Part shown: positions 1 to 44,907 of the stretch, piece by piece
Layout: each line of letters opens with the position of its first letter
Numbering within the stretch: position 1 is the first letter of the stretch
Source of the DNA: a virus
Reading direction: 5' to 3' (one strand)
Length of the DNA: 44,907 nt
Virus record (IMG/VR): IMGVR_UViG_3300028394_000121
Coordinates: 1 to 44,907 of that record
Position numbers and translations under genes: made by a program
The notes under the pieces: model-generated
What the model saw: only the letters and a program-made list of their open reading frames with translations
What the model was told of the DNA's origin: nothing
Databases searched by the model: none

Positions 1-1011
1 TTTTAATGTTGCTGCACTTTCAACAACAAAGTTAGTTCCATTGCCGATAATTACTCCGTTGTCTGTTGGACTTAATCCAGCAACGTCAGCTAACTGAGCA
101 TCATAAGCCTGAACATCTGTTCCTATAACTAACCCAAGAGTTGTTCGACCTGCACTAGCATCAGTATCGTCAACTAAACTTCGCCCAAAAGCTGTTATAA
201 CTCCTGTTGTATAAGTATCATTAGCCGTAGCATATAGATAGCTACCAGAAGCCGTTGTTAATCCAGCAATGCTAGTTAAACCAGCATCATAAGCCTGAGT
301 ATACGTTCCAACAGTTAAATTAAGAGAAGCAGCAGTTGGTAGAGTCTGATCTCCAGTATTTGTTCCGCTAGACGTTCCAGAAAAAGTTCCATCTTGAGTA
401 GCTAAGGTCCCCAAGCCGAGAGTTGTTCGACCCGCACTAGCATTAGCATCGTCAACTAAACTTCGTCCAAAAGCTGTTATAACCCCCGTTGTATAAACAT
501 CGCTAGCTGTAGCATAAAGATAATTGTCCGACCCTGTTGTTAATCCAGCGATGCTCTGTAACCCAGCATCATAAGCTTGAATGTTAGTTCCAATGCCACT
601 AACAGCAATAGTCAACTGATGACCACTATAAGTCAAATCAATATTAGACCCCTCTATGAGTCCACTCCCCACAATATCCATAACTTGATCAGAGCTAACT
701 GTTCCAGCAGTTACTCTAGCATCAACAGCAGTATTAAAATCAGTAATACGACTGGATGGAATTCCAGTAACACTAATAGCTATCGTGGATCCATTAGTCC
801 CCTTAGACAGTCCAATACCACTAACACCCGTAAAATCAGTAGGTAGGGTAGCAGCATATGTTAAACTATTCCAAGCAGTTGTTCCGTCTCCAATCTTATA
901 CCTACCAGTTGTTGTATCATATCCCCACTCTCCAGCAGACAAAACAATAGTACCAGCAGCCCACTCAACAGTTGTTCCACGACGAATCTGAATTAATGTT
1001 TTAACTGCCAT
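1..1011 (-). CDS. Tail fibre / receptor-binding protein, C-terminus beyond the window
   Basis: An uninterrupted frame of 337 codons opens at an ATG at 1011 on the minus strand and has no stop before the window edge. The N-terminus (MAVKTLIQIRRGTTVEW, then YKIGDGTTAWNSL) is the opening typical of phage tail-fibre and tropism proteins. Downstream are imperfect repeats: QAYDAGLxSIAGLTT occurs twice with a third degenerate copy, and AFGRSLVDDxxASAGRTTLGL occurs twice, separated by Gly/Thr/Ser-rich stretches. This is the usual look of a fibrous beta-rich shaft. It is the most distal gene visible in the late operon. Tail-fibre role is inferred from family resemblance and position; the receptor-binding tip is not in the window. 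Confidence 0.8.
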   Translation of the reverse strand, partial: MAVKTLIQIRRGTTVEWAAGTIVLSAGEWGYDTTTGRYKIGDGTTAWNSLTYAATLPTDFTGVSGIGLSKGTNGSTIAISVTGIPSSRITDFNTAVDARVTAGTVSSDQVMDIVGSGLIEGSNIDLTYSGHQLTIAVSGIGTNIQAYDAGLQSIAGLTTGSDNYLYATASDVYTTGVITAFGRSLVDDANASAGRTTLGLGTLATQDGTFSGTSSGTNTGDQTLPTAASLNLTVGTYTQAYDAGLTSIAGLTTASGSYLYATANDTYTTGVITAFGRSLVDDTDASAGRTTLGLVIGTDVQAYDAQLADVAGLSPTDNGVIIGNGTNFVVESAATLK

Positions 1012-1038
1012 AGTAATATCTTTCTTTTAAAAATTAGT

Positions 1039-1302
1039 TTAAGGGGAACCACAATCAAAATCATAATCATCTAGATAAGTATTTAATCCATCTATTCTAG
1101 CAACACTCAAATTACCAGTAATCTTACTCATAGGAATATCTGGAAGGTCACTAACAGATATAATATCTCTATCACTAATTATATTTACACTATTATATCC
1201 AAATTTCTCAATTTCTACAACCCCAATATTATCAATATAGCTAGTTTCCAGACTTATGATATTCGGCTCAATATTTTCAATAACTACAATAAATTCGCTC
1301 AT
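1039..1302 (-). CDS. Small tail-fibre-associated protein
   Basis: An 87-residue protein. I chose the ATG at 1302 because it overlaps the stop of the upstream gene as ATGA, a sign of translational coupling; a TTG nine bases upstream is a weaker alternative. The middle carries LPDIPMSKITGNLSVARIDGL, a pattern (IPxSKITG followed by a short hydrophobic repeat) that recurs in phage fibre linkers and fibre-attachment proteins. It sits between a structural-type protein and the tail fibre. A virion role is an inference from the motif and position. Confidence 0.55.
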   Translation of the reverse strand: MSEFIVVIENIEPNIISLETSYIDNIGVVEIEKFGYNSVNIISDRDIISVSDLPDIPMSKITGNLSVARIDGLNTYLDDYDFDCGSP

Positions 1303-1697
1303 GGTTGACAACTTAATAGGGTGTCGCTATTTCTACGAATTATTTTTACACCGCCAAAAATCAACCTTATTATTTCTTTGCCTCCCCCAGTATACATAGC
1401 AGAAGGACTTTCTAGCTCAAGATCATACTTTGCGCTATCAAATAAGAAGTTGTTCGTAACACTAGCAGGAAATTGCAATAATAGTTTGCCTTCTGCTCCA
1501 GTAATTGTAAATTTATAAAGAGTATAATCAAGATTAGTGGTACTAAATACCTGTACAATTCCCTTGCTGGTTGTCCATATCAATCTGGCACACCAACCGG
1601 TAATATTAATGGGTATCTCACTACTATCTTTATATATTAAGGATAGCTTAAAGGAAGATCCTTGTTCTATTGTGAAGTCATATTTGCCAGCTGCCAT
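1299..1697 (-). CDS. Putative baseplate/tail structural protein
   Basis: A 132-residue protein opening with DFTIEQGSSFKLSLIYKD and an INITGW segment, a beta-rich start I recognise from small phage tail-module proteins. Later parts (LLLQFPASVTNNFLF, YDLELESP) look like beta strands of a compact domain. It overlaps the following gene by four bases, so the two are probably co-translated. No catalytic motif is visible. The exact place in the virion is unknown. Confidence 0.5.
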   Translation of the reverse strand: MAAGKYDFTIEQGSSFKLSLIYKDSSEIPINITGWCARLIWTTSKGIVQVFSTTNLDYTLYKFTITGAEGKLLLQFPASVTNNFLFDSAKYDLELESPSAMYTGGGKEIIRLIFGGVKIIRRNSDTLLSCQP

Positions 1698-1766
1698 ATT
1701 ATTTGACCTTCATGGAATGGGTGGCCTATATATTTAGTGATAATAAGTTTATATAAAATAATACAC

Positions 1767-3461
1767 CTATAAGCAAGAATAAATCCACTTAGCTTGTCCA
1801 CAATCCCATATTTTGAATAATCCATGATCATATCCAGAATTTCCCGGAAACCTTAATCTATTCAATGTAATTTGGCCATCTGTCCATTTAAAGCTAGGAT
1901 ATGTATGATTATATTTAAATCCTAAATCAGACAAATAAGACCCATCCCCATATCTTAGATCTATAAATGTCATAATAGAAGATGGATTAATTTGTTCTAT
2001 AGCATAATTTAATAGTTTTGAAAATCCCCCAACAACTCCAGTTCCTTTTGAGCAGCAGAATCTTGATACTTCATAGTCTTTATCTTTTAATCTTTTAAGC
2101 CTTAAACAGCTTACAATCTCATTATCATATAATAAACAATAGGTTTGTCCCCTACCTTTTCCCATAAGATGATTAATCTCATAAAACTGATCAGCCTCCT
2201 TATTGGACAATACTCCTATAGAGCACTTTCTAGCAAAAATCCTATTAGATTTGCCCAGTCGATTTAGTATGATAGATTTAATAATATCAAACTTATCGTT
2301 CAATTCATCTTCCCTAAAAAATAATGATCTAAAATTATTACTAGAATATACTAGCCTCTTCATGATATGATAGTTTTTATCTAATTTAGTAGCATCACTA
2401 TGCCAGTATAGTCCATCTATTTCTATTAATAAATTATCTATTTTAAAGTCTGATATATAAACCCCATTATCATGAGAAACCCTATGTTGTTGAGAATAAC
2501 TAATATTTTCTTCATCTAACCAGTTTTTTAAAATTTGCTCTAGAGAACTATATCTATTACCCTTTTCCATAGTGGTAGCAACTTCAAAACCATATTGAGA
2601 TACCAACTGATTAAATCTACTGAGACAATATCCTGTTTCTTCTGCCCACTCTTTACTATTTTTATTTTCATAAAATCTAGCATTACCATTAGAAATCATA
2701 GTATTAACAATCTTCTTTTTAACCTCTATATTCTTAGTAGCACTAGTATATCCATATCTTTTTAAATTAGTTTCTTTAGTGGCCTCTTTAAATATTTCTA
2801 CCTGAGCTACATTTTTGACCCCGTACTTAATTAGATTAGTATTTTGTTTCAATATCTCATTATTAGGATCTTTTGCATGATGACTAACTCCCCGAACCCT
2901 AAGATTAGTATCTTTAATTTTTTGTTTAATATCTTCATTCTGAAACACATTATCTGTACCAAATCTCTCTAGATTAGTTCTATTTCTATTTTCTGATATT
3001 TTTATCTTATATGATGGTCCATACTTTTCTATTAGGGTTTTATCTTTTTTATCCTGTAGTTTACCCTTAGTATCTAGACCCCAGCTCTTTATGGTTCTAT
3101 TCAGAGATGATCTTGGAATACCCAGTTTATTAGATATATTAGATATAGACCACCCCTCTGAGATCATAAGAATAATATCGTCCTTATTACTATTTATTTT
3201 AAGACTTTTAGGATTATCTAATCTTTGAGATGAATTCTTCACTCCGTGCAACAATAGACTTATTTCTTCTCTTTTTTTAAATCTACATTGTTCACAACAA
3301 TCTTTATCTAGTACCTTGTTCTGAATATATCTAGCCTTATTACTTTTAATAATATGCTTATGGCAGTAATCACAATCAACTATAATGCTCTTGTTAGAAC
3401 ACTTGCTAAGGTCTTGTGGATAGTATTTATATTCACTGTATGTTATATCATTTTGTATCAT
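1767..3461 (-). CDS. Free-standing homing endonuclease (Vsr-like/PD-(D/E)XK type)
   Basis: A 564-residue modular protein. The N-terminus has a putative zinc finger (Cys30, Cys33, Cys55/56, Cys59). Residues about 95-130 form a helix-turn-helix-like segment (GWSISNISNKLGIPRSSLNR). Residues about 140-255 contain at least four copies of an N-L-x-x-[YF]-G motif of the kind used as DNA-binding repeats in phage homing enzymes. The nuclease core has Glu308, Asp338, EIDG at 347-350 and WHS at 353-355, resembling Vsr/EDxHD-type homing nucleases. Residues about 405-545 look like a GNAT-like domain. It lies between the capsid gene and the tail genes, has its own promoter and is preceded by a terminator, so it looks like an independent mobile gene inserted into the late operon. 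Confidence 0.72.
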   Translation of the reverse strand: MIQNDITYSEYKYYPQDLSKCSNKSIIVDCDYCHKHIIKSNKARYIQNKVLDKDCCEQCRFKKREEISLLLHGVKNSSQRLDNPKSLKINSNKDDIILMISEGWSISNISNKLGIPRSSLNRTIKSWGLDTKGKLQDKKDKTLIEKYGPSYKIKISENRNRTNLERFGTDNVFQNEDIKQKIKDTNLRVRGVSHHAKDPNNEILKQNTNLIKYGVKNVAQVEIFKEATKETNLKRYGYTSATKNIEVKKKIVNTMISNGNARFYENKNSKEWAEETGYCLSRFNQLVSQYGFEVATTMEKGNRYSSLEQILKNWLDEENISYSQQHRVSHDNGVYISDFKIDNLLIEIDGLYWHSDATKLDKNYHIMKRLVYSSNNFRSLFFREDELNDKFDIIKSIILNRLGKSNRIFARKCSIGVLSNKEADQFYEINHLMGKGRGQTYCLLYDNEIVSCLRLKRLKDKDYEVSRFCCSKGTGVVGGFSKLLNYAIEQINPSSIMTFIDLRYGDGSYLSDLGFKYNHTYPSFKWTDGQITLNRLRFPGNSGYDHGLFKIWDCGQAKWIYSCL

Positions 3462-3483
3462 AGAAAATTTCCTCTTTTGACTT

Positions 3484-3511
3484 ATAATACAGCAAATGCT
3501 TTGTTTGTCAA
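3484..3511 (-). promoter_or_regulatory. Sigma-70-type promoter for the homing endonuclease
   Basis: On the minus strand, TTGACA (3506-3511) is followed after 16 bases by TATTAT (3484-3489), about 20 bases upstream of the endonuclease start. It lies between the capsid-gene terminator and the nuclease, so it would give the inserted gene its own transcript. Confidence 0.6.
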
Positions 3512-3535
3512 GGCATAGAGTCTATGTATGACTAG

Positions 3536-3563
3536 AAAAAAGGACCAGTATTTCTACTAGTCC
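3536..3563 (-). terminator. Rho-independent terminator after the major capsid gene
   Basis: Read on the minus strand, the inverted repeat 3542-3563 (GGACTAGT / ACTGGTCC, one mismatch, 6-base loop) is followed directly by six T (3536-3541). It starts 28 bases beyond the capsid stop codon and would end or attenuate the strongly expressed head-gene transcript. Confidence 0.75.
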
Positions 3564-3591
3564 AGTTTTCGTTAATAATAAATAAAAGGTA

Positions 3592-4602
3592 TTAGAGTGA
3601 ACCTATGATAACTCTACGATTATCTAGTACGGCGAAGCCCAGTTCTGCCCATCCGTAGAATCCAGCTCTCTTCTGACGATGAAGAGTATCATCTTCAAAA
3701 ATCTGAACTTCTTGGCGAATTGGCATGATGAAACTATCTCTCTTGCGCATATCTAGACCTACCACAACTTCAGTATCTCCACCGGGCATACTTGCAGCCA
3801 AGGAGGTAGTGAAGAATGCTTGGTATTCTTGACCAACACCAAGTTCATCTAGATCATGAAGATTGACTCCGAATACACGATTTAGACTACCGTCTGCTGC
3901 TGTATAAATCTCTCGACGAGTAATTTCGTCAATTTGATCAATACCCCAGTTTCGAATATCTTCCATCGCTTCTGGAGATACAAAAAGATCAGTTAGCATT
4001 CCACGATTAGCACTGGTACTATTACCGCCGCCGTTTCGTCTCATGACTGTTTTCATCAAACTTACCAATCTCTTGGTAAATTGACTAGCAGAAGCATCAG
4101 AATCATAAACAACGATATTTCGATCAACACCAGCAGCTAACAAAGTATGCCAGCCGTCATCATTCATCTTCTTAACAAAGGAGCCCTCTAAAGCTTCCAT
4201 TGCTCTGCCAACAACATCCCACCTAGCATCTCTAGCATACTTTAGCAAGTAGTCGATAGATGAACCAATGTCGTAGGTTGGAACCATAACATAGTCACCT
4301 TCAACATGACGCTCTGGAATATATCCGTGATTAGGCAAAGTATATGCAACAAAGTCTTTTTCGGTACCTGGTGCAAGAAAATCTAATGGAAATTCTGGAG
4401 TAGCACTTTGAGCAAGCTTGATAGGCTCAAATATGCCGTCTAAAATATCTCCACTTAGTAAACCCTGACGAAGAGGCAATTCTAGTGCTTTTGCAAATTC
4501 TGCATTAGCGGCTAATGCTACTTCTCTATTTGGCGAACCAGAACGCATCAAAAGATCTGTTAATTCTGGTGTTGGCTGAAATCTCTCTGTTTTAGCTGAC
4601 AT
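3592..4602 (-). CDS. Major capsid protein (HK97-fold type)
   Basis: A 336-residue protein in the canonical place: after portal, protease/scaffold and decoration genes and before a strong terminator. Length and composition suit an HK97-type shell protein. Supporting segments are the helix-rich N-terminus (ELTDLLMRSGSPNREVALAA), a central RDARWDVVGRAMEALE spine-helix-like stretch, and the beta-rich C-terminus (VVVGLDMRKRDSFIMPIRQ). Like many phage capsids without a delta domain, it seems to begin directly with mature-like sequence. Assignment rests on synteny and sequence feel, not on a diagnostic motif. Confidence 0.85.
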   Translation of the reverse strand: MSAKTERFQPTPELTDLLMRSGSPNREVALAANAEFAKALELPLRQGLLSGDILDGIFEPIKLAQSATPEFPLDFLAPGTEKDFVAYTLPNHGYIPERHVEGDYVMVPTYDIGSSIDYLLKYARDARWDVVGRAMEALEGSFVKKMNDDGWHTLLAAGVDRNIVVYDSDASASQFTKRLVSLMKTVMRRNGGGNSTSANRGMLTDLFVSPEAMEDIRNWGIDQIDEITRREIYTAADGSLNRVFGVNLHDLDELGVGQEYQAFFTTSLAASMPGGDTEVVVGLDMRKRDSFIMPIRQEVQIFEDDTLHRQKRAGFYGWAELGFAVLDNRRVIIGSL

Positions 4603-4634
4603 GTTTTATCTCTCCCTGTGATTTAAAAAAAAAC

Positions 4635-5087
4635 TTATAGATTAACTGATACTTTTGCATAACCGTCTGCGTCTGTAGCACTTAAGAATTGACCAATTTG
4701 AACAGCATTAGTACTACTAGTACCTATATTGCCGTTTGCACCAACATAAGCCTTGGCTCCTGCACTTGGAGTGCCAGCAAGGAAATTAGTTGTAACCTGC
4801 CCATTTCTGAGTATTGTTACCTTTCCTCCTACCTGGACCTCATCTTTGTGCCAATTGATATGTTGTTTTGTTAGGTCAATATTTACAACATCATTTAGCA
4901 GAATTCCTACGGGTAATGAACCAGATGCTACTGAAGCATAAGCAACAACAGCATTGGCATCATCCATAGATACTCCCAACCCGGAAGTAGCGACATTAAC
5001 ACTAACCACACCACCGCGTGTTGCAGTTGTATTCATGAAAAAAGAAACATCAGTCAATAGTTCAATACGATCAGATTTTAAGGCCAT
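4635..5087 (-). CDS. Capsid decoration/stabilisation protein
   Basis: A 150-residue, Gly/Ala/Val/Thr-rich beta protein with almost no charged clusters. It contains NTTATRGGVVSV near residue 20 and a C-terminal VQIGQFLSATDADGYAKV strand pair. Proteins of this size and composition directly upstream of the capsid gene are commonly head-decoration proteins (DUF2190-like or gpD-like) that bind the shell after expansion. The function is inferred from position and composition. Confidence 0.65.
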   Translation of the reverse strand: MALKSDRIELLTDVSFFMNTTATRGGVVSVNVATSGLGVSMDDANAVVAYASVASGSLPVGILLNDVVNIDLTKQHINWHKDEVQVGGKVTILRNGQVTTNFLAGTPSAGAKAYVGANGNIGTSSTNAVQIGQFLSATDADGYAKVSVNL

Positions 5088-5115
5088 TGTAATTTCTCCA
5101 GTAAATATTTAGGGA

Positions 5116-5814
5116 CTATTTATTTTTCTTGTTACCTAGTTTGCTGTACACGAATTCTACCAAAGCTGCTCTTGTGGAATTTAATGAAGACTCAGCTGAT
5201 TCTTCACTAACGCTTAAGCTTACAGAGTCTTCTACTTCAACGTCTTCAAGGACAGATATATCGCTATTGTCTTCAGAAGCTTTCTTCTTAGGATCTTCCT
5301 TCTTAGGATCTTCCTTCTTGGTGCCATCTTTTTCTTTCTTGTACTTTTCTAGCCAAGGAGGCAGACCAGCAGCAAAAAGAAAAGTCATAGCATCAAAAGC
5401 TTCATCTTCCATAGCATCAAATTTTTCCAATATGCTAGCAACAATTTCAGCATCTAGACCTTTGTCTACTAATGATGCTTTTCTAAGCATGTTCTTTTCT
5501 TTCTTCATCATAGCGGCTTCAGCAGCTCGATATGTCTCAATGATACTATTGGCAGTATCTAGTTCTAATCTTATAGCCTGTATAGCAGCTTCAGAATCGT
5601 CTTCCATTTTATCCATTTCTTCTTGCATCTTTTTGATCTGCTCTTTGGTCTTTTTTGCAGCCTGAGCCATTTCGTCTTCCATTTCAAGATTGGCCGATGC
5701 GAGACCAGCAATTTTGGCTTGAATGCTGTCAGATGCTTCTTTGGTATAGACAACATCATCACTCACTGTTAGCTCTATTTCTTCAGCGACGGTTACCTTC
5801 TCTTTTGAACTCAT
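5116..5814 (-). CDS. Nested in-frame scaffold protein (internal start)
   Basis: Within the protease/scaffold gene an in-frame ATG at 5814 begins MSSKEKVTVAEEIELTVSDD. A GGAG lies at 5824-5827, nine bases upstream, an unusually good ribosome site for the middle of a gene. The 232-residue product would consist only of the coiled-coil and acidic scaffold part. Lambda C/Nu3 is the known precedent for a scaffold made from an internal start in the protease gene. The site is visible; its use is inferred. Confidence 0.5.
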   Translation of the reverse strand: MSSKEKVTVAEEIELTVSDDVVYTKEASDSIQAKIAGLASANLEMEDEMAQAAKKTKEQIKKMQEEMDKMEDDSEAAIQAIRLELDTANSIIETYRAAEAAMMKKEKNMLRKASLVDKGLDAEIVASILEKFDAMEDEAFDAMTFLFAAGLPPWLEKYKKEKDGTKKEDPKKEDPKKKASEDNSDISVLEDVEVEDSVSLSVSEESAESSLNSTRAALVEFVYSKLGNKKNK

Positions 5815-6660
5815 AATAGTATTCTCCGAATTAGTGTTGGCCTGAGTAATAAATACACCTGATTTTATAATTTCTTCTTTTTTTTCCAAAGTACAACTAT
5901 TGGATTTTTTGTTATCGGTCTCAGATAATAAGTTCTTAGTAAATATTATACTATCCTGATTAGCTGGTCTGTCAACAAAACCCTTGCCAGAAAACGTTAT
6001 ATTTCGCAAGACTCTTCCAATTTTATAATTTTCATGTTCACCAAGACCCCCATAAGACCGCAAATATTTGCTTAAATACGCAGTCTCATTATTTCGAGAT
6101 AATATTTTATATGTTCCAGTATTTTTTTCTATTAGACCATAATCAAACCCCTTAAAGAAACATTCCATACTAACATACTTAGTACCGTCTTGTATTTCAG
6201 CTATTAGTTTTTCGGATCTGTCTTTAAGTTCTGGATTAGTAAAAGATTTATATATTACTGATCCTGTTAATATATGATATTTTTCTGGTAGATCTTCCAC
6301 TTCGGTATTTTCATCTATAAGAATACCTTCCTCTGTAATAGGCCAATTTGATGTGATGTGTCCTATTATTATATTCTCATCATGTTCTAAATTAGTGGGT
6401 TTGTCTTCTGGAGTATTTTTTGCTATCCAGACTTCTTTTTTATCAAAGATATCGTCATTTTTATTCCAACTAGAACTAACAAGTATAGACTGCACATAAT
6501 ACAGATCATCATCACTGAAAGATGCTAGACTATGAATATTTTTTTTAATATCTTCAGATTTATGCTCTATTGGCTCTGCTATACAAGCATAAGATATTGA
6601 GGCAGAAGAGGATAACTGGGCCTCTAACCCATCTATTTTTTCTTGGTCAAATATATGCAT
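5116..6660 (-). CDS. Prohead protease fused to scaffold domain
   Basis: A 514-residue two-part protein. Residues 1-260 look like a prohead maturation protease: SILVSSSWNKNDDIF, NLEHDENIIIGHI (candidate catalytic His region), then a KYVSMECFF segment (candidate catalytic Ser) and GKGFVDRPAN. Residues 280-514 are highly charged: a long coiled coil (MEDEMAQAAKKTKEQIKKM onward), an Ala-rich helix, a run of repeated KKEDP units, and an acidic Ser-rich tail, as in scaffold proteins. Position between portal and decoration protein fits. An internal start at 5814 could make the scaffold part alone. Protease class is inferred; the catalytic residues are candidates only. Confidence 0.7.
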   Translation of the reverse strand: MHIFDQEKIDGLEAQLSSSASISYACIAEPIEHKSEDIKKNIHSLASFSDDDLYYVQSILVSSSWNKNDDIFDKKEVWIAKNTPEDKPTNLEHDENIIIGHITSNWPITEEGILIDENTEVEDLPEKYHILTGSVIYKSFTNPELKDRSEKLIAEIQDGTKYVSMECFFKGFDYGLIEKNTGTYKILSRNNETAYLSKYLRSYGGLGEHENYKIGRVLRNITFSGKGFVDRPANQDSIIFTKNLLSETDNKKSNSCTLEKKEEIIKSGVFITQANTNSENTIMSSKEKVTVAEEIELTVSDDVVYTKEASDSIQAKIAGLASANLEMEDEMAQAAKKTKEQIKKMQEEMDKMEDDSEAAIQAIRLELDTANSIIETYRAAEAAMMKKEKNMLRKASLVDKGLDAEIVASILEKFDAMEDEAFDAMTFLFAAGLPPWLEKYKKEKDGTKKEDPKKEDPKKKASEDNSDISVLEDVEVEDSVSLSVSEESAESSLNSTRAALVEFVYSKLGNKKNK

Positions 6661-6678
6661 AATGATTAACCCTTATGT

Positions 6679-8883
6679 TTAATTACCTGCCTCATCATAC
6701 ACCAGACAATAGAAAGAAGCTTTTGCTTGCTCATTCTCACTAACGGATAGTTGTCTACCCAGATCTCCCTGAATAGCTTTTAGCCAAATATAAAATTTAG
6801 AGACTATCTTGCTATTAGTCTCCATGTTGTGAAAAGATTCCACTACTTGAGAACTCCCAATGGTGCAGTAAGGGATAAGATTAAGAAGAATATTGGTTTT
6901 AACCTGTTCTAGCTCTTGGGACTCTGCACTAGTTAAACTTCTTAAATTTTTCTTATTATAGAATTCTAACATTAGTGGGTTCATAATTTCCCCTATTTTA
7001 TTCTGAGCTGATGTCGCCCACATTAACATCTTGGCCCCTGTTCTGGGTATAAAGGTCTTGGGCGCTCGCTTTTTCTTATCTTTTGATAGTTTAGGCCTTC
7101 CGTCGCCAGATTCTTTCGGCAACGAATCCGATGACGGATCGTTTGCCAACTTCGTTGGTTGTGGTGCTGTTGCTGCTTTCATCTCAAGGGATGTTTTTTC
7201 TCCGGGTTTCTTTTTGGGAAGATCAAGTCCTACTTGACTAGGAGCCACTATCCCCAATTGCAGAGATATTTTTTTCAAAGAGTTCTCAAACTGAGGATCA
7301 AACCAAGGCCCAGCTTTATCTACCATTCTACTTGTTTTTCTGTCTCGGAATTCTCTGTTCAGTCTGTATTTCTCCATATCTGGATCAAATCCAAATCTTG
7401 TTTGTATTAGCTCATCAGATACTAAGTTTCTATCAGCTAGCTGAATGAGTAAAGCCTTTTCTGTGTCTTCATTGGATAAATCCATTCTGTCAAACTCAAT
7501 TTTTCCAGGATATTGAAATCCCATAGCTTGTTGGACTAATTCTAGTTCCTTTTCCCAGAAACTAACTAGTATGTCTCTGCCGTACTGAAGTCTTTGGGTC
7601 AGTGTTTTAAGGCTTATAAAATTGTTTGTTGTTCCACTAGCTCCGAAAGTACCTGTTAAGGTTGGTGGAATACCTAGACCAGCATAAATAGCGTTCAAGT
7701 GGGGAATGTATTTTCCTTCGCCCAAGAATTGATGAACATTAGTTTTTGATTCAAGAAGCTCTATATCTGGACCCCACACAAGATCCATTGTTCCTCCCCC
7801 AACATTATTTCCAAGTATTTGAGCTAACTTCGCCGTTGCTGCTTTTGTAGGGGCTATTTTGTGTTCTAGGCTCCCTAGTTTAAATATTCTAATATTTGAT
7901 ATAGCTCCATCTAAAGCTGCCATATCCGCGAGTTTCAGCTTTTCTATAACATTGATATCATCCATGATAGCATACATCATAGGAAATGCCCAAGCCTGCC
8001 AATCATCTTTCTTATAATGAAAAACCATTGTCTTTTCAGGATCCAAAGGATAGGATTTCTTCTTTTGGGCCGCTTCGACAATTTCTGCTGGCAGACCACT
8101 AACTACCAAGGCTTCTGCCTCATTCTTTGGAGCATTTATGATTCTTCTAAGACTAGCTGGTAGAATAAGTTGATACTGCTTTTTTTCTACAAATGAAGAT
8201 AATGGTCCTCCAGCAACTTCAACAAATACAGGATCCATAAAAGTATATCGCCAAGGTATTTCTCTTTTTTCCAACTTAATACTATTTAAATCAGCAATAT
8301 CAAAATTAGGAGCAGAAGCAGATCTATATAGTTTTTCAGCAACCTTTACACTAATTTTCCCAGTTTGTTTGTTAATTACAACATTTCCCACCTTATATAA
8401 ATTATTTAAAAATCTCTCACTCCTATCTTTCCCCCCAATCTTCTTGAACCACTGTCTATAAAATCTCTCTATCCTTTTATTCTTATGAACAATCCTGACA
8501 CCCTGAGCAGCAAAATCTCCCATAAGATCAATAACATTTTTAACCAAGCCGATTCTCTGATAAATATCTTCTGCTCTGCGCAGGATAGCCTTAATATTTC
8601 CTCTAGGAACAGCTTCGTCTGGTCTGAAAAAATCGTAATCGTCCCTTGTTAATCCTGGTCTTCCCGAAGTTCCAGTGCCGTCAAGATTAGAGTAATCAAA
8701 ACCGTGTCGTCTTGCTGCTGAACCTGTTGATTTTTGTATGCCAACATACTCCTCCAAAGACTCTGAGGAAGTATGAAGGGCAATCTTCTTGCTTTCCAAG
8801 TCTTCGCCCCATGTAACATAGGCTTCTTGGCCGATTATGGTAGAATCTTGGTTTGCTTCGCTTTTTGGATATTTTTTAGTCAT
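6679..8883 (-). CDS. Portal protein
   Basis: A 734-residue protein, long for a portal but in the right place between large terminase and protease. The N-terminal third has RNIKAILRRAEDI-like helices and IGLVKNVIDLMGDFAAQGVRIV, the usual start of the portal wing (helix, then a strand with bound-peptide-like VRI). The centre has IPHLNAIYAGLGIPPTLTG, a hallmark portal segment (GIPPxLLG) before the clip/crown helices. The C-terminal 200 residues contain a Lys/Pro/Ser-rich linker, then a helical domain of unknown role, which accounts for the extra length. It would form the dodecameric DNA-entry ring. Confidence 0.85.
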   Translation of the reverse strand: MTKKYPKSEANQDSTIIGQEAYVTWGEDLESKKIALHTSSESLEEYVGIQKSTGSAARRHGFDYSNLDGTGTSGRPGLTRDDYDFFRPDEAVPRGNIKAILRRAEDIYQRIGLVKNVIDLMGDFAAQGVRIVHKNKRIERFYRQWFKKIGGKDRSERFLNNLYKVGNVVINKQTGKISVKVAEKLYRSASAPNFDIADLNSIKLEKREIPWRYTFMDPVFVEVAGGPLSSFVEKKQYQLILPASLRRIINAPKNEAEALVVSGLPAEIVEAAQKKKSYPLDPEKTMVFHYKKDDWQAWAFPMMYAIMDDINVIEKLKLADMAALDGAISNIRIFKLGSLEHKIAPTKAATAKLAQILGNNVGGGTMDLVWGPDIELLESKTNVHQFLGEGKYIPHLNAIYAGLGIPPTLTGTFGASGTTNNFISLKTLTQRLQYGRDILVSFWEKELELVQQAMGFQYPGKIEFDRMDLSNEDTEKALLIQLADRNLVSDELIQTRFGFDPDMEKYRLNREFRDRKTSRMVDKAGPWFDPQFENSLKKISLQLGIVAPSQVGLDLPKKKPGEKTSLEMKAATAPQPTKLANDPSSDSLPKESGDGRPKLSKDKKKRAPKTFIPRTGAKMLMWATSAQNKIGEIMNPLMLEFYNKKNLRSLTSAESQELEQVKTNILLNLIPYCTIGSSQVVESFHNMETNSKIVSKFYIWLKAIQGDLGRQLSVSENEQAKASFYCLVYDEAGN

Positions 8884-8933
8884 AGGTATTCCAATTACAA
8901 TAGGAATGCAATCAATATGTAACTATACACTAT

Positions 8934-10955
8934 CTATCGATATATTCCCTTGTAAATATCATCGTTTGCTCCAGAAGTGAACCATTCTGGCCCACGATAC
9001 ATATCTCCTGAATTCTTGGTCATATTTCTGGCATTTCCTCCTACCACATCATATGTTAGGGGTTGAAAAATTCTCTGCATTTGTCTAGCTATCATATTAG
9101 CTATTATTAAAGAACTATATCTATCTTTTCTAAGTCTACCCTTTTTCCCATTTGGCATCTTTATCTCTGGAGTATCCCACCTATCTCTTGAATTTGCGGA
9201 TGAACTAGTTTGACTCATTACAATAGTTGTTAATTCATTTTTTAGCTCTTCTATCTCTAGAACACATTCGCTAAGACTGTCGTAGACTCGATTTAAATCA
9301 GTGGACATGATATCTTTACCTTCTCTATCCAAAGCTAGACCCAGAGTGAGATTATCGAATCTTGGAAACAATAAAATTTTATCCTCTAGATCTTTTCTTA
9401 GTCCGTGATTAGCTTGGGCCGTCCATTCTGCTTTAGCAAACTGTACAAGCTCCAATATATGTAAACCAGCTTGGTCATCAGTTTCTTTTCTCTTATTTTC
9501 CTCTATGATCGGCCATATAAGATTTTCCCCATTTTCTAATCTTGATGGATCATGTAGAGCCTCTTCAATAGCTACTCCTCCACCCTGAGCATCCATTCCT
9601 AATCTTGCTGGAGGAAATACCTTCATTAAATTTCTTATTTTTCTAGCACAGAATCCATAAAAATCATGCTCATTAACCAGGCCTATCTTTTGTCTATCTT
9701 TAAAATTATTCCTATTTGTTGTCCAGCAATATACTAACCTGTGATGGTTATCATGAATTTCTAAAATGACTATACTAAAATTATCTTGTTCTGAAGCTGG
9801 ATCTATCCCATAAATATATTTACAACTTAAATTACCCTGAGTAACAGCATCAAAACTAATTTCTTTCCCACCTACAGATATTGGAGTTGAATCATTCGTA
9901 ACACAACTCTCTATTAAAGATCTTTTAAAGAATCCAGCACTATCATTAATAAAACATGCAGCATACTCCATATTATAAATAGCAGTATGAATAGTAACCT
10001 TCGCCCTAGATACTTGTCTATCATCCATAAATCCCTTTGGTATTAATTCATAGGGGATTCTTATTATAGAATAATCTTGCCAATTAAAGTTTGGAGGAAC
10101 TTCGCCCTGAAATATATCTTCTAATATCCTAACATTACCCTGACTCTCTATTATAGCTTTATATCTTTTCCAATAGGCTGCAAAATGCTTAAACCCATAA
10201 TCTGCTGTTCCTGAGATAATAGCTTGATTACCCATTCTAGTATTAAGAGCTTCTAATTCATCGTTCCACAAGCCTTTGTCTCTCATGGCCTTTTTCTTAG
10301 CTTGTTCTTTTACGTTCTGAATTGGACTCGCACTAACAGCAGCAAATCCAGATACAACAGTTTCATATATATCTGAGCTAATGGATGCAAATTCATCCGC
10401 TATAATAATGTGCGCTCGAAGTCCTCTGATCTTACTACCATCACCAAGAGGAATAGCTATAGCCCAACTATCGCCCAATCTCATCGTACATCTATCAACA
10501 TCTCTTCTTGGTCCATCACTATTTCCAGTAAATATACTTCTGAGAATAGAGCTATTTCTCCAAATAGTTTCCATGTATTCAAAAATAATTTTACTCTGTC
10601 TAAAACCTGATCCAACGATAACTATTTTAGTGCCCGGGCTAAATAAACACTTTAACACAGAATACAGAGCTAAAAGAAAACTCTTTCCCCAACCTCTGCT
10701 TGCTATATACATAGGGAATGGTCTTATCCAAAACTCTTGCAATATTGCTACTTGCATAGGATGTAACTCTATGTCAAATAGCAGTTTGCAAGTTGACCCT
10801 ACGTATTTAGGATCTCTTAATATTCTAAGAAGATGTAGATCTGGATTTTCTATGTCTTTTTCTATTCGATTGATCATTATGTTTCGATCAATCTGAATTA
10901 ACGATGTATCTCCAAGATCTAACCAAGCACTATCAAACTCATTGTTACGAGACAT
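8934..10955 (-). CDS. terL: Terminase large subunit
   Basis: A 673-residue packaging motor. The ATPase domain has HPMQVAILQEF (adenine-binding region, ~65-75), Walker A-like SRGWGKSF (86-93) and Walker B IIIADE (183-188) followed by FAS. The C-terminal RNase H-type nuclease has YGIDPAS (first catalytic Asp, about residue 390), LGMDAQGGG (second) and a late acidic segment near DSLSECVLE. It would cut concatemers and pump DNA through the portal. Its start overlaps the previous gene by 11 bases. The combination of motifs, length and adjacent portal makes this one of the safest calls. Confidence 0.93.
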   Translation of the reverse strand: MSRNNEFDSAWLDLGDTSLIQIDRNIMINRIEKDIENPDLHLLRILRDPKYVGSTCKLLFDIELHPMQVAILQEFWIRPFPMYIASRGWGKSFLLALYSVLKCLFSPGTKIVIVGSGFRQSKIIFEYMETIWRNSSILRSIFTGNSDGPRRDVDRCTMRLGDSWAIAIPLGDGSKIRGLRAHIIIADEFASISSDIYETVVSGFAAVSASPIQNVKEQAKKKAMRDKGLWNDELEALNTRMGNQAIISGTADYGFKHFAAYWKRYKAIIESQGNVRILEDIFQGEVPPNFNWQDYSIIRIPYELIPKGFMDDRQVSRAKVTIHTAIYNMEYAACFINDSAGFFKRSLIESCVTNDSTPISVGGKEISFDAVTQGNLSCKYIYGIDPASEQDNFSIVILEIHDNHHRLVYCWTTNRNNFKDRQKIGLVNEHDFYGFCARKIRNLMKVFPPARLGMDAQGGGVAIEEALHDPSRLENGENLIWPIIEENKRKETDDQAGLHILELVQFAKAEWTAQANHGLRKDLEDKILLFPRFDNLTLGLALDREGKDIMSTDLNRVYDSLSECVLEIEELKNELTTIVMSQTSSSANSRDRWDTPEIKMPNGKKGRLRKDRYSSLIIANMIARQMQRIFQPLTYDVVGGNARNMTKNSGDMYRGPEWFTSGANDDIYKGIYR

Positions 10956-11523
10956 TCATCAGTGCTTCTGTCTTTTTAACAGATTGAGATATGGCCCTAT
11001 TAACCATCATCTTTGCTACTGTTTCAATAAACGGAAGATTTCTCTTGGAGCTTTCATCTTTCAACCATTCCAAGATAGTGCTCATATTATTCTTGCACCA
11101 TTCTGGTCCTTGCTCATTCATCTGTAGAGCATGTCTTCGACAGCTACATGTTGAACTACTCTTAATCCCAAGAGTACTAATCATATTAGTTAAAATAGTT
11201 CCTGGGCCTGTTGGATCTTCCTCAAGAGTTTTAGGATATAAAGCCCTTAATGTTTTACCAATATCTTCTCCTAGATATGATCTAAGTCTTCCCTCAATAT
11301 ATTCTTGAGTATAATCTCCAATACCAACATACTCATCTGAACCTATAATAGTCATACCATGAGGAATGCCTTGTATATTAACAGATACTGTTTGACGTAA
11401 TGGACTATCACTGTATGTTGGATCTAGTACTCCGTCAAAAACAATTGTCTCTGGCTGTACTATCTTATCATTGTGATCAGTGTATGGAGGTGGCGTAACA
11501 GATACTTTTCCTTGAATAAACAT
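10945..11523 (-). CDS. Unknown protein with C-terminal Cys motif
   Basis: A 192-residue protein with no function I can name. The N-terminal half is beta-like (SVTPPPYTDHNDKIV, SVNIQGIPHGMTIIG). The C-terminal half has CSCRRHALQMNEQGPEWC followed by an amphipathic helix (STILEWLKDES) and a helix ending AISQSVKK. The CxC...MNxxG..WC pattern is one I have seen in phage proteins near terminases; it may bind metal. It sits between the ERCC4 nuclease and the large terminase and overlaps the latter by 11 bases, so a packaging-associated role is possible. Confidence 0.5.
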   Translation of the reverse strand: MFIQGKVSVTPPPYTDHNDKIVQPETIVFDGVLDPTYSDSPLRQTVSVNIQGIPHGMTIIGSDEYVGIGDYTQEYIEGRLRSYLGEDIGKTLRALYPKTLEEDPTGPGTILTNMISTLGIKSSSTCSCRRHALQMNEQGPEWCKNNMSTILEWLKDESSKRNLPFIETVAKMMVNRAISQSVKKTEALMNVS

Positions 11524-11536
11524 ATGTAATATCTCC

Positions 11537-12010
11537 CTATTTAGCTTCTTTTGTTAAATGATAAATTTTCTTTAAAATAATTTCCGCAACTTTTTCCGCA
11601 TCGCTAGGACTACCACAAAACATAACTTTTATATTATGTTCAAGTTCCCAATCTAAAACATGCTTCATTATAAAAGCAGGACTTATTTTTACTTTGTCCC
11701 ACAATCTTTTTGGCAGGTCTGACCCAATAGGATAACTCAAAATATCTTTTATACTAAACTCTAAAAGCAAAAAAGCATGTTTATGTTGAGCTAATCTTGA
11801 TATCGCATCTTTAAATCTTGGTTCAATAATATTATTAGCTATTTCAGTAACACTCTTTTTTCTTTCTATCGCCAAAATAGTCTCTAGTCCCTCAATACTA
11901 TAGTCACCAGCATCTAATTTATGGTGCGATGTTGTATAGTTATCAAAAGTCCAAGGCTGTTGTTCTCTAGTATCTACTATAATAGTAAAATCATCGTATT
12001 CTTTTGTCAT
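11537..12010 (-). CDS. ERCC4-domain (XPF-type) nuclease
   Basis: A 157-residue single-domain nuclease. It has the full family signature: DTREQQPW (13-20), LDAGDYSI (32-39) and ERKKS (49-53), corresponding to the GDx(n)ERKx(3)D-type active site of XPF/Mus81 and related phage resolvases. Proteins of this kind cut branched or flap DNA. The start overlaps the HNH gene by four bases. In this position it may resolve branched replication intermediates before packaging, or assist recombination; that role is inferred. Confidence 0.85.
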   Translation of the reverse strand: MTKEYDDFTIIVDTREQQPWTFDNYTTSHHKLDAGDYSIEGLETILAIERKKSVTEIANNIIEPRFKDAISRLAQHKHAFLLLEFSIKDILSYPIGSDLPKRLWDKVKISPAFIMKHVLDWELEHNIKVMFCGSPSDAEKVAEIILKKIYHLTKEAK

Positions 12011-12279
12011 GGTGGAAATGCTTTATTTTGGAGTATTTTTATAAAAACGGCCTCATAAATATTCTCTATTCCTGATATCATCTTATGATGATTTTTGCAT
12101 AAAGTAATACCATTATTAACTTCAAATCTTAATCCCGGAAAATCCGCCCATGTTCTTATGTGATGAGCATTTAGTTTCTTTTTAACATTACATCCCAACC
12201 ATTGGCAAGTATGGTTATCTCTTTTATACACCAGTTTTCGCCACTTTTTGTATTGTGGATCATTAAAGTCTCTAGACAT
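12007..12279 (-). CDS. HNH endonuclease
   Basis: A 90-residue HNH nuclease: Cys25 and Cys30, AHHIRTWAD with His39/His40, Asn55/Asn56, then LCKNHHKM with Cys61 and His64/His65, so both metal-binding Cys pairs and the HNH triad are present. Small HNH proteins beside terminase genes are known to help terminase-dependent DNA cleavage in several phages (HK97 gp74 type). It overlaps the upstream gmd by eight bases and the ERCC4 gene by four, which argues for co-translation rather than a recent insertion. Confidence 0.85.
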   Translation of the reverse strand: MSRDFNDPQYKKWRKLVYKRDNHTCQWLGCNVKKKLNAHHIRTWADFPGLRFEVNNGITLCKNHHKMISGIENIYEAVFIKILQNKAFPP

Positions 12280-13348
12280 AAAGACACCTATTATCAGAGT
12301 CCACCATTTCTATTACTAGTTGATCAAATGAAATATCCGGGGTCCAATTCATCTTTGATCTGGCTTTGCTCGAATCTCCCCTTAAATATTCAACCTCTGC
12401 GGGTCTGAATAATAGGGGGTCTATAATCATATATTGTTTATAATCTAACTGGACATGATTAAAAGAGGTTGTTAAAAAATCCTGAACCGATTTTGTTACT
12501 CCTGTAGAAATTACATAGTCTTCTGGAGTGTCCTGTTGTAATATCATCCACATAGCCTTTATATAATCTTTAGCATGTCCCCAGTCTCTTTGTGCAGAGA
12601 TATTGCCTAGTTTAAGCTTGGGGAATTTATTTTCTTCATCTGTCGACCAAACATCTACTAAATATAGGTTATCTTCTGACGATACTGTTTTATCTGTACG
12701 GATCGCATGTTTCTCGCACCATGATAGGTATTCTCCGATCCATTTTGTTATTTTTCTGGTGACAAAATTTTCACCTCTTCTGGGAGACTCATGATTAAAC
12801 AATATGCCGCAAGAACCAAAGATACCATATCCGTCTCTATAGATTCTTGTCATATCGTGAGATGCTAATTTTGATATTCCATAGGGGCTTTGTGGTGAAA
12901 ACTGAGTATTCTCATCTTGATATTTAGAACCGTCAGCAGAATCCACATCGTAGTTATACCCAAACATCTCGCTTGTACTAGCTTGGTAAAATCTTGTTGC
13001 AGGAGAAAATACTCTGATGCCCTCTAAAATATTAATGACCCCGATAGTATTAACATGTACAGTAGTAATCGGTTGATTAAATGAAGTTGCAACATGACTC
13101 TGAGCAGCAAGATTATAAAATTCATCTGGCTTAGTATCTTTAATTATATTATTAATGGAACTAGGATCTGTTAAGTCAAATTCAAGCAATTTGAACTGGG
13201 CGTTATTTAAAAGATGATTAATTCTAGATAAATTATAATTACTCGTTCGTCTATAAAGCCCAAAGACCCTATAATCATGATCTAATAAAAACTCTGCGAG
13301 ATATGACCCGTCTTGGCCAGAGACCCCTGTTATGACTGCTGTTTTCAT
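12272..13348 (-). CDS. gmd: GDP-mannose 4,6-dehydratase
   Basis: A 358-residue extended short-chain dehydrogenase. TGVSGQDGSYLAE (7-19) is the NAD(P)-binding glycine motif with the Gmd-specific GQDG. NLAAQSHV (79-86), STSEMFG (124-130) and YGISK (156-160, catalytic Tyr/Lys) follow, then NHESPRRGENFVTRKI, which is diagnostic for Gmd. It converts GDP-D-mannose to GDP-4-keto-6-deoxy-D-mannose. It lies inside the packaging operon, between small terminase and HNH genes; its pathway partner Fcl is on the other strand at 15.4 kb. Length and motifs indicate an intact enzyme. Confidence 0.93.
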   Translation of the reverse strand: MKTAVITGVSGQDGSYLAEFLLDHDYRVFGLYRRTSNYNLSRINHLLNNAQFKLLEFDLTDPSSINNIIKDTKPDEFYNLAAQSHVATSFNQPITTVHVNTIGVINILEGIRVFSPATRFYQASTSEMFGYNYDVDSADGSKYQDENTQFSPQSPYGISKLASHDMTRIYRDGYGIFGSCGILFNHESPRRGENFVTRKITKWIGEYLSWCEKHAIRTDKTVSSEDNLYLVDVWSTDEENKFPKLKLGNISAQRDWGHAKDYIKAMWMILQQDTPEDYVISTGVTKSVQDFLTTSFNHVQLDYKQYMIIDPLLFRPAEVEYLRGDSSKARSKMNWTPDISFDQLVIEMVDSDNRCLYV

Positions 13349-14184
13349 AATTTTTCTTCCGTATTTTGAACTACTGTGTCTGGTGTTAAAAATGGGCGAT
13401 CTAAAGTATTATCTTGATAAGTATGATACTCACTAAGTTTATCTAAACTTTTTTTTGTTGCCATATTTATAATTTCCATCTCTCTACCTTCTCGTTCTCT
13501 TGTTTCTTCATCTTCCAACATTCTTATTAATCCGACCCAACTGCTCTTACCATCCTCGATCCTTTTAATTCTTTGTTCTCTTGTTGCTTTTAGATCCTTG
13601 CTTATTTTTTGCTGTTCATTTAAAAGCTTCGTATATTCATTTGTATAACTAGCTATACTATTTCTAGCAAATCCCAATTGTGTTTCTAGTTGCATCAGTT
13701 TGCTATAGTCTTTTGTATCATCTGATTTATTAGACTCTTTGTCAACTGCTTTTTGAAGTTTTTCTGTTTCTGATAGGTGCCGTTTTCTTTCTTTCATGCT
13801 TCTATTTATAAGAATATCTATAGTTATAAATTGTTTTATTTGAAGTTCTTCTGCTGGTAAAACATCTTCTCTAAACTGCTTAATTAATCCTATCCAAGTA
13901 TTTATAAAATAAGTAAGTTCTCCTGACTCATCATCAAACTGTCTTTCAATTTCTCCCCAAAATGTTTTTCCATATAATTTATGTTTTAAAAAATCGTCAC
14001 TAGTAACATCTTCTTTGGAAGATACTAAATTATTTTCTTTAATATATCTTTCTATAGGAGCAGTTCCCCTATTAAGATAATTAGCTATTTCCACTACTGA
14101 TAAAGTTGTTACTTTTTCCCCTATAAATTTTTCTTCTTCTAAACTTAGCTGTCCTCTTTTTTTGGGGGGAGTTGTTTTGTCCAT
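13345..14184 (-). CDS. Probable terminase small subunit
   Basis: A 279-residue, highly charged, helical protein. The N-terminus has a helix-turn-helix-like segment (LSVVEIANYLNRGTAPIERYIKEN, about 28-52). The middle and C-terminus are long helices with coiled-coil character (LMQLETQLGFARNSIASY onward). This HTH plus oligomerisation architecture, together with its place three to four genes ahead of the large terminase, is what is expected of a DNA-recognising small terminase. GGAGG lies seven bases before the ATG, so the 40-base overlap with the sigma-like gene is real. Sequence similarity alone would not prove the call. Confidence 0.5.
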   Translation of the reverse strand: MDKTTPPKKRGQLSLEEEKFIGEKVTTLSVVEIANYLNRGTAPIERYIKENNLVSSKEDVTSDDFLKHKLYGKTFWGEIERQFDDESGELTYFINTWIGLIKQFREDVLPAEELQIKQFITIDILINRSMKERKRHLSETEKLQKAVDKESNKSDDTKDYSKLMQLETQLGFARNSIASYTNEYTKLLNEQQKISKDLKATREQRIKRIEDGKSSWVGLIRMLEDEETREREGREMEIINMATKKSLDKLSEYHTYQDNTLDRPFLTPDTVVQNTEEKL

Positions 14185-14903
14185 TTTTGTTCCTCCATTA
14201 TTTTTGAGATATGAGCTTGAAGACGAGATAGTTCTTGTTTTTGTATTTTTGTCCCGTGTTTTAATTTAAGATAAGATTCTCTGTATTCTTGTTGAATATA
14301 TTGATCCAAAAAATCTATGATTTCTTTATTTTCAGTTGTTTTTACAGTATCCTTAGTTTTGTCAGCATGAAATCCATCATCAATAATATTAGAGGGTTGG
14401 ATAATATTCTTCTTAGCATCATTTCTTTTGCTCCAAGAAGCATATGGTTGACAGTCATCTTTGTTTAAAAACTTGCTACATTGATTGGAGGAATTTTTAT
14501 AAGCTTTGTCAAATAGGGGACAAGTAAGACATGGCTTGTCTGGTCTTTGAAAATTATTTCTTTTATAATTAAATAGCCTATTCCTAACATGAGTCCATAA
14601 GAAATTTTCCAGCGGTCTGCTGTTGTCGTATTTTTCAAGTCCCTCTATTGCAAAAATAGCAGCTTGTTGTTTCATATCATCAAAATTGTGATATGCAAAT
14701 CTAAACTTGTATGCTAATCTTTTGCTTATATTATCTAGTACTCTTAAAAAATCTTTTTCATCAACCCCTTTTGGCAATTGGTTTTCTTTGGGTTTTATTT
14801 TGGGTTTTGCTTTGGGTTTTGTTTTGAGTTTTTCCTTGGGTTTTTTAAGAATCTTTAATTTGGGGGTTTTCTTCTTTGGTGTCTTGCTGGGTTTTTTGTT
14901 CAT
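14145..14903 (-). CDS. Sigma-70-family-like factor with Cys cluster
   Basis: A 252-residue protein. Residues 1-45 are a Lys/Pro low-complexity tail. Residues 50-120 resemble sigma region 2: a helix (FLRVLDNISKRLAYKFRF), FDDMKQQAAIFAIEGLEKYD (region 2.2-like) and a LENFLWTHVRNRLFNYKR (2.3/2.4-like) segment. Cys125, Cys128, Cys142 and Cys151 follow and may bind zinc. A clear region 4 is not seen; the C-terminus is helical. It is the second gene of the late operon, so it could direct host RNA polymerase to late promoters. Sigma identity is likely; target promoters are unknown. Confidence 0.65.
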   Translation of the reverse strand: MNKKPSKTPKKKTPKLKILKKPKEKLKTKPKAKPKIKPKENQLPKGVDEKDFLRVLDNISKRLAYKFRFAYHNFDDMKQQAAIFAIEGLEKYDNSRPLENFLWTHVRNRLFNYKRNNFQRPDKPCLTCPLFDKAYKNSSNQCSKFLNKDDCQPYASWSKRNDAKKNIIQPSNIIDDGFHADKTKDTVKTTENKEIIDFLDQYIQQEYRESYLKLKHGTKIQKQELSRLQAHISKIMEEQKWTKQLPPKKEDS

Positions 14904-15033
14904 TTAATAGGCATGAAATGCTTTGTCCTGTTGGAAGATCAAGGTCTTTTAAAACTTCTGAATCTAGTATTTCAGATGCTCGGACCGATAATACTGAATC
15001 TATAAGATTGTTATCAAAGTTATCTGGTGACAT
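14845..15033 (-). CDS. Small acidic protein, first gene of late operon
   Basis: A 62-residue protein (MSPDNFDNNLIDSVLS...). I chose the ATG at 15033 because AAGGAG sits five bases upstream (15039-15044); an upstream ATG at 15060 would lie at the very start of the transcript. It overlaps the sigma-like gene by 59 bases. The helical N-terminal half and polar tail show no family. It could regulate the sigma-like factor (anti-sigma role), but only the adjacency suggests this. Confidence 0.5.
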   Translation of the reverse strand: MSPDNFDNNLIDSVLSVRASEILDSEVLKDLDLPTGQSISCLLNEQKTQQDTKEENPQIKDS

Positions 15034-15068
15034 TTTTTCTCCTTGCTGTAAACTCGCCAAGTAATAGT

Positions 15069-15097
15069 ATAGTATGACGTAACCAATAGTTTGTCAA
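15069..15097 (-). promoter_or_regulatory. Promoter of the late (structural) operon
   Basis: On the minus strand, TTGACA (15092-15097), a 17-base spacer and TACTAT (15069-15074) form a near-consensus sigma-70 promoter. Transcription would start near 15062, about 30 bases before the first late gene. It lies in the divergent intergenic region facing the plus-strand operon, so it is the obvious point for a switch between the two directions. Confidence 0.7.
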
Positions 15098-15125
15098 TAC
15101 TAATAACACCAAAGGGGCTTTATAA

Positions 15126-15356
15126 ATGGGAAATTATAAAAAGTGGACAGATGTGGAAATTGATTATATTAAGCAACACCACAACACAGTTGCTGACGAG
15201 GATCTTGCTCAAAAGCTAAGTCAGTTGTCTTCTCAGTCTGTTACAACAGCTATGATTAGGCGACAAAGACGAAAGTTAAGGCTAAGTAAGCCACGGGGTA
15301 GGCCTCGCAAGACTAAGCAGGTAGTTTTGGGGGCTGTACAGAAAGAAAAGGAATAA
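15126..15356 (+). CDS. Small DNA-binding protein (SANT/HTH-like with AT-hook-like tail)
   Basis: A 76-residue basic protein. WTDVEIDYIKQHH followed by DEDLAQKLSQLSSQSVTTAMIRRQRRKL resembles a SANT/Myb-like or homeodomain-like three-helix domain. The tail KPRGRPRKTK contains the GRP core of an AT-hook. AAAGGGG nine bases before the ATG is the ribosome site. It is the first plus-strand gene at the divergent junction with the late promoter, so it is a candidate regulator of that promoter (inference). Confidence 0.6.
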   Translation: MGNYKKWTDVEIDYIKQHHNTVADEDLAQKLSQLSSQSVTTAMIRRQRRKLRLSKPRGRPRKTKQVVLGAVQKEKE

Positions 15357-15367
15357 GGGCCTAATAG

Positions 15368-16309
15368 ATGAAAATATTAGTAACTGGGGGATCTGGGTTT
15401 TTGGGGAAATCTGTTATAGGGGCATTATATAATAGTTGTTTTAAATATGATGATGTTTTTATATGTAGAAAAAAGGATTTTGACCTTACTAATAATGATG
15501 ATGTTAAAAGATTATACTCTACCTATCAACCTAATGCTGTTATTCATTTAGCAGCAGAGGTTGGTGGGATAGGGGCAAATATGGCCAATCCCGGAAGATT
15601 TTTCTATGCTAATATGTCTATGGGAATTAATATGGTCGAAAACGCCCGTATATTTAATCTGGAGAAATTTATTTTTGTTGGTACAGTTTGTTCGTATCCA
15701 AAATTTTGTAAGGCTCCTTTCCTTGAAGAATCTATATGGGACGGATATCCAGAAGAAACTAATGCTCCTTATGGAATAGCTAAAAAAAGTATTATGGTAA
15801 TGCTTCAGTCTTATAATAAACAGTATGGGTTAAAATCTTGTGTTATCTTGCCAACTAATATGTATGGGCCTAATGATAACTTTAAAGATGAAAGTAGTCA
15901 TGTTATTCCAAGTTTGATAAAAAAGTTTGTGGGGGCAAAATTAAATAATGAGGAATCTGTAACTTGTTGGGGAAGTGGACAAGCTACTAGGGAGTTTTTA
16001 TATGTGGGGGATTGTGCAAGGGGAATAGTTAGTGGGTTAAAATTAATAGATGAGCCGGTTCCTATTAATATGGGTGGGGGAGTTGAAATTAGTATGTGGG
16101 ATTTGGCCTATAAAATTAAAGATAGTGTTGGATATGGGGGATCTATCTTGTGGGATAAGTCTAAGCCTGATGGTCAACCAAGACGGTTATTAAATATTGA
16201 TAGGGCAAAAAAATTATTAGGGTGGGAAAGCTTGGTGAATTTTGATGAGGGTTTAAAAGAGACGGTGGAATGGTATGAACAAACTTTAAAAGGGGAAAAT
16301 AATGGTTGA
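15368..16309 (+). CDS. fcl: GDP-L-fucose synthase
   Basis: A 313-residue extended SDR enzyme. TGGSGFLGKS (6-15) binds NADP(H); HLAAEVGGI (60-68) is the Fcl-specific segment; GTVCSYP (105-111) carries the active-site Cys108; YGIAKK (135-140) gives Tyr135 and Lys139; LPTNMYGPNDNF follows. It epimerises and reduces the Gmd product to GDP-L-fucose. It lies 11 bases after the small DNA-binding gene and overlaps the SpeD-like gene by eight bases. Length is normal for the family and all key residues are present. Confidence 0.92.
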   Translation: MKILVTGGSGFLGKSVIGALYNSCFKYDDVFICRKKDFDLTNNDDVKRLYSTYQPNAVIHLAAEVGGIGANMANPGRFFYANMSMGINMVENARIFNLEKFIFVGTVCSYPKFCKAPFLEESIWDGYPEETNAPYGIAKKSIMVMLQSYNKQYGLKSCVILPTNMYGPNDNFKDESSHVIPSLIKKFVGAKLNNEESVTCWGSGQATREFLYVGDCARGIVSGLKLIDEPVPINMGGGVEISMWDLAYKIKDSVGYGGSILWDKSKPDGQPRRLLNIDRAKKLLGWESLVNFDEGLKETVEWYEQTLKGENNG

Positions 16310-16706
16310 AAATATTAAGAAGAGACCTTTCGGTTATAGTTATTTTTTAGATATGTATGATTGTGAGGATACTACAGCAGATGATATGGAATTGGTTTAT
16401 AGATTTTTAGAAAGATTAGTTGATGAGATTGGAATGACTCGAATGACTCCTCCTATTGTTATTCATGGGCCAACTGATCATGGTAGGGAAATTTATGCAG
16501 ATAAGTGGGGGGTTAGTGGGTGGGTAGGATTAATAGAGAGTGGAATTCAAATTCATGCTATAGAGGCAAAACATTTTATTAGTCTAGATGTCTATTCGTG
16601 TGCTGAATTTAAACCAGAGGTTGTATTAGATTTTGCTAAGAAAACTTTTGGGTTCAAGAAGCATGAGGCTCACTTCTTAGAGAGAGGAATTGATTATCAT
16701 GAGTGA
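16302..16706 (+). CDS. SpeD-like pyruvoyl decarboxylase (AdoMet decarboxylase family)
   Basis: A 134-residue SpeD/SpeH-type protein. The self-cleavage site is retained as Glu79-Ser80 in GLIESGIQIH; the processing His85 and the catalytic Cys100 (DVYSC) align with Ser63, His68 and Cys83 of bacterial AdoMet decarboxylases. So an active pyruvoyl enzyme is plausible. The usual SESH is changed to IESG, so the substrate may differ from AdoMet; phage SpeD homologues acting on other substrates such as arginine or ornithine have been reported. It is translationally coupled to fcl upstream and thyX downstream. No spermidine synthase is visible in the window. Confidence 0.8.
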   Translation: MVENIKKRPFGYSYFLDMYDCEDTTADDMELVYRFLERLVDEIGMTRMTPPIVIHGPTDHGREIYADKWGVSGWVGLIESGIQIHAIEAKHFISLDVYSCAEFKPEVVLDFAKKTFGFKKHEAHFLERGIDYHE

Positions 16707-17397
16707 TGGTAGTGATAATATGTCTCCTATAATGATGAAACCTGAAGTAAAACTTATTAGTGTTACTCCTGATGCAGAAAAGCATATGGCTTATTGTGCT
16801 CGGGTTAGCAATCCTAATAATCAGGAGAATGATAATTTTTCTGGATTACTAAAGTATTGTATTGATCACCAACATTGGAGTATTTTTGAACAGGCTTTTC
16901 TTACTGTTGAGATTAATACTAGTCGGGGGATTGCTGCTCAAATATTGAGACATAGATCATTTACATTTCAAGAGTTCTCACAGCGTTATGCTGATAGTTC
17001 TCTTTTGGGTGAGATTCCTCTTCCAGAGCTTCGTAGACAAGACACAAAGAATAGGCAAAATTCTACAGATGATCTTGATCCAGATCTTGCTGGTCAACTA
17101 TATTCTGAGATGCAAAATCATTTTAAGGCTTGTCAGGATTTGTACAAAAGACTTTTAGATGCTGGGGTAGCAAAAGAGTGTGCGAGATTTGTTCTTCCTC
17201 TTGCTACTCCTACAAGACTCTATATGACGGGTTCTGTAAGGTCTTGGATTCATTATATAGGGCTTCGCTCAGGTCACGGAACACAAAAAGAACATAAGCA
17301 TATTGCTGAACTTATTCGTAATATCTTTACTTGTGAGTTTCCCGTAATAGCTAAAGCGCTTTATGGGTGGGAGATTAAATATTTGTGGGACAAATGA
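16699..17397 (+). CDS. thyX: Flavin-dependent thymidylate synthase
   Basis: A 232-residue ThyX. The signature RHRSFTFQEFSQRY (84-97) is the family RHRx7S-type motif, in the variant common in phages. RVSNPNNQEN (35-44), HWSIFEQA (59-66), and GSVRSWIHYIGLR plus HGTQKEHKHI near the C-terminus complete the FAD/dUMP site. It methylates dUMP to dTMP using methylene-tetrahydrofolate and FAD. The start is the ATG at 16699, overlapping the SpeD-like stop. The last 25 bases lie in a 43-base direct repeat that recurs at 18388-18430. Confidence 0.95.
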   Translation: MSDGSDNMSPIMMKPEVKLISVTPDAEKHMAYCARVSNPNNQENDNFSGLLKYCIDHQHWSIFEQAFLTVEINTSRGIAAQILRHRSFTFQEFSQRYADSSLLGEIPLPELRRQDTKNRQNSTDDLDPDLAGQLYSEMQNHFKACQDLYKRLLDAGVAKECARFVLPLATPTRLYMTGSVRSWIHYIGLRSGHGTQKEHKHIAELIRNIFTCEFPVIAKALYGWEIKYLWDK

Positions 17398-17415
17398 TCC
17401 AACTTTTATAATGGT
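17373..17415. repeat. 43-base direct repeat, copy 1 (thyX 3' end)
   Basis: This segment matches 18388-18430 with two mismatches; the last 25 bases (17391-17415) are identical. The copies flank the sulfotransferase gene. Here the repeat covers the last codons of thyX and 18 bases beyond the stop. Confidence 0.9.
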
Positions 17416-17444
17416 GTCAATAATCTAATCTAAGGGGTTGTAAA

Positions 17445-18305
17445 ATGAAAACAATAGGTATATTATCATATGAGCGAGCTGGAACCACATGGCTGACTCA
17501 TGTCTTTCATACGGAAGGGGTCCTTTGCTTATATGAGATATTCTCTAGAAATCCAGCTCAATATTATTGGAATATTCTAAATCTAATGAAGACCACTGAT
17601 TGTATTCCAGAGGTAGCAATAGAAGCATTTGAAAAAATATTTCATCCTGAAAATATGAGAGTTGATCCGCTATCGTATCGAAAAATTAAACGAAAAATGC
17701 TGGCTTCCAATCCATACTCTATCGAATTACTGAAAACGTATCAAGAAGAGGCATATAAAAGAAATAAGATGCTTTGCTTTAAAATTTTCCCATATCATTT
17801 ACAAGAGAATATTCGTGTCGAAGATGTTATAGATTTATGCGACTATATTATTATAACATATAGGGATAATATTCTAGAAACTTTTTTAAGCTGGAAATTA
17901 GCAATCAAAACTGGTGAATGGACTAAAAAAAGTTTAAGAAGAGATCAACAAGATGGATCTACGCCAGCTAAGGTTTCATGGAATGAGGTAGAGTATAGGG
18001 CGTTTTATCAAGACATATGTGGATATATTAATGAGTGGAAAAGAGCTAGCTCTAATAGTAAGAGAGAGATTCTTATGTATGAAGATATTCATAATATGGG
18101 ATATACTATTGATCAAAAATTGAGACTTGTACAAAAGACTATAGATTCTCTGGGTATAAATATGTCTGTCTATAATGGACAGAATATAGAGAAGCAAGCA
18201 GATTATTCTGATCTTTCTAAAATAATTGATAATTTTGCCGATTTTATTATTTCTAAAGATAATATCCCTATCTTTTATCACACTTCACTTGAGCGGAATA
18301 TTTAA
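17445..18305 (+). CDS. Sulfotransferase-like protein
   Basis: A 286-residue P-loop protein. SYERAGTTWLTH (8-19) matches the 5'-phosphosulfate binding loop of PAPS-dependent sulfotransferases. TYRDNILETFLSWKLA (138-153) matches the 3'-phosphate binding segment, with Arg140 and Ser149 in the expected places. It would move sulfate from PAPS to a carbohydrate or other acceptor; the acceptor is unknown. It follows thyX after 47 bases and is bracketed by 43-base direct repeats, which suggests insertion as a cargo gene. GDP-fucose genes nearby suggest glycan modification, but that link is inferred. Confidence 0.8.
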   Translation: MKTIGILSYERAGTTWLTHVFHTEGVLCLYEIFSRNPAQYYWNILNLMKTTDCIPEVAIEAFEKIFHPENMRVDPLSYRKIKRKMLASNPYSIELLKTYQEEAYKRNKMLCFKIFPYHLQENIRVEDVIDLCDYIIITYRDNILETFLSWKLAIKTGEWTKKSLRRDQQDGSTPAKVSWNEVEYRAFYQDICGYINEWKRASSNSKREILMYEDIHNMGYTIDQKLRLVQKTIDSLGINMSVYNGQNIEKQADYSDLSKIIDNFADFIISKDNIPIFYHTSLERNI

Positions 18306-18329
18306 ACTTGTAATATAAAGGAGATTATT

Positions 18330-18656
18330 ATGCAGAAAAGAAGATTATATGTGGGGGTTTTAGTATTTATATTAGTAATGGTTGGGGGATTAAATGTTTG
18401 TGGGGCAAATGATCCAACTTTTATAATGGTTGAGAGGGGATATGTTGTTCAAACTAATATGGTAGTTATGGTTCCTCAAACTATTGTTTATGTGCCGATG
18501 GTTAATCATACGATATCTTATTATTATCCTGTTGCTCCATTGATTCAGGTTGTTCCAATGGTTGGAATAGTGCCAGCTTATAGGGGGGTGGGGCTTTTTC
18601 ATAGACAGAGGGTTCCAGTTGGGGTTCCTGTATATTTTTATGGAAATAATTATTAA
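18330..18656 (+). CDS. Secreted Val/Pro/Tyr-rich protein
   Basis: A 108-residue protein with a clear signal peptide: KRR, then a hydrophobic core (LYVGVLVFILVMVGGL) and a likely cleavage site after CGA at about residue 26. The mature part is rich in Val, Pro and Tyr with repeating PMV/VYVP/YYYPV patterns and no charged catalytic motif, suggesting a small extracytoplasmic or surface protein. AAGGAG precedes the ATG. Part of the signal-peptide region is built from the direct repeat shared with the thyX 3' end, read in another frame. Confidence 0.65.
   Translation: MQKRRLYVGVLVFILVMVGGLNVCGANDPTFIMVERGYVVQTNMVVMVPQTIVYVPMVNHTISYYYPVAPLIQVVPMVGIVPAYRGVGLFHRQRVPVGVPVYFYGNNY
18388..18430. repeat. 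43-base direct repeat, copy 2 (inside secreted-protein gene)
   Basis: The second copy of the repeat at 17373-17415. Here it encodes the signal-peptide end and first mature residues (GLNVCGANDPTFIMV) of the secreted protein, in a frame different from that used in thyX. Confidence 0.9.
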
Positions 18657-18695
18657 AGTGGCTAATTAAATATTAAACTGGCCAATTATTTTTTA
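18657..18695 (+). terminator. Probable terminator after the fcl-thyX operon
   Basis: An imperfect hairpin (TGGCTAAT ... ATTA ... GCCA) directly after the secreted-protein gene is followed by ATTATTTTTT. It would separate the metabolic operon from the cassette block. Confidence 0.5.
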
Positions 18696-19282
18696 GGGTT
18701 CGTATCGTTTATGGACCACCCCCGACTTTATCGCAAAAACTCGGGAGTCCTTTGGCAAACAAAAAAACCCCCTCTCTTGCGGGGGACCTTCTATTGGGGG
18801 GGTAGCCAATACCATAGAGGGGTCTTATATTGGAGCCCCTCTTGCGGAGCCCCTTCTATTGGAGGGATAGCCAATACCATAGTAGACCCGACCCGTATGT
18901 TGAGACCCGAATATAAGTTCTTACGCTGTAAGGAGTTACGACAAGCTTTCGCCCGCCCGAAAGTTGTAAGTTCTTTGGTACCAACGACTTAGAGCAAGTG
19001 CCCTGTGCAAATATCGTGCCAAACTTTCTACAAAAAAAAATTTTATTTCGCATTCTACTGATACCTTATTGGGGGGGACCTCTATTGGGGGGATAGCTAT
19101 ATCGTAGGTGGGGTATCGTAAACGCAACTCGATTGCATTCTATATATCGACAACTTCTCAACATTTTTGAGCACAAAAAAAAAGATTTTTTGAGACGTAA
19201 AGCCTTGCTACCCAACAGGTTACGTCAAAGCAAAAACATTTTTATATTTCCTATTGGACAAAGCGAATGATGTCGATATAAT
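18696..19282 (+). repeat. Intergenic cassette 1 (expanded, degenerate) with promoter
   Basis: About 590 bases without a gene. It holds several G/C-run hairpins (e.g. CCCCC/GGGGG at 18769-18786), two copies of an ATTGG...CCAAT unit near 18791-18815 and 18860-18884, the nested CTTAC/GTAAG hairpin core at about 18919-18991, and a promoter TTGGAC (19254-19259), 17 bases, TATAAT (19277-19282). Unlike later copies, about 230 bases of extra G-rich and A-rich sequence separate core from promoter. ORFs that can be drawn through it are repeat artefacts. Confidence 0.7.
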
Positions 19283-19333
19283 ACGTAGAGAAGAAGAAAA
19301 GAAGAAAAAGAAAAGAAAGAAAAGAGAAAAACA

Positions 19334-19588
19334 ATGAATATCGAAAAGATCAAAAAGACGTACGGAACAGATTGCCAGACTTGTGAGCAAGTATGGAATC
19401 AAGCGGTTGAAGCCTACAAGAACGACTTCACCTTTGCTGAACATGTTGACGAGTTCAACAATGATCGTTTTGAGTTCAACTCGCCTGAAGCGATTGAAGC
19501 CTACGAACTCAGCGAATACTTTGAAGAACACGTTGAAGAATATTATCTTCCAGAGGCTTGGGAACAATACGATTATGAAACAAGATGA
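19334..19588 (+). CDS. Small acidic protein of cassette block
   Basis: An 84-residue protein rich in Glu, Asp and Tyr (MNIEKIKKTYGTDCQTCEQV...), mostly helical in appearance. It is the first gene behind the cassette 1 promoter, preceded by an A/G-only leader ending GAGAAAAACA-ATG. No family recognised. Highly acidic small proteins in this position of phage genomes often bind or inhibit host proteins, but nothing here proves that. Confidence 0.65.
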   Translation: MNIEKIKKTYGTDCQTCEQVWNQAVEAYKNDFTFAEHVDEFNNDRFEFNSPEAIEAYELSEYFEEHVEEYYLPEAWEQYDYETR

Positions 19589-19619
19589 GTCTAGTAAAGA
19601 AAGAAAAGAGAAAAGCATT

Positions 19620-19871
19620 ATGAAAAAAAACAACGGTCTATCAAAAGTATTTCTAGGAAAAGGTTTCTTTCATATGGAAGAAAAGATGGTAGCGGTAGTG
19701 GAAGGAATCGAGACGCCAGTGTTCTGTCATGGCTCTTTCGGATCCTACTTGATTGTGAGTTCAACCCATTGGAAAAACGGAGGGTTGCGAACTATCGAAG
19801 AAGATTGCGTTGTGAAAGGTTTAGCTCATCAAACGATTTTAGACTTTCATGGAAAAAGGAAAACAGTATGA
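19620..19871 (+). CDS. GFFHM-family paralogue 1
   Basis: An 83-residue protein. I start it at the ATG at 19620, because the homologous proteins begin with the same short Met-x-N-N/D-G-[LI]-[SA]-K segment and a purine leader precedes it. It shares GFFHMEEKMVAVVEG and VFCHGSFGSYLIVSS with two other genes (23464, 24086), defining a three-member family; this member is shorter and diverges after residue 60. Second gene of the cassette 1 unit. Function unknown. Confidence 0.65.
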   Translation: MKKNNGLSKVFLGKGFFHMEEKMVAVVEGIETPVFCHGSFGSYLIVSSTHWKNGGLRTIEEDCVVKGLAHQTILDFHGKRKTV

Positions 19872-20086
19872 ATAACTTTGACGATGTTCCTCTAGCGTTG
19901 ACAACTATCATTGACAACAGAAAAGAAAAAGAAAACCTATCATTCTTTGAACATTTTGATATGGATGCTTTTCTATTAGATCAGGATGAGTCCGAGTCCG
20001 ACTATATACCGGGCTATGATGATGGCGAATGGGATAATAACGAAGAAGTATATGATACATTCGTAGACGTTAATGAGCGGGCGTGA
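19868..20086 (+). CDS. Small acidic protein with SDYIPGYDDG motif
   Basis: A 72-residue, strongly acidic protein overlapping the previous gene by four bases. It carries ESDYIPGYDDGEWD, shared with the gene at 24731, and ends EEVYDTFVDVNERA, which is also the end of the gene at 21589. So it looks like a mosaic of two small protein families. Function unknown. Confidence 0.6.
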   Translation: MNNFDDVPLALTTIIDNRKEKENLSFFEHFDMDAFLLDQDESESDYIPGYDDGEWDNNEEVYDTFVDVNERA

Positions 20087-20099
20087 TAACTACTCCTTG

Positions 20100-20375
20100 C
20101 GGGGGGGGGATAGTGTACAAACGCTACCCCCCTATGAGGGGATACCATTACCCCCCCAACGGACTAGAACTTAAACCCTTACAGCGTAAGAACTTACGAC
20201 AAGCTTTCGCCCGCCCGAAAGTTGTAAGTTGTTTGATACCAACGACTTAGAGCAAGTGCTCAGAGCAAATGTTGTGCCAAACTTTGTACAAAAGATTTAT
20301 TTTGTTTTGGCATGAGAAATTATTCCGAGAAATTTCTTTTTAGCTATTGCAAAAGCCTAGAAGTGTCGATATAAT
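20100..20375 (+). repeat. Intergenic cassette 2 (type copy): hairpins, terminator, promoter
   Basis: The clearest copy. After a C/G hairpin (GGGGG..TAG / CTA..CCCCC, from 20100): H1 20178-20190 (CTTAC-AGC-GTAAG); H2 20193-20228 (CTTACGAC and TTTCG against CGAAA and GTTGTAAG); H3 20225-20249 (TAAGTTGTT/AACGACTTA), sharing TAAG with H2; TGCCAAA (20275-20281) against TTTGGCA (20306-20312); an AU terminator AGAAATT/AATTTCT (20315-20337) plus T-run; then TTGCAA (20347-20352), 17 bases, TATAAT (20370-20375). It ends one unit and starts the next. Confidence 0.9.
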
Positions 20376-20427
20376 ACGTAGAGAAGAAGAAAAGAAGAAA
20401 AAGAAAAGAAAGAAGAAGGATTTTAAG

Positions 20428-20655
20428 ATGAATATTTTTGTGATAGTTGGTTACATTGCGATCTCCGCACTAGTTTTAATCGGTGTCGGCAATGTATTGT
20501 TTTACCTTGTCATTCAAGTGCTTGGCCGTCTTGACAATATGATCCAAAAAGGTGGATACACTTTTCATGGTTGTATTGGAGAGGCACCGAAGATGCCGGA
20601 AGTCTGGAAAGATTCCAACGGAGATGAGTGGACAATATCTTCTTGCGAAGATTGA
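20428..20655 (+). CDS. Small membrane protein (MNxF-VGY family)
   Basis: A 75-residue protein with one N-terminal transmembrane helix (VIVGYIAISALVLIGVGNVL, about 5-24) and a soluble tail of about 45 residues with two Cys. GAAGGA lies about seven bases upstream of the ATG at 20428. The gene at 22712 starts alike (MNMFEVVGYLAIVWLLG), so this is a small paralogue pair. No function recognised. Confidence 0.65.
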   Translation: MNIFVIVGYIAISALVLIGVGNVLFYLVIQVLGRLDNMIQKGGYTFHGCIGEAPKMPEVWKDSNGDEWTISSCED

Positions 20656-20689
20656 TTGTTACATGATCTGCGGGTCAGATAGTATCTTC

Positions 20690-20961
20690 TGGGGGATAGT
20701 GTACAAACGCTACCCCCCTATGAGGGTATACCATTACCCCCCCAACGTACTAGAACTTAAACCCTTACAGCGTAAGAACTTACGACAAGCTTTCGCCCGC
20801 CCGAAAGTTGTAAGTCCTTTGATACCAACGACTTAGAGCGAGTGCCCTGTGCAAATACCGTGCCAAACTTTGTGTAAAAGATTTATTTTGTTTTGGCATG
20901 AGAAATTATTCCGAGAAATTTCTTTTTCCCTATTGCAAAAGCCTAGAGATGACGATATAAT
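20690..20961 (+). repeat. Intergenic cassette 3
   Basis: Almost base-for-base like cassette 2: C/G hairpin, CTTAC/GTAAG core, TGCCAAA inverted repeat, AU terminator and promoter TTGCAA (20933-20938), 17 bases, TATAAT (20956-20961). The spacer ends GACGA rather than GTCGA. Confidence 0.9.
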
Positions 20962-21000
20962 ACACAGAGAAGAAGAAAAGAAGAAAAAGAAAAGAAAGAA

Positions 21001-21327
21001 ATGAGAAAGACGATGATGAAGAAAAAGAGTTATCTAAATTGCGAAGTAGTTGTGAACTATAAAGGTAAGAGGATCGAGGGTGCTGTAGTTGGAGTAGATC
21101 GCAATCTTCATCGTATTGGCGAAAGTCTCGGTACGCGATTGCTCATTCAAACAGAATGGAAAGGCTCTTTCCTAAGAGGTACAGAAACCATTTGCGAAAA
21201 GTCTGTTTACAAGTCCGTCTACCTTGATCAGGCTGAAGGATTCCGCGTTATTGAACGTGCGGATCACTATACTGGAAAAGATGAGCCTTGTGATGCTGTA
21301 AGAGATTATCGTCGAGTTAATAACTAA
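21001..21327 (+). CDS. Hypothetical basic protein of cassette block
   Basis: A 108-residue protein with a beta-rich middle (CEVVVNYKGKRIEGAVVGVDR, then RLLIQTEWKG), looking like a small beta-barrel domain, and a polar C-terminus. It follows cassette 3 with a purine-only leader. A shorter start (MMKKKSY) a few codons in is possible. Function unknown. Confidence 0.65.
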   Translation: MRKTMMKKKSYLNCEVVVNYKGKRIEGAVVGVDRNLHRIGESLGTRLLIQTEWKGSFLRGTETICEKSVYKSVYLDQAEGFRVIERADHYTGKDEPCDAVRDYRRVNN

Positions 21328-21345
21328 AGAAAAGAGAAAAAGAAA

Positions 21346-21558
21346 ATGCTTGCGACGAATTCGAAAAATGTAACAAATAACCTTGATAAGATTTTCACTG
21401 CTATGCGAAACGGTAAGTATAATAGCGTGATTGATACAAGAGGCCGTGTTCACATGGGTATCATCAACGCTATCATGCGTGAAGACGGTAGCGGAAAGAA
21501 TTGGATTGTAACAGTGACAGGTGCGGTAAGCGAAAAAGTATTCATTCACGCCTCTTGA
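21346..21558 (+). CDS. Hypothetical protein of cassette block
   Basis: A 70-residue protein (MLATNSKNVTNNLDKIFTAMRNGKYNSV...). A helix followed by strands (GRVHMGIINAIMRED, WIVTVTGAV). It sits 18 bases after the previous stop, and that gap is only the purine motif AAAGAAAAGAGAAAAAGAAA, which seems to be its ribosome-loading site. Function unknown. Confidence 0.6.
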   Translation: MLATNSKNVTNNLDKIFTAMRNGKYNSVIDTRGRVHMGIINAIMREDGSGKNWIVTVTGAVSEKVFIHAS

Positions 21559-21588
21559 AAAAAGTAAAAAAAAAGAAAGAAAAAGAAA

Positions 21589-21759
21589 ATGGATATGAAT
21601 CATTTTGAAGATGTTCTACTCGCCCTTGAAGATATTATCAACAGCAGAAAGATTAAAGAAAACCTATCATCCTTTGAAAATTTTGATATGGATACGCTCA
21701 CCGAACATGAGGACGAAGAAGTATATGATACATTCGTAGATGTTAATGAGCGGGCGTGA
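21589..21759 (+). CDS. Small acidic protein, C-terminal duplicate of 19868 gene
   Basis: A 56-residue protein (MDMNHFEDVLLALEDIINSRK...), preceded by a purine-only leader. It parallels the gene at 19868 at both ends: NHFEDVLLALEDIINSRKxKENLSSFENFDMD matches its N-terminus in pattern, and EEVYDTFVDVNERA is identical. It lacks the SDYIPGYDDG middle. The DNA around the shared C-terminus and into the cassette is nearly identical, pointing to recent duplication. Confidence 0.6.
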   Translation: MDMNHFEDVLLALEDIINSRKIKENLSSFENFDMDTLTEHEDEEVYDTFVDVNERA

Positions 21760-21773
21760 TAACTACTCCTTGT

Positions 21774-22046
21774 GGGGGGATAGTGTACAAACGCTACCCC
21801 CCTATGAGGGTATACCATTACCCCCCCAACGGACTAGAACTTAAACCCTTACAGCGTAAGAACTTACGGCAAGCGGGGGCCCGCCCGAAAGTTGTAAGTT
21901 GTTTGATACCAACGACTTACGGCAAGTGCCATGTGCAAATGGTGTGCCAAACTTTGTACAAAATATTTATTTTGTTTTGGCATGAAAAATTATTCCGAGA
22001 AATTTCTTTTTTCCCTATTGCAAAAACATAGAACGGACGATATAAT
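21774..22046 (+). repeat. Intergenic cassette 4
   Basis: C/G hairpin, CTTAC/GTAAG core with a GCGGG-GGC-CCGC variant in H2, TGCCAAA inverted repeat, AU terminator and promoter TTGCAA (22018-22023), 17 bases, TATAAT (22041-22046). The ORF drawn through it is an artefact repeated in other copies. Confidence 0.88.
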
Positions 22047-22087
22047 ACATAGAGAAGAAGAAAACAACTAAAAGAAAGAGAAAGACT

Positions 22088-22441
22088 ATGACCATGACAC
22101 TATCAAATTTTAATCAGAACCACTATAAGATGACGACCGGGTTTATTGAGGACGAACAGGGTCTTACCGGAGTCGTTGGAATGATTATATCTTTCGGAGT
22201 CTATGACGACTCCCATGATAGCAATGAAGAGTCATTTTCGTATGACGATGGTCTCGTGAAAAGGTATTACGAGATCGCTCCCTACTACTGTGTAGTAGAT
22301 GAGAACGGGCCAGTCACTGATGATAACGGTACTCTTAAAGTTTTCCCTATTCTTATCGGCGGATGGGGCCACCCGCCCACCGTAGCCTTGATCAGCCTGA
22401 TCGAGCAAGAAATAGACCGAATGTTTTCCATCAACTACTAG
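22088..22441 (+). CDS. Hypothetical protein of cassette block
   Basis: A 117-residue acidic protein (MTMTLSNFNQNHYKMTTGFIEDEQGLTG...). It has alternating strands and a conserved-looking ILIGGWGHPPTVALISLIEQEI C-terminal segment ending in an amphipathic helix. G+C content is higher than in the flanking blocks. No family recognised. Confidence 0.65.
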   Translation: MTMTLSNFNQNHYKMTTGFIEDEQGLTGVVGMIISFGVYDDSHDSNEESFSYDDGLVKRYYEIAPYYCVVDENGPVTDDNGTLKVFPILIGGWGHPPTVALISLIEQEIDRMFSINY

Positions 22442-22504
22442 AAAGTTTACAATGTCCCTCCCGTATACCATTGCAATTGTTAAAAGTATCAACTCTAAAA
22501 AGAA

Positions 22505-22681
22505 ATGAATAAAATGAAAAATCGAAGAAAAGTATCGAATTATGAGAAAGCCCAAGCCCTAATGGAAGAGGCCACCCGTATAGGTATGAACAAAAAGATA
22601 ACCTATCAAAAATGCCTCTGCCCCATTTGTATCGAAGCTCGGAGCAAGCCCCACAGTGTTAAAGTTGTAATAGAGTCTTGA
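22505..22681 (+). CDS. Small Cys-motif protein
   Basis: A 58-residue basic protein (MNKMKNRRKVSNYEKAQALMEEA...). The C-terminal half has KCLCPICIEARSKPHSV, a CxCxxC cluster that could bind a metal with the nearby His. An ATG nine bases downstream is an alternative start. Role unknown. Confidence 0.5.
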   Translation: MNKMKNRRKVSNYEKAQALMEEATRIGMNKKITYQKCLCPICIEARSKPHSVKVVIES

Positions 22682-22711
22682 GTTTAGTATCAATAGAAAA
22701 AAGGTATGTAT

Positions 22712-22915
22712 ATGAATATGTTTGAAGTTGTTGGGTATCTGGCGATTGTTTGGTTGCTCGGTTGTATAGTTTTCCTTCCGTGTTATGCTATCGTATGGTA
22801 TTTTGTTAGTATGAAAAATAATAAGATACCGATGAGTAGTGATAGCGTGTGGGTTAATGGTGTTAATATTCACCATGATACCAATGGTAACATCTCTAGT
22901 TTTGCAAAAGATTAG
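22712..22915 (+). CDS. Small membrane protein (MNxF-VGY family), paralogue
   Basis: A 67-residue protein. I chose the ATG at 22712: AAAAAAGG lies seven bases upstream and the product then aligns with the paralogue at 20428 (MN[IM]F, VGY). One hydrophobic helix (about 6-29, VVGYLAIVWLLGCIVFLPCY) and a polar tail. Function unknown. Confidence 0.6.
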   Translation: MNMFEVVGYLAIVWLLGCIVFLPCYAIVWYFVSMKNNKIPMSSDSVWVNGVNIHHDTNGNISSFAKD

Positions 22916-22928
22916 ATATGCTACCTAC

Positions 22929-23177
22929 GGGGGGATAGTGTACAAATGCTACCCCCCTGAGATACTAGGTCTTAAACCCTTACAGCGTAAGGACTTACGA
23001 CAAGCGGGGGCCCGCCCGAAAGTTGTAAGTTGTTTGGTAGCAACGACTTAGGGCGAATGACCAGTGCAAATACCGTGCCAAACTTTGTGTAAAAGATTTA
23101 TTTTGTTTTGGCATGAGAAATTATTCCGAGAAATTTCTTTTTTAGCTATTGCAAAGGGTTAGAATAGTCGATATAAT
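22929..23177 (+). repeat. Intergenic cassette 5
   Basis: C/G hairpin with a shortened spacer (GAGATACTAGGTC), CTTAC/GTAAG core, TGCCAAA inverted repeat, AU terminator and promoter TTGCAA (23149-23154), 17 bases ending GTCGA, TATAAT (23172-23177). Confidence 0.88.
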
Positions 23178-23221
23178 ACTTAGAGAAGAAGAAAAGAAGA
23201 AAAAGAAAAAAGGAAAAGAAA

Positions 23222-23452
23222 ATGGATATGGATAAAGATAGCATCGAAATGGAACTTAAATACAGAGGGTATTCTCTCGTTCCCAGACTTGCGGGAAATG
23301 ATCCTCACCTCAAAGCGGAGAATCTTAGGTGGAGAGTAACTTCCAATCATATCGATTGGGATTGGGATTTTAAGACTCTGGAAGAAGTGGTAGAGTTTAT
23401 CGGTAAGGAAAAACAAATATTCAAACAGGTATGTCGCAGGTTATCAAAATAA
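23222..23452 (+). CDS. Hypothetical protein of cassette block
   Basis: A 76-residue protein (MDMDKDSIEMELKYRGYSLVPR...). A likely mixed alpha/beta fold: KYRGYSLVP, WRVTSNHIDWDWD, then a long C-terminal helix (TLEEVVEFIGKEKQIFKQV). Purine-only leader upstream. Function unknown. Confidence 0.65.
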   Translation: MDMDKDSIEMELKYRGYSLVPRLAGNDPHLKAENLRWRVTSNHIDWDWDFKTLEEVVEFIGKEKQIFKQVCRRLSK

Positions 23453-23463
23453 GGAGAATGATT

Positions 23464-23748
23464 ATGAATGATGGTATTGCAAAAAAGATGGGTGACCGGG
23501 GTTTCTTCCACATGATGGAAAAGATGATGGTTAATGTTGATGGTGTTGTGCAAGAAGTTGTATGTCATGGTACATTTAACGATCAACTAATGTTAAGTTC
23601 ATCCGATTGGTATGGTATCAAAATGGTTGATATTGATAAAATCAGATGTCGGCCTTATCATCCTAGCTTTGAGAGTATTGTTGATGGTGAGTCGGATCAA
23701 GACTATTACAACTATATCGACGCGATTGATCAGGCTTTTCGTGATTGA
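23464..23748 (+). CDS. GFFHM-family paralogue 2
   Basis: A 94-residue protein. I start it at the ATG at 23464, seven bases after AAGGAG; upstream starts are too close to it. It has GIAKKMGDRGFFHMMEKMM, VVCHGTFNDQLMLSSSDW and GIKMVDIDKIRCRPYHP, all shared with the paralogue at 24086. The conserved Cys-His-Gly and C-R-P-x-H-P patterns suggest a structured, perhaps metal-binding, domain. Function unknown. Confidence 0.7.
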   Translation: MNDGIAKKMGDRGFFHMMEKMMVNVDGVVQEVVCHGTFNDQLMLSSSDWYGIKMVDIDKIRCRPYHPSFESIVDGESDQDYYNYIDAIDQAFRD

Positions 23749-23749
23749 G

Positions 23750-24035
23750 CACAAACACTACCCCCTGTATGAGGGGGACACTCTTGTGGGGGGATAGTGT
23801 ACAAACGCTACCCCCCTGAGACACTAGATCTTAAACCCTTACAGCGTAAGGACTTACGATTTTGGGGCGGGCCCCCGCAAGCTGTAAGTTCTTTGATACC
23901 AACGACTTAGAGCAAGCGTCCAGAGCAAATGGTGTGCCAAACTTTGTACAAAAGATTTATTTTGTTTTGGCATGAGAAATTATTCCGATAAATTTCTTTT
24001 TAGCTATTGCAAAAGCTGAGAATGGACGATATAGT
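23750..24035 (+). repeat. Intergenic cassette 6 (inverted G/C arm)
   Basis: Same order as the others, but the H2 arm is replaced by a different pair: CTTACGA then TTTTGGGGCGGGCCCCCGC and CTGTAAG, so pairing is kept with different bases. The promoter is TTGCAA (24007-24012), 17 bases, TATAGT (24030-24035), the only copy with a weakened -10. A second truncated CCCCCTGTATGAGGGGG hairpin precedes it. Confidence 0.85.
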
Positions 24036-24085
24036 GCTTAGAGAGTAACAAGAGAAGAAAACGAAAATAAGAAAAGAGAAAAAAG

Positions 24086-24490
24086 ATGACAAAGAACAAC
24101 GACGGTCTTGCAAAAAAGTTCGGTGATGTGGGTTTCTTCCACATGTTGGAAAGAATGATGGTCACGATTGAGGGCGAGAAAGAGCAGGTTGTGTGCCACG
24201 GCACGTTCGGAAGCCAGTTGCTTCTGAGTTCTCAAAAATGGGATGGAATCAAGATGGTCGATGTCGATAGCATTGTCTGTCGCCCTTTTCATCCGGTCTT
24301 CACCAGCATTATGCTGGGAGATCAAAGCAAGGAAAATCTTCTGGAATACTGGCATTGGGTCGGTCTGCCTCAAGACCATCTCTATGTCGATTGGGACGTG
24401 ATGTATTTGAGCGAAATGGAAGCGATCTGTATGGACGGACTACAAGAGGAGGACTACCCTCTTAATTGCGAAGCTGATTGGGGGAAGTAA
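24086..24490 (+). CDS. GFFHM-family paralogue 3 (longest)
   Basis: A 134-residue protein. DGLAKKFGDVGFFHMLERMM, VVCHGTFGSQLLLSSQKWDG and IKMVDVDSIVCRPFHP are shared with paralogue 2; the last 60 residues (LLEYWHWVGLPQDHLYVDWDV onward) are unique. G+C is higher than in paralogue 2, so the two have diverged. Function unknown. Confidence 0.7.
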   Translation: MTKNNDGLAKKFGDVGFFHMLERMMVTIEGEKEQVVCHGTFGSQLLLSSQKWDGIKMVDVDSIVCRPFHPVFTSIMLGDQSKENLLEYWHWVGLPQDHLYVDWDVMYLSEMEAICMDGLQEEDYPLNCEADWGK

Positions 24491-24691
24491 ACCCTTACAG
24501 CGTAAGAACTTAGAGCAAGCAGGGGCCCGCCCGAAAGTTGTAAGTTGTTTGATACCAACGACTTAGAGCAAACGCCCAGAGCAAATACCGTGCCAAACTT
24601 TGTACAAAAGAATTATTTTTATTTGGCATGAGAAATTATTCCGATAAATTTCTTTTTTCCTATTGCAAAAGAATAGAATGGTCGATATAAT
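24487..24691 (+). repeat. Intergenic cassette 7 (no C/G hairpin)
   Basis: Starts right at the stop codon of the preceding gene; lacks the C/G hairpin. H1 is followed by CTTAGAGC in place of CTTACGAC, so the H2 outer stem is weakened. TGCCAAA inverted repeat, AU terminator, promoter TTGCAA (24663-24668), 17 bases ending GTCGA, TATAAT (24686-24691). Confidence 0.85.
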
Positions 24692-24730
24692 GCTTAGAGA
24701 AGAAGAAATCACCACAACGGAGAGAAAAAC

Positions 24731-24949
24731 ATGTCACATTACGAAAACGACGATTATGAGTGTGCAGACGATCCTTTTTGTCCTCCTGCTTTCCCCATCT
24801 CTGATGAGTCGGACTATATGCCCGGCTATGATGACGGAGCATATGATGCTGACGAGGTTGACGAAGATGAGTCTGACTATATGCCCGGATGGGATGATGG
24901 CGAATGGGATGATCATGAGAGTCTGTGCGGCGAAGAGGATTTCGCCTAG
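24731..24949 (+). CDS. Very acidic protein with two SDYMPG-DDG repeats
   Basis: A 72-residue protein, about one third Asp/Glu. It has two tandem copies of DESDYMPG[YW]DDG followed by a shorter acidic link; one copy occurs in the gene at 19868. The leader GGAGAGAAAAAC-ATG gives a better Shine-Dalgarno than most genes here. Extremely acidic phage proteins can mimic DNA, but that is a guess. Confidence 0.65.
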   Translation: MSHYENDDYECADDPFCPPAFPISDESDYMPGYDDGAYDADEVDEDESDYMPGWDDGEWDDHESLCGEEDFA

Positions 24950-24954
24950 TACCT

Positions 24955-25297
24955 GTGGGGGGATAGTGTACAAACGCTACCCCCCTATGAGGGTATGCCA
25001 TTACCCAGGTATGCTTATAGTCTCACCAAATCCACGGAGATTGACTAAATTGGCTATAGTCAGCGAGAATCACCCCCCCACAACATACTAGATCTTAAAC
25101 CCTTACCCCGTAAGGAGTTACGAAAAGCTTTCGCCCGCCCGAAAGTTGTAAGTTGTTTGGTAGCAACGACTTAGAGCAAGCGTCCTGTGCAAATACTGTG
25201 CCAAACTTTCTCAAAAGAATTATTTTATTTGGCATGGTAAATTATTTCCCGAATTTCTTTTTTTCCTATTGCAAAATCATAGGATGGTCGATATAAT
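24955..25297 (+). repeat. Intergenic cassette 8 with inserted GATAGTCAGCGAG element
   Basis: C/G hairpin, then a copy of the second repeat family (hairpin plus TATAGTCAGCGAG) at 25018-25070 between the hairpin and the CTTAC core, then core, TGCCAAA inverted repeat, AU terminator and promoter TTGCAA (25269-25274), 17 bases ending GTCGA, TATAAT (25292-25297). Confidence 0.85.
25018..25070 (+). repeat. Hairpin/GATAGTCAGCGAG element, copy 1
   Basis: AATCC/GGATT-like hairpin (AATCC ACG GAGATT here, imperfect), then CTATAGTCAGCGAG. The same arrangement is found in two tandem copies at 29191-29308 and in AT-rich variants at 33.7, 34.2 and 36.1-36.3 kb. Confidence 0.8.
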
Positions 25298-25324
25298 CTT
25301 TAGAGAAAAGAAAAGAGAAAAAAG

Positions 25325-25660
25325 ATGAACAAGATGGTAAGAAAAGCGAAACGATTGGCTCGCAAATGTTTTCTAGGGATCGCTATTCCCACCCTTAAAA
25401 AATCAGTCGATGGTGGTTGGGTCGAGTGTGAAAAAGTTTGGAAGTTTAACCGAATTTCTTTATTGTCTCCACCTACCAAAAAGACGAGTAAAAAGCAACT
25501 GGTAAACCCAGCAGCAGACTTGGCCTTTGTAAAAGCTGGTCGTCCCGGAAGCAAGGAACGAATGGAATCATATAAGCTTCAATACGAAGCTATTGAGGAG
25601 AAAGATGAATATGGCATGACTATTATTCCTGAAGGAAATATGTCGTTGTTTGCTGAATAG
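25325..25660 (+). CDS. Hypothetical basic protein
   Basis: A 111-residue protein. The first 30 residues are strongly basic (KMVRKAKRLARKC), followed by a Gly/Val/Trp stretch and a polar C-terminus ending in GNMSLFAE. An RNA- or DNA-binding N-terminus is plausible from charge alone. It lies directly behind the cassette 8 promoter. Confidence 0.6.
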   Translation: MNKMVRKAKRLARKCFLGIAIPTLKKSVDGGWVECEKVWKFNRISLLSPPTKKTSKKQLVNPAADLAFVKAGRPGSKERMESYKLQYEAIEEKDEYGMTIIPEGNMSLFAE

Positions 25661-25664
25661 GGTA

Positions 25665-25692
25665 TTGACAAGAAAATAATTTAAGGTATAAC
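25665..25692 (+). promoter_or_regulatory. Class II promoter (TTGACA)
   Basis: TTGACA (25665-25670), 16 bases, TATAAC (25687-25692), directly after the previous stop and just before the gene at 25710. It has no cassette core. Confidence 0.65.
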
Positions 25693-25709
25693 GGAAACAA
25701 GGAGAAATT

Positions 25710-26006
25710 ATGATGACAAAAGATGAGCTAGTACAGGTTGAGAGCTATAATGGTTGGAAAAATTATGAGACTTGGAATGTTTCCCTCTGGATAGTGAATG
25801 ATGAGAGGTACTATAACATTGCCAAAAAAACACGAGATTATACATATTTTTTATATGCTCTTGAGAGGGAGTATCATCTACAGCCCTCATGGCACTGCGG
25901 ATTACCGAACGGGCTTATCAAGAACACAACTCCTGACGGTGTTTCTTGGATCGACCGTAGAATTGATGTTGGTGCGATCAATAAGATGCTAGGAGAATTG
26001 GCATAA
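25710..26006 (+). CDS. DUF7249-like protein
   Basis: A 98-residue protein with NGWKNYETWNVSLWIVND, a highly recognisable opening of a phage/plasmid domain family (DUF7249 type), followed by helical and aromatic-rich segments and a C-terminal VSWIDRRIDVGAINKMLGEL. AGGAG precedes the ATG; a second ATG follows at once. The family has no established function. It starts a four-gene run with tight spacing. Confidence 0.75.
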   Translation: MMTKDELVQVESYNGWKNYETWNVSLWIVNDERYYNIAKKTRDYTYFLYALEREYHLQPSWHCGLPNGLIKNTTPDGVSWIDRRIDVGAINKMLGELA

Positions 26007-26164
26007 TGACTTATAAAGAATTGCTCGATAGGTTACAAGAACTTGATCAAGAAAAGTTAAGTGGGCCTGTTAAGGTGTGGAATGATAATGATAGTCAATA
26101 TATGGAACTGTTGACTTTCAACGATATAGAAGTTTTTTGGGCCAGTTTTCCGACCATATTTTAG
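26006..26164 (+). CDS. Small hypothetical protein
   Basis: A 52-residue protein (MTYKELLDRLQELDQEKLSGPV...), overlapping the previous stop by one base (TAATG). An amphipathic N-terminal helix and a Val/Trp/Asn-Asp-rich strand segment. Reminiscent of small phage proteins that begin with a TYxELLxxLxxL helix and a KVxxND segment; function unknown. Confidence 0.6.
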   Translation: MTYKELLDRLQELDQEKLSGPVKVWNDNDSQYMELLTFNDIEVFWASFPTIF

Positions 26165-26174
26165 GGGAAATAGT

Positions 26175-26294
26175 ATGATGATGGAAGTATATCTAGGTAT
26201 TGTTTTTGTAACGTCTTTAATTGGGGCGTTTGGTATTGGTGTTACTGGTACTCTCTTGTATGTTATTTATAAGGAGGATAAGATTGGATATTGA
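26175..26294 (+). CDS. Small membrane peptide
   Basis: A 39-residue peptide that is one transmembrane helix (YLGIVFVTSLIGAFGIGVTG...) ending in IYKEDKIGY. Overlaps the start of the next gene. Too short to classify. Confidence 0.45.
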   Translation: MMMEVYLGIVFVTSLIGAFGIGVTGTLLYVIYKEDKIGY

Positions 26295-26427
26295 TAATAT
26301 TGAAAATCTTTATGAGATGGAAGATAGTCTCTATCGTAATGTTGAAATGGAATGTCCTGAATATCTGGTAGGTGATAACTTGTGTGATTATAATTCAGAA
26401 ACAGACAGTTATCATTATAAGTATTGA
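26284..26427 (+). CDS. Small acidic protein with TTG start
   Basis: A 47-residue acidic protein (LDIDNIENLYEMEDSLYRNVEM...). I start it at TTG 26284: AAGGAGG is six bases upstream, far better than any ATG in the frame. Overlaps the membrane peptide by 11 bases. Confidence 0.5.
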   Translation: MDIDNIENLYEMEDSLYRNVEMECPEYLVGDNLCDYNSETDSYHYKY

Positions 26428-26444
26428 TTTATTATACTACCACC

Positions 26445-26651
26445 CGTAAACCCTTTGGTCGTAAGAACTTAGGGCAAGCGGGGGCCCGCCCGGAAGTTGT
26501 AAGTTCTTTGGCAGCAACGACTTAGAGCGAATGCCCCGTGCAAATACTGTGCCAAACTTTGTACAAAAGATTTATTTTGTTTTGGCATGAGAAATTATTC
26601 CGAGAAATTTCTTTTTTAGCTATTGCAAAAGATTAGAAGTGTCGATATAAT
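26445..26651 (+). repeat. Intergenic cassette 9 (no C/G hairpin)
   Basis: Core with CTTTGGTCGTAAG in H1, GCGGGGGCCCGCCC in H2, TGCCAAA inverted repeat, AU terminator and promoter TTGCAA (26623-26628), 17 bases ending GTCGA, TATAAT (26646-26651). Confidence 0.87.
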
Positions 26652-26693
26652 ACATGGAGAAGAAGAAAACAAGAAAAGGAAAAGGAAAAGAAA

Positions 26694-27083
26694 ATGTACG
26701 ATCTACAAAAAGCGGTCAGAGAAAAAGAGAGAGCAATGAAAGCACTAGAATATGCACAAAACGAATTCGAGATTTGTGAGGCTCAGTTGGAAAGTGTGCT
26801 AAAAGACATGAAGAAAAATTGGATAGCGGCGGAGAAAAAATGGGCGAGTAGTGTTCTGAATCTCGTAGAGGCTCGCAAAGCTGCCAGTGCTGCGGCTCTT
26901 GTGCGAAGCGTCGGAATCCCAATAGTAACGTCTCAAAGCGTTAAAGATTGGCAGCAAGAGGTAATAGAAACTAGGAACGATGTTGCAAGAGAACACAATG
27001 CCTACCTATTGGCCTGCGAATGTGCGGGGGTTGTCCGAGAGGGCAAAATCAATGAGGGAACGGGTCTTGCTTTATTGTCCTGA
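26694..27083 (+). CDS. Coiled-coil protein
   Basis: A 129-residue, almost entirely helical protein. Residues 1-60 show heptad-like hydrophobics (LQKAVREKERAMKALEYAQ onward), with an Ala-rich helix near 65-75 and a second helix 85-115. It is preceded by a purine-only leader behind cassette 9. Function unknown; oligomerisation is likely from the heptads. Confidence 0.65.
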   Translation: MYDLQKAVREKERAMKALEYAQNEFEICEAQLESVLKDMKKNWIAAEKKWASSVLNLVEARKAASAAALVRSVGIPIVTSQSVKDWQQEVIETRNDVAREHNAYLLACECAGVVREGKINEGTGLALLS

Positions 27084-27127
27084 GTCTAAAGAGTTGTAAT
27101 TAAAGAAAAAGAAAAGAGAAAAAGAAA

Positions 27128-27535
27128 ATGAAACTAGAAACATACGAAGCAGCAATAGCAGCGATTGAGAAAACTCGAAACAAAGTATCCAAGAGAGTGT
27201 CGGCCAATACTACCCTCTACAAAATTGTGGCTGTGGATGGTACGGTAACTGTGGGAGTAAAACTCTATGATACATTTGTGGTCATCATGCACCCGGATCA
27301 TTCGGTATTATTTTCGGGAGGTTATAAAACCAGCACTACAAAAAAGAGAATCAATAACTATAGCTTGTGTTCGATATTTCAAAAAGACTTTGAATGGTTT
27401 GTGAAAGATGGTACCCCTTTTGAGGAGGGGATCGTAGTAGATCGTGGGGGGGCATTGCTATCTTTGACTCCTCAGAGTTTAGAGTGTGCATCATTTATAC
27501 TCCCGCCCCTAACTCCTTTGGTCATAGGAACTTAG
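27128..27535 (+). CDS. Hypothetical beta-rich protein running into a cassette
   Basis: A 135-residue protein. A short N-terminal helix (YEAAIAAIEKTRNKV) and repeated strands (LYKIVAVDGTVTVGVKLYDTFVV, then HSVLFSGGYKTSTTKKRINNYS) that look like a small beta domain I associate with phage and plasmid accessory proteins. Its last ~15 codons lie inside the H1/H2 start of cassette 10, so the repeat has supplied the C-terminus. Function unknown. Confidence 0.6.
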   Translation: MKLETYEAAIAAIEKTRNKVSKRVSANTTLYKIVAVDGTVTVGVKLYDTFVVIMHPDHSVLFSGGYKTSTTKKRINNYSLCSIFQKDFEWFVKDGTPFEEGIVVDRGGALLSLTPQSLECASFILPPLTPLVIGT

Positions 27536-27678
27536 GGCAAGCGGGCCCCCGCCCGGAAGTTGTAAGTTGTTTGATACCAACGACTTAGAGCGAATACCCA
27601 GTGCAAATGGTGTGCCAAAAAAATATTTTAATAAATTTCTTTTTAGCTATTGCAAAAGAATAGAAGAGACGATATAAT
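27505..27678 (+). repeat. Intergenic cassette 10 (shortened)
   Basis: H1 is changed (CTTTGGTCATAGG), H2 uses GCGGGCCCCCGC, H3 intact. The TGCCAAA arm is present but its partner and the GTTTTGGCA segment are deleted, so the terminator starts at AAATATTTTAATAAATTTCTTTTT. Promoter TTGCAA (27650-27655), 17 bases, TATAAT (27673-27678). Confidence 0.85.
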
Positions 27679-27718
27679 ACGTAGAGAAGAAGAAATCACA
27701 CCACAGGGAGAGAAAAAC

Positions 27719-27988
27719 GTGTTCAATACGCCATATGCTTTGTCGGATCGTACAACTCGGACGATTACCGCAGTGGACATGATCGAGTTTAGTGGGCTGT
27801 CCACTAGCGGTAGTAAATTCAAAATAGTCACTAAACTTGAGGATGCCCAGCGTTGGGTCAACGGAGAGTTCATTCAAAATTGTTTCCCTTATCTCAATGC
27901 TGATGAGCGTGAAATTCTGATGACGGGAATCGACGCTCAGACTTGGGAAACCATGTTAGTAGGAATGCAGGAGGAAGAGGAAGTATGA
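27719..27988 (+). CDS. Hypothetical protein with GTG start
   Basis: An 89-residue protein. The start is GTG at 27719: it follows GGGAGAGAAAAAC, the same leader that precedes the ATG of the gene at 24731, and the frame upstream lies in the promoter. It contains VDMIEFSGLSTSGSKFKIV and a helical FPYLNADEREILMTGIDAQTWETMLVG segment. Function unknown. Confidence 0.6.
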   Translation: MFNTPYALSDRTTRTITAVDMIEFSGLSTSGSKFKIVTKLEDAQRWVNGEFIQNCFPYLNADEREILMTGIDAQTWETMLVGMQEEEEV

Positions 27989-28002
27989 ATACCGATACCT
28001 AA

Positions 28003-28031
28003 TTGCAAAAGAACAGAAGAGATGATATAAT
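28003..28031 (+). promoter_or_regulatory. Class I promoter without cassette core
   Basis: TTGCAA (28003-28008), 17 bases, TATAAT (28026-28031), very like the cassette promoters but with no upstream hairpins or terminator. It lies directly upstream of structured RNA A and the LexA-type gene. Confidence 0.8.
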
Positions 28032-28037
28032 ACATAT

Positions 28038-28145
28038 ATTCCGGTACCATCCCGAATACGGGTGGTGGAGCGAATTAACGCCACGGCGCTACACCCGTGT
28101 CTTATCACTAATCAGGTAAGATCGCTGAATTAACAGCCGGACACC
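28038..28145 (+). ncRNA. Candidate structured RNA A (leader of LexA-type gene)
   Basis: A segment beginning where transcription should start. Nested helices: CCGG 28041-28044 with CCGG 28137-28140; ACCA-t-CCCG (28046-28054) with CGGGTGGT (28059-28066); AGCG 28069-28072 with CGCT 28123-28126 enclosing CACGG/CCGTG (28082-28099) and CTTATC/GGTAAG (28101-28120). GAATTAAC occurs twice inside. It lies 32 bases before the ATG of the LexA-type gene, so a regulatory leader or independent small RNA. No known family recognised. Confidence 0.5.
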
Positions 28146-28176
28146 GCACACAGAGGAAAAGAAAAAAGGAAAAAAA

Positions 28177-28809
28177 ATGAAACCGCTCACCGAACGACAA
28201 ACTGCTATCTACGAATTCATTCGAGAGAAGATTCAGTCTCGCGGATATGGTCCGACCATCAGGGAAATCGGTGATGCTTTCCAAATTCATTCACTCAATG
28301 GAGTGATATGCCACCTAAAAGCTCTGGAGAAAAAGGGGTGGATTACACGTGGAAAGAAAATGTCAAGAGCAATCCAACTCCTTGGTGAGCCACCGATGGT
28401 ATATACGACTCAGCATAAAGTTGCTGTTGCCATGATTGAATCGACGTATGAAGCCTATAAAGACTGGAAAAGTCATGATAAGGAATATTTGACCGACGAA
28501 TTAAATAACTATAATGACAACATTCCAGTATGGCGAGATATGGATGATAACACCAAGTGCGCAGCGATTGAATACGTATACAACAAGCGTGATACTATTG
28601 AGCTTCATTCTGATATTGTTGAATCTTGGGTACAAGCAACAGCGTATTTTATGTTATATAATTTTTGTAGTGATATTACAAATGGAGAAGAGCCAGATTT
28701 GGAAATGTTTTTTGATGATCTGGATTTTATGTTGGACGAAGAAATTCTCAACGATAGTGATGTTCAAAAGATAATGGGAATAAGTTCAGATTTTACAAAA
28801 AAGTTCTAA
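28177..28809 (+). CDS. LexA-type DNA-binding protein without peptidase domain
   Basis: A 210-residue protein. Residues 3-70 match the LexA winged-helix domain closely: LTERQTAIYEFIREKIQSRG, YGPTIREIGDAFQI, LNGVICHLKALEKKGWI, and RAIQLLG. The rest is not the S24 Ser-Lys peptidase of LexA: it is helical and acidic (KVAVAMIESTYEAYKDW..., ending DSDVQKIMGISSDF). So it should bind an operator but not self-cleave. It sits behind its own class I promoter and structured RNA A. A regulator of the cassette promoters is an obvious hypothesis. Confidence 0.78.
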   Translation: MKPLTERQTAIYEFIREKIQSRGYGPTIREIGDAFQIHSLNGVICHLKALEKKGWITRGKKMSRAIQLLGEPPMVYTTQHKVAVAMIESTYEAYKDWKSHDKEYLTDELNNYNDNIPVWRDMDDNTKCAAIEYVYNKRDTIELHSDIVESWVQATAYFMLYNFCSDITNGEEPDLEMFFDDLDFMLDEEILNDSDVQKIMGISSDFTKKF

Positions 28810-28837
28810 TGAAACTACGCTCCTCTTTCTTCTCTCC

Positions 28838-29007
28838 GTAAACCCTTTGATCGTAAGAACTTAGGGCGAGCGGGGGCCCGCCCGAAAGTTGTAAGTCCTT
28901 TGATAGCAACGACTTAGAGCAAACACCCAGAGCAAATACTGTGCCAAAAAAATATTTTAATAAATTTCTTTTTCCCTATTGCAAAAGAACAGAAGAGACG
29001 ATATAAT
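28838..29007 (+). repeat. Intergenic cassette 11 (shortened)
   Basis: CTTTGATCGTAAG H1, GCGGGGGCCCGCCC H2, H3 present, TGCCAAA arm without partner, terminator-like AAATTTCTTTTT, promoter TTGCAA (28979-28984), 17 bases, TATAAT (29002-29007). Downstream of it no coding frame follows for 500 bases, only structured RNA B. Confidence 0.85.
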
Positions 29008-29014
29008 ACATACA

Positions 29015-29188
29015 TAGGCCAGTAACTGCGAGAGGGAAGCAGGGCGACGAGATTAAAAAATCTCTAAGGACCAGTGCCGTGGGCAGTTCCAGTATTGATG
29101 CTTTCGAGCAGGGAGAAATTTCCCTAGATACTGATTATAGAACCGGATCGTAAATGGTTCGCTGGTAACAATACAACAGCCGGATACC
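29015..29188 (+). ncRNA. Candidate structured RNA B
   Basis: About 175 bases with no usable ORF, starting seven to eight bases after the cassette 11 TATAAT. Domain 1: AACTGC 29024-29029 with GCAGTT 29083-29088, enclosing GAGATT-AAAA-AATCTC (29049-29064). Domain 2: CAGTAT 29090-29095 with ATACTG 29128-29133, enclosing GCT-TTCG-AGC (29100-29109) and GGGA/TCCC (29111-29124). Then AACC/GGTT. It ends CAGCCGGATACCG, as RNA A ends CAGCCGGACACCG. Very likely a non-coding RNA; class unknown. Confidence 0.55.
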
Positions 29189-29190
29189 GT

Positions 29191-29308
29191 TTAGTCTCAC
29201 CAAATCCACGGGGATTGGCTAAATTGGCTATAGTCAGCGAGAATGCGGGGCCGTTTAGTCTCACCAAATCCACGGGGATTGGCTAAATTGGTTATAGTCA
29301 GCGAGAAT
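29191..29308 (+). repeat. Hairpin/GATAGTCAGCGAG element, tandem copies 2 and 3
   Basis: Two nearly identical 54-base units (29191-29244 and 29254-29308) directly after RNA B. Each has TTTAG...CTAAA, an internal CCAAATCC-ACG-GGGATTGG hairpin, and [CT]TATAGTCAGCGAGAAT. Confidence 0.85.
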
Positions 29309-29327
29309 CCCCCCGAACATACTAGAT

Positions 29328-29455
29328 CTTAAACCCTTACCACGTAAGGACTTACGAAAAGCTTTCGCCCGCCCGGAAGTTGTAAGTTCTTTGATACCAA
29401 CGACTTAGGGCGAACTCGCTGTGCAAATACTGTGCCAAACTTTGTACAAAAGATT
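29328..29455 (+). repeat. Intergenic cassette 12 (core only)
   Basis: CTTACCACGTAAG H1, H2 with TTTCG/CGGAA, H3, then TGCCAAACTTTGTACAAAAG. The AU terminator and TTGCAA promoter are missing and are replaced by a TTGACA promoter at 29482. Confidence 0.82.
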
Positions 29456-29481
29456 TTCACAATAATTCATGCTAGAGCCTA

Positions 29482-29510
29482 TTGACAACCGATAATAGGT
29501 ATGGTATAAC
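29482..29510 (+). promoter_or_regulatory. Class II promoter with extended -10
   Basis: TTGACA (29482-29487), 17 bases ending ATGG, TATAAC (29505-29510). TGG directly before the -10 is an extended -10 signature. Confidence 0.7.
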
Positions 29511-29535
29511 GATGGAAAGAGAAAGAGGAGAAAGA

Positions 29536-29742
29536 ATGTTCCCAACAAAATTTATGGATCACTCGGCCTACATGAAGAAGGTCAAACGAATGACTCAGGC
29601 TGAATTGGAATATACCATCAAAGATTGTAAAGAGGTATTGGCCGTGTGGGTTGACCACCCCAATTGTGGGTACTATTCAGATGAGATATGTTACTGTTCG
29701 ACGGAACTACACAGAAGGAAAGTAAAGGCCCAAAATGTATAA
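29536..29742 (+). CDS. Hypothetical protein
   Basis: A 68-residue protein (MFPTKFMDHSAYMKKVKRMTQAELEY...). I start it at 29536 since GAGGAG is five bases upstream; starts further up lie within the promoter. It has an AELEYTIKDCKEVLAVW helix and HPNCGYYSDEICYCSTELHRR, with a Cys cluster. Phage proteins beginning with a [ML]xxxELxxxIxDxxEAxxxxP-type helix and ending [YH]xDExxxCxxEL[RH]RR are common; function unknown. Confidence 0.7.
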   Translation: MFPTKFMDHSAYMKKVKRMTQAELEYTIKDCKEVLAVWVDHPNCGYYSDEICYCSTELHRRKVKAQNV

Positions 29743-30127
29743 AGTAAGATTTCACCTCGGTGCTGGTAAACATTACAAGCATTGGCAGATTCGGTCGGAA
29801 TGCGGAGTGTCGTATTACTGGCCTATCGAGGTTCAACTCTTTTTGTTTAACTGTGTGCTAAAAAGCAATAAGAAGAAAGCATACAAGGTATATGCTGAAC
29901 AGGTGCGTGACGTGTGTGGTTGGGTCGAGTGTGACAATGTTAAAGTCGAAGATATGACTTTTGCATATGAGCCTATTACAGTGGAGGGATTGCCAAGGAT
30001 CACATATGATCCGAAGGTAACGCCGTATTGGAAGATCGAGGGAGATAGCGATAATTATGAAATGTTAAGAGTACAAAGAGTAGTATCAAATGGTAATAAA
30101 TTATTTATGAGAGAGAGCTATGTATGA
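29735..30127 (+). CDS. Hypothetical protein overlapping a tRNA
   Basis: A 130-residue protein (MYKVRFHLGAGKHYKHWQIRS...). The first 50 residues have alternating strands with HWQI and YYWPIEVQLFL. The pattern GxHYxxWQI...YxxP is one seen in small phage proteins of unknown function. It overlaps the previous gene by eight bases, and its stop codon overlaps the first bases of tRNA-Arg. Confidence 0.7.
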   Translation: MYKVRFHLGAGKHYKHWQIRSECGVSYYWPIEVQLFLFNCVLKSNKKKAYKVYAEQVRDVCGWVECDNVKVEDMTFAYEPITVEGLPRITYDPKVTPYWKIEGDSDNYEMLRVQRVVSNGNKLFMRESYV

Positions 30128-30199
30128 TCCCGTAGCTCAAATGGATAGAGCAACAACCTTCTAAGTTGTGGGTTGCAAGTTCAAGTCTTGCCGGGGTTA
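30126..30199 (+). tRNA. tRNA-Arg (TCT)
   Basis: Full cloverleaf: acceptor GATCCCG/CGGGGTT with two G-T pairs, D arm GCTC/GAGC, anticodon arm ACAAC-CTTCTAA-GTTGT with TCT, T arm GCAAG-TTCAAGT-CTTGC. CCA is not encoded. TCT reads AGA, a favoured arginine codon in AT-rich phage genes. Confidence 0.92.
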
Positions 30200-30227
30200 T
30201 TGACAAAGTGTTTTTTTGTGGTAAAAT
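30200..30227 (+). promoter_or_regulatory. Class II promoter immediately after tRNA-Arg
   Basis: TTGACA (30200-30205), 16 bases ending TGTGG, TAAAAT (30222-30227). The -35 begins at the base after the tRNA discriminator. Confidence 0.65.
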
Positions 30228-30272
30228 GTCGTAGTGTTCTAAGTTGTTCGATTGTTCAAAGGGAGAGTTTTT

Positions 30273-30665
30273 ATGAGTAGTATGGAATTGGCTTATGTTG
30301 TTGGTGTTTTTAGTTTGACCTCTGGCCTTATTGGTGGGTTGGTCGCTATGTATCTGAATGGGACTTATATTCCTCTGAAGGAAGCCCATCCCGGTGATGT
30401 TGTGAATTTTGTTTATCTCCAACCTGCTGCTGGACAACCCGAAAGGTATCTGGCTAAAGTTGTTGGAGTAAGTAAGTTGACGCAAGAACAAATTGCTCGA
30501 CTTGATAAGAAAAGTTATTATCGATCTAAGGATGTTGCTTTCAAGAGAACAGAGCACCTTATCAAATGTGTTATGAAAGACGGTACGTTGAGAAATTTCT
30601 ATGCGGAACGAACAGTAGATTGTAAAAAAGTCCCGTTCGGAGGAATTTTCCACAAAGTATCTTGA
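30273..30665 (+). CDS. Small membrane-anchored protein
   Basis: A 130-residue protein with one N-terminal transmembrane helix (about residues 6-28, YVVGVFSLTSGLIGGLVAMY) and a soluble beta-rich domain (PGDVVNFVYLQPA, YLAKVVGVSKL). Start chosen at 30273: AAAGGGAGAG lies seven bases upstream. Function unknown; topology suggests the soluble part inside the envelope or outside the cytoplasm. Confidence 0.65.
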   Translation: MSSMELAYVVGVFSLTSGLIGGLVAMYLNGTYIPLKEAHPGDVVNFVYLQPAAGQPERYLAKVVGVSKLTQEQIARLDKKSYYRSKDVAFKRTEHLIKCVMKDGTLRNFYAERTVDCKKVPFGGIFHKVS

Positions 30666-30676
30666 TACTCCCTGCC

Positions 30677-30750
30677 TCGCAAACCCTCTGTGCGTAAGCA
30701 CTTAGGGCGAGCGGGCCCCCGCCCGGAAGTTGCAAGTTCTTATGGGGTAA
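30677..30750 (+). repeat. Intergenic cassette 13 (core only)
   Basis: CTCTGTGCGTAAG H1, then CTTAGGGC with GCGGGCCCCCGC and GTTGCAAG (the H2 outer stem is degraded), no H3, no TGCCAAA element; the next promoter is a class II at 30789. Confidence 0.78.
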
Positions 30751-30788
30751 GACTTTGCATCATATTATTTTTTCCTAAAGATTTCCTC

Positions 30789-30817
30789 TTGACAAGTCGA
30801 TTTATATCGTATACAAT
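30789..30817 (+). promoter_or_regulatory. TTGACA promoter upstream of Gp88-like gene
   Basis: TTGACA (30789-30794), 17 bases containing AGTCGAT, TACAAT (30812-30817), 26 bases before the ATG at 30844. AAAGGGAG is the ribosome site. Confidence 0.72.
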
Positions 30818-30843
30818 AATCAGACACAAAGGGAGAAAATCTA

Positions 30844-31554
30844 ATGCAGTCAAGTAAGGGAAATGATAAACTCGGAACGGGTTGTAGAGTTGTTAGCAGA
30901 GCGGTTGGTGATAGCTGCCCGCCAACGTGCGATTTTCTAGGCATAGATTGTTATGCTGAGGGTACCGAGCGAATTTTTAAGGCTTCGCGAGCGGTGGGCT
31001 TGCGAAATATGATCACCGAAGCGGGCAAAATCCGAAGTTTGATTCTTACCACTATCGAAGAAAAAAGATCATTACGCTGGCACGAACGTGGCGACCTGCT
31101 GAAAAACGGGCAACTAGACTTGGAATATATCGGCAATATTGTAAAGGCTTGTGAAAGTATTCTAGCCGACGGTATCGCATTACCTCATATGTGGATGTAT
31201 TCTCATGTTTATGATAGCCGTGTTGTTGATATGCTAGGAAAGTATATTGTACTGTATGCTAGTATCCACAATAAAGAGCATAAAGAGCAAGCTATAAAAG
31301 CGGGGTATACTCTATTCGCATGGTGTGATACCTTAAAAGTTTATAGTCCCAAAAAGCCTCGCGGCAAAAAAGCCGTGGAATGGAAAAAAGCTCTTCCTAA
31401 GCTGGCCATAATTGACGGTGACAAATATGTTACCTGCCCAGAAATGCGACGGGGTCGAGAGGAGGGTGGGGTAACTTGCACCGGGACAAAAGATTCGATA
31501 CCATGTAATTTGTGTGTTAAGGGCTTGGCGAATGTTTTATTTTTGAACCACTAA
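30844..31554 (+). CDS. Gp88-like protein
   Basis: A 236-residue protein matching the phage Gp88-like family in outline: KLGTGCRVVSRAVGDSCPPTCDFLG with early Cys, HERGDLLKNGQLDLEYI, a YSHVYDSRVVDMLGKYIVLYASIHNKE stretch, and a C-terminal Cys cluster (VTCPEMRR..VTCTGTKDSIPCNLCVKG). The Cys-rich ends suggest a metal or Fe-S site. Biochemical function is not established. G+C content is visibly higher than in the flanking blocks, consistent with a mosaic origin. Confidence 0.8.
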   Translation: MQSSKGNDKLGTGCRVVSRAVGDSCPPTCDFLGIDCYAEGTERIFKASRAVGLRNMITEAGKIRSLILTTIEEKRSLRWHERGDLLKNGQLDLEYIGNIVKACESILADGIALPHMWMYSHVYDSRVVDMLGKYIVLYASIHNKEHKEQAIKAGYTLFAWCDTLKVYSPKKPRGKKAVEWKKALPKLAIIDGDKYVTCPEMRRGREEGGVTCTGTKDSIPCNLCVKGLANVLFLNH

Positions 31555-31568
31555 AAGAAAGAGTGTCT

Positions 31569-31733
31569 ATGAATTATAGTATTGAAACGTCTGAAAGTAT
31601 ACAGGAAGATATACTTACTTGTATTGAGGGGTTTTCTGTCAAGGGGAAGATTACAGATATTGAACGGCTGAATGATGCTTTATGTCAGATTATTGTAGAC
31701 AGAAGGAAGTTATTAAATAAAGGAACTTTGTAA
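31569..31733 (+). CDS. Small acidic hypothetical protein
   Basis: A 54-residue helical protein (MNYSIETSESIQEDILTCIEGF...). Its stop (TAATG) overlaps the next start by one base. Sits in an operon with the Gp88-like gene. Confidence 0.6.
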   Translation: MNYSIETSESIQEDILTCIEGFSVKGKITDIERLNDALCQIIVDRRKLLNKGTL

Positions 31734-32071
31734 TGGGAAAATACTATGTTACTTGTGGAACATTGGAAGTTATAGTTCAGGCAGATAATCCCCAACATGC
31801 AGTTTGTACTGCATTAGACCAAGCAAATAAAAATGACGAATTAGATGATGGTATAGTTGTAGATGAAAGAGGTTTTAGGTATCTTGATCCAGTAAAGGTA
31901 GCTAGAAACGAAGCTCCGCCAATGTCTGATGTAGTAAAATGGTTATGGGAAAATGATAATATAGAAAAATCGGAAAATGTTATGTTCTTTGTACCACAAC
32001 ATTATTTTAGCTTGGAAAATTTTATGGAAGTTATGGGTGATGATGATGATGATGATTTTGAAGATGAATAA
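31733..32071 (+). CDS. Hypothetical protein with Asp-rich tail
   Basis: A 112-residue protein. The first half (MGKYYVTCGTLEVIVQADNP, then AVCTALDQAN) resembles a small beta-alpha domain common in phages (YYVxxGxLxxIVxAxxPxxAA). The C-terminus ends in GDDDDDDFEDE. Function unknown. Confidence 0.7.
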   Translation: MGKYYVTCGTLEVIVQADNPQHAVCTALDQANKNDELDDGIVVDERGFRYLDPVKVARNEAPPMSDVVKWLWENDNIEKSENVMFFVPQHYFSLENFMEVMGDDDDDDFEDE

Positions 32072-32081
32072 ATAGTGGTGG

Positions 32082-32240
32082 CCCTAAGTCCTTTGTGCTT
32101 AAACACTTAGGACAAACGGGCGGGGCCCCGAAATTTGTAAGTTCTTTAGTACCAACGACTTACGACTCTTAAAATATTTTTATTTTTTCTAAAAGAATTA
32201 TTGTTATTTGGCACGGGAAATTATTCCGAAAAATTTCTAA
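32082..32240 (+). repeat. Intergenic cassette 14 (divergent)
   Basis: Core strongly drifted (CTTAGGACAAACGGGCGGGG...TTTGTAAG), H3 recognisable, then ATTTTTATTTTTT, GGCACGGGAAATTATTCCGAAAAATTTCT. The promoter downstream is TTGCAT with an extended -10. Confidence 0.75.
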
Positions 32241-32248
32241 ACTAGGGC

Positions 32249-32276
32249 TTGCATTAAGTCGATGATATGGTAGAAT
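32249..32276 (+). promoter_or_regulatory. Promoter of DUF932 gene
   Basis: TTGCAT (32249-32254), 16 bases (containing AGTCGAT, ending ATATGG), TAGAAT (32271-32276). Intermediate between the two promoter classes. Confidence 0.65.
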
Positions 32277-32326
32277 CATGTTATGGGAACGAATGACGGT
32301 AAACACTTTTTGAAAGGGATGATGCT

Positions 32327-33271
32327 ATGAGTCATGCAGTAGAGACGATGTTTTTTGTTCGAGAGACCCCTTGGCACGGGCTTGGGGTAAAGTTGGAGGA
32401 AGCACCGACTGTGTCGGAAGCGATTGTCGCTGCTGGTCTCGATTGGACTGTAGGGTTGAAAGACCTGTTCACCGCCGAAGGTCAACCAGTTCCAGCAAAG
32501 GCGACGTATCGTGAGACGGACGGGTCTATTCTGGGTGTTGTTGGCCCACGGTATAGCCCGCTCCAAAATGCTTCGGCATTTGACTGGTTTCAGCCTTTTA
32601 TCGACTCCGGCGAAGTATCGTTGCATACTGCCGGTAGTTTGAACGAGGGTTGCAAGGTATGGGTGTTGGCCGAGTTAAATCGTGAAAAGTCCGAGATCGT
32701 GAAGGGTGACGAGATTGCAAAGTTTGTACTCTTGTCAAATTCTCACGATGGTACGACCGCGATTAGGGTCGGGTATACCCCGATCAGGGTGGTATGTGCA
32801 AACACGATGGCGATGGCCCATAGTTGCAAGGAATCTAAGCTGTTGCGTGTTCGACATACAAAGTCGAGTGCTCAAAAGCTCGAAGATATACGAGGCATTA
32901 TGAATAACATAAACGCCGAGTTCGAGGCAACTGCGGAACAGTACAAATATCTTGCAAGCAAGATGTTCAATAGTGCTGACCTTCTTAAGTATGTTAAGAT
33001 CATTCTGGACATTGAATTGTCTACTCCGAGTTCTGAGATTAAAACCAGAACAAAGAATATCATGAATGATATACTATCAAGGGTCGAGGGGCCAAAGCAA
33101 ACGATGGCGGGTGTTAATGGTACATGGTGGGCCGCTTATAATGGGGTTAATGAGTACCTCAATTATGAGAAGGGTCGAAGTGCTAATAACAGACTGGACT
33201 CGTTGTGGTTCGGGCTGAATGCTAACAGTAACAAAAGAGCTTTTGATACTGCACTAGCACTGGCTAGCTAA
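32327..33271 (+). CDS. DUF932 domain protein
   Basis: A 314-residue protein with the usual DUF932 start: ETMFFVRETPWHGLGVKL, then AGLDWTVGLKDLF, GVVGPRYSPLQN and the middle RVVCANTMAMA. This family occurs widely in phages and plasmids and probably acts on DNA or RNA, but the activity is not established. G+C is the highest in the window by eye. GGGATGATGCT-ATG gives a weak ribosome site. A tRNA-Asp begins five bases after the stop. Confidence 0.88.
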   Translation: MSHAVETMFFVRETPWHGLGVKLEEAPTVSEAIVAAGLDWTVGLKDLFTAEGQPVPAKATYRETDGSILGVVGPRYSPLQNASAFDWFQPFIDSGEVSLHTAGSLNEGCKVWVLAELNREKSEIVKGDEIAKFVLLSNSHDGTTAIRVGYTPIRVVCANTMAMAHSCKESKLLRVRHTKSSAQKLEDIRGIMNNINAEFEATAEQYKYLASKMFNSADLLKYVKIILDIELSTPSSEIKTRTKNIMNDILSRVEGPKQTMAGVNGTWWAAYNGVNEYLNYEKGRSANNRLDSLWFGLNANSNKRAFDTALALAS

Positions 33272-33276
33272 TTCGA

Positions 33277-33350
33277 GGGGGTGTAGCTCAACTGGTTAGA
33301 GCGTCGGCTTGTCACGCCGAAGGTTGCGGGTTCGAGTCCCGTCACTCCCG
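33277..33350 (+). tRNA. tRNA-Asp (GTC)
   Basis: Cloverleaf: acceptor GGGGGTG/CACTCCC, D arm GCTC/GAGC, anticodon arm TCGGC-TTGTCAC-GCCGA, T arm GCGGG-TTCGAGT-CCCGT. CCA not encoded. Probably cotranscribed with the DUF932 gene. Confidence 0.95.
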
Positions 33351-33372
33351 CTTAATTTCACAAAACCGAGAG

Positions 33373-33450
33373 TCGTAAACCCTTACCACCAAAGGACTTA
33401 CGATTTTCGGGCGGGGGCAAAATTTTTGTAAGTTGTTGTGGGATAAGGAC
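33373..33450 (+). repeat. Intergenic cassette 15 (core only, compensated)
   Basis: CTTACCACCAAAGG H1 (mutated), then CTTACGATTTTCGGG...GGGGCAAAATTTTTGTAAG, where the inner stem is AT-rich and paired differently from all other copies. The TTGACA promoter follows at 33488. Confidence 0.75.
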
Positions 33451-33487
33451 TTATGAAAATTATCTCAATTTCTTCAGACTTAGGCTC

Positions 33488-33516
33488 TTGACATTTGCTC
33501 TAAGTGTCGATATACT
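33488..33516 (+). promoter_or_regulatory. TTGACA promoter
   Basis: TTGACA (33488-33493), 17 bases ending GTGTCGA, TATACT (33511-33516). A mixture of class II -35 and class I GTCGA spacer end. The first good gene downstream is at 33802; between lies a weak 31-45 codon frame and repeat elements. Confidence 0.65.
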
Positions 33517-33689
33517 AGTAATGGAAGTTGTTGGTGTGTATGGGTTTAGGAAGATTTCTAAAATGACTTATGGAAAGGGGATCGGTCGTAAGTCTAAATC
33601 TTACAAAATTAAATATCTAATCTTACCCATCTTAACATATCGAGATCAAGTCTCATAACAGGCCACTCTACCCGGCCACAAATTTTAAC

Positions 33690-33775
33690 CATAGTCAGGA
33701 TTTTTCAGAGGCCCCTTTTGTTATTGCTAATCCCCCCGGATTGGTGGGCTTGGTGATAGTCAGCGAGATTCGTAG
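33690..33775 (+). repeat. Hairpin/GATAGTCAGCGAG element, copy 4 plus a remnant
   Basis: A remnant (CCATAGTCAGGATTTTT) at about 33691, then a complete element: CTAATCC-CCCC-GGATTGG hairpin and GGTGATAGTCAGCGAG, followed by ATTCGTAGACCC. It sits 25-30 bases before the start of the gene at 33802. In the 300 bases between the promoter and this gene I see no confident ORF. Confidence 0.8.
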
Positions 33776-33801
33776 ACCCTTTTATTTTAAGGAATTATTA
33801 A

Positions 33802-34149
33802 ATGAATGATCTTGGAAAGAGACTGTCAGCTAAAGAGATGGACATACTGTTGGATCGACTCTCGATGGGAGAAAATATCAGCGAGTCGATAGAGAGGGAT
33901 GTCGATCAGGAGGCGGAGAGTCTATATAATCTTATAAAAGATACAAGAAGGCTCCCACCGCACCTAACAGAATCGAGTAAAGAGATTCTATTAAATGCAA
34001 TAGAATGTTCTACGGTCTGTGATATGTATGGAAAGGCCAATAGGCGGGTGGTATTTAGTTTAGTAGATAAAATGGTAGCTGCTGGGATTGATGATCATAT
34101 TTATATCCCTAATTATGGTCGGAGGCCGTGTCCATTCGGCTGTTCCTGA
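33802..34149 (+). CDS. Hypothetical helical protein
   Basis: A 115-residue helical protein (MNDLGKRLSAKEMDILLDRLSMG...) ending in RRPCPFGCS. AAGGAATTATTAA precedes the ATG. No family recognised. Confidence 0.65.
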   Translation: MNDLGKRLSAKEMDILLDRLSMGENISESIERDVDQEAESLYNLIKDTRRLPPHLTESSKEILLNAIECSTVCDMYGKANRRVVFSLVDKMVAAGIDDHIYIPNYGRRPCPFGCS

Positions 34150-34206
34150 ATGTGATCTTCCTGCTACACAAAACCACCTTTAGGACTTACCAACATGACA
34201 TATTGT

Positions 34207-34262
34207 ATTTCCTTATCTATCAAGATTGCTGGCCTTGATGATAGTCAGCGAGATTCGTGGCC
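34207..34262 (+). repeat. Hairpin/GATAGTCAGCGAG element, copy 5
   Basis: ATCT-ATCA-AGAT hairpin, then CTTGATGATAGTCAGCGAGATTCGTGGCCC. The stem sequence differs completely from copy 4 but still pairs. Confidence 0.8.
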
Positions 34263-34327
34263 CTCTTCAGATCGAACTTGTGACTCAATCTTACAAGTTG
34301 GCCCCACAAAATAAATTAAAGTGGGTC

Positions 34328-34356
34328 TTGACAAGTGTCGATGAGTATGGTATATT
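34328..34356 (+). promoter_or_regulatory. Class II promoter with extended -10
   Basis: TTGACA (34328-34333), 17 bases (AGTGTCGATGAGTATGG), TATATT (34351-34356). Confidence 0.75.
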
Positions 34357-34400
34357 GGGATTGTGGATAAAAATTTATTATGCAAAGGAAAGGTTTAGAT

Positions 34401-34574
34401 ATGTCTAATAGTGCTGTTTTTACTTTGAGTGGTGGTCTTCTGGATGTTGTTAGTATTCCTAAGGGTATGGAAGTTATTGTAAGGGATTATGATCAGGATG
34501 AGGTTGACCCAGAACTCTTGTGTATTGATAAAGATGGTGGGAGATATATTGAGATTGTATATGATGGGGAATGA
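34401..34574 (+). CDS. Hypothetical small protein
   Basis: A 57-residue protein (MSNSAVFTLSGGLLDVVSIPKGMEVIV...), beta-rich with an acidic C-terminal half (DYDQDEVDPELLCIDKDGGRY). This pattern (short strand, VxxxPxGxxVxVxDYD, acidic tail) is common for small phage proteins of unknown function. Start taken at 34401, after AAAGGAAAGG. Confidence 0.7.
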   Translation: MSNSAVFTLSGGLLDVVSIPKGMEVIVRDYDQDEVDPELLCIDKDGGRYIEIVYDGE

Positions 34575-34622
34575 TAGTTGTATAATAAATTGGTCTAATA
34601 ATTAAATTAAAGGGGAATGATT

Positions 34623-35000
34623 ATGGGAATGGGTGCTAGTCCTTGCTCTGGTTGGGTTATTGGTTATAATGATCTTAAAAAGATTTGTCCAAAAGAAGTA
34701 GACCTTGTCGAAGGCGATGAGGAATTTGAGGATTGGGGTGAGGTATCTAGGGCATTTGAGTTCGATGAATTACCCGATAGTATTAAAAAATCTGTAGAAG
34801 ATTTGGTTGGGAAATTCGGAATAAATACCAACCTAACCCTAAGTCTGGGGTTCTATGATGAAGAGGGTGGAGATAGATATGATCAGGTAGACTCTCACGA
34901 AGGCTGCGTCTTCTTTGTTGATGGGATGGTTTCGCTAACGCCCGCTGGGAAGAAGTTCAAGGATGTTGTAAGAGAGCGACTTTGGACACAATATGGATAA
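34623..35000 (+). CDS. Hypothetical protein
   Basis: A 125-residue protein. I chose the ATG at 34623, seven bases after AGGGG (the ATG at 34617 is only one base from it). MGMGASPCSGWVIGYNDLKKICP, an acidic middle and a strand-rich C-terminus (LTLSLGFYDEEGGDRYDQV..VFFVDGMVSLTPAG). The G-x-G-x-x-P-C-S/A start recurs in phage proteins of unknown function. Confidence 0.65.
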   Translation: MGMGASPCSGWVIGYNDLKKICPKEVDLVEGDEEFEDWGEVSRAFEFDELPDSIKKSVEDLVGKFGINTNLTLSLGFYDEEGGDRYDQVDSHEGCVFFVDGMVSLTPAGKKFKDVVRERLWTQYG

Positions 35001-35160
35001 ATTTAAGGGGGATTATAATAAGGATGATAATTATATTATATTTACTTCTCAATATCTCAAGGAGTTAGGTGAGTGTTGTGGTGGTCAGTGTGAGAATTGT
35101 CCTTATAATCCTAAATATAAAATAGGATGTAAAACTATAAAAAATGATAAAAAGACGTAA
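34993..35160 (+). CDS. DUF5522-like small Cys protein
   Basis: A 55-residue protein overlapping the previous gene by eight bases. LGECCGGQCENCPYNP matches the signature of the DUF5522 family (CCG.GC.NCPY), a small, probably metal-binding family of unknown function. Confidence 0.7.
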   Translation: MDKFKGDYNKDDNYIIFTSQYLKELGECCGGQCENCPYNPKYKIGCKTIKNDKKT

Positions 35161-35180
35161 GTCCCCCCTTGTTTTTACAC

Positions 35181-35378
35181 ATGACAACCATTACAATATC
35201 TATTGATGCAGGAGATAGTAGTCAGGAAGATATAAGGGACTATATGGAAGAATTAGCTTCTAGTATCAATATAAAAAATATTATGGGGGATTATAAATCC
35301 TTCTGGCAATTAAAAGATTATAAAATAACTAATGGGGAGGATACTCTTATTCATATATATCCTGATTATAATTTATGA
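35181..35378 (+). CDS. Hypothetical small protein
   Basis: A 65-residue protein (MTTITISIDAGDSSQEDIRDYM...). An N-terminal strand, an acidic helix, then strands. Start at the ATG at 35181; a TTG upstream is unlikely. Overlaps the next start by four bases (ATGA). Confidence 0.6.
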   Translation: MTTITISIDAGDSSQEDIRDYMEELASSINIKNIMGDYKSFWQLKDYKITNGEDTLIHIYPDYNL

Positions 35379-35602
35379 TTACAATTCCCCTGTCTACTAA
35401 TTTGGATGGTCAGAGTTTATTAAAGTCTATTCAAGAACTTATTAACCTGCATAATAAAGATGGTAATGATATATCCCAACATGTTTTGGTAATAGAGGTT
35501 AAACCAACTGTTGATGTTGATCCTGAGTTTGGGAAACAAATGAAGGTAGCCAAACAAGTTATGTTAGAAGATCAAGAATCTCTAAGGAGGATGGGTCTAT
35601 GA
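35375..35602 (+). CDS. Hypothetical small protein
   Basis: A 75-residue protein (MITIPLSTNLDGQSLLKSIQELI...). A helix, then a strand (HVLVIEVKPTVDVD) and a C-terminal charged helix. Overlaps both neighbours by four bases, so translation is coupled. Confidence 0.6.
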   Translation: MITIPLSTNLDGQSLLKSIQELINLHNKDGNDISQHVLVIEVKPTVDVDPEFGKQMKVAKQVMLEDQESLRRMGL

Positions 35603-35955
35603 ATGGGGAAATATTATCTGGGTCTTGGGTAAATAATTTAGATCATTTTACTGAATTAAATATTAGAATACATGAGTTGGAAAAGGCTATTAGAAGTCAT
35701 CAGAAGAATTTTAATGATCTTTATAATATTGCCATGTCTTCACGTTTTGTATTCCTTAATGACCCGACTAATTTAGATATTAATAAAACTTTATGGGCTA
35801 GTGTAGATGATTCTGTCTGCAACCTATATGAGCCTCGCAATCCGTCGAAAAATGATTTTTACCCGGCACAGCGGCCTAATTTTAATGAAAAGGAGGTTAT
35901 CGCTGACGATCTGATCCAGCGGTATACCAACTCCTTGAACGAACTCTCGAAATGA
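35599..35955 (+). CDS. Hypothetical coiled-coil protein
   Basis: A 118-residue protein (MNGEILSGSWVNNLDHFTELNIRI...). Helical with heptad-like residues 15-45 (LNIRIHELEKAIRSHQKNF) and a polar C-terminus. Last gene of a three-gene coupled run. Confidence 0.6.
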   Translation: MNGEILSGSWVNNLDHFTELNIRIHELEKAIRSHQKNFNDLYNIAMSSRFVFLNDPTNLDINKTLWASVDDSVCNLYEPRNPSKNDFYPAQRPNFNEKEVIADDLIQRYTNSLNELSK

Positions 35956-36005
35956 ACGAACCCGATCCACTGATGGGAGAGTAAGAGATGATCGACGACC
36001 CTAAG

Positions 36006-36060
36006 CCCCGATTGTATGAGAATTAATCTATATTTCGTCTGTTTTCTCATATGATTGGGG
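36006..36060 (+). other. Long G-U-rich hairpin
   Basis: The segment 36006-36022 pairs with 36044-36060 over 17 positions, three of them G-U, with a 21-base loop. All pairs hold only as RNA (as DNA the three would mismatch). Intergenic, with no T-run after it, so not a typical terminator. Confidence 0.65.
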
Positions 36061-36079
36061 AGGCTACTGTACCATTTAG

Positions 36080-36330
36080 TTGCAACCGACCAAATGGTCA
36101 ACAATTAGTCAGAGAATTTAGTAGACCCTTTTGTTTTTCCTAATGCGCCCAGATAGGCGGTCTTGGTGATAGTCAGCGAGTTTGGTAGACCCTTTTGTTT
36201 TTGCTAATCCACCGGGATTGGTAGTCTTGGTGATAGTCAGCGAGTTTAGTAGGCCCGTTTAAAAGGTGGGAGACTGTCTTGCCCTATCTACCAAGATTGG
36301 TTTCTGTGGTGATAGTCAGCGAGATTTGAA
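36080..36330 (+). repeat. Hairpin/GATAGTCAGCGAG elements, copies 6-9
   Basis: A four-copy array. Copy 6 (about 36072-36126) is a variant with an ACCATTT/AAATGGT hairpin and TTAGTCAGAGAATTTAGTAGACCC. Copy 7 (to about 36181) has CGCC-CAGATA-GGCG; copy 8 (to about 36244) CTAATCC-ACCG-GGATTGG; copy 9 (to 36327) ATCT-ACCA-AGAT. All of copies 7-9 carry GGTGATAGTCAGCGAG; GTAGACCCTTTTGTTTTT separates copies. With the long hairpin it explains the gene-free 35956-36365. Confidence 0.88.
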
Positions 36331-36365
36331 GTTTAATTTAGTATTATATTAGGCAAGGAGGCCAC

Positions 36366-36482
36366 ATGAAAGTTCATACGGTACTATTAGTTTTTCTAAT
36401 ACTGGGAATCATATTAGTTTTATTTATAGAATATAATAGTGTAGGATTAGTGGGATCAACCTTTATAGAAACATCATTATAA
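36366..36482 (+). CDS. Small membrane peptide
   Basis: A 38-residue peptide, mostly one transmembrane helix (TVLLVFLILGIILVLFIE). AAGGAGG five bases before the ATG is one of the best ribosome sites in the window. Directly follows the element array. Confidence 0.55.
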   Translation: MKVHTVLLVFLILGIILVLFIEYNSVGLVGSTFIETSL

Positions 36483-36533
36483 TTATATGGTGCAGGTAAG
36501 AAATTAACATGGGGAATAATTAATATTATATTT

Positions 36534-36728
36534 ATGAATAATCATCATCACCTTAAATTCACCGACTGTTTATTTTTGACCCTTTTATTATGGGTGGGGT
36601 TTGGTACATTATATATTAGTAGTAAATATACTGTTGTTCTATTTGATACTGGTATGAATTGGTATAGTAGAGCCTTGATTCAGAGTTTATATGAAAATGA
36701 TTTAATAATTGGGGATACTAATGATTGA
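36534..36728 (+). CDS. Small membrane protein
   Basis: A 64-residue protein with a His-rich start (MNNHHHLKF) and a hydrophobic helix (CLFLTLLLWVGFGTLYI). No clear ribosome site. Function unknown. Confidence 0.5.
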   Translation: MNNHHHLKFTDCLFLTLLLWVGFGTLYISSKYTVVLFDTGMNWYSRALIQSLYENDLIIGDTND

Positions 36729-36755
36729 CCATAATAATTATTATTAAAAAACCCC

Positions 36756-36784
36756 TTGACTTATTACTTTCCCCACTGTATAAT
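36756..36784 (+). promoter_or_regulatory. Sigma-70-type promoter
   Basis: TTGACT (36756-36761), 17 bases, TATAAT (36779-36784). It has no TGG before the -10. Confidence 0.75.
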
Positions 36785-36867
36785 ATATAAGATAGACTAC
36801 CCATATTGACCAGTATAGATTTGGGAATATTTAATCCTATATTTATTTTATAGAAAGACTTATAATT

Positions 36868-37023
36868 ATGGCTTGCAACAAGAAAATCCCTTGTAACAAA
36901 GATAAAAAGAGTGGTGCAGATAAAAAGGTTTGTAAAAAATCATGTAAGAAAGTTTGTGATAAAAATAAATCCCCCACTAATTTCTTTACCAGAGTGAAAA
37001 ATTGGATATTGGGTATAAATTAA
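36868..37023 (+). CDS. Small Cys/Lys-rich protein
   Basis: A 51-residue protein (MACNKKIPCNKDKKSGADKK...) with five Cys spaced among lysines (CNKKIPC, CKKSCKKVC), then a short hydrophobic C-terminus. Probably metal-binding or disulfide-linked. Function unknown. Confidence 0.55.
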   Translation: MACNKKIPCNKDKKSGADKKVCKKSCKKVCDKNKSPTNFFTRVKNWILGIN

Positions 37024-37025
37024 CC

Positions 37026-37205
37026 ATGACTATAAATAATCCTCAAAAAGAACAAAATACTATCAATAGTCTCATATTTGTGGTACTAATCACTATAGGT
37101 TCTATGATTCTAATAGAAATATTAGTTCCAAACTTAAATAATTTTATATATAACCCCACTATTTCCCATACTACAATTCTAGATCATCCTGATTCCCCTG
37201 AATAA
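37026..37205 (+). CDS. Small membrane protein
   Basis: A 59-residue protein with one transmembrane helix (INSLIFVVLITIGSMILIEILV). Starts two bases after the preceding stop. Confidence 0.5.
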   Translation: MTINNPQKEQNTINSLIFVVLITIGSMILIEILVPNLNNFIYNPTISHTTILDHPDSPE

Positions 37206-37415
37206 TAATACTTTATGAACCTGAATATTGATTATATTAACTTAATTTCTCCTTATTTTAAGACCCCGTGATAGATTATAGGGAAGAATGAGGAATACTA
37301 GGGGCAAAATAATAGTGATAATAATGGTCTTATAGTATCTAGGAAAAAATGGGTCAATAGGTATCTTTAGTGTTATGTATGGTATTGGTAATAATAGTAA
37401 TAAATAGCTTAATAT

Positions 37416-37589
37416 ATGTATAAAAATGTCTTATTGACCGTTAAAGAAATCAACCTTTTGAGTGGTATTTTAGACCAATATATTAGTCAAAATAGTTCAA
37501 ATAAAAGTATACAATTAACCAACTTGACCATATTATCAAACACTTTAAATAGAGTTATTGATTACAAAAAACCACCCATTATCTCCTAA
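37416..37589 (+). CDS. Hypothetical small protein
   Basis: A 57-residue protein (MYKNVLLTVKEINLLSGILDQYI...). Helical with a regular leucine/isoleucine pattern. No clear promoter or ribosome site. The 210 bases before it (37206-37415) are AT-rich with nothing I can name. Confidence 0.4.
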   Translation: MYKNVLLTVKEINLLSGILDQYISQNSSNKSIQLTNLTILSNTLNRVIDYKKPPIIS

Positions 37590-37636
37590 TCAGAATCTAA
37601 TCAAATCATAATCAACCTATAATAATAAAGAATCAA

Positions 37637-38275
37637 ATGCCTCATAAAGATAAAGAAGAACGAAGAGAATACAAAAAAAAATACAATAAAAAATATCGTT
37701 TAGAACATATAGAAGAAAAAGAAGAACGAAGAGAATACAATAAAAAATATTATTTACAACATAAGGACAGAATAAGCACAACCACTAAAGAATATCGTTT
37801 AGAACATAAGGGTGAGAGGAAACCATATCAAAAAAAATGGTATTCAGAACATAAAGAAGAAAAAAGGGCTACAAACCGAAAATGGCGAAAAAATAAACAT
37901 GATAACGATCCAATATATAAAAGAGTACATAATATAAAAAGTATATTTAAATACATACTCCTCAAGATAATAACAAATGGTAATATTACAGATAGGAATG
38001 ATAGTCAGTGTTTGAAATATTTTGGAACTACTGTTGATGGGTTCAAAAAACATATTGAAAGTCAGTTTACCGACACTATGAGTTGGTACAATCATGGACA
38101 GATTTACAATCCTGATGCGTGGCAACTTGACCACATTATACGAATAGGAAGTTTTGACTTTACTATTGAAGAAAACTTTACCAAAGCATTTCACTATACT
38201 AATACTCAGCCATTAATGTCGTCGGATCACCTAGAAAAAAGTAATAAAGAAAAAGGGGAAAAATATGATAAATAA
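37637..38275 (+). CDS. HNH endonuclease (homing-type)
   Basis: A 212-residue protein. Residues 1-95 are extremely basic, with repeated EERREYNKKYY / KEYRLEHKxE units as in DNA-binding arms of phage HNH nucleases. Residues 115-205 hold the nuclease: W-Q-L-D-H-I-I-R-I (core DH), then NFTKAFHYTNTQPLMSSDHLEKS. The DHI...N..PL....N/H layout is the HNH type found in many free-standing phage nucleases. Overlaps the PD-(D/E)XK gene by 11 bases. Confidence 0.8.
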   Translation: MPHKDKEERREYKKKYNKKYRLEHIEEKEERREYNKKYYLQHKDRISTTTKEYRLEHKGERKPYQKKWYSEHKEEKRATNRKWRKNKHDNDPIYKRVHNIKSIFKYILLKIITNGNITDRNDSQCLKYFGTTVDGFKKHIESQFTDTMSWYNHGQIYNPDAWQLDHIIRIGSFDFTIEENFTKAFHYTNTQPLMSSDHLEKSNKEKGEKYDK

Positions 38276-38828
38276 TGCTACAGAAATTTCTAACAACGAA
38301 GTAATAATCTTTGATGTTCCACAAATAGATTTTGAGTTACTAGAAACTAATGCTAAAAAAGCAGCAATTGGGGGAAAGTCTCAAATTAGAAGAAATGAAA
38401 ATAGAAAACAGTATCTATACGAAGATCAATTAGTGGGGCAAATAGCCAATTATGCAGCATCGGTGGTTTTAACAAAATCTTCAGGGGGATATAAAGAGGC
38501 TAGGGAAATAGCTAATAATAATCCTTATAAGGGAGATGATGGGGTGGATATTATAGGATTGTCTAATGTGGATGTTAAGGGGAGTTTAATGAGATATTCT
38601 TCTGATCCATTAAGTTATAGACTTCTTGTGAGGCCAAGAGAACGACATGAAAATTGGATTTATGTATTATGCTTGGTGCCGAAGGATATGAAAAGGTGTT
38701 ATGTGGTTGGGTGGATTAAAGACGAGGACTTGCCAGCAAAAACTTATGAGGGGCCAATTGAATCTCTACATGGGGCTTTTGTGGTTCCTGCGAAAAAATT
38801 AGAAAAAATGTCGGATTTCCCGATATAA
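38265..38828 (+). CDS. PD-(D/E)XK-like nuclease
   Basis: A 187-residue protein. GDDGVDIIGLSNVDVKGS gives Asp95 and Asp103-x-Lys105, the classical D...D/E-x-K core; an upstream LYEDQLVGQIANYA helix carries Glu53/Asp54, and EVKGS-like strands flank. YVLCLVPKDMKRCYVVGWI is a further beta segment typical of the fold. A restriction-like or recombination nuclease. The last 21 bases before the stop recur at 39567-39587. Confidence 0.75.
   Translation: MINNATEISNNEVIIFDVPQIDFELLETNAKKAAIGGKSQIRRNENRKQYLYEDQLVGQIANYAASVVLTKSSGGYKEAREIANNNPYKGDDGVDIIGLSNVDVKGSLMRYSSDPLSYRLLVRPRERHENWIYVLCLVPKDMKRCYVVGWIKDEDLPAKTYEGPIESLHGAFVVPAKKLEKMSDFPI
38801..38821. repeat. 21-base direct repeat, copy 1
   Basis: Lies in the last codons of the PD-(D/E)XK gene and is identical to 39567-39587, on the other side of the oxygenase-like gene. 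Confidence 0.9.
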
Positions 38829-38862
38829 TAAATCTATTACTATCGAAAGAATCGAACTATAT

Positions 38863-39552
38863 ATGAAAAAAGATATTATTCTTGTAGAAAATTTTTATAA
38901 TGAGCCTCATAAAATAAGAGACTACGCTCTAAATGAATTAAAAACTAATAATTATTTACCGTATGGATCACCTAGTTGGTATGCTTCTAAGTTCAAAGAA
39001 TGGAACGAATGTCCATTTAAATCTTCTGAATCCTTAATAAATAGACTGAACGATATAGTTGACGAAGAAATTGATTTAGACTTTTGGCGACAAGGCTATC
39101 CGGCTCATGGAAGTAGGGAAGACTCAATAAGAAATAATAATAAGAGTTGTAAATGGAACTGCACCTTTCATATTAAACCTTTAACGGGACAAAAATTGGG
39201 CCAAGGAGTCCACAACCATGTAACAGACACTTGGAACTCCGTTGAAGAAAACGGATGGGTGGGATTAATATACTTAAATCCAGATGCTCCAATTTATTCT
39301 GGCCTGTCTCTTTGGAACAATATAAATCAAGAAAAAAATTATGATTGGATGACCTCAGAAGACAACTGGAGTCTCATAGATTCTTTAGGGGCTGTATTTA
39401 ATAGATTAATATTATGCAGAGGCAGCAGGCCGCACAGTGGAGCGGATGGATTTTCTAATACTTTTGAAGAAGGACGATTGTATCAAACCTTTTTCTTTAA
39501 AACAAAACCTTCTACTGCTAAGGTTTATCAGTCGGTATCTATAAATACATAA
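38863..39552 (+). CDS. 2OG-Fe(II) oxygenase-like protein (DUF6445-type)
   Basis: A 229-residue protein. VENFYNEPHKIRDYALNE at the N-terminus is the usual start of phage oxygenase-fold proteins. HNHVTDTWNS supplies His and Asp candidates, WVGLIYLNPDAP and YSGLSLWN are core strands, and NRLILCRGSRPHSGADGF carries the distal His. This layout resembles DUF6445, predicted 2-oxoglutarate/Fe(II) oxygenases. Substrate unknown. Flanked by 21-base direct repeats, so probably an inserted cargo gene. Confidence 0.65.
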   Translation: MKKDIILVENFYNEPHKIRDYALNELKTNNYLPYGSPSWYASKFKEWNECPFKSSESLINRLNDIVDEEIDLDFWRQGYPAHGSREDSIRNNNKSCKWNCTFHIKPLTGQKLGQGVHNHVTDTWNSVEENGWVGLIYLNPDAPIYSGLSLWNNINQEKNYDWMTSEDNWSLIDSLGAVFNRLILCRGSRPHSGADGFSNTFEEGRLYQTFFFKTKPSTAKVYQSVSINT

Positions 39553-39566
39553 TGAAATGGATTATC

Positions 39567-39587
39567 AGAAAAAATGTCGGATTTCCC
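39567..39587. repeat. 21-base direct repeat, copy 2
   Basis: Identical to 38801-38821; 14 bases after the oxygenase-like stop and just upstream of the next promoter. Confidence 0.9.
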
Positions 39588-39597
39588 TAAATTCTAG

Positions 39598-39625
39598 TTG
39601 ACAAGCAGTCGATATGTGGTATGAT
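39598..39625 (+). promoter_or_regulatory. Class II promoter with extended -10
   Basis: TTGACA (39598-39603), 16 bases (containing AGTCGAT, ending ATGTGG), TATGAT (39620-39625). Confidence 0.7.
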
Positions 39626-39656
39626 GATGGTCTATCAATAATTAAGGAACATATCT

Positions 39657-39896
39657 ATGAAACATCCAACAAATAAAGAAAAGATAAAAAGGTACGAAGA
39701 CTTATTCCATGCTATTAATCTCGCTATTGTAGGTTGTAATAATGATCTTATAAATATTTATATTGGACAAATTGATAGCTGGAGTTATGCTCACAGAATT
39801 GGTAATGGACAATTATCTGAAAGTAAACAGAAAAGAATAATAACAAATGCTTTTTACAGATTAGGAGAAACTGATACTTATGATGAACATGAATAG
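39657..39896 (+). CDS. Hypothetical small helical protein
   Basis: A 79-residue helical protein (MKHPTNKEKIKRYEDLFHAI...). The pattern suits small phage proteins of unknown function. AAGGAA precedes the ATG at nine bases. Confidence 0.65.
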   Translation: MKHPTNKEKIKRYEDLFHAINLAIVGCNNDLINIYIGQIDSWSYAHRIGNGQLSESKQKRIITNAFYRLGETDTYDEHE

Positions 39897-40044
39897 TGAC
39901 AATGTGGGAGATTTATTCTCTTACTATAAGGACTATCTGGATAGATTAGAAGATAATAATATTATCAATAATACAACTGATCATCCTTTGAACTTTATGA
40001 CTTGGTGGGAGGAAGTATACTATCCATTGACTCTGGGTGGGTGA
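39883..40044 (+). CDS. Hypothetical small acidic protein
   Basis: A 53-residue protein overlapping the previous gene by 14 bases (MNMNSDNVGDLFSYYKDYLDR...), rich in Asp, Asn and Tyr, with FMTWWEEVYYP near the C-terminus. Two in-frame ATGs are possible. Confidence 0.45.
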   Translation: MNMNSDNVGDLFSYYKDYLDRLEDNNIINNTTDHPLNFMTWWEEVYYPLTLGG

Positions 40045-40114
40045 ATTTCTTGTTGTTAGGGGTTTTAAATTGATTTGTGGGGCAAAATACTATTATTTTA
40101 AATAAGGGTTAAAA

Positions 40115-40336
40115 ATGAAAAAGAATGACGATCTGGGAATTATCAGTGTTGGATCATCGGTTAATCTAACTGGTGATGTTATGGGGGTTATTATTAGTAT
40201 TAATATTAAATATAACAATCATATTACTTATGAGTGTTCGTGGTGGAATGGACGGAATCACGAAACAAAATGGTTTGAAGAATTTGAGTTGACAAAAGCT
40301 GTTGGACAGGATAAAACAACGATAGGATTTTTGTGA
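40115..40336 (+). CDS. Hypothetical small beta-rich protein
   Basis: A 73-residue protein. GSSVNLTGDVMGVIISINI..HITYECSWWNGRNHETKWFEEFELTK shows the strand pattern of a small SH3-like/beta-barrel domain common in phages. Function unknown. Confidence 0.65.
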   Translation: MKKNDDLGIISVGSSVNLTGDVMGVIISINIKYNNHITYECSWWNGRNHETKWFEEFELTKAVGQDKTTIGFL

Positions 40337-40416
40337 AATATAGGAATATCTTAATAAGAATAATTATCGTGATCCTATGTTTTATTGTGGGATATATTAT
40401 TGGCAACTGCTTATAA
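40333..40416 (+). CDS. Possible membrane micropeptide with GTG start
   Basis: A 27-residue frame beginning GTG within the stop of the previous gene (GTGA), encoding a hydrophobic helix (NILIRIIIVILCFIVGYIIG). Coupled translation is plausible; support is otherwise weak. Confidence 0.3.
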   Translation: MKYRNILIRIIIVILCFIVGYIIGNCL

Positions 40417-40442
40417 GAACAATCAGGGATTAGAAAGAGACA

Positions 40443-40470
40443 TTGACAGAATTTGTATTTTCTGTATAAT
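40443..40470 (+). promoter_or_regulatory. Sigma-70-type promoter
   Basis: TTGACA (40443-40448), 16 bases, TATAAT (40465-40470): consensus in both boxes. Leader of about 90 bases. Confidence 0.78.
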
Positions 40471-40563
40471 CATACAGACGATCCGAGGAAAAATCAAGAT
40501 CGAAAAAGAAAGTTTATATTCGGGTAGAATATATATTAGTAACTATTTATAAGGAGATTTAAA

Positions 40564-40782
40564 ATGGGAGATAAGCTGTATACTGCTACTAGACTGCATT
40601 TCGAGGCGAAGCAATCAGAGGCTATTGCTACGTTAGACGTTTATTTTAATAAAGCCGCTGGAATAGGTGAGCATTCTGACTTGTTGACGGAGATCATCAA
40701 ATGGACTGATATTTTAGCAGCATCTAGTGACGCATTAGAGAGACTAGCCACTTATTTCAATACTGATGGCAGTGCAAAATGA
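40564..40782 (+). CDS. Hypothetical helical protein
   Basis: A 72-residue protein (MGDKLYTATRLHFEAKQSEAIATL...). Two or three helices; DVYFNKAAGIGEHSDLLTEI looks like a conserved small phage protein. AAGGAG is present six to ten bases upstream. Confidence 0.68.
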   Translation: MGDKLYTATRLHFEAKQSEAIATLDVYFNKAAGIGEHSDLLTEIIKWTDILAASSDALERLATYFNTDGSAK

Positions 40783-40836
40783 ATCGCTGAGAGAACATAC
40801 GTCTTCTTTAAAAACAAGATTTTTGTGATCATGCTA

Positions 40837-40865
40837 TTGACAAAGCTGTGGCATTGTGGTAAAAT
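40837..40865 (+). promoter_or_regulatory. Class II promoter with extended -10
   Basis: TTGACA (40837-40842), 17 bases ending TTGTGG, TAAAAT (40860-40865). Confidence 0.7.
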
Positions 40866-40887
40866 CAGTAAACAAGGAGAAAAAGAG

Positions 40888-41079
40888 ATGTTTTATTTTA
40901 CAGATGGCGGTGTTCGGGGCAGTTGTGAACATAAACACAAGACTGTAGAGACGGCCCAAAGATGTTTAGACTCTGATCATATCGGTTGTCACTATCAGGG
41001 TGGGTATTCGGATCGATCTATCTATTCTCAAGATGGTGATAGAGTAGAGTTAATTGGTTATGGAGCAGATGACGAATGA
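40888..41079 (+). CDS. Hypothetical small Cys/His protein
   Basis: A 63-residue protein (MFYFTDGGVRGSCEHKHKTVETAQRC...) with CEHKHKTVETAQRC...HIGCHYQGGYSD; the spacing of Cys and His may bind zinc. AAGGAG precedes the ATG at 40888. Overlaps the next gene by four bases (ATGA). Confidence 0.68.
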   Translation: MFYFTDGGVRGSCEHKHKTVETAQRCLDSDHIGCHYQGGYSDRSIYSQDGDRVELIGYGADDE

Positions 41080-41270
41080 AAGAATTTCTAATAGTAAATG
41101 CTAACACCAATCAGATATTGGGCAATGAAAATAGTAGAGACAAAGCATTAGATTTTGTCAACGCGATTTTGCTCAAGTCTGATCTAGAGCGTGTCGATAT
41201 AGTGGTATATGAAGCAACACCTCTCATGTGGAATCCCCATAGGAAAAAAGTGTATGCTAACTACCAATAG
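41076..41270 (+). CDS. Hypothetical small protein
   Basis: A 64-residue protein (MKEFLIVNANTNQILGNENSRD...) with alternating strand and helix. Translation coupled to the previous gene. Confidence 0.62.
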   Translation: MKEFLIVNANTNQILGNENSRDKALDFVNAILLKSDLERVDIVVYEATPLMWNPHRKKVYANYQ

Positions 41271-41278
41271 GGTGTATT

Positions 41279-41587
41279 ATGAAGGAGTTTTGGAAAATGA
41301 CCGCTCAGATTTTGTATGTGGTGTTAAGTATCTGTTGTCTATATTATGCTGATTTTTTACACAAGAATATAAAACCTGCCGAGTCCCCACCAGCAAACAT
41401 AGAAAAAAAAGATTTTATTCCTTCATGGGAATACTATTGGGCCGCTTACGACAAAAACAATAACAAAACCTACTACTATTATAACGGATTATGGTATGAC
41501 AAGCCAACACAAATACGACAATATCCAAATCAAGATCAAAAAGTTCTGGGAACAGCGAACTGGACACAATCCACATATCTCAGGTAG
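41279..41587 (+). CDS. Membrane-anchored WW-like protein
   Basis: A 102-residue protein. One N-terminal transmembrane helix (about 10-26, QILYVVLSICCLYYADF), then WEYYWAAYDKNNNKTYYYYNG followed by LWYDKPTQ, reminiscent of a WW domain (W...YY...W). Probably on the outer face of the membrane or in the cytoplasm; function unknown. Confidence 0.6.
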   Translation: MKEFWKMTAQILYVVLSICCLYYADFLHKNIKPAESPPANIEKKDFIPSWEYYWAAYDKNNNKTYYYYNGLWYDKPTQIRQYPNQDQKVLGTANWTQSTYLR

Positions 41588-41652
41588 TGGACAACACAAT
41601 TCTATCCCTAAAAAAGAACGCACAAGGGCAGAATCTAAGAAGGAATCGATAA

Positions 41653-41736
41653 ATGAATGGAACGGTATTTGAAATATTTCTCTTGATCGCTCTGGTTTGT
41701 GGTATCATAAGCGTTCTTATTAAGAGATATTCTTAA
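41653..41736 (+). CDS. Possible membrane micropeptide
   Basis: A 27-residue hydrophobic frame (MNGTVFEIFLLIALVCGIIS...). AAGGAATCG precedes the ATG. Low support. Confidence 0.35.
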   Translation: MNGTVFEIFLLIALVCGIISVLIKRYS

Positions 41737-41769
41737 TTCTTAAAAATATTTTTCTGAAATATTCACCTA

Positions 41770-41798
41770 TTGACAAGCGTTGTTTGGTCTGGTAGAAT
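41770..41798 (+). promoter_or_regulatory. Class II promoter with extended -10
   Basis: TTGACA (41770-41775), 17 bases ending TCTGG, TAGAAT (41793-41798). Confidence 0.7.
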
Positions 41799-41816
41799 AC
41801 TATCATGGAGATAAAA

Positions 41817-41966
41817 ATGCCATTTGAGTTCAGCGAAGTCCTTGAAGATAGCTTGGAAGAGTTTGTTTATGAGGGTTCTAGTTTTTCTTTTTCTAAAGAA
41901 GAAGAATCGGACTATTCAGAATGGCTTAACTATTACAAGGATCAGGCAATAGACTTTATAGATTGA
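41817..41966 (+). CDS. Hypothetical small acidic protein
   Basis: A 49-residue acidic protein (MPFEFSEVLEDSLEEFVYEG...). I use the ATG at 41817 (six bases after GGAG); the ATG at 41805 lies at the expected transcription start. Followed after four bases by the phosphoribosyltransferase. Confidence 0.55.
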   Translation: MPFEFSEVLEDSLEEFVYEGSSFSFSKEEESDYSEWLNYYKDQAIDFID

Positions 41967-41970
41967 TAAA

Positions 41971-42543
41971 ATGTCTAATAAACTACTACCTATTGAAGAT
42001 TGGCGTAAGACCGATAGCGGCGAGTATATTGCTGCTACCGATCATACTGGAACAATCCTTAATCATCGTAGCAGAAATAAGATCATAGATAAGGCTGTTT
42101 GTGAACTTGCTCCAATAGTACATAGGTTTGAAAGTATTGTCTGTTGTGGAACAAGTGGTCTAATGGTTGTGCCACAAATAGCGGAAAGACTAAGAAAGAA
42201 TATAGTTGTAATTCGTAAAGGAACTGAAAATTGTTATTCTGACTTTATGATTGAGGGGCCACAGCCAAGAAGATTTATTATTGTGGATGATTTAATCTGT
42301 TCTGGAAATACTATCAAACATATATTATCTCAAATTAGTATAGAATATAATACAAATGTTTGCTATCCTGTTGGGATATATTGCTATCTTCCTGAACATT
42401 GTTACTATGGATCGTCTTCGCTTGCTTATTACGATAATCCAGACGCTGCGGCAATGAATTTCCACAGGAAGTATAAGTTTCATTATCTAAATAGTTATGG
42501 AATAAATAAATTGCTAGGATTACCAGCTATTAAAAATGTTTAG
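41971..42543 (+). CDS. Phosphoribosyltransferase-like protein
   Basis: A 190-residue protein. RRFIIVDDLICSGNT (100-114) is the PRPP-binding loop (hydrophobics, Asp-Asp, x-x-x-[ST]-G-x-T) of type I phosphoribosyltransferases. SIVCCGTSGLMVVPQIAERL (55-74) supplies the PPi-loop region. It would transfer a base or similar group to PRPP, or regulate; the hood region is not typical, so the substrate is open. Overlaps the next gene by eight bases. Confidence 0.8.
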   Translation: MSNKLLPIEDWRKTDSGEYIAATDHTGTILNHRSRNKIIDKAVCELAPIVHRFESIVCCGTSGLMVVPQIAERLRKNIVVIRKGTENCYSDFMIEGPQPRRFIIVDDLICSGNTIKHILSQISIEYNTNVCYPVGIYCYLPEHCYYGSSSLAYYDNPDAAAMNFHRKYKFHYLNSYGINKLLGLPAIKNV

Positions 42544-42784
42544 TTTTCAAGAAATAAAAAAGTGGGCAAAGCAACAAGGATACAACACCATTAAAGAAGA
42601 GGATGGGTATTACTGGACTAAAAATAATAATATAGAATCTAGTGGGGTATCTAAGAGTGTTAGTAAACTAGCTAGAGATATTTTTAATCATATAACAAAC
42701 AACAAATGGATTGATTATCAGGCCGAGTATTTGAAGACTATTACAAAAGAGATCGATTTTAAATCTTTACAAGGATACCAATAA
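42536..42784 (+). CDS. Hypothetical phage protein
   Basis: An 82-residue protein. KEEDGYYWTKNNNIESSGVSKSVSKLARDIFNHITNNKW matches a frequent phage pattern of a YxW strand followed by an [ILV]xNHxTxxxW helix. Function unknown. Overlaps both neighbours. Confidence 0.7.
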   Translation: MFSFQEIKKWAKQQGYNTIKEEDGYYWTKNNNIESSGVSKSVSKLARDIFNHITNNKWIDYQAEYLKTITKEIDFKSLQGYQ

Positions 42785-43113
42785 TGTCATCATTTAAATC
42801 ATTCTGCGAAACATTAGAAAATAGTGTTGGGGAAAGTAAAGTAGACGACAATCTTCATATAATCAGAAAGATGTATGATAAATATGCGACTGCTGAACAA
42901 GTGTTGCTTAGACTAGCTAAAGAAGATACATCATTACTTGTTGAGAATTGTGCTACTGTAGAGTATGAGAGTTTATTTACTCTAAATATTAATGATAAGG
43001 TGATGGTTGGGAAAGATTGTGGTAAAGTTGAATCTGTCTTATCTTCGGGTTATAATATAAAGTTAGATAATGGAGCAAAATATTATTTAGCCTCTGTGAA
43101 AGTTCATATCTAA
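42784..43113 (+). CDS. Hypothetical protein with SH3-like C-terminus
   Basis: A 109-residue protein: a helical N-terminal 60 residues (KMYDKYATAEQVLLRLAKED) and a C-terminal half with NDKVMVGKDCGKVESVLSSGYNIKLDNG, the strand-turn pattern of a small KOW/SH3-like domain. Confidence 0.65.
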   Translation: MSSFKSFCETLENSVGESKVDDNLHIIRKMYDKYATAEQVLLRLAKEDTSLLVENCATVEYESLFTLNINDKVMVGKDCGKVESVLSSGYNIKLDNGAKYYLASVKVHI

Positions 43114-43150
43114 ATTATGTGTAATCATTCTTATCTATTGGAGAGGCCCA

Positions 43151-43324
43151 ATGACTCTTATTAATATAACATTAATATTATTTGCTATATATATGACTAT
43201 GGGTTTGCTACTATTGGTTATTATGCTATGTGTAATGATCTATGTTGTTTATGAAATTAATCGGAAACATATTATCCCCACCAAATTAAAGGAGAAAAAA
43301 TGTCTAAAAACAAATATTCAGTAA
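43151..43324 (+). CDS. Small membrane protein
   Basis: A 57-residue protein with a long transmembrane helix (INITLILFAIYMTMGLLLLV onward) and a charged tail. GAGAGG precedes the ATG at four bases. Its end overlaps the next gene by 25 bases. Confidence 0.5.
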   Translation: MTLINITLILFAIYMTMGLLLLVIMLCVMIYVVYEINRKHIIPTKLKEKKCLKTNIQ

Positions 43325-43530
43325 CCGCACAAGGAAAACTAATCAATCCCGGTTTGGATAATAAAGATTTAGACGGACAAACAATACTTCTGTATGATGA
43401 TATTATAGCAGATACTATGGAGGAAGCAGAAGCTACTTTTAAAAAACTATTTGGATCAACCCATGAAATTATTAGGGTTTATTCTGTTCATCTTATTACG
43501 AATGATAAAAAACTAGCAAAGGTAGCATAA
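43300..43530 (+). CDS. Hypothetical protein
   Basis: A 76-residue protein (MSKNKYSVTAQGKLINPGLD...), strands and one acidic helix (TMEEAEATFKKLF), a pattern of small phage ferredoxin-like domains. AAAGGAG precedes the ATG by a short purine stretch. Confidence 0.65.
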   Translation: MSKNKYSVTAQGKLINPGLDNKDLDGQTILLYDDIIADTMEEAEATFKKLFGSTHEIIRVYSVHLITNDKKLAKVA

Positions 43531-43956
43531 ATGAGAGTAATAGCAATCCTTGTTTTATTGTTTTGTCTTTTCTCTTTTTTAGAAAATAACAAAGCATCAG
43601 AATATGATGATGTATTTGACGCTGCTAAAAATACCAAAGGGATCGTACTATTATATTTTACTGATGAAAGTTGTTCTTGGTGTTATAAATTAAAGCCTAT
43701 ATTTAAAACCCCAGAAGTACAAAAGATTATAAGTAAATACTTCTTTGTAGAAATAGACATAACAGATAATCCAGAATTATATAGTTTTTATAAGATTTCC
43801 TCTATACCAGCTTATATGTTGGTGGACGGTAACAAAAAGATTATTATTAGAGGAATGGGATACAAGGACAAAACAAATTTTATAAATTGGTTACAAACTT
43901 ATAAGAAAGAGGATACTAATGTCAGGAAAAGGATCAAATCCGCGACCAGTAAATAA
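43531..43956 (+). CDS. Secreted thioredoxin-like protein
   Basis: A 141-residue protein: signal peptide (RVIAILVLLFCLFSF, residues 2-16), then a thioredoxin fold with active-site CSWC (48-51), KGIVLLYFTDESC, a FFVEIDITDN strand and SIPAYMLVDG with the cis-Pro (near residue 94). It would act as a disulfide oxidoreductase outside the cytoplasm, so it may act on virion or host envelope proteins. Overlaps the next gene by 38 bases. Confidence 0.82.
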   Translation: MRVIAILVLLFCLFSFLENNKASEYDDVFDAAKNTKGIVLLYFTDESCSWCYKLKPIFKTPEVQKIISKYFFVEIDITDNPELYSFYKISSIPAYMLVDGNKKIIIRGMGYKDKTNFINWLQTYKKEDTNVRKRIKSATSK

Positions 43957-44128
43957 GAAACTCTATGATACTAATTATGAGCAGATATTTGGCAAAAAGA
44001 CTAAAATAAAAACCAAACCCAAAAAACCTGCTGAATGGGATGCTGAAGATGTTGCTACAGCAGAATCTAGAGAAAATGAACCTAGTACAATATGGATAAC
44101 ACAAGATAACGATCAAACAGAAAGATAA
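43919..44128 (+). CDS. Small basic phage protein (SGKGSNPRP family)
   Basis: A 69-residue protein. MSGKGSNPRPVNKKLYDTNYEQIFGKK is a frequently met phage pattern (SxGSxxRP...F/Y..N[YW].xIFGK) with a basic body and acidic tail. Function unknown. GAAAGAGG precedes the ATG. Confidence 0.75.
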   Translation: MSGKGSNPRPVNKKLYDTNYEQIFGKKTKIKTKPKKPAEWDAEDVATAESRENEPSTIWITQDNDQTER

Positions 44129-44130
44129 TA

Positions 44131-44274
44131 ATGAGTAAGCCCCTGATTATTATAACTGGATTAATTTATCTCTATGTTGCTGTGGAGCAATGGTACAATG
44201 GAAACAATGCTATGTGTTTAGCTTATGTAGGATATAGTTTTAGCAATGTTGGATTATATTTTTTAGCTCATTAG
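44131..44274 (+). CDS. Small membrane protein (phage family)
   Basis: A 47-residue protein (MSKPLIIITGLIYLYVAVEQWYNGN...). Short hydrophobic helices separated by EQWYNGNNAMCLAYVGYSFSNVGL, a conserved phage pattern with E-Q...G-N...GY..sN.G. Function unknown. Confidence 0.65.
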   Translation: MSKPLIIITGLIYLYVAVEQWYNGNNAMCLAYVGYSFSNVGLYFLAH

Positions 44275-44282
44275 GAGAATAA

Positions 44283-44441
44283 ATGAAACAACAACAAATA
44301 GTTATATTGAAAATTAGTTATGAAGACAAAAATAATCCTCCATCTTCTTGGCATTGGCCCACAATAATAGGATGCGAAGATAATTGTGTAGAAATTATGA
44401 ATTATGGGGGCGTGGAAGAAATTCCTGAAGTGGCCTCTTGA
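44283..44441 (+). CDS. Hypothetical small protein
   Basis: A 52-residue protein (MKQQQIVILKISYEDKNNPPSSWHWP...). Pattern of strand, DxxxxPPxxWxW and strand, typical of small phage proteins of unknown function. AGGAG lies six bases upstream. Its stop overlaps the next promoter. Confidence 0.65.
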   Translation: MKQQQIVILKISYEDKNNPPSSWHWPTIIGCEDNCVEIMNYGGVEEIPEVAS

Positions 44442-44465
44442 CAATGCCGATATTCATGGTACAAT
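44438..44465 (+). promoter_or_regulatory. Class II promoter before tRNA-Asn
   Basis: TTGACA (44438-44443), 16 bases ending TCATGG, TACAAT (44460-44465). Confidence 0.7.
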
Positions 44466-44473
44466 TGTGTTTT

Positions 44474-44545
44474 TGCGGGATAGCATAATGGTAATGCACC
44501 AAACTGTTAATTTGCAAGATATAAGTTCGACTCTTATTCCCGCAG
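44474..44545 (+). tRNA. tRNA-Asn (GTT)
   Basis: Acceptor TGCGGGA/TCCCGCA perfect; D arm GCAT/ATGC; anticodon loop CTGTTAA with GTT; anticodon stem 4 of 5 pairs (one C-C mismatch at the base); T arm ATAAG-TTCGACT-CTTAT. CCA not encoded. The mismatch may mean mild degradation. Confidence 0.85.
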
Positions 44546-44573
44546 TTGTTCTCCCTCTTAAAAGGATAAATCG

Positions 44574-44907
44574 ATGAGTTATGGTATCTGTTGTATAGTA
44601 TTGTCTTTAGCCGATCAAGACCCGCCAGTCAAATTTCAGACCATGACATATAAAAGATTTTCCTCATTAGAAATTAGTGAGGCTCTTAATATTTTAGGTG
44701 GTAGAATTTTAAATAATATGAATGTTACTTTCGAGTGCATTAAGTTTTGTTTTCAGAATAATTATACCTATCGGATTAGTAGTGATCTATTTCCAATTAT
44801 GACTTATGACAGAGCAAATATTGAGTTGGGCGATCTTCCTCAATATGATGAGATTTTATCTGCTATGAGTAAGATTAAAGATTTTGTTACAGCTAATCCA
44901 ACAAGGG
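44574..44907 (+). CDS. UV-damage endonuclease UvdE-like, 5' part
   Basis: Open from the ATG at 44574 to the window end (111 codons). MSYGICCIVLSLADQ, FQTMTYKRF and YTYRISSDLFPIMTYDRA match the start of the UvdE/UvsE family: a GYxxxxLSL strand, an FxxMTxKRF segment, then the diagnostic YRISSDLFP. UvdE cuts 5' of UV photoproducts in a TIM-barrel metal site. C-terminus not in the window. Confidence 0.85.
   Translation, partial: MSYGICCIVLSLADQDPPVKFQTMTYKRFSSLEISEALNILGGRILNNMNVTFECIKFCFQNNYTYRISSDLFPIMTYDRANIELGDLPQYDEILSAMSKIKDFVTANPTR

Follow-up and report, generated by a model that had tools for sequence, protein, structure and literature searches.

The window analysed here, a stretch of 44,907 nucleotides from an uncultured virus (IMG/VR record IMGVR_UViG_3300028394_000121) that forms part of a 122-kb contig, carries some fifteen similar intergenic blocks ahead of unrelated small genes, which raises the question of what this repeat does. 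A first-pass annotation had located the blocks between 18.7 and 33.4 kb, and the array is real: we found 15 double palindromes at these places, and one copy used as a blastn query gave 17 matches within the window. The core element spans 82 bp and consists of two 29-bp palindromes, CGTAANYCCTT-N7-AASGACTTASG, each with 11-bp arms and a 7-bp centre. Spacing from palindrome to palindrome is exactly 53 bp in all 15 copies, and because this is about five helical turns, the two palindromes lie on one face of the helix. Of the 30 units, 29 score 17-21, whereas no score above 16 arose when the window was shuffled 20 times; the exception, at 30731, has a score of 13, a value that shuffles often reach. 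The first-pass annotation had overlooked this fixed-spacing double palindrome, its occurrence in many phages and its helical phasing relative to promoters. The copies are as follows (d, distance in bp from the element to the -35 box).

18912..18993 (+), copy 1: units at 18912 and 18965, 53 bp apart; nearest promoter at 19255, d=261
19196..19224 (+), extra single palindrome unit, score 17
20170..20251 (+), copy 2: units at 20170 and 20223; promoter 20347-20375, d=95
20756..20837 (+), copy 3: units at 20756 and 20809; promoter 20933-20961, d=95
21840..21921 (+), copy 4: units at 21840 and 21893; promoter 22018-22046, d=96
22971..23052 (+), copy 5: units at 22971 and 23024; promoter 23149-23177, d=96
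23830..23911 (+), copy 6: units at 23830 and 23883; promoter 24007-24035 (TATAGT), d=95
24486..24567 (+), copy 7: units at 24486 and 24539; promoter 24663-24691, d=95
25094..25175 (+), copy 8: units at 25094 and 25147; promoter 25269-25297, d=93
26445..26526 (+), copy 9: units at 26445 and 26498; promoter 26623-26651, d=96
27508..27589 (+), copy 10: units at 27508 and 27561; promoter 27650-27678, d=60, in register
28837..28918 (+), copy 11: units at 28837 and 28890; promoter 28979-29007, d=60, in register
29328..29409 (+), copy 12: units at 29328 and 29381; promoter from 29482 (TTGACA), d=72
30678..30759 (+), copy 13: units at 30678 and 30731 (the right one weak, score 13); promoter 30789-30817, d=29, in register
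32083..32164 (+), copy 14: units at 32083 and 32136; no promoter at threshold
33374..33455 (+), copy 15: units at 33374 and 33427; promoter 33488-33516, d=32
33771..33799 (+), extra single palindrome unit, score 17

By eye, the spacer of copy 6 (23830..23911) is apparently inverted relative to neighbouring copies, and a weak TTGCAT...TAGAAT is visible near 32249, after copy 14.

Each block had been described as carrying a TTGCAA-N17-TATAAT promoter. With promoters called at 9 of 12 bases, a TATAAT or TATAGT version follows ten copies and some promoter lies at 29-96 bp in 13 of 15, but at 18.9 kb the nearest is 261 bp off and at 32.1 kb none reaches the threshold. Two further parts of the block are given here for copy 2.

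20100..20162 (+), C/G inverted repeat (family D10); more copies start at 20679, 21763, 22918, 23777 and 24946
20263..20345 (+), limits approximate, GCAAAT...GTGCCAAA module with the A+T-rich stretch up to the -35 box, corresponding to the TGCCAAA repeat and 'AU terminator' of the first-pass annotation

The TGCCAAA part is genuine and recurs in other phages as GCAAA...TGCCA, found in 25 of 298 non-redundant elements versus 14 of 5680 control windows; in all 20 cases in which this module is accompanied by a promoter, the distance is at least 49 bp. The terminator gained no support, with 14 terminator-like sites in the window versus 13.0 in shuffles, although the scan requires three G-C pairs and could therefore hardly call an AU stem. 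Four of these sites are on the plus strand, and only that at 18768, in G/C-rich sequence before copy 1, is inside a cassette; the AU stem has a folding energy of -5 kcal/mol (z -0.97). The idea that parts were lost in order along the array was not confirmed either. The C/G hairpin is present in the 20.1, 20.7, 21.8, 22.9, 23.8 and 25.0 kb copies and absent at 24.5 kb, and the exact AU-stem string is absent at 25.1, 27.5, 28.9, 29.4, 30.7 and 33.4 kb, yet present at 26.5 and 32.1 kb.

The palindromes had been read as a cluster of CTTAC/GTAAG hairpins, that is, as an RNA-level terminator, attenuator or RNase site. Individual copies do have a modest folding advantage over shuffles (C/G part, z -2.19; palindrome part, z -2.37). 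However, neither 260 copies nor 50 diverse copies showed overall covariation: pairing of the whole hairpin was 64.4%, as in column shuffles (64.4%; 267 of 500 shuffles as high), and that of the two palindromes was 75.0% versus 75.1% (337 of 500 as high). A few column pairs do depart from independence, by as much as +0.13; parts of the G/C-rich spacer show values of +0.03 to +0.06. Because overall pairing equals that of shuffled columns, as for protein sites on double-stranded DNA, the hairpins are unsupported, and the absence of overall covariation argues that the element is neither an RNA nor a single-strand hairpin. In an Rfam search, the window matched three tRNAs and no other family, and the 27.9-29.4 kb stretch gave no hit up to E 1. 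The RNA reading of the palindromes is thus largely refuted; it would also leave the promoter phasing described below without meaning, and we consider it extremely unlikely.

The element is carried by a family of large uncultured bacterial viruses, with a dozen or so copies each. The viral-contig search that had been proposed as a check recovered it from many other contigs, four scans giving 17, 91, 49 and 35 stretches. Spacing is nearly fixed, at 53 bp in 209 and 52 bp in 55 of 298 non-redundant copies. In the three contigs scanned whole, palindromes scoring at least 17 are confined to one region each (27 in G011, 31 in G003 and 16 in G007), and a mobile element with scattered insertions was rejected on these grounds. 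A host element was likewise rejected: the strict paired pattern gave only two stretches in a bacterial genome collection, on two MAG contigs, and in both MAGs every palindrome (at most 2 mismatches) sits on that one contig, which is probably mis-binned phage. Known phages gave no match to a window copy, consensus-like queries reached at best E 0.2 in known phages and 8 in plasmids, and among the literature matches listed there was nothing of this kind.

What the first-pass annotation had not anticipated is the placement of promoters. A promoter lies within 180 bp downstream of 174 of the 298 non-redundant elements, at 15-66 bp in 134, and the distance from the element to the -35 box is quantised in helical turns, at 18, 28-29, 39, 49 and 59-60 bp. 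Between 15 and 66 bp, five classes (17-19, 28-30, 37-40, 48-51 and 58-60 bp) hold 118 of the 134 promoters; these classes were read off the histogram post hoc and cover 17 of the 52 positions, and the ranges themselves (20-120 bp, then 15-66 bp) were also picked after the first histograms. For 155 promoters at 20-120 bp the Rayleigh R was 0.66, a value that none of 2000 jittered controls reached, and with one value per locus (51 loci, some on the same contig) it was 0.73 versus a 99.9% null of 0.36. Training rows excluded elements below 30 bits, copies identical or at least 80% identical, and loci L001-L008 (the window copies) and L012, L017, L021 and L022 (duplicates of G003).

Phase and period were frozen in a single test, that on held-out contigs, from which six loci on contigs used before were additionally dropped. 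There, 45 of 56 promoters (28 loci) fell within 2 bp of the frozen phase, where 38% were expected; the mean phase, 7.7 bp, was the same as in training, R with one value per locus was 0.63 versus 0.47, and the 53-bp spacing was kept in 113 of 145 copies. The spacer between the -35 and -10 boxes contains CGAT in 120 of 134 promoters, versus 5% of random 17-mers, and in 46 of 56 held-out ones. Phase dependence is read here from natural sequence variation.

Several observations count against the model proposed below. No promoter reaches threshold within 180 bp of 124 of the 298 elements, and only 56 of 145 held-out elements have one at 15-66 bp. Held-out distances of 31-33, 44 and 53-55 bp, nearly empty in training, account for 9 of 56, and the 40 promoters beyond 66 bp form no clear peaks. 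In the window, the distance is 95-96 bp for seven copies, which places them close to the wrong face, and 93 bp for another; only the 27.5, 28.8 and 30.7 kb copies are well in register. Promoters on the element's other side were phased in training (20 cases, R 0.59), but the 16 held-out cases (R 0.32) were indistinguishable from chance.

Since helical phasing implies a protein on the DNA face occupied by RNA polymerase, we propose that the element acts in double-stranded form as a double operator, and we consider it fairly likely that this operator, helix-phased so as to contact RNA polymerase, co-activates a regulon of many small units. One protein or complex would occupy both 29-bp palindromes and, from there, reach a sigma-70-type promoter located downstream at an integral number of helical turns and touch RNA polymerase. 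This contact would probably involve the alpha C-terminal domain and span the A+T-rich stretch that precedes the -35 box, whose UP-element likeness was judged by eye on base frequencies. The most likely outcome would be a co-activated regulon with its own element copy for each small transcription unit, presumably expressed early, and a single protein probably controls the whole gene block.

The sign of this control is less certain, although we lean towards activation. Many promoters approach the consensus (with an exact TTGACA in 78 of 127 and an exact TATAAT in 70 of 127), so an activator may be unneeded, and the same operators could act in the opposite sense, with a protein that binds at a later stage of infection and silences the block through RNA polymerase contact or DNA looping. 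Precedents are phi29 p4, which binds paired inverted repeats and together with p6 represses early promoters and activates late ones (PMC3100819), and GalR, which represses gal through phased looping; this repression requires helical phasing between operators (PMC4693257). However, the operators here leave the -35 box uncovered and are well separated from it on the upstream side (mostly by 28-60 bp), in contrast to p4 sites 1 and 3, and we regard repression as rather unlikely.

Among the closest parallels to the proposed activating double operator are class I activator sites. Fis at rrnB P1 is a class I-type upstream activator site, and like it and the CRP class I sites, the element combines an upstream palindrome, a sigma-70 promoter, helical-turn quantisation and an A+T-rich stretch before the -35 box. 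It sits clear of the core promoter, on the upstream side of the -35 box, and its distance to the promoter follows the helical phase except in the window's 95-96 bp copies. In contrast, each promoter here has two 29-bp palindromes, mostly 53 bp apart, before many genes of one region, and their centres are further upstream than the class I centre of -61.5 (PMC4693257). The phi29 p4 system is similar in regulating phage genes from paired imperfect inverted repeats beside host-RNA-polymerase promoters, but has four sites in one control region, two overlapping the -35 box, with the sequence CTTTTT-15 bp-AAAATG (PMC3100819). In GIL01, the phage LexA homologue gp6 activates a promoter from a palindrome, and LexA-gp7 acts at tandem operators; the gp6 site differs in lying at -43.5, where it overlaps the -35 box of one promoter (PMC6182141). 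The SAS/ESAS of cluster K mycobacteriophages also place a repeated intergenic sequence with inverted repeats before many small genes, but SAS lies at the translation start, and each ESAS repeat measures 17 bp, with a spacer of 4-13 bp (PMC3203893). Our element stands at a median distance of 116 bp from the next called start and has 11-bp arms, a 7-bp centre and units 53 bp apart; neither the start-site position nor the 17-bp repeats with short spacer were seen here. PeSLs of T4-type phages are repeated promoter cassettes among shuffled genes (Arbiol 2010, Comeau 2014, via PMC4503421) that couple a promoter to a stem-loop or terminator, whereas the unit conserved here is a proposed double operator without covariation or a supported terminator. 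Promoters and many singleton genes were observed here; the AU stem is weak and missing from several copies.

The genes of the array bear on a further possibility, that the palindromes are core sites for site-specific recombination, as in integron attC, or a PeSL-like homology patch that shuffles small genes. Their layout, 11-7-11 palindrome pairs in a larger palindrome, resembles attC by eye; array genes vary among phages, with 569 of 830 protein clusters singletons (open reading frames of at least 50 residues at overlapping loci, called naively, so some singletons are spurious); and some synteny breaks coincide with elements (L034/L110, L036/L056). Yet tyrosine recombinase PF00589 was found in none of 49 array-bearing records, many of them fragments (controls matched 14 of 14), spacing is nearly fixed, and no single-strand pairing signal exists. 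Breakpoints fell inside elements in 32 of 255 cases (13%) versus 9% at random, and within 60 bp in 24% versus 19%, a slight enrichment that is biased because conserved elements bias alignment ends. Recombination would also leave the promoter phasing unexplained. Integron-like cassettes were rejected on the first three of these counts, recombination as a whole seems to us very unlikely, and gene shuffling may be a side effect.

The array had also been pictured as a chain of insulated small ORFan operons. Promoters after 13 of 15 elements and the many singleton clusters agree with this, but insulation by terminators or nested hairpins found no support. ORF context is a noisy measure, as for 73 of 184 elements an ORF from the greedy caller covered over 40 bp, and it was used only for median distances (116 bp from core to next called start, 94 cases, naive calls).

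Three genes lie left of the array.

13345..14184 (-), 279-residue protein with an N-terminal three-helix region and long helices; family in 44 of 49 array-bearing records
14145..14903 (-), 252-residue protein whose match to sigma-70 region 2 is weak and below the cutoff; 46 of 49 array-bearing records match its family
15126..15356 (+), 76-residue protein with helix-turn-helix (HTH) and AT-hook-like features; a low-confidence candidate trans-acting factor

A search for a binding protein identified none in the array-bearing records; over whole records, the best-linked family, that of the HTH/AT-hook protein, gave strong matches (E at most 8e-20) in 20 of 49 and weak partial ones in 8 more. At loci fetched around elements, 12 of the 13 distinct members listed lie 99-4318 bp from the nearest element, but in G028 the gene is at 208.7 kb, far from fetched elements at 3-15 kb. 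PHROG assigned 'HNH endonuclease' to 9 of 11 members and 'D5-like regulator' to 6 of 11, and the best PDB folds were small terminases, non-significant. A coiled-coil neighbour may, from gene order, be the small terminase subunit. The window's LexA-like gene (28177-28809) clusters with genes of 3 loci only.

Phages constantly gain and lose host-takeover genes, which poses the question of how each new gene becomes wired into the infection programme; such wiring is visible here as a standard module ahead of unrelated genes across many phages. Because of the helical phasing, the mechanism can be tested directly, and the element could serve as a defined DNA bait with which to isolate a new regulatory protein. 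It also tags a large group of uncultured phages by sequence and marks where accessory genes are located. We advance more tentatively, as somewhat doubtful, the full picture of a 'plug-in' promoter standard for such genes, a family-wide regulon in which one phage- or host-encoded factor reads the module and new genes are plugged in through helix-phased RNA polymerase contact, in hosts that are probably Planctomycetota. We know of no studied phage regulation in that phylum. Three DUF1501 genes give a hint of such a host; one Singulisphaera plasmid yielded no palindrome. The best terminase match was at 24% identity, and the sole match of the major head protein was to Bacillus phage G, at 22% identity.

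The window, a virus record of 44,907 bases, is nearly identical to part of the 122,120-base IMG/VR contig G003 (99.995-100% identity to bases 9674-54644). Its minus strand carries structural genes for portal, terminase and major head protein (PHROGs), and to the right of these lie small plus-strand genes with repeats between them. A repeat search returned families with 7 to 14 copies at 18.9-33.4 kb. Alignment of the copies revealed that their most constant part is an 82-bp element formed by a pair of 29-bp palindromes, in each of which 11-bp arms flank a 7-bp centre. The window contains 15 such pairs, with a spacing of exactly 53 bp in all of them, and 29 of the 30 palindrome units outscored every value obtained from 20 shuffles. 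In the region 18700-19240 (plus strand), extra G/C-rich inverted repeats (ggggg...ccccc) surround the first copy. By eye, the G/C-rich spacer between the palindromes seems to be reverse-complemented relative to its neighbours, as if inverted, in the copies at 23830, 32083 and 33374.

The element is not unique to the window. Among viral contigs, the exact single-palindrome pattern recovered 17 stretches, the paired pattern 91, and two variant patterns 49 and 35. With a profile derived from the 119 seed matches, many of the fetched loci proved to contain multiple copies, usually at intervals of about 1 kb; the counts per viral record were 17 in G011, 15 in G003, 9 each in G019 and G002, and 8 in G007. 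In the three large contigs that were scanned whole, palindromes scoring at least 17 were confined to one region per contig (27 in G011, 232 kb; 31 in G003; 16 in G007, 174 kb). These three share a major head protein, portal and terminase, indicating that the phages are related. The strict paired pattern matched only two stretches in the genome collection, each on a MAG contig (6 kb and 14 kb); near matches were confined to that one contig in each MAG, and we regard both contigs as mis-binned phage. No convincing match to the element came from annotated phages or plasmids. Two protein families accompany the arrays: a weakly sigma-like family (252 aa in the window) was matched in 46 of 49 array-bearing records and a coiled-coil family (279 aa in the window) in 44 of 49. 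In the seven records compared by coordinates (G002, G003, G007, G009, G011, G019 and G043), about 1-5 kb separates the sigma-like gene from the element closest to it.

For 298 non-redundant elements, we determined how far the -35 box lies from where the second palindrome ends; 174 of these elements have a promoter at threshold within 180 bp and 124 do not. The distances peaked at 18, 28-29, 39, 49 and 59-60 bp, and the intervals 33-36, 43-45 and 52-57 bp were empty; 118 of the 134 promoters at 15-66 bp fall into these five classes, which were drawn on the same histogram that they describe. For the 155 promoters at 20-120 bp, R was 0.66, a value reached by none of 2000 jittered controls. When each of the 51 loci contributed a single element, R was 0.73, compared with 0.36 at the 99.9% point of the uniform null. 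The period and phase were then frozen and applied to 63 new loci, from which elements at least 80% like the old ones had been dropped. This held-out set provided 56 promoters in 28 loci with a mean phase of 7.7 bp, as in the first set; 45 of the 56 lay within 2 bp of the frozen phase, against an expectation of 38%, but a few distances did fall within intervals that were empty in the first set. The -35/-10 spacer contains CGAT in 120 of 134 promoters of the first set and 46 of 56 held-out promoters. Some elements also have a promoter on their other side; the 20 such promoters of the first set were phased (R 0.59), but the 16 in the held-out set gave an R of 0.32, no more than chance would produce.

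The main exception to this phasing is the window's own lineage, in which seven copies lie 95-96 bp from their promoter, one 93, two 60, and one each 72, 32, 29 and 261 bp; the 32.1 kb copy has no promoter at threshold. The copy at 261 bp is the first, and an extra single palindrome lies in between, at 19196. The 95-96 bp copies exceed the 60 bp ones by about 35 bp, a stretch that contains the remainder of the TGCCAAA inverted repeat plus part of the AU stem. Because the 95-96 bp copies probably descend from one event, we counted them as one exception. Elsewhere, the 40 promoters beyond 66 bp in the first set showed no clear peaks, and 89 of 145 held-out elements had no promoter at 15-66 bp.

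The first-pass annotation had described the repeats as nested hairpins followed by an AU terminator. Individual copies show moderate folding (z -2.2 to -2.4), as expected of a palindrome. Across 260 non-redundant copies, the Watson-Crick/GU fraction differed little from what column composition predicts, both within the palindromes and over the whole 82-bp hairpin, and a few column pairs departed either way (for example, one centre pair by +0.13 and several spacer pairs by +0.03 to +0.06). An independent count with 50 copies gave 64.4% paired for the whole hairpin versus 64.4% when shuffled (267 of 500 shuffles at or above the observed value), while the two palindromes gave 75.0% observed and 75.1% shuffled (337 of 500). 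The element is not an RNA structure, and the hairpin reading was abandoned. The AU stem has a folding energy of -5 kcal/mol (z -0.97); a consensus terminator scan makes no call, but that scan demands three G-C pairs. The stem sits immediately 5' of the -35 box, where other family members have an A+T-rich stretch. It may act as a weak terminator; given its position and this A+T-rich counterpart, we infer that it is promoter-upstream DNA.

Together, these observations suggest a double operator. One putative protein bound to both palindromes would meet RNA polymerase on one face of the helix, since fixed palindrome spacing and whole-turn promoter spacing would then be expected. Class I activators, and Fis at rRNA promoters, act from phased upstream sites on one helix face. 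The position of class I activators is described in PMC4693257, and phi29 p4, according to PMC3100819, offers a phage precedent for both activation and repression. We prefer activation as the likely effect on these promoters, because the sites lie upstream of the core promoter and not over it. The closest known counterparts of the element are PeSLs, SAS/ESAS, p4 sites and class I activator sites. The tested features of the element speak against membership in PeSLs or SAS/ESAS, whereas the fit to class I activator sites is left as a description of how the element would work; nothing like the element was found among the matches listed in the open literature. One candidate binder is encoded in the window:

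15126-15356: 76-aa protein, three-helix HTH-like predicted fold (mean pLDDT 76) with an AT-hook-like tail

Its best PDB folds were not significant. Of 11 members of its family, six match the PHROG 'transcriptional regulator, D5-like', nine an 'HNH endonuclease' PHROG, and four an AT-hook model (E up to 1). Only 20 of the 49 records match this family strongly, so it cannot be the sole binder unless the others have diverged.

Judged from predicted genes, the arrays carry many genes unrelated to one another: of 830 surrounding protein clusters, 569 are singletons, a count inflated by naive ORF calls. The window's DUF932 gene belongs to the most widespread cluster, present in 26 of 110 loci, some overlapping or near-identical. 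Synteny breaks are slightly enriched inside elements, with 32 of 255 cases (13%) versus 9% by chance, although conserved elements bias such counts; an exact break at an element is seen, for example, between loci L034 and L110. Neighbouring genes of the window include:

12272-13348 (minus), 15368-16309 (plus), 16302-16706 (plus), 16690-17397 (plus): metabolic genes beside the array (nucleotide-sugar epimerases, S-adenosylmethionine decarboxylase, ThyX)
1767-3461 (minus): homing/HNH endonuclease-like gene, 564 aa, adjoining the major head protein gene

G003 also encodes three DUF1501 proteins, at these positions in its fetched loci:

L133, 17999-19243: DUF1501 protein
L134, 6133-7377: DUF1501 protein
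L135, 126-1463: DUF1501 protein

DUF1501 is typical of planctomycetes, and the three proteins hint at a possible planctomycete or related host. They have relatives in G007 or G011; one of the three, searched against annotated phages, had no match. The best plasmid match came from Singulisphaera.

The window holds a second intergenic repeat family of about 55-60 nt, with the 3' end AGTCAGCGAG, in eight copies:

25058, 29232, 29296, 33758, 34243, 36171, 36235, 36314 (plus): second repeat family

Elsewhere, 20 fetched phage loci, some of which overlap, contain this 10-mer one to three times each. Copies near 29.2 kb had no Rfam match, and two folded stretches were unremarkable (z -0.85 and -1.31). 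Downstream of two array promoters lie long stretches in which no gene is obvious:

28003-28165 (plus): folding z -2.5
28979-29190 (plus): folding z -0.2

Both contain ACAGCCGGAYACCG (at 28133 and 29176), which is absent from all fetched loci outside G003, and are candidates for a small RNA or a leader before the LexA-like gene.
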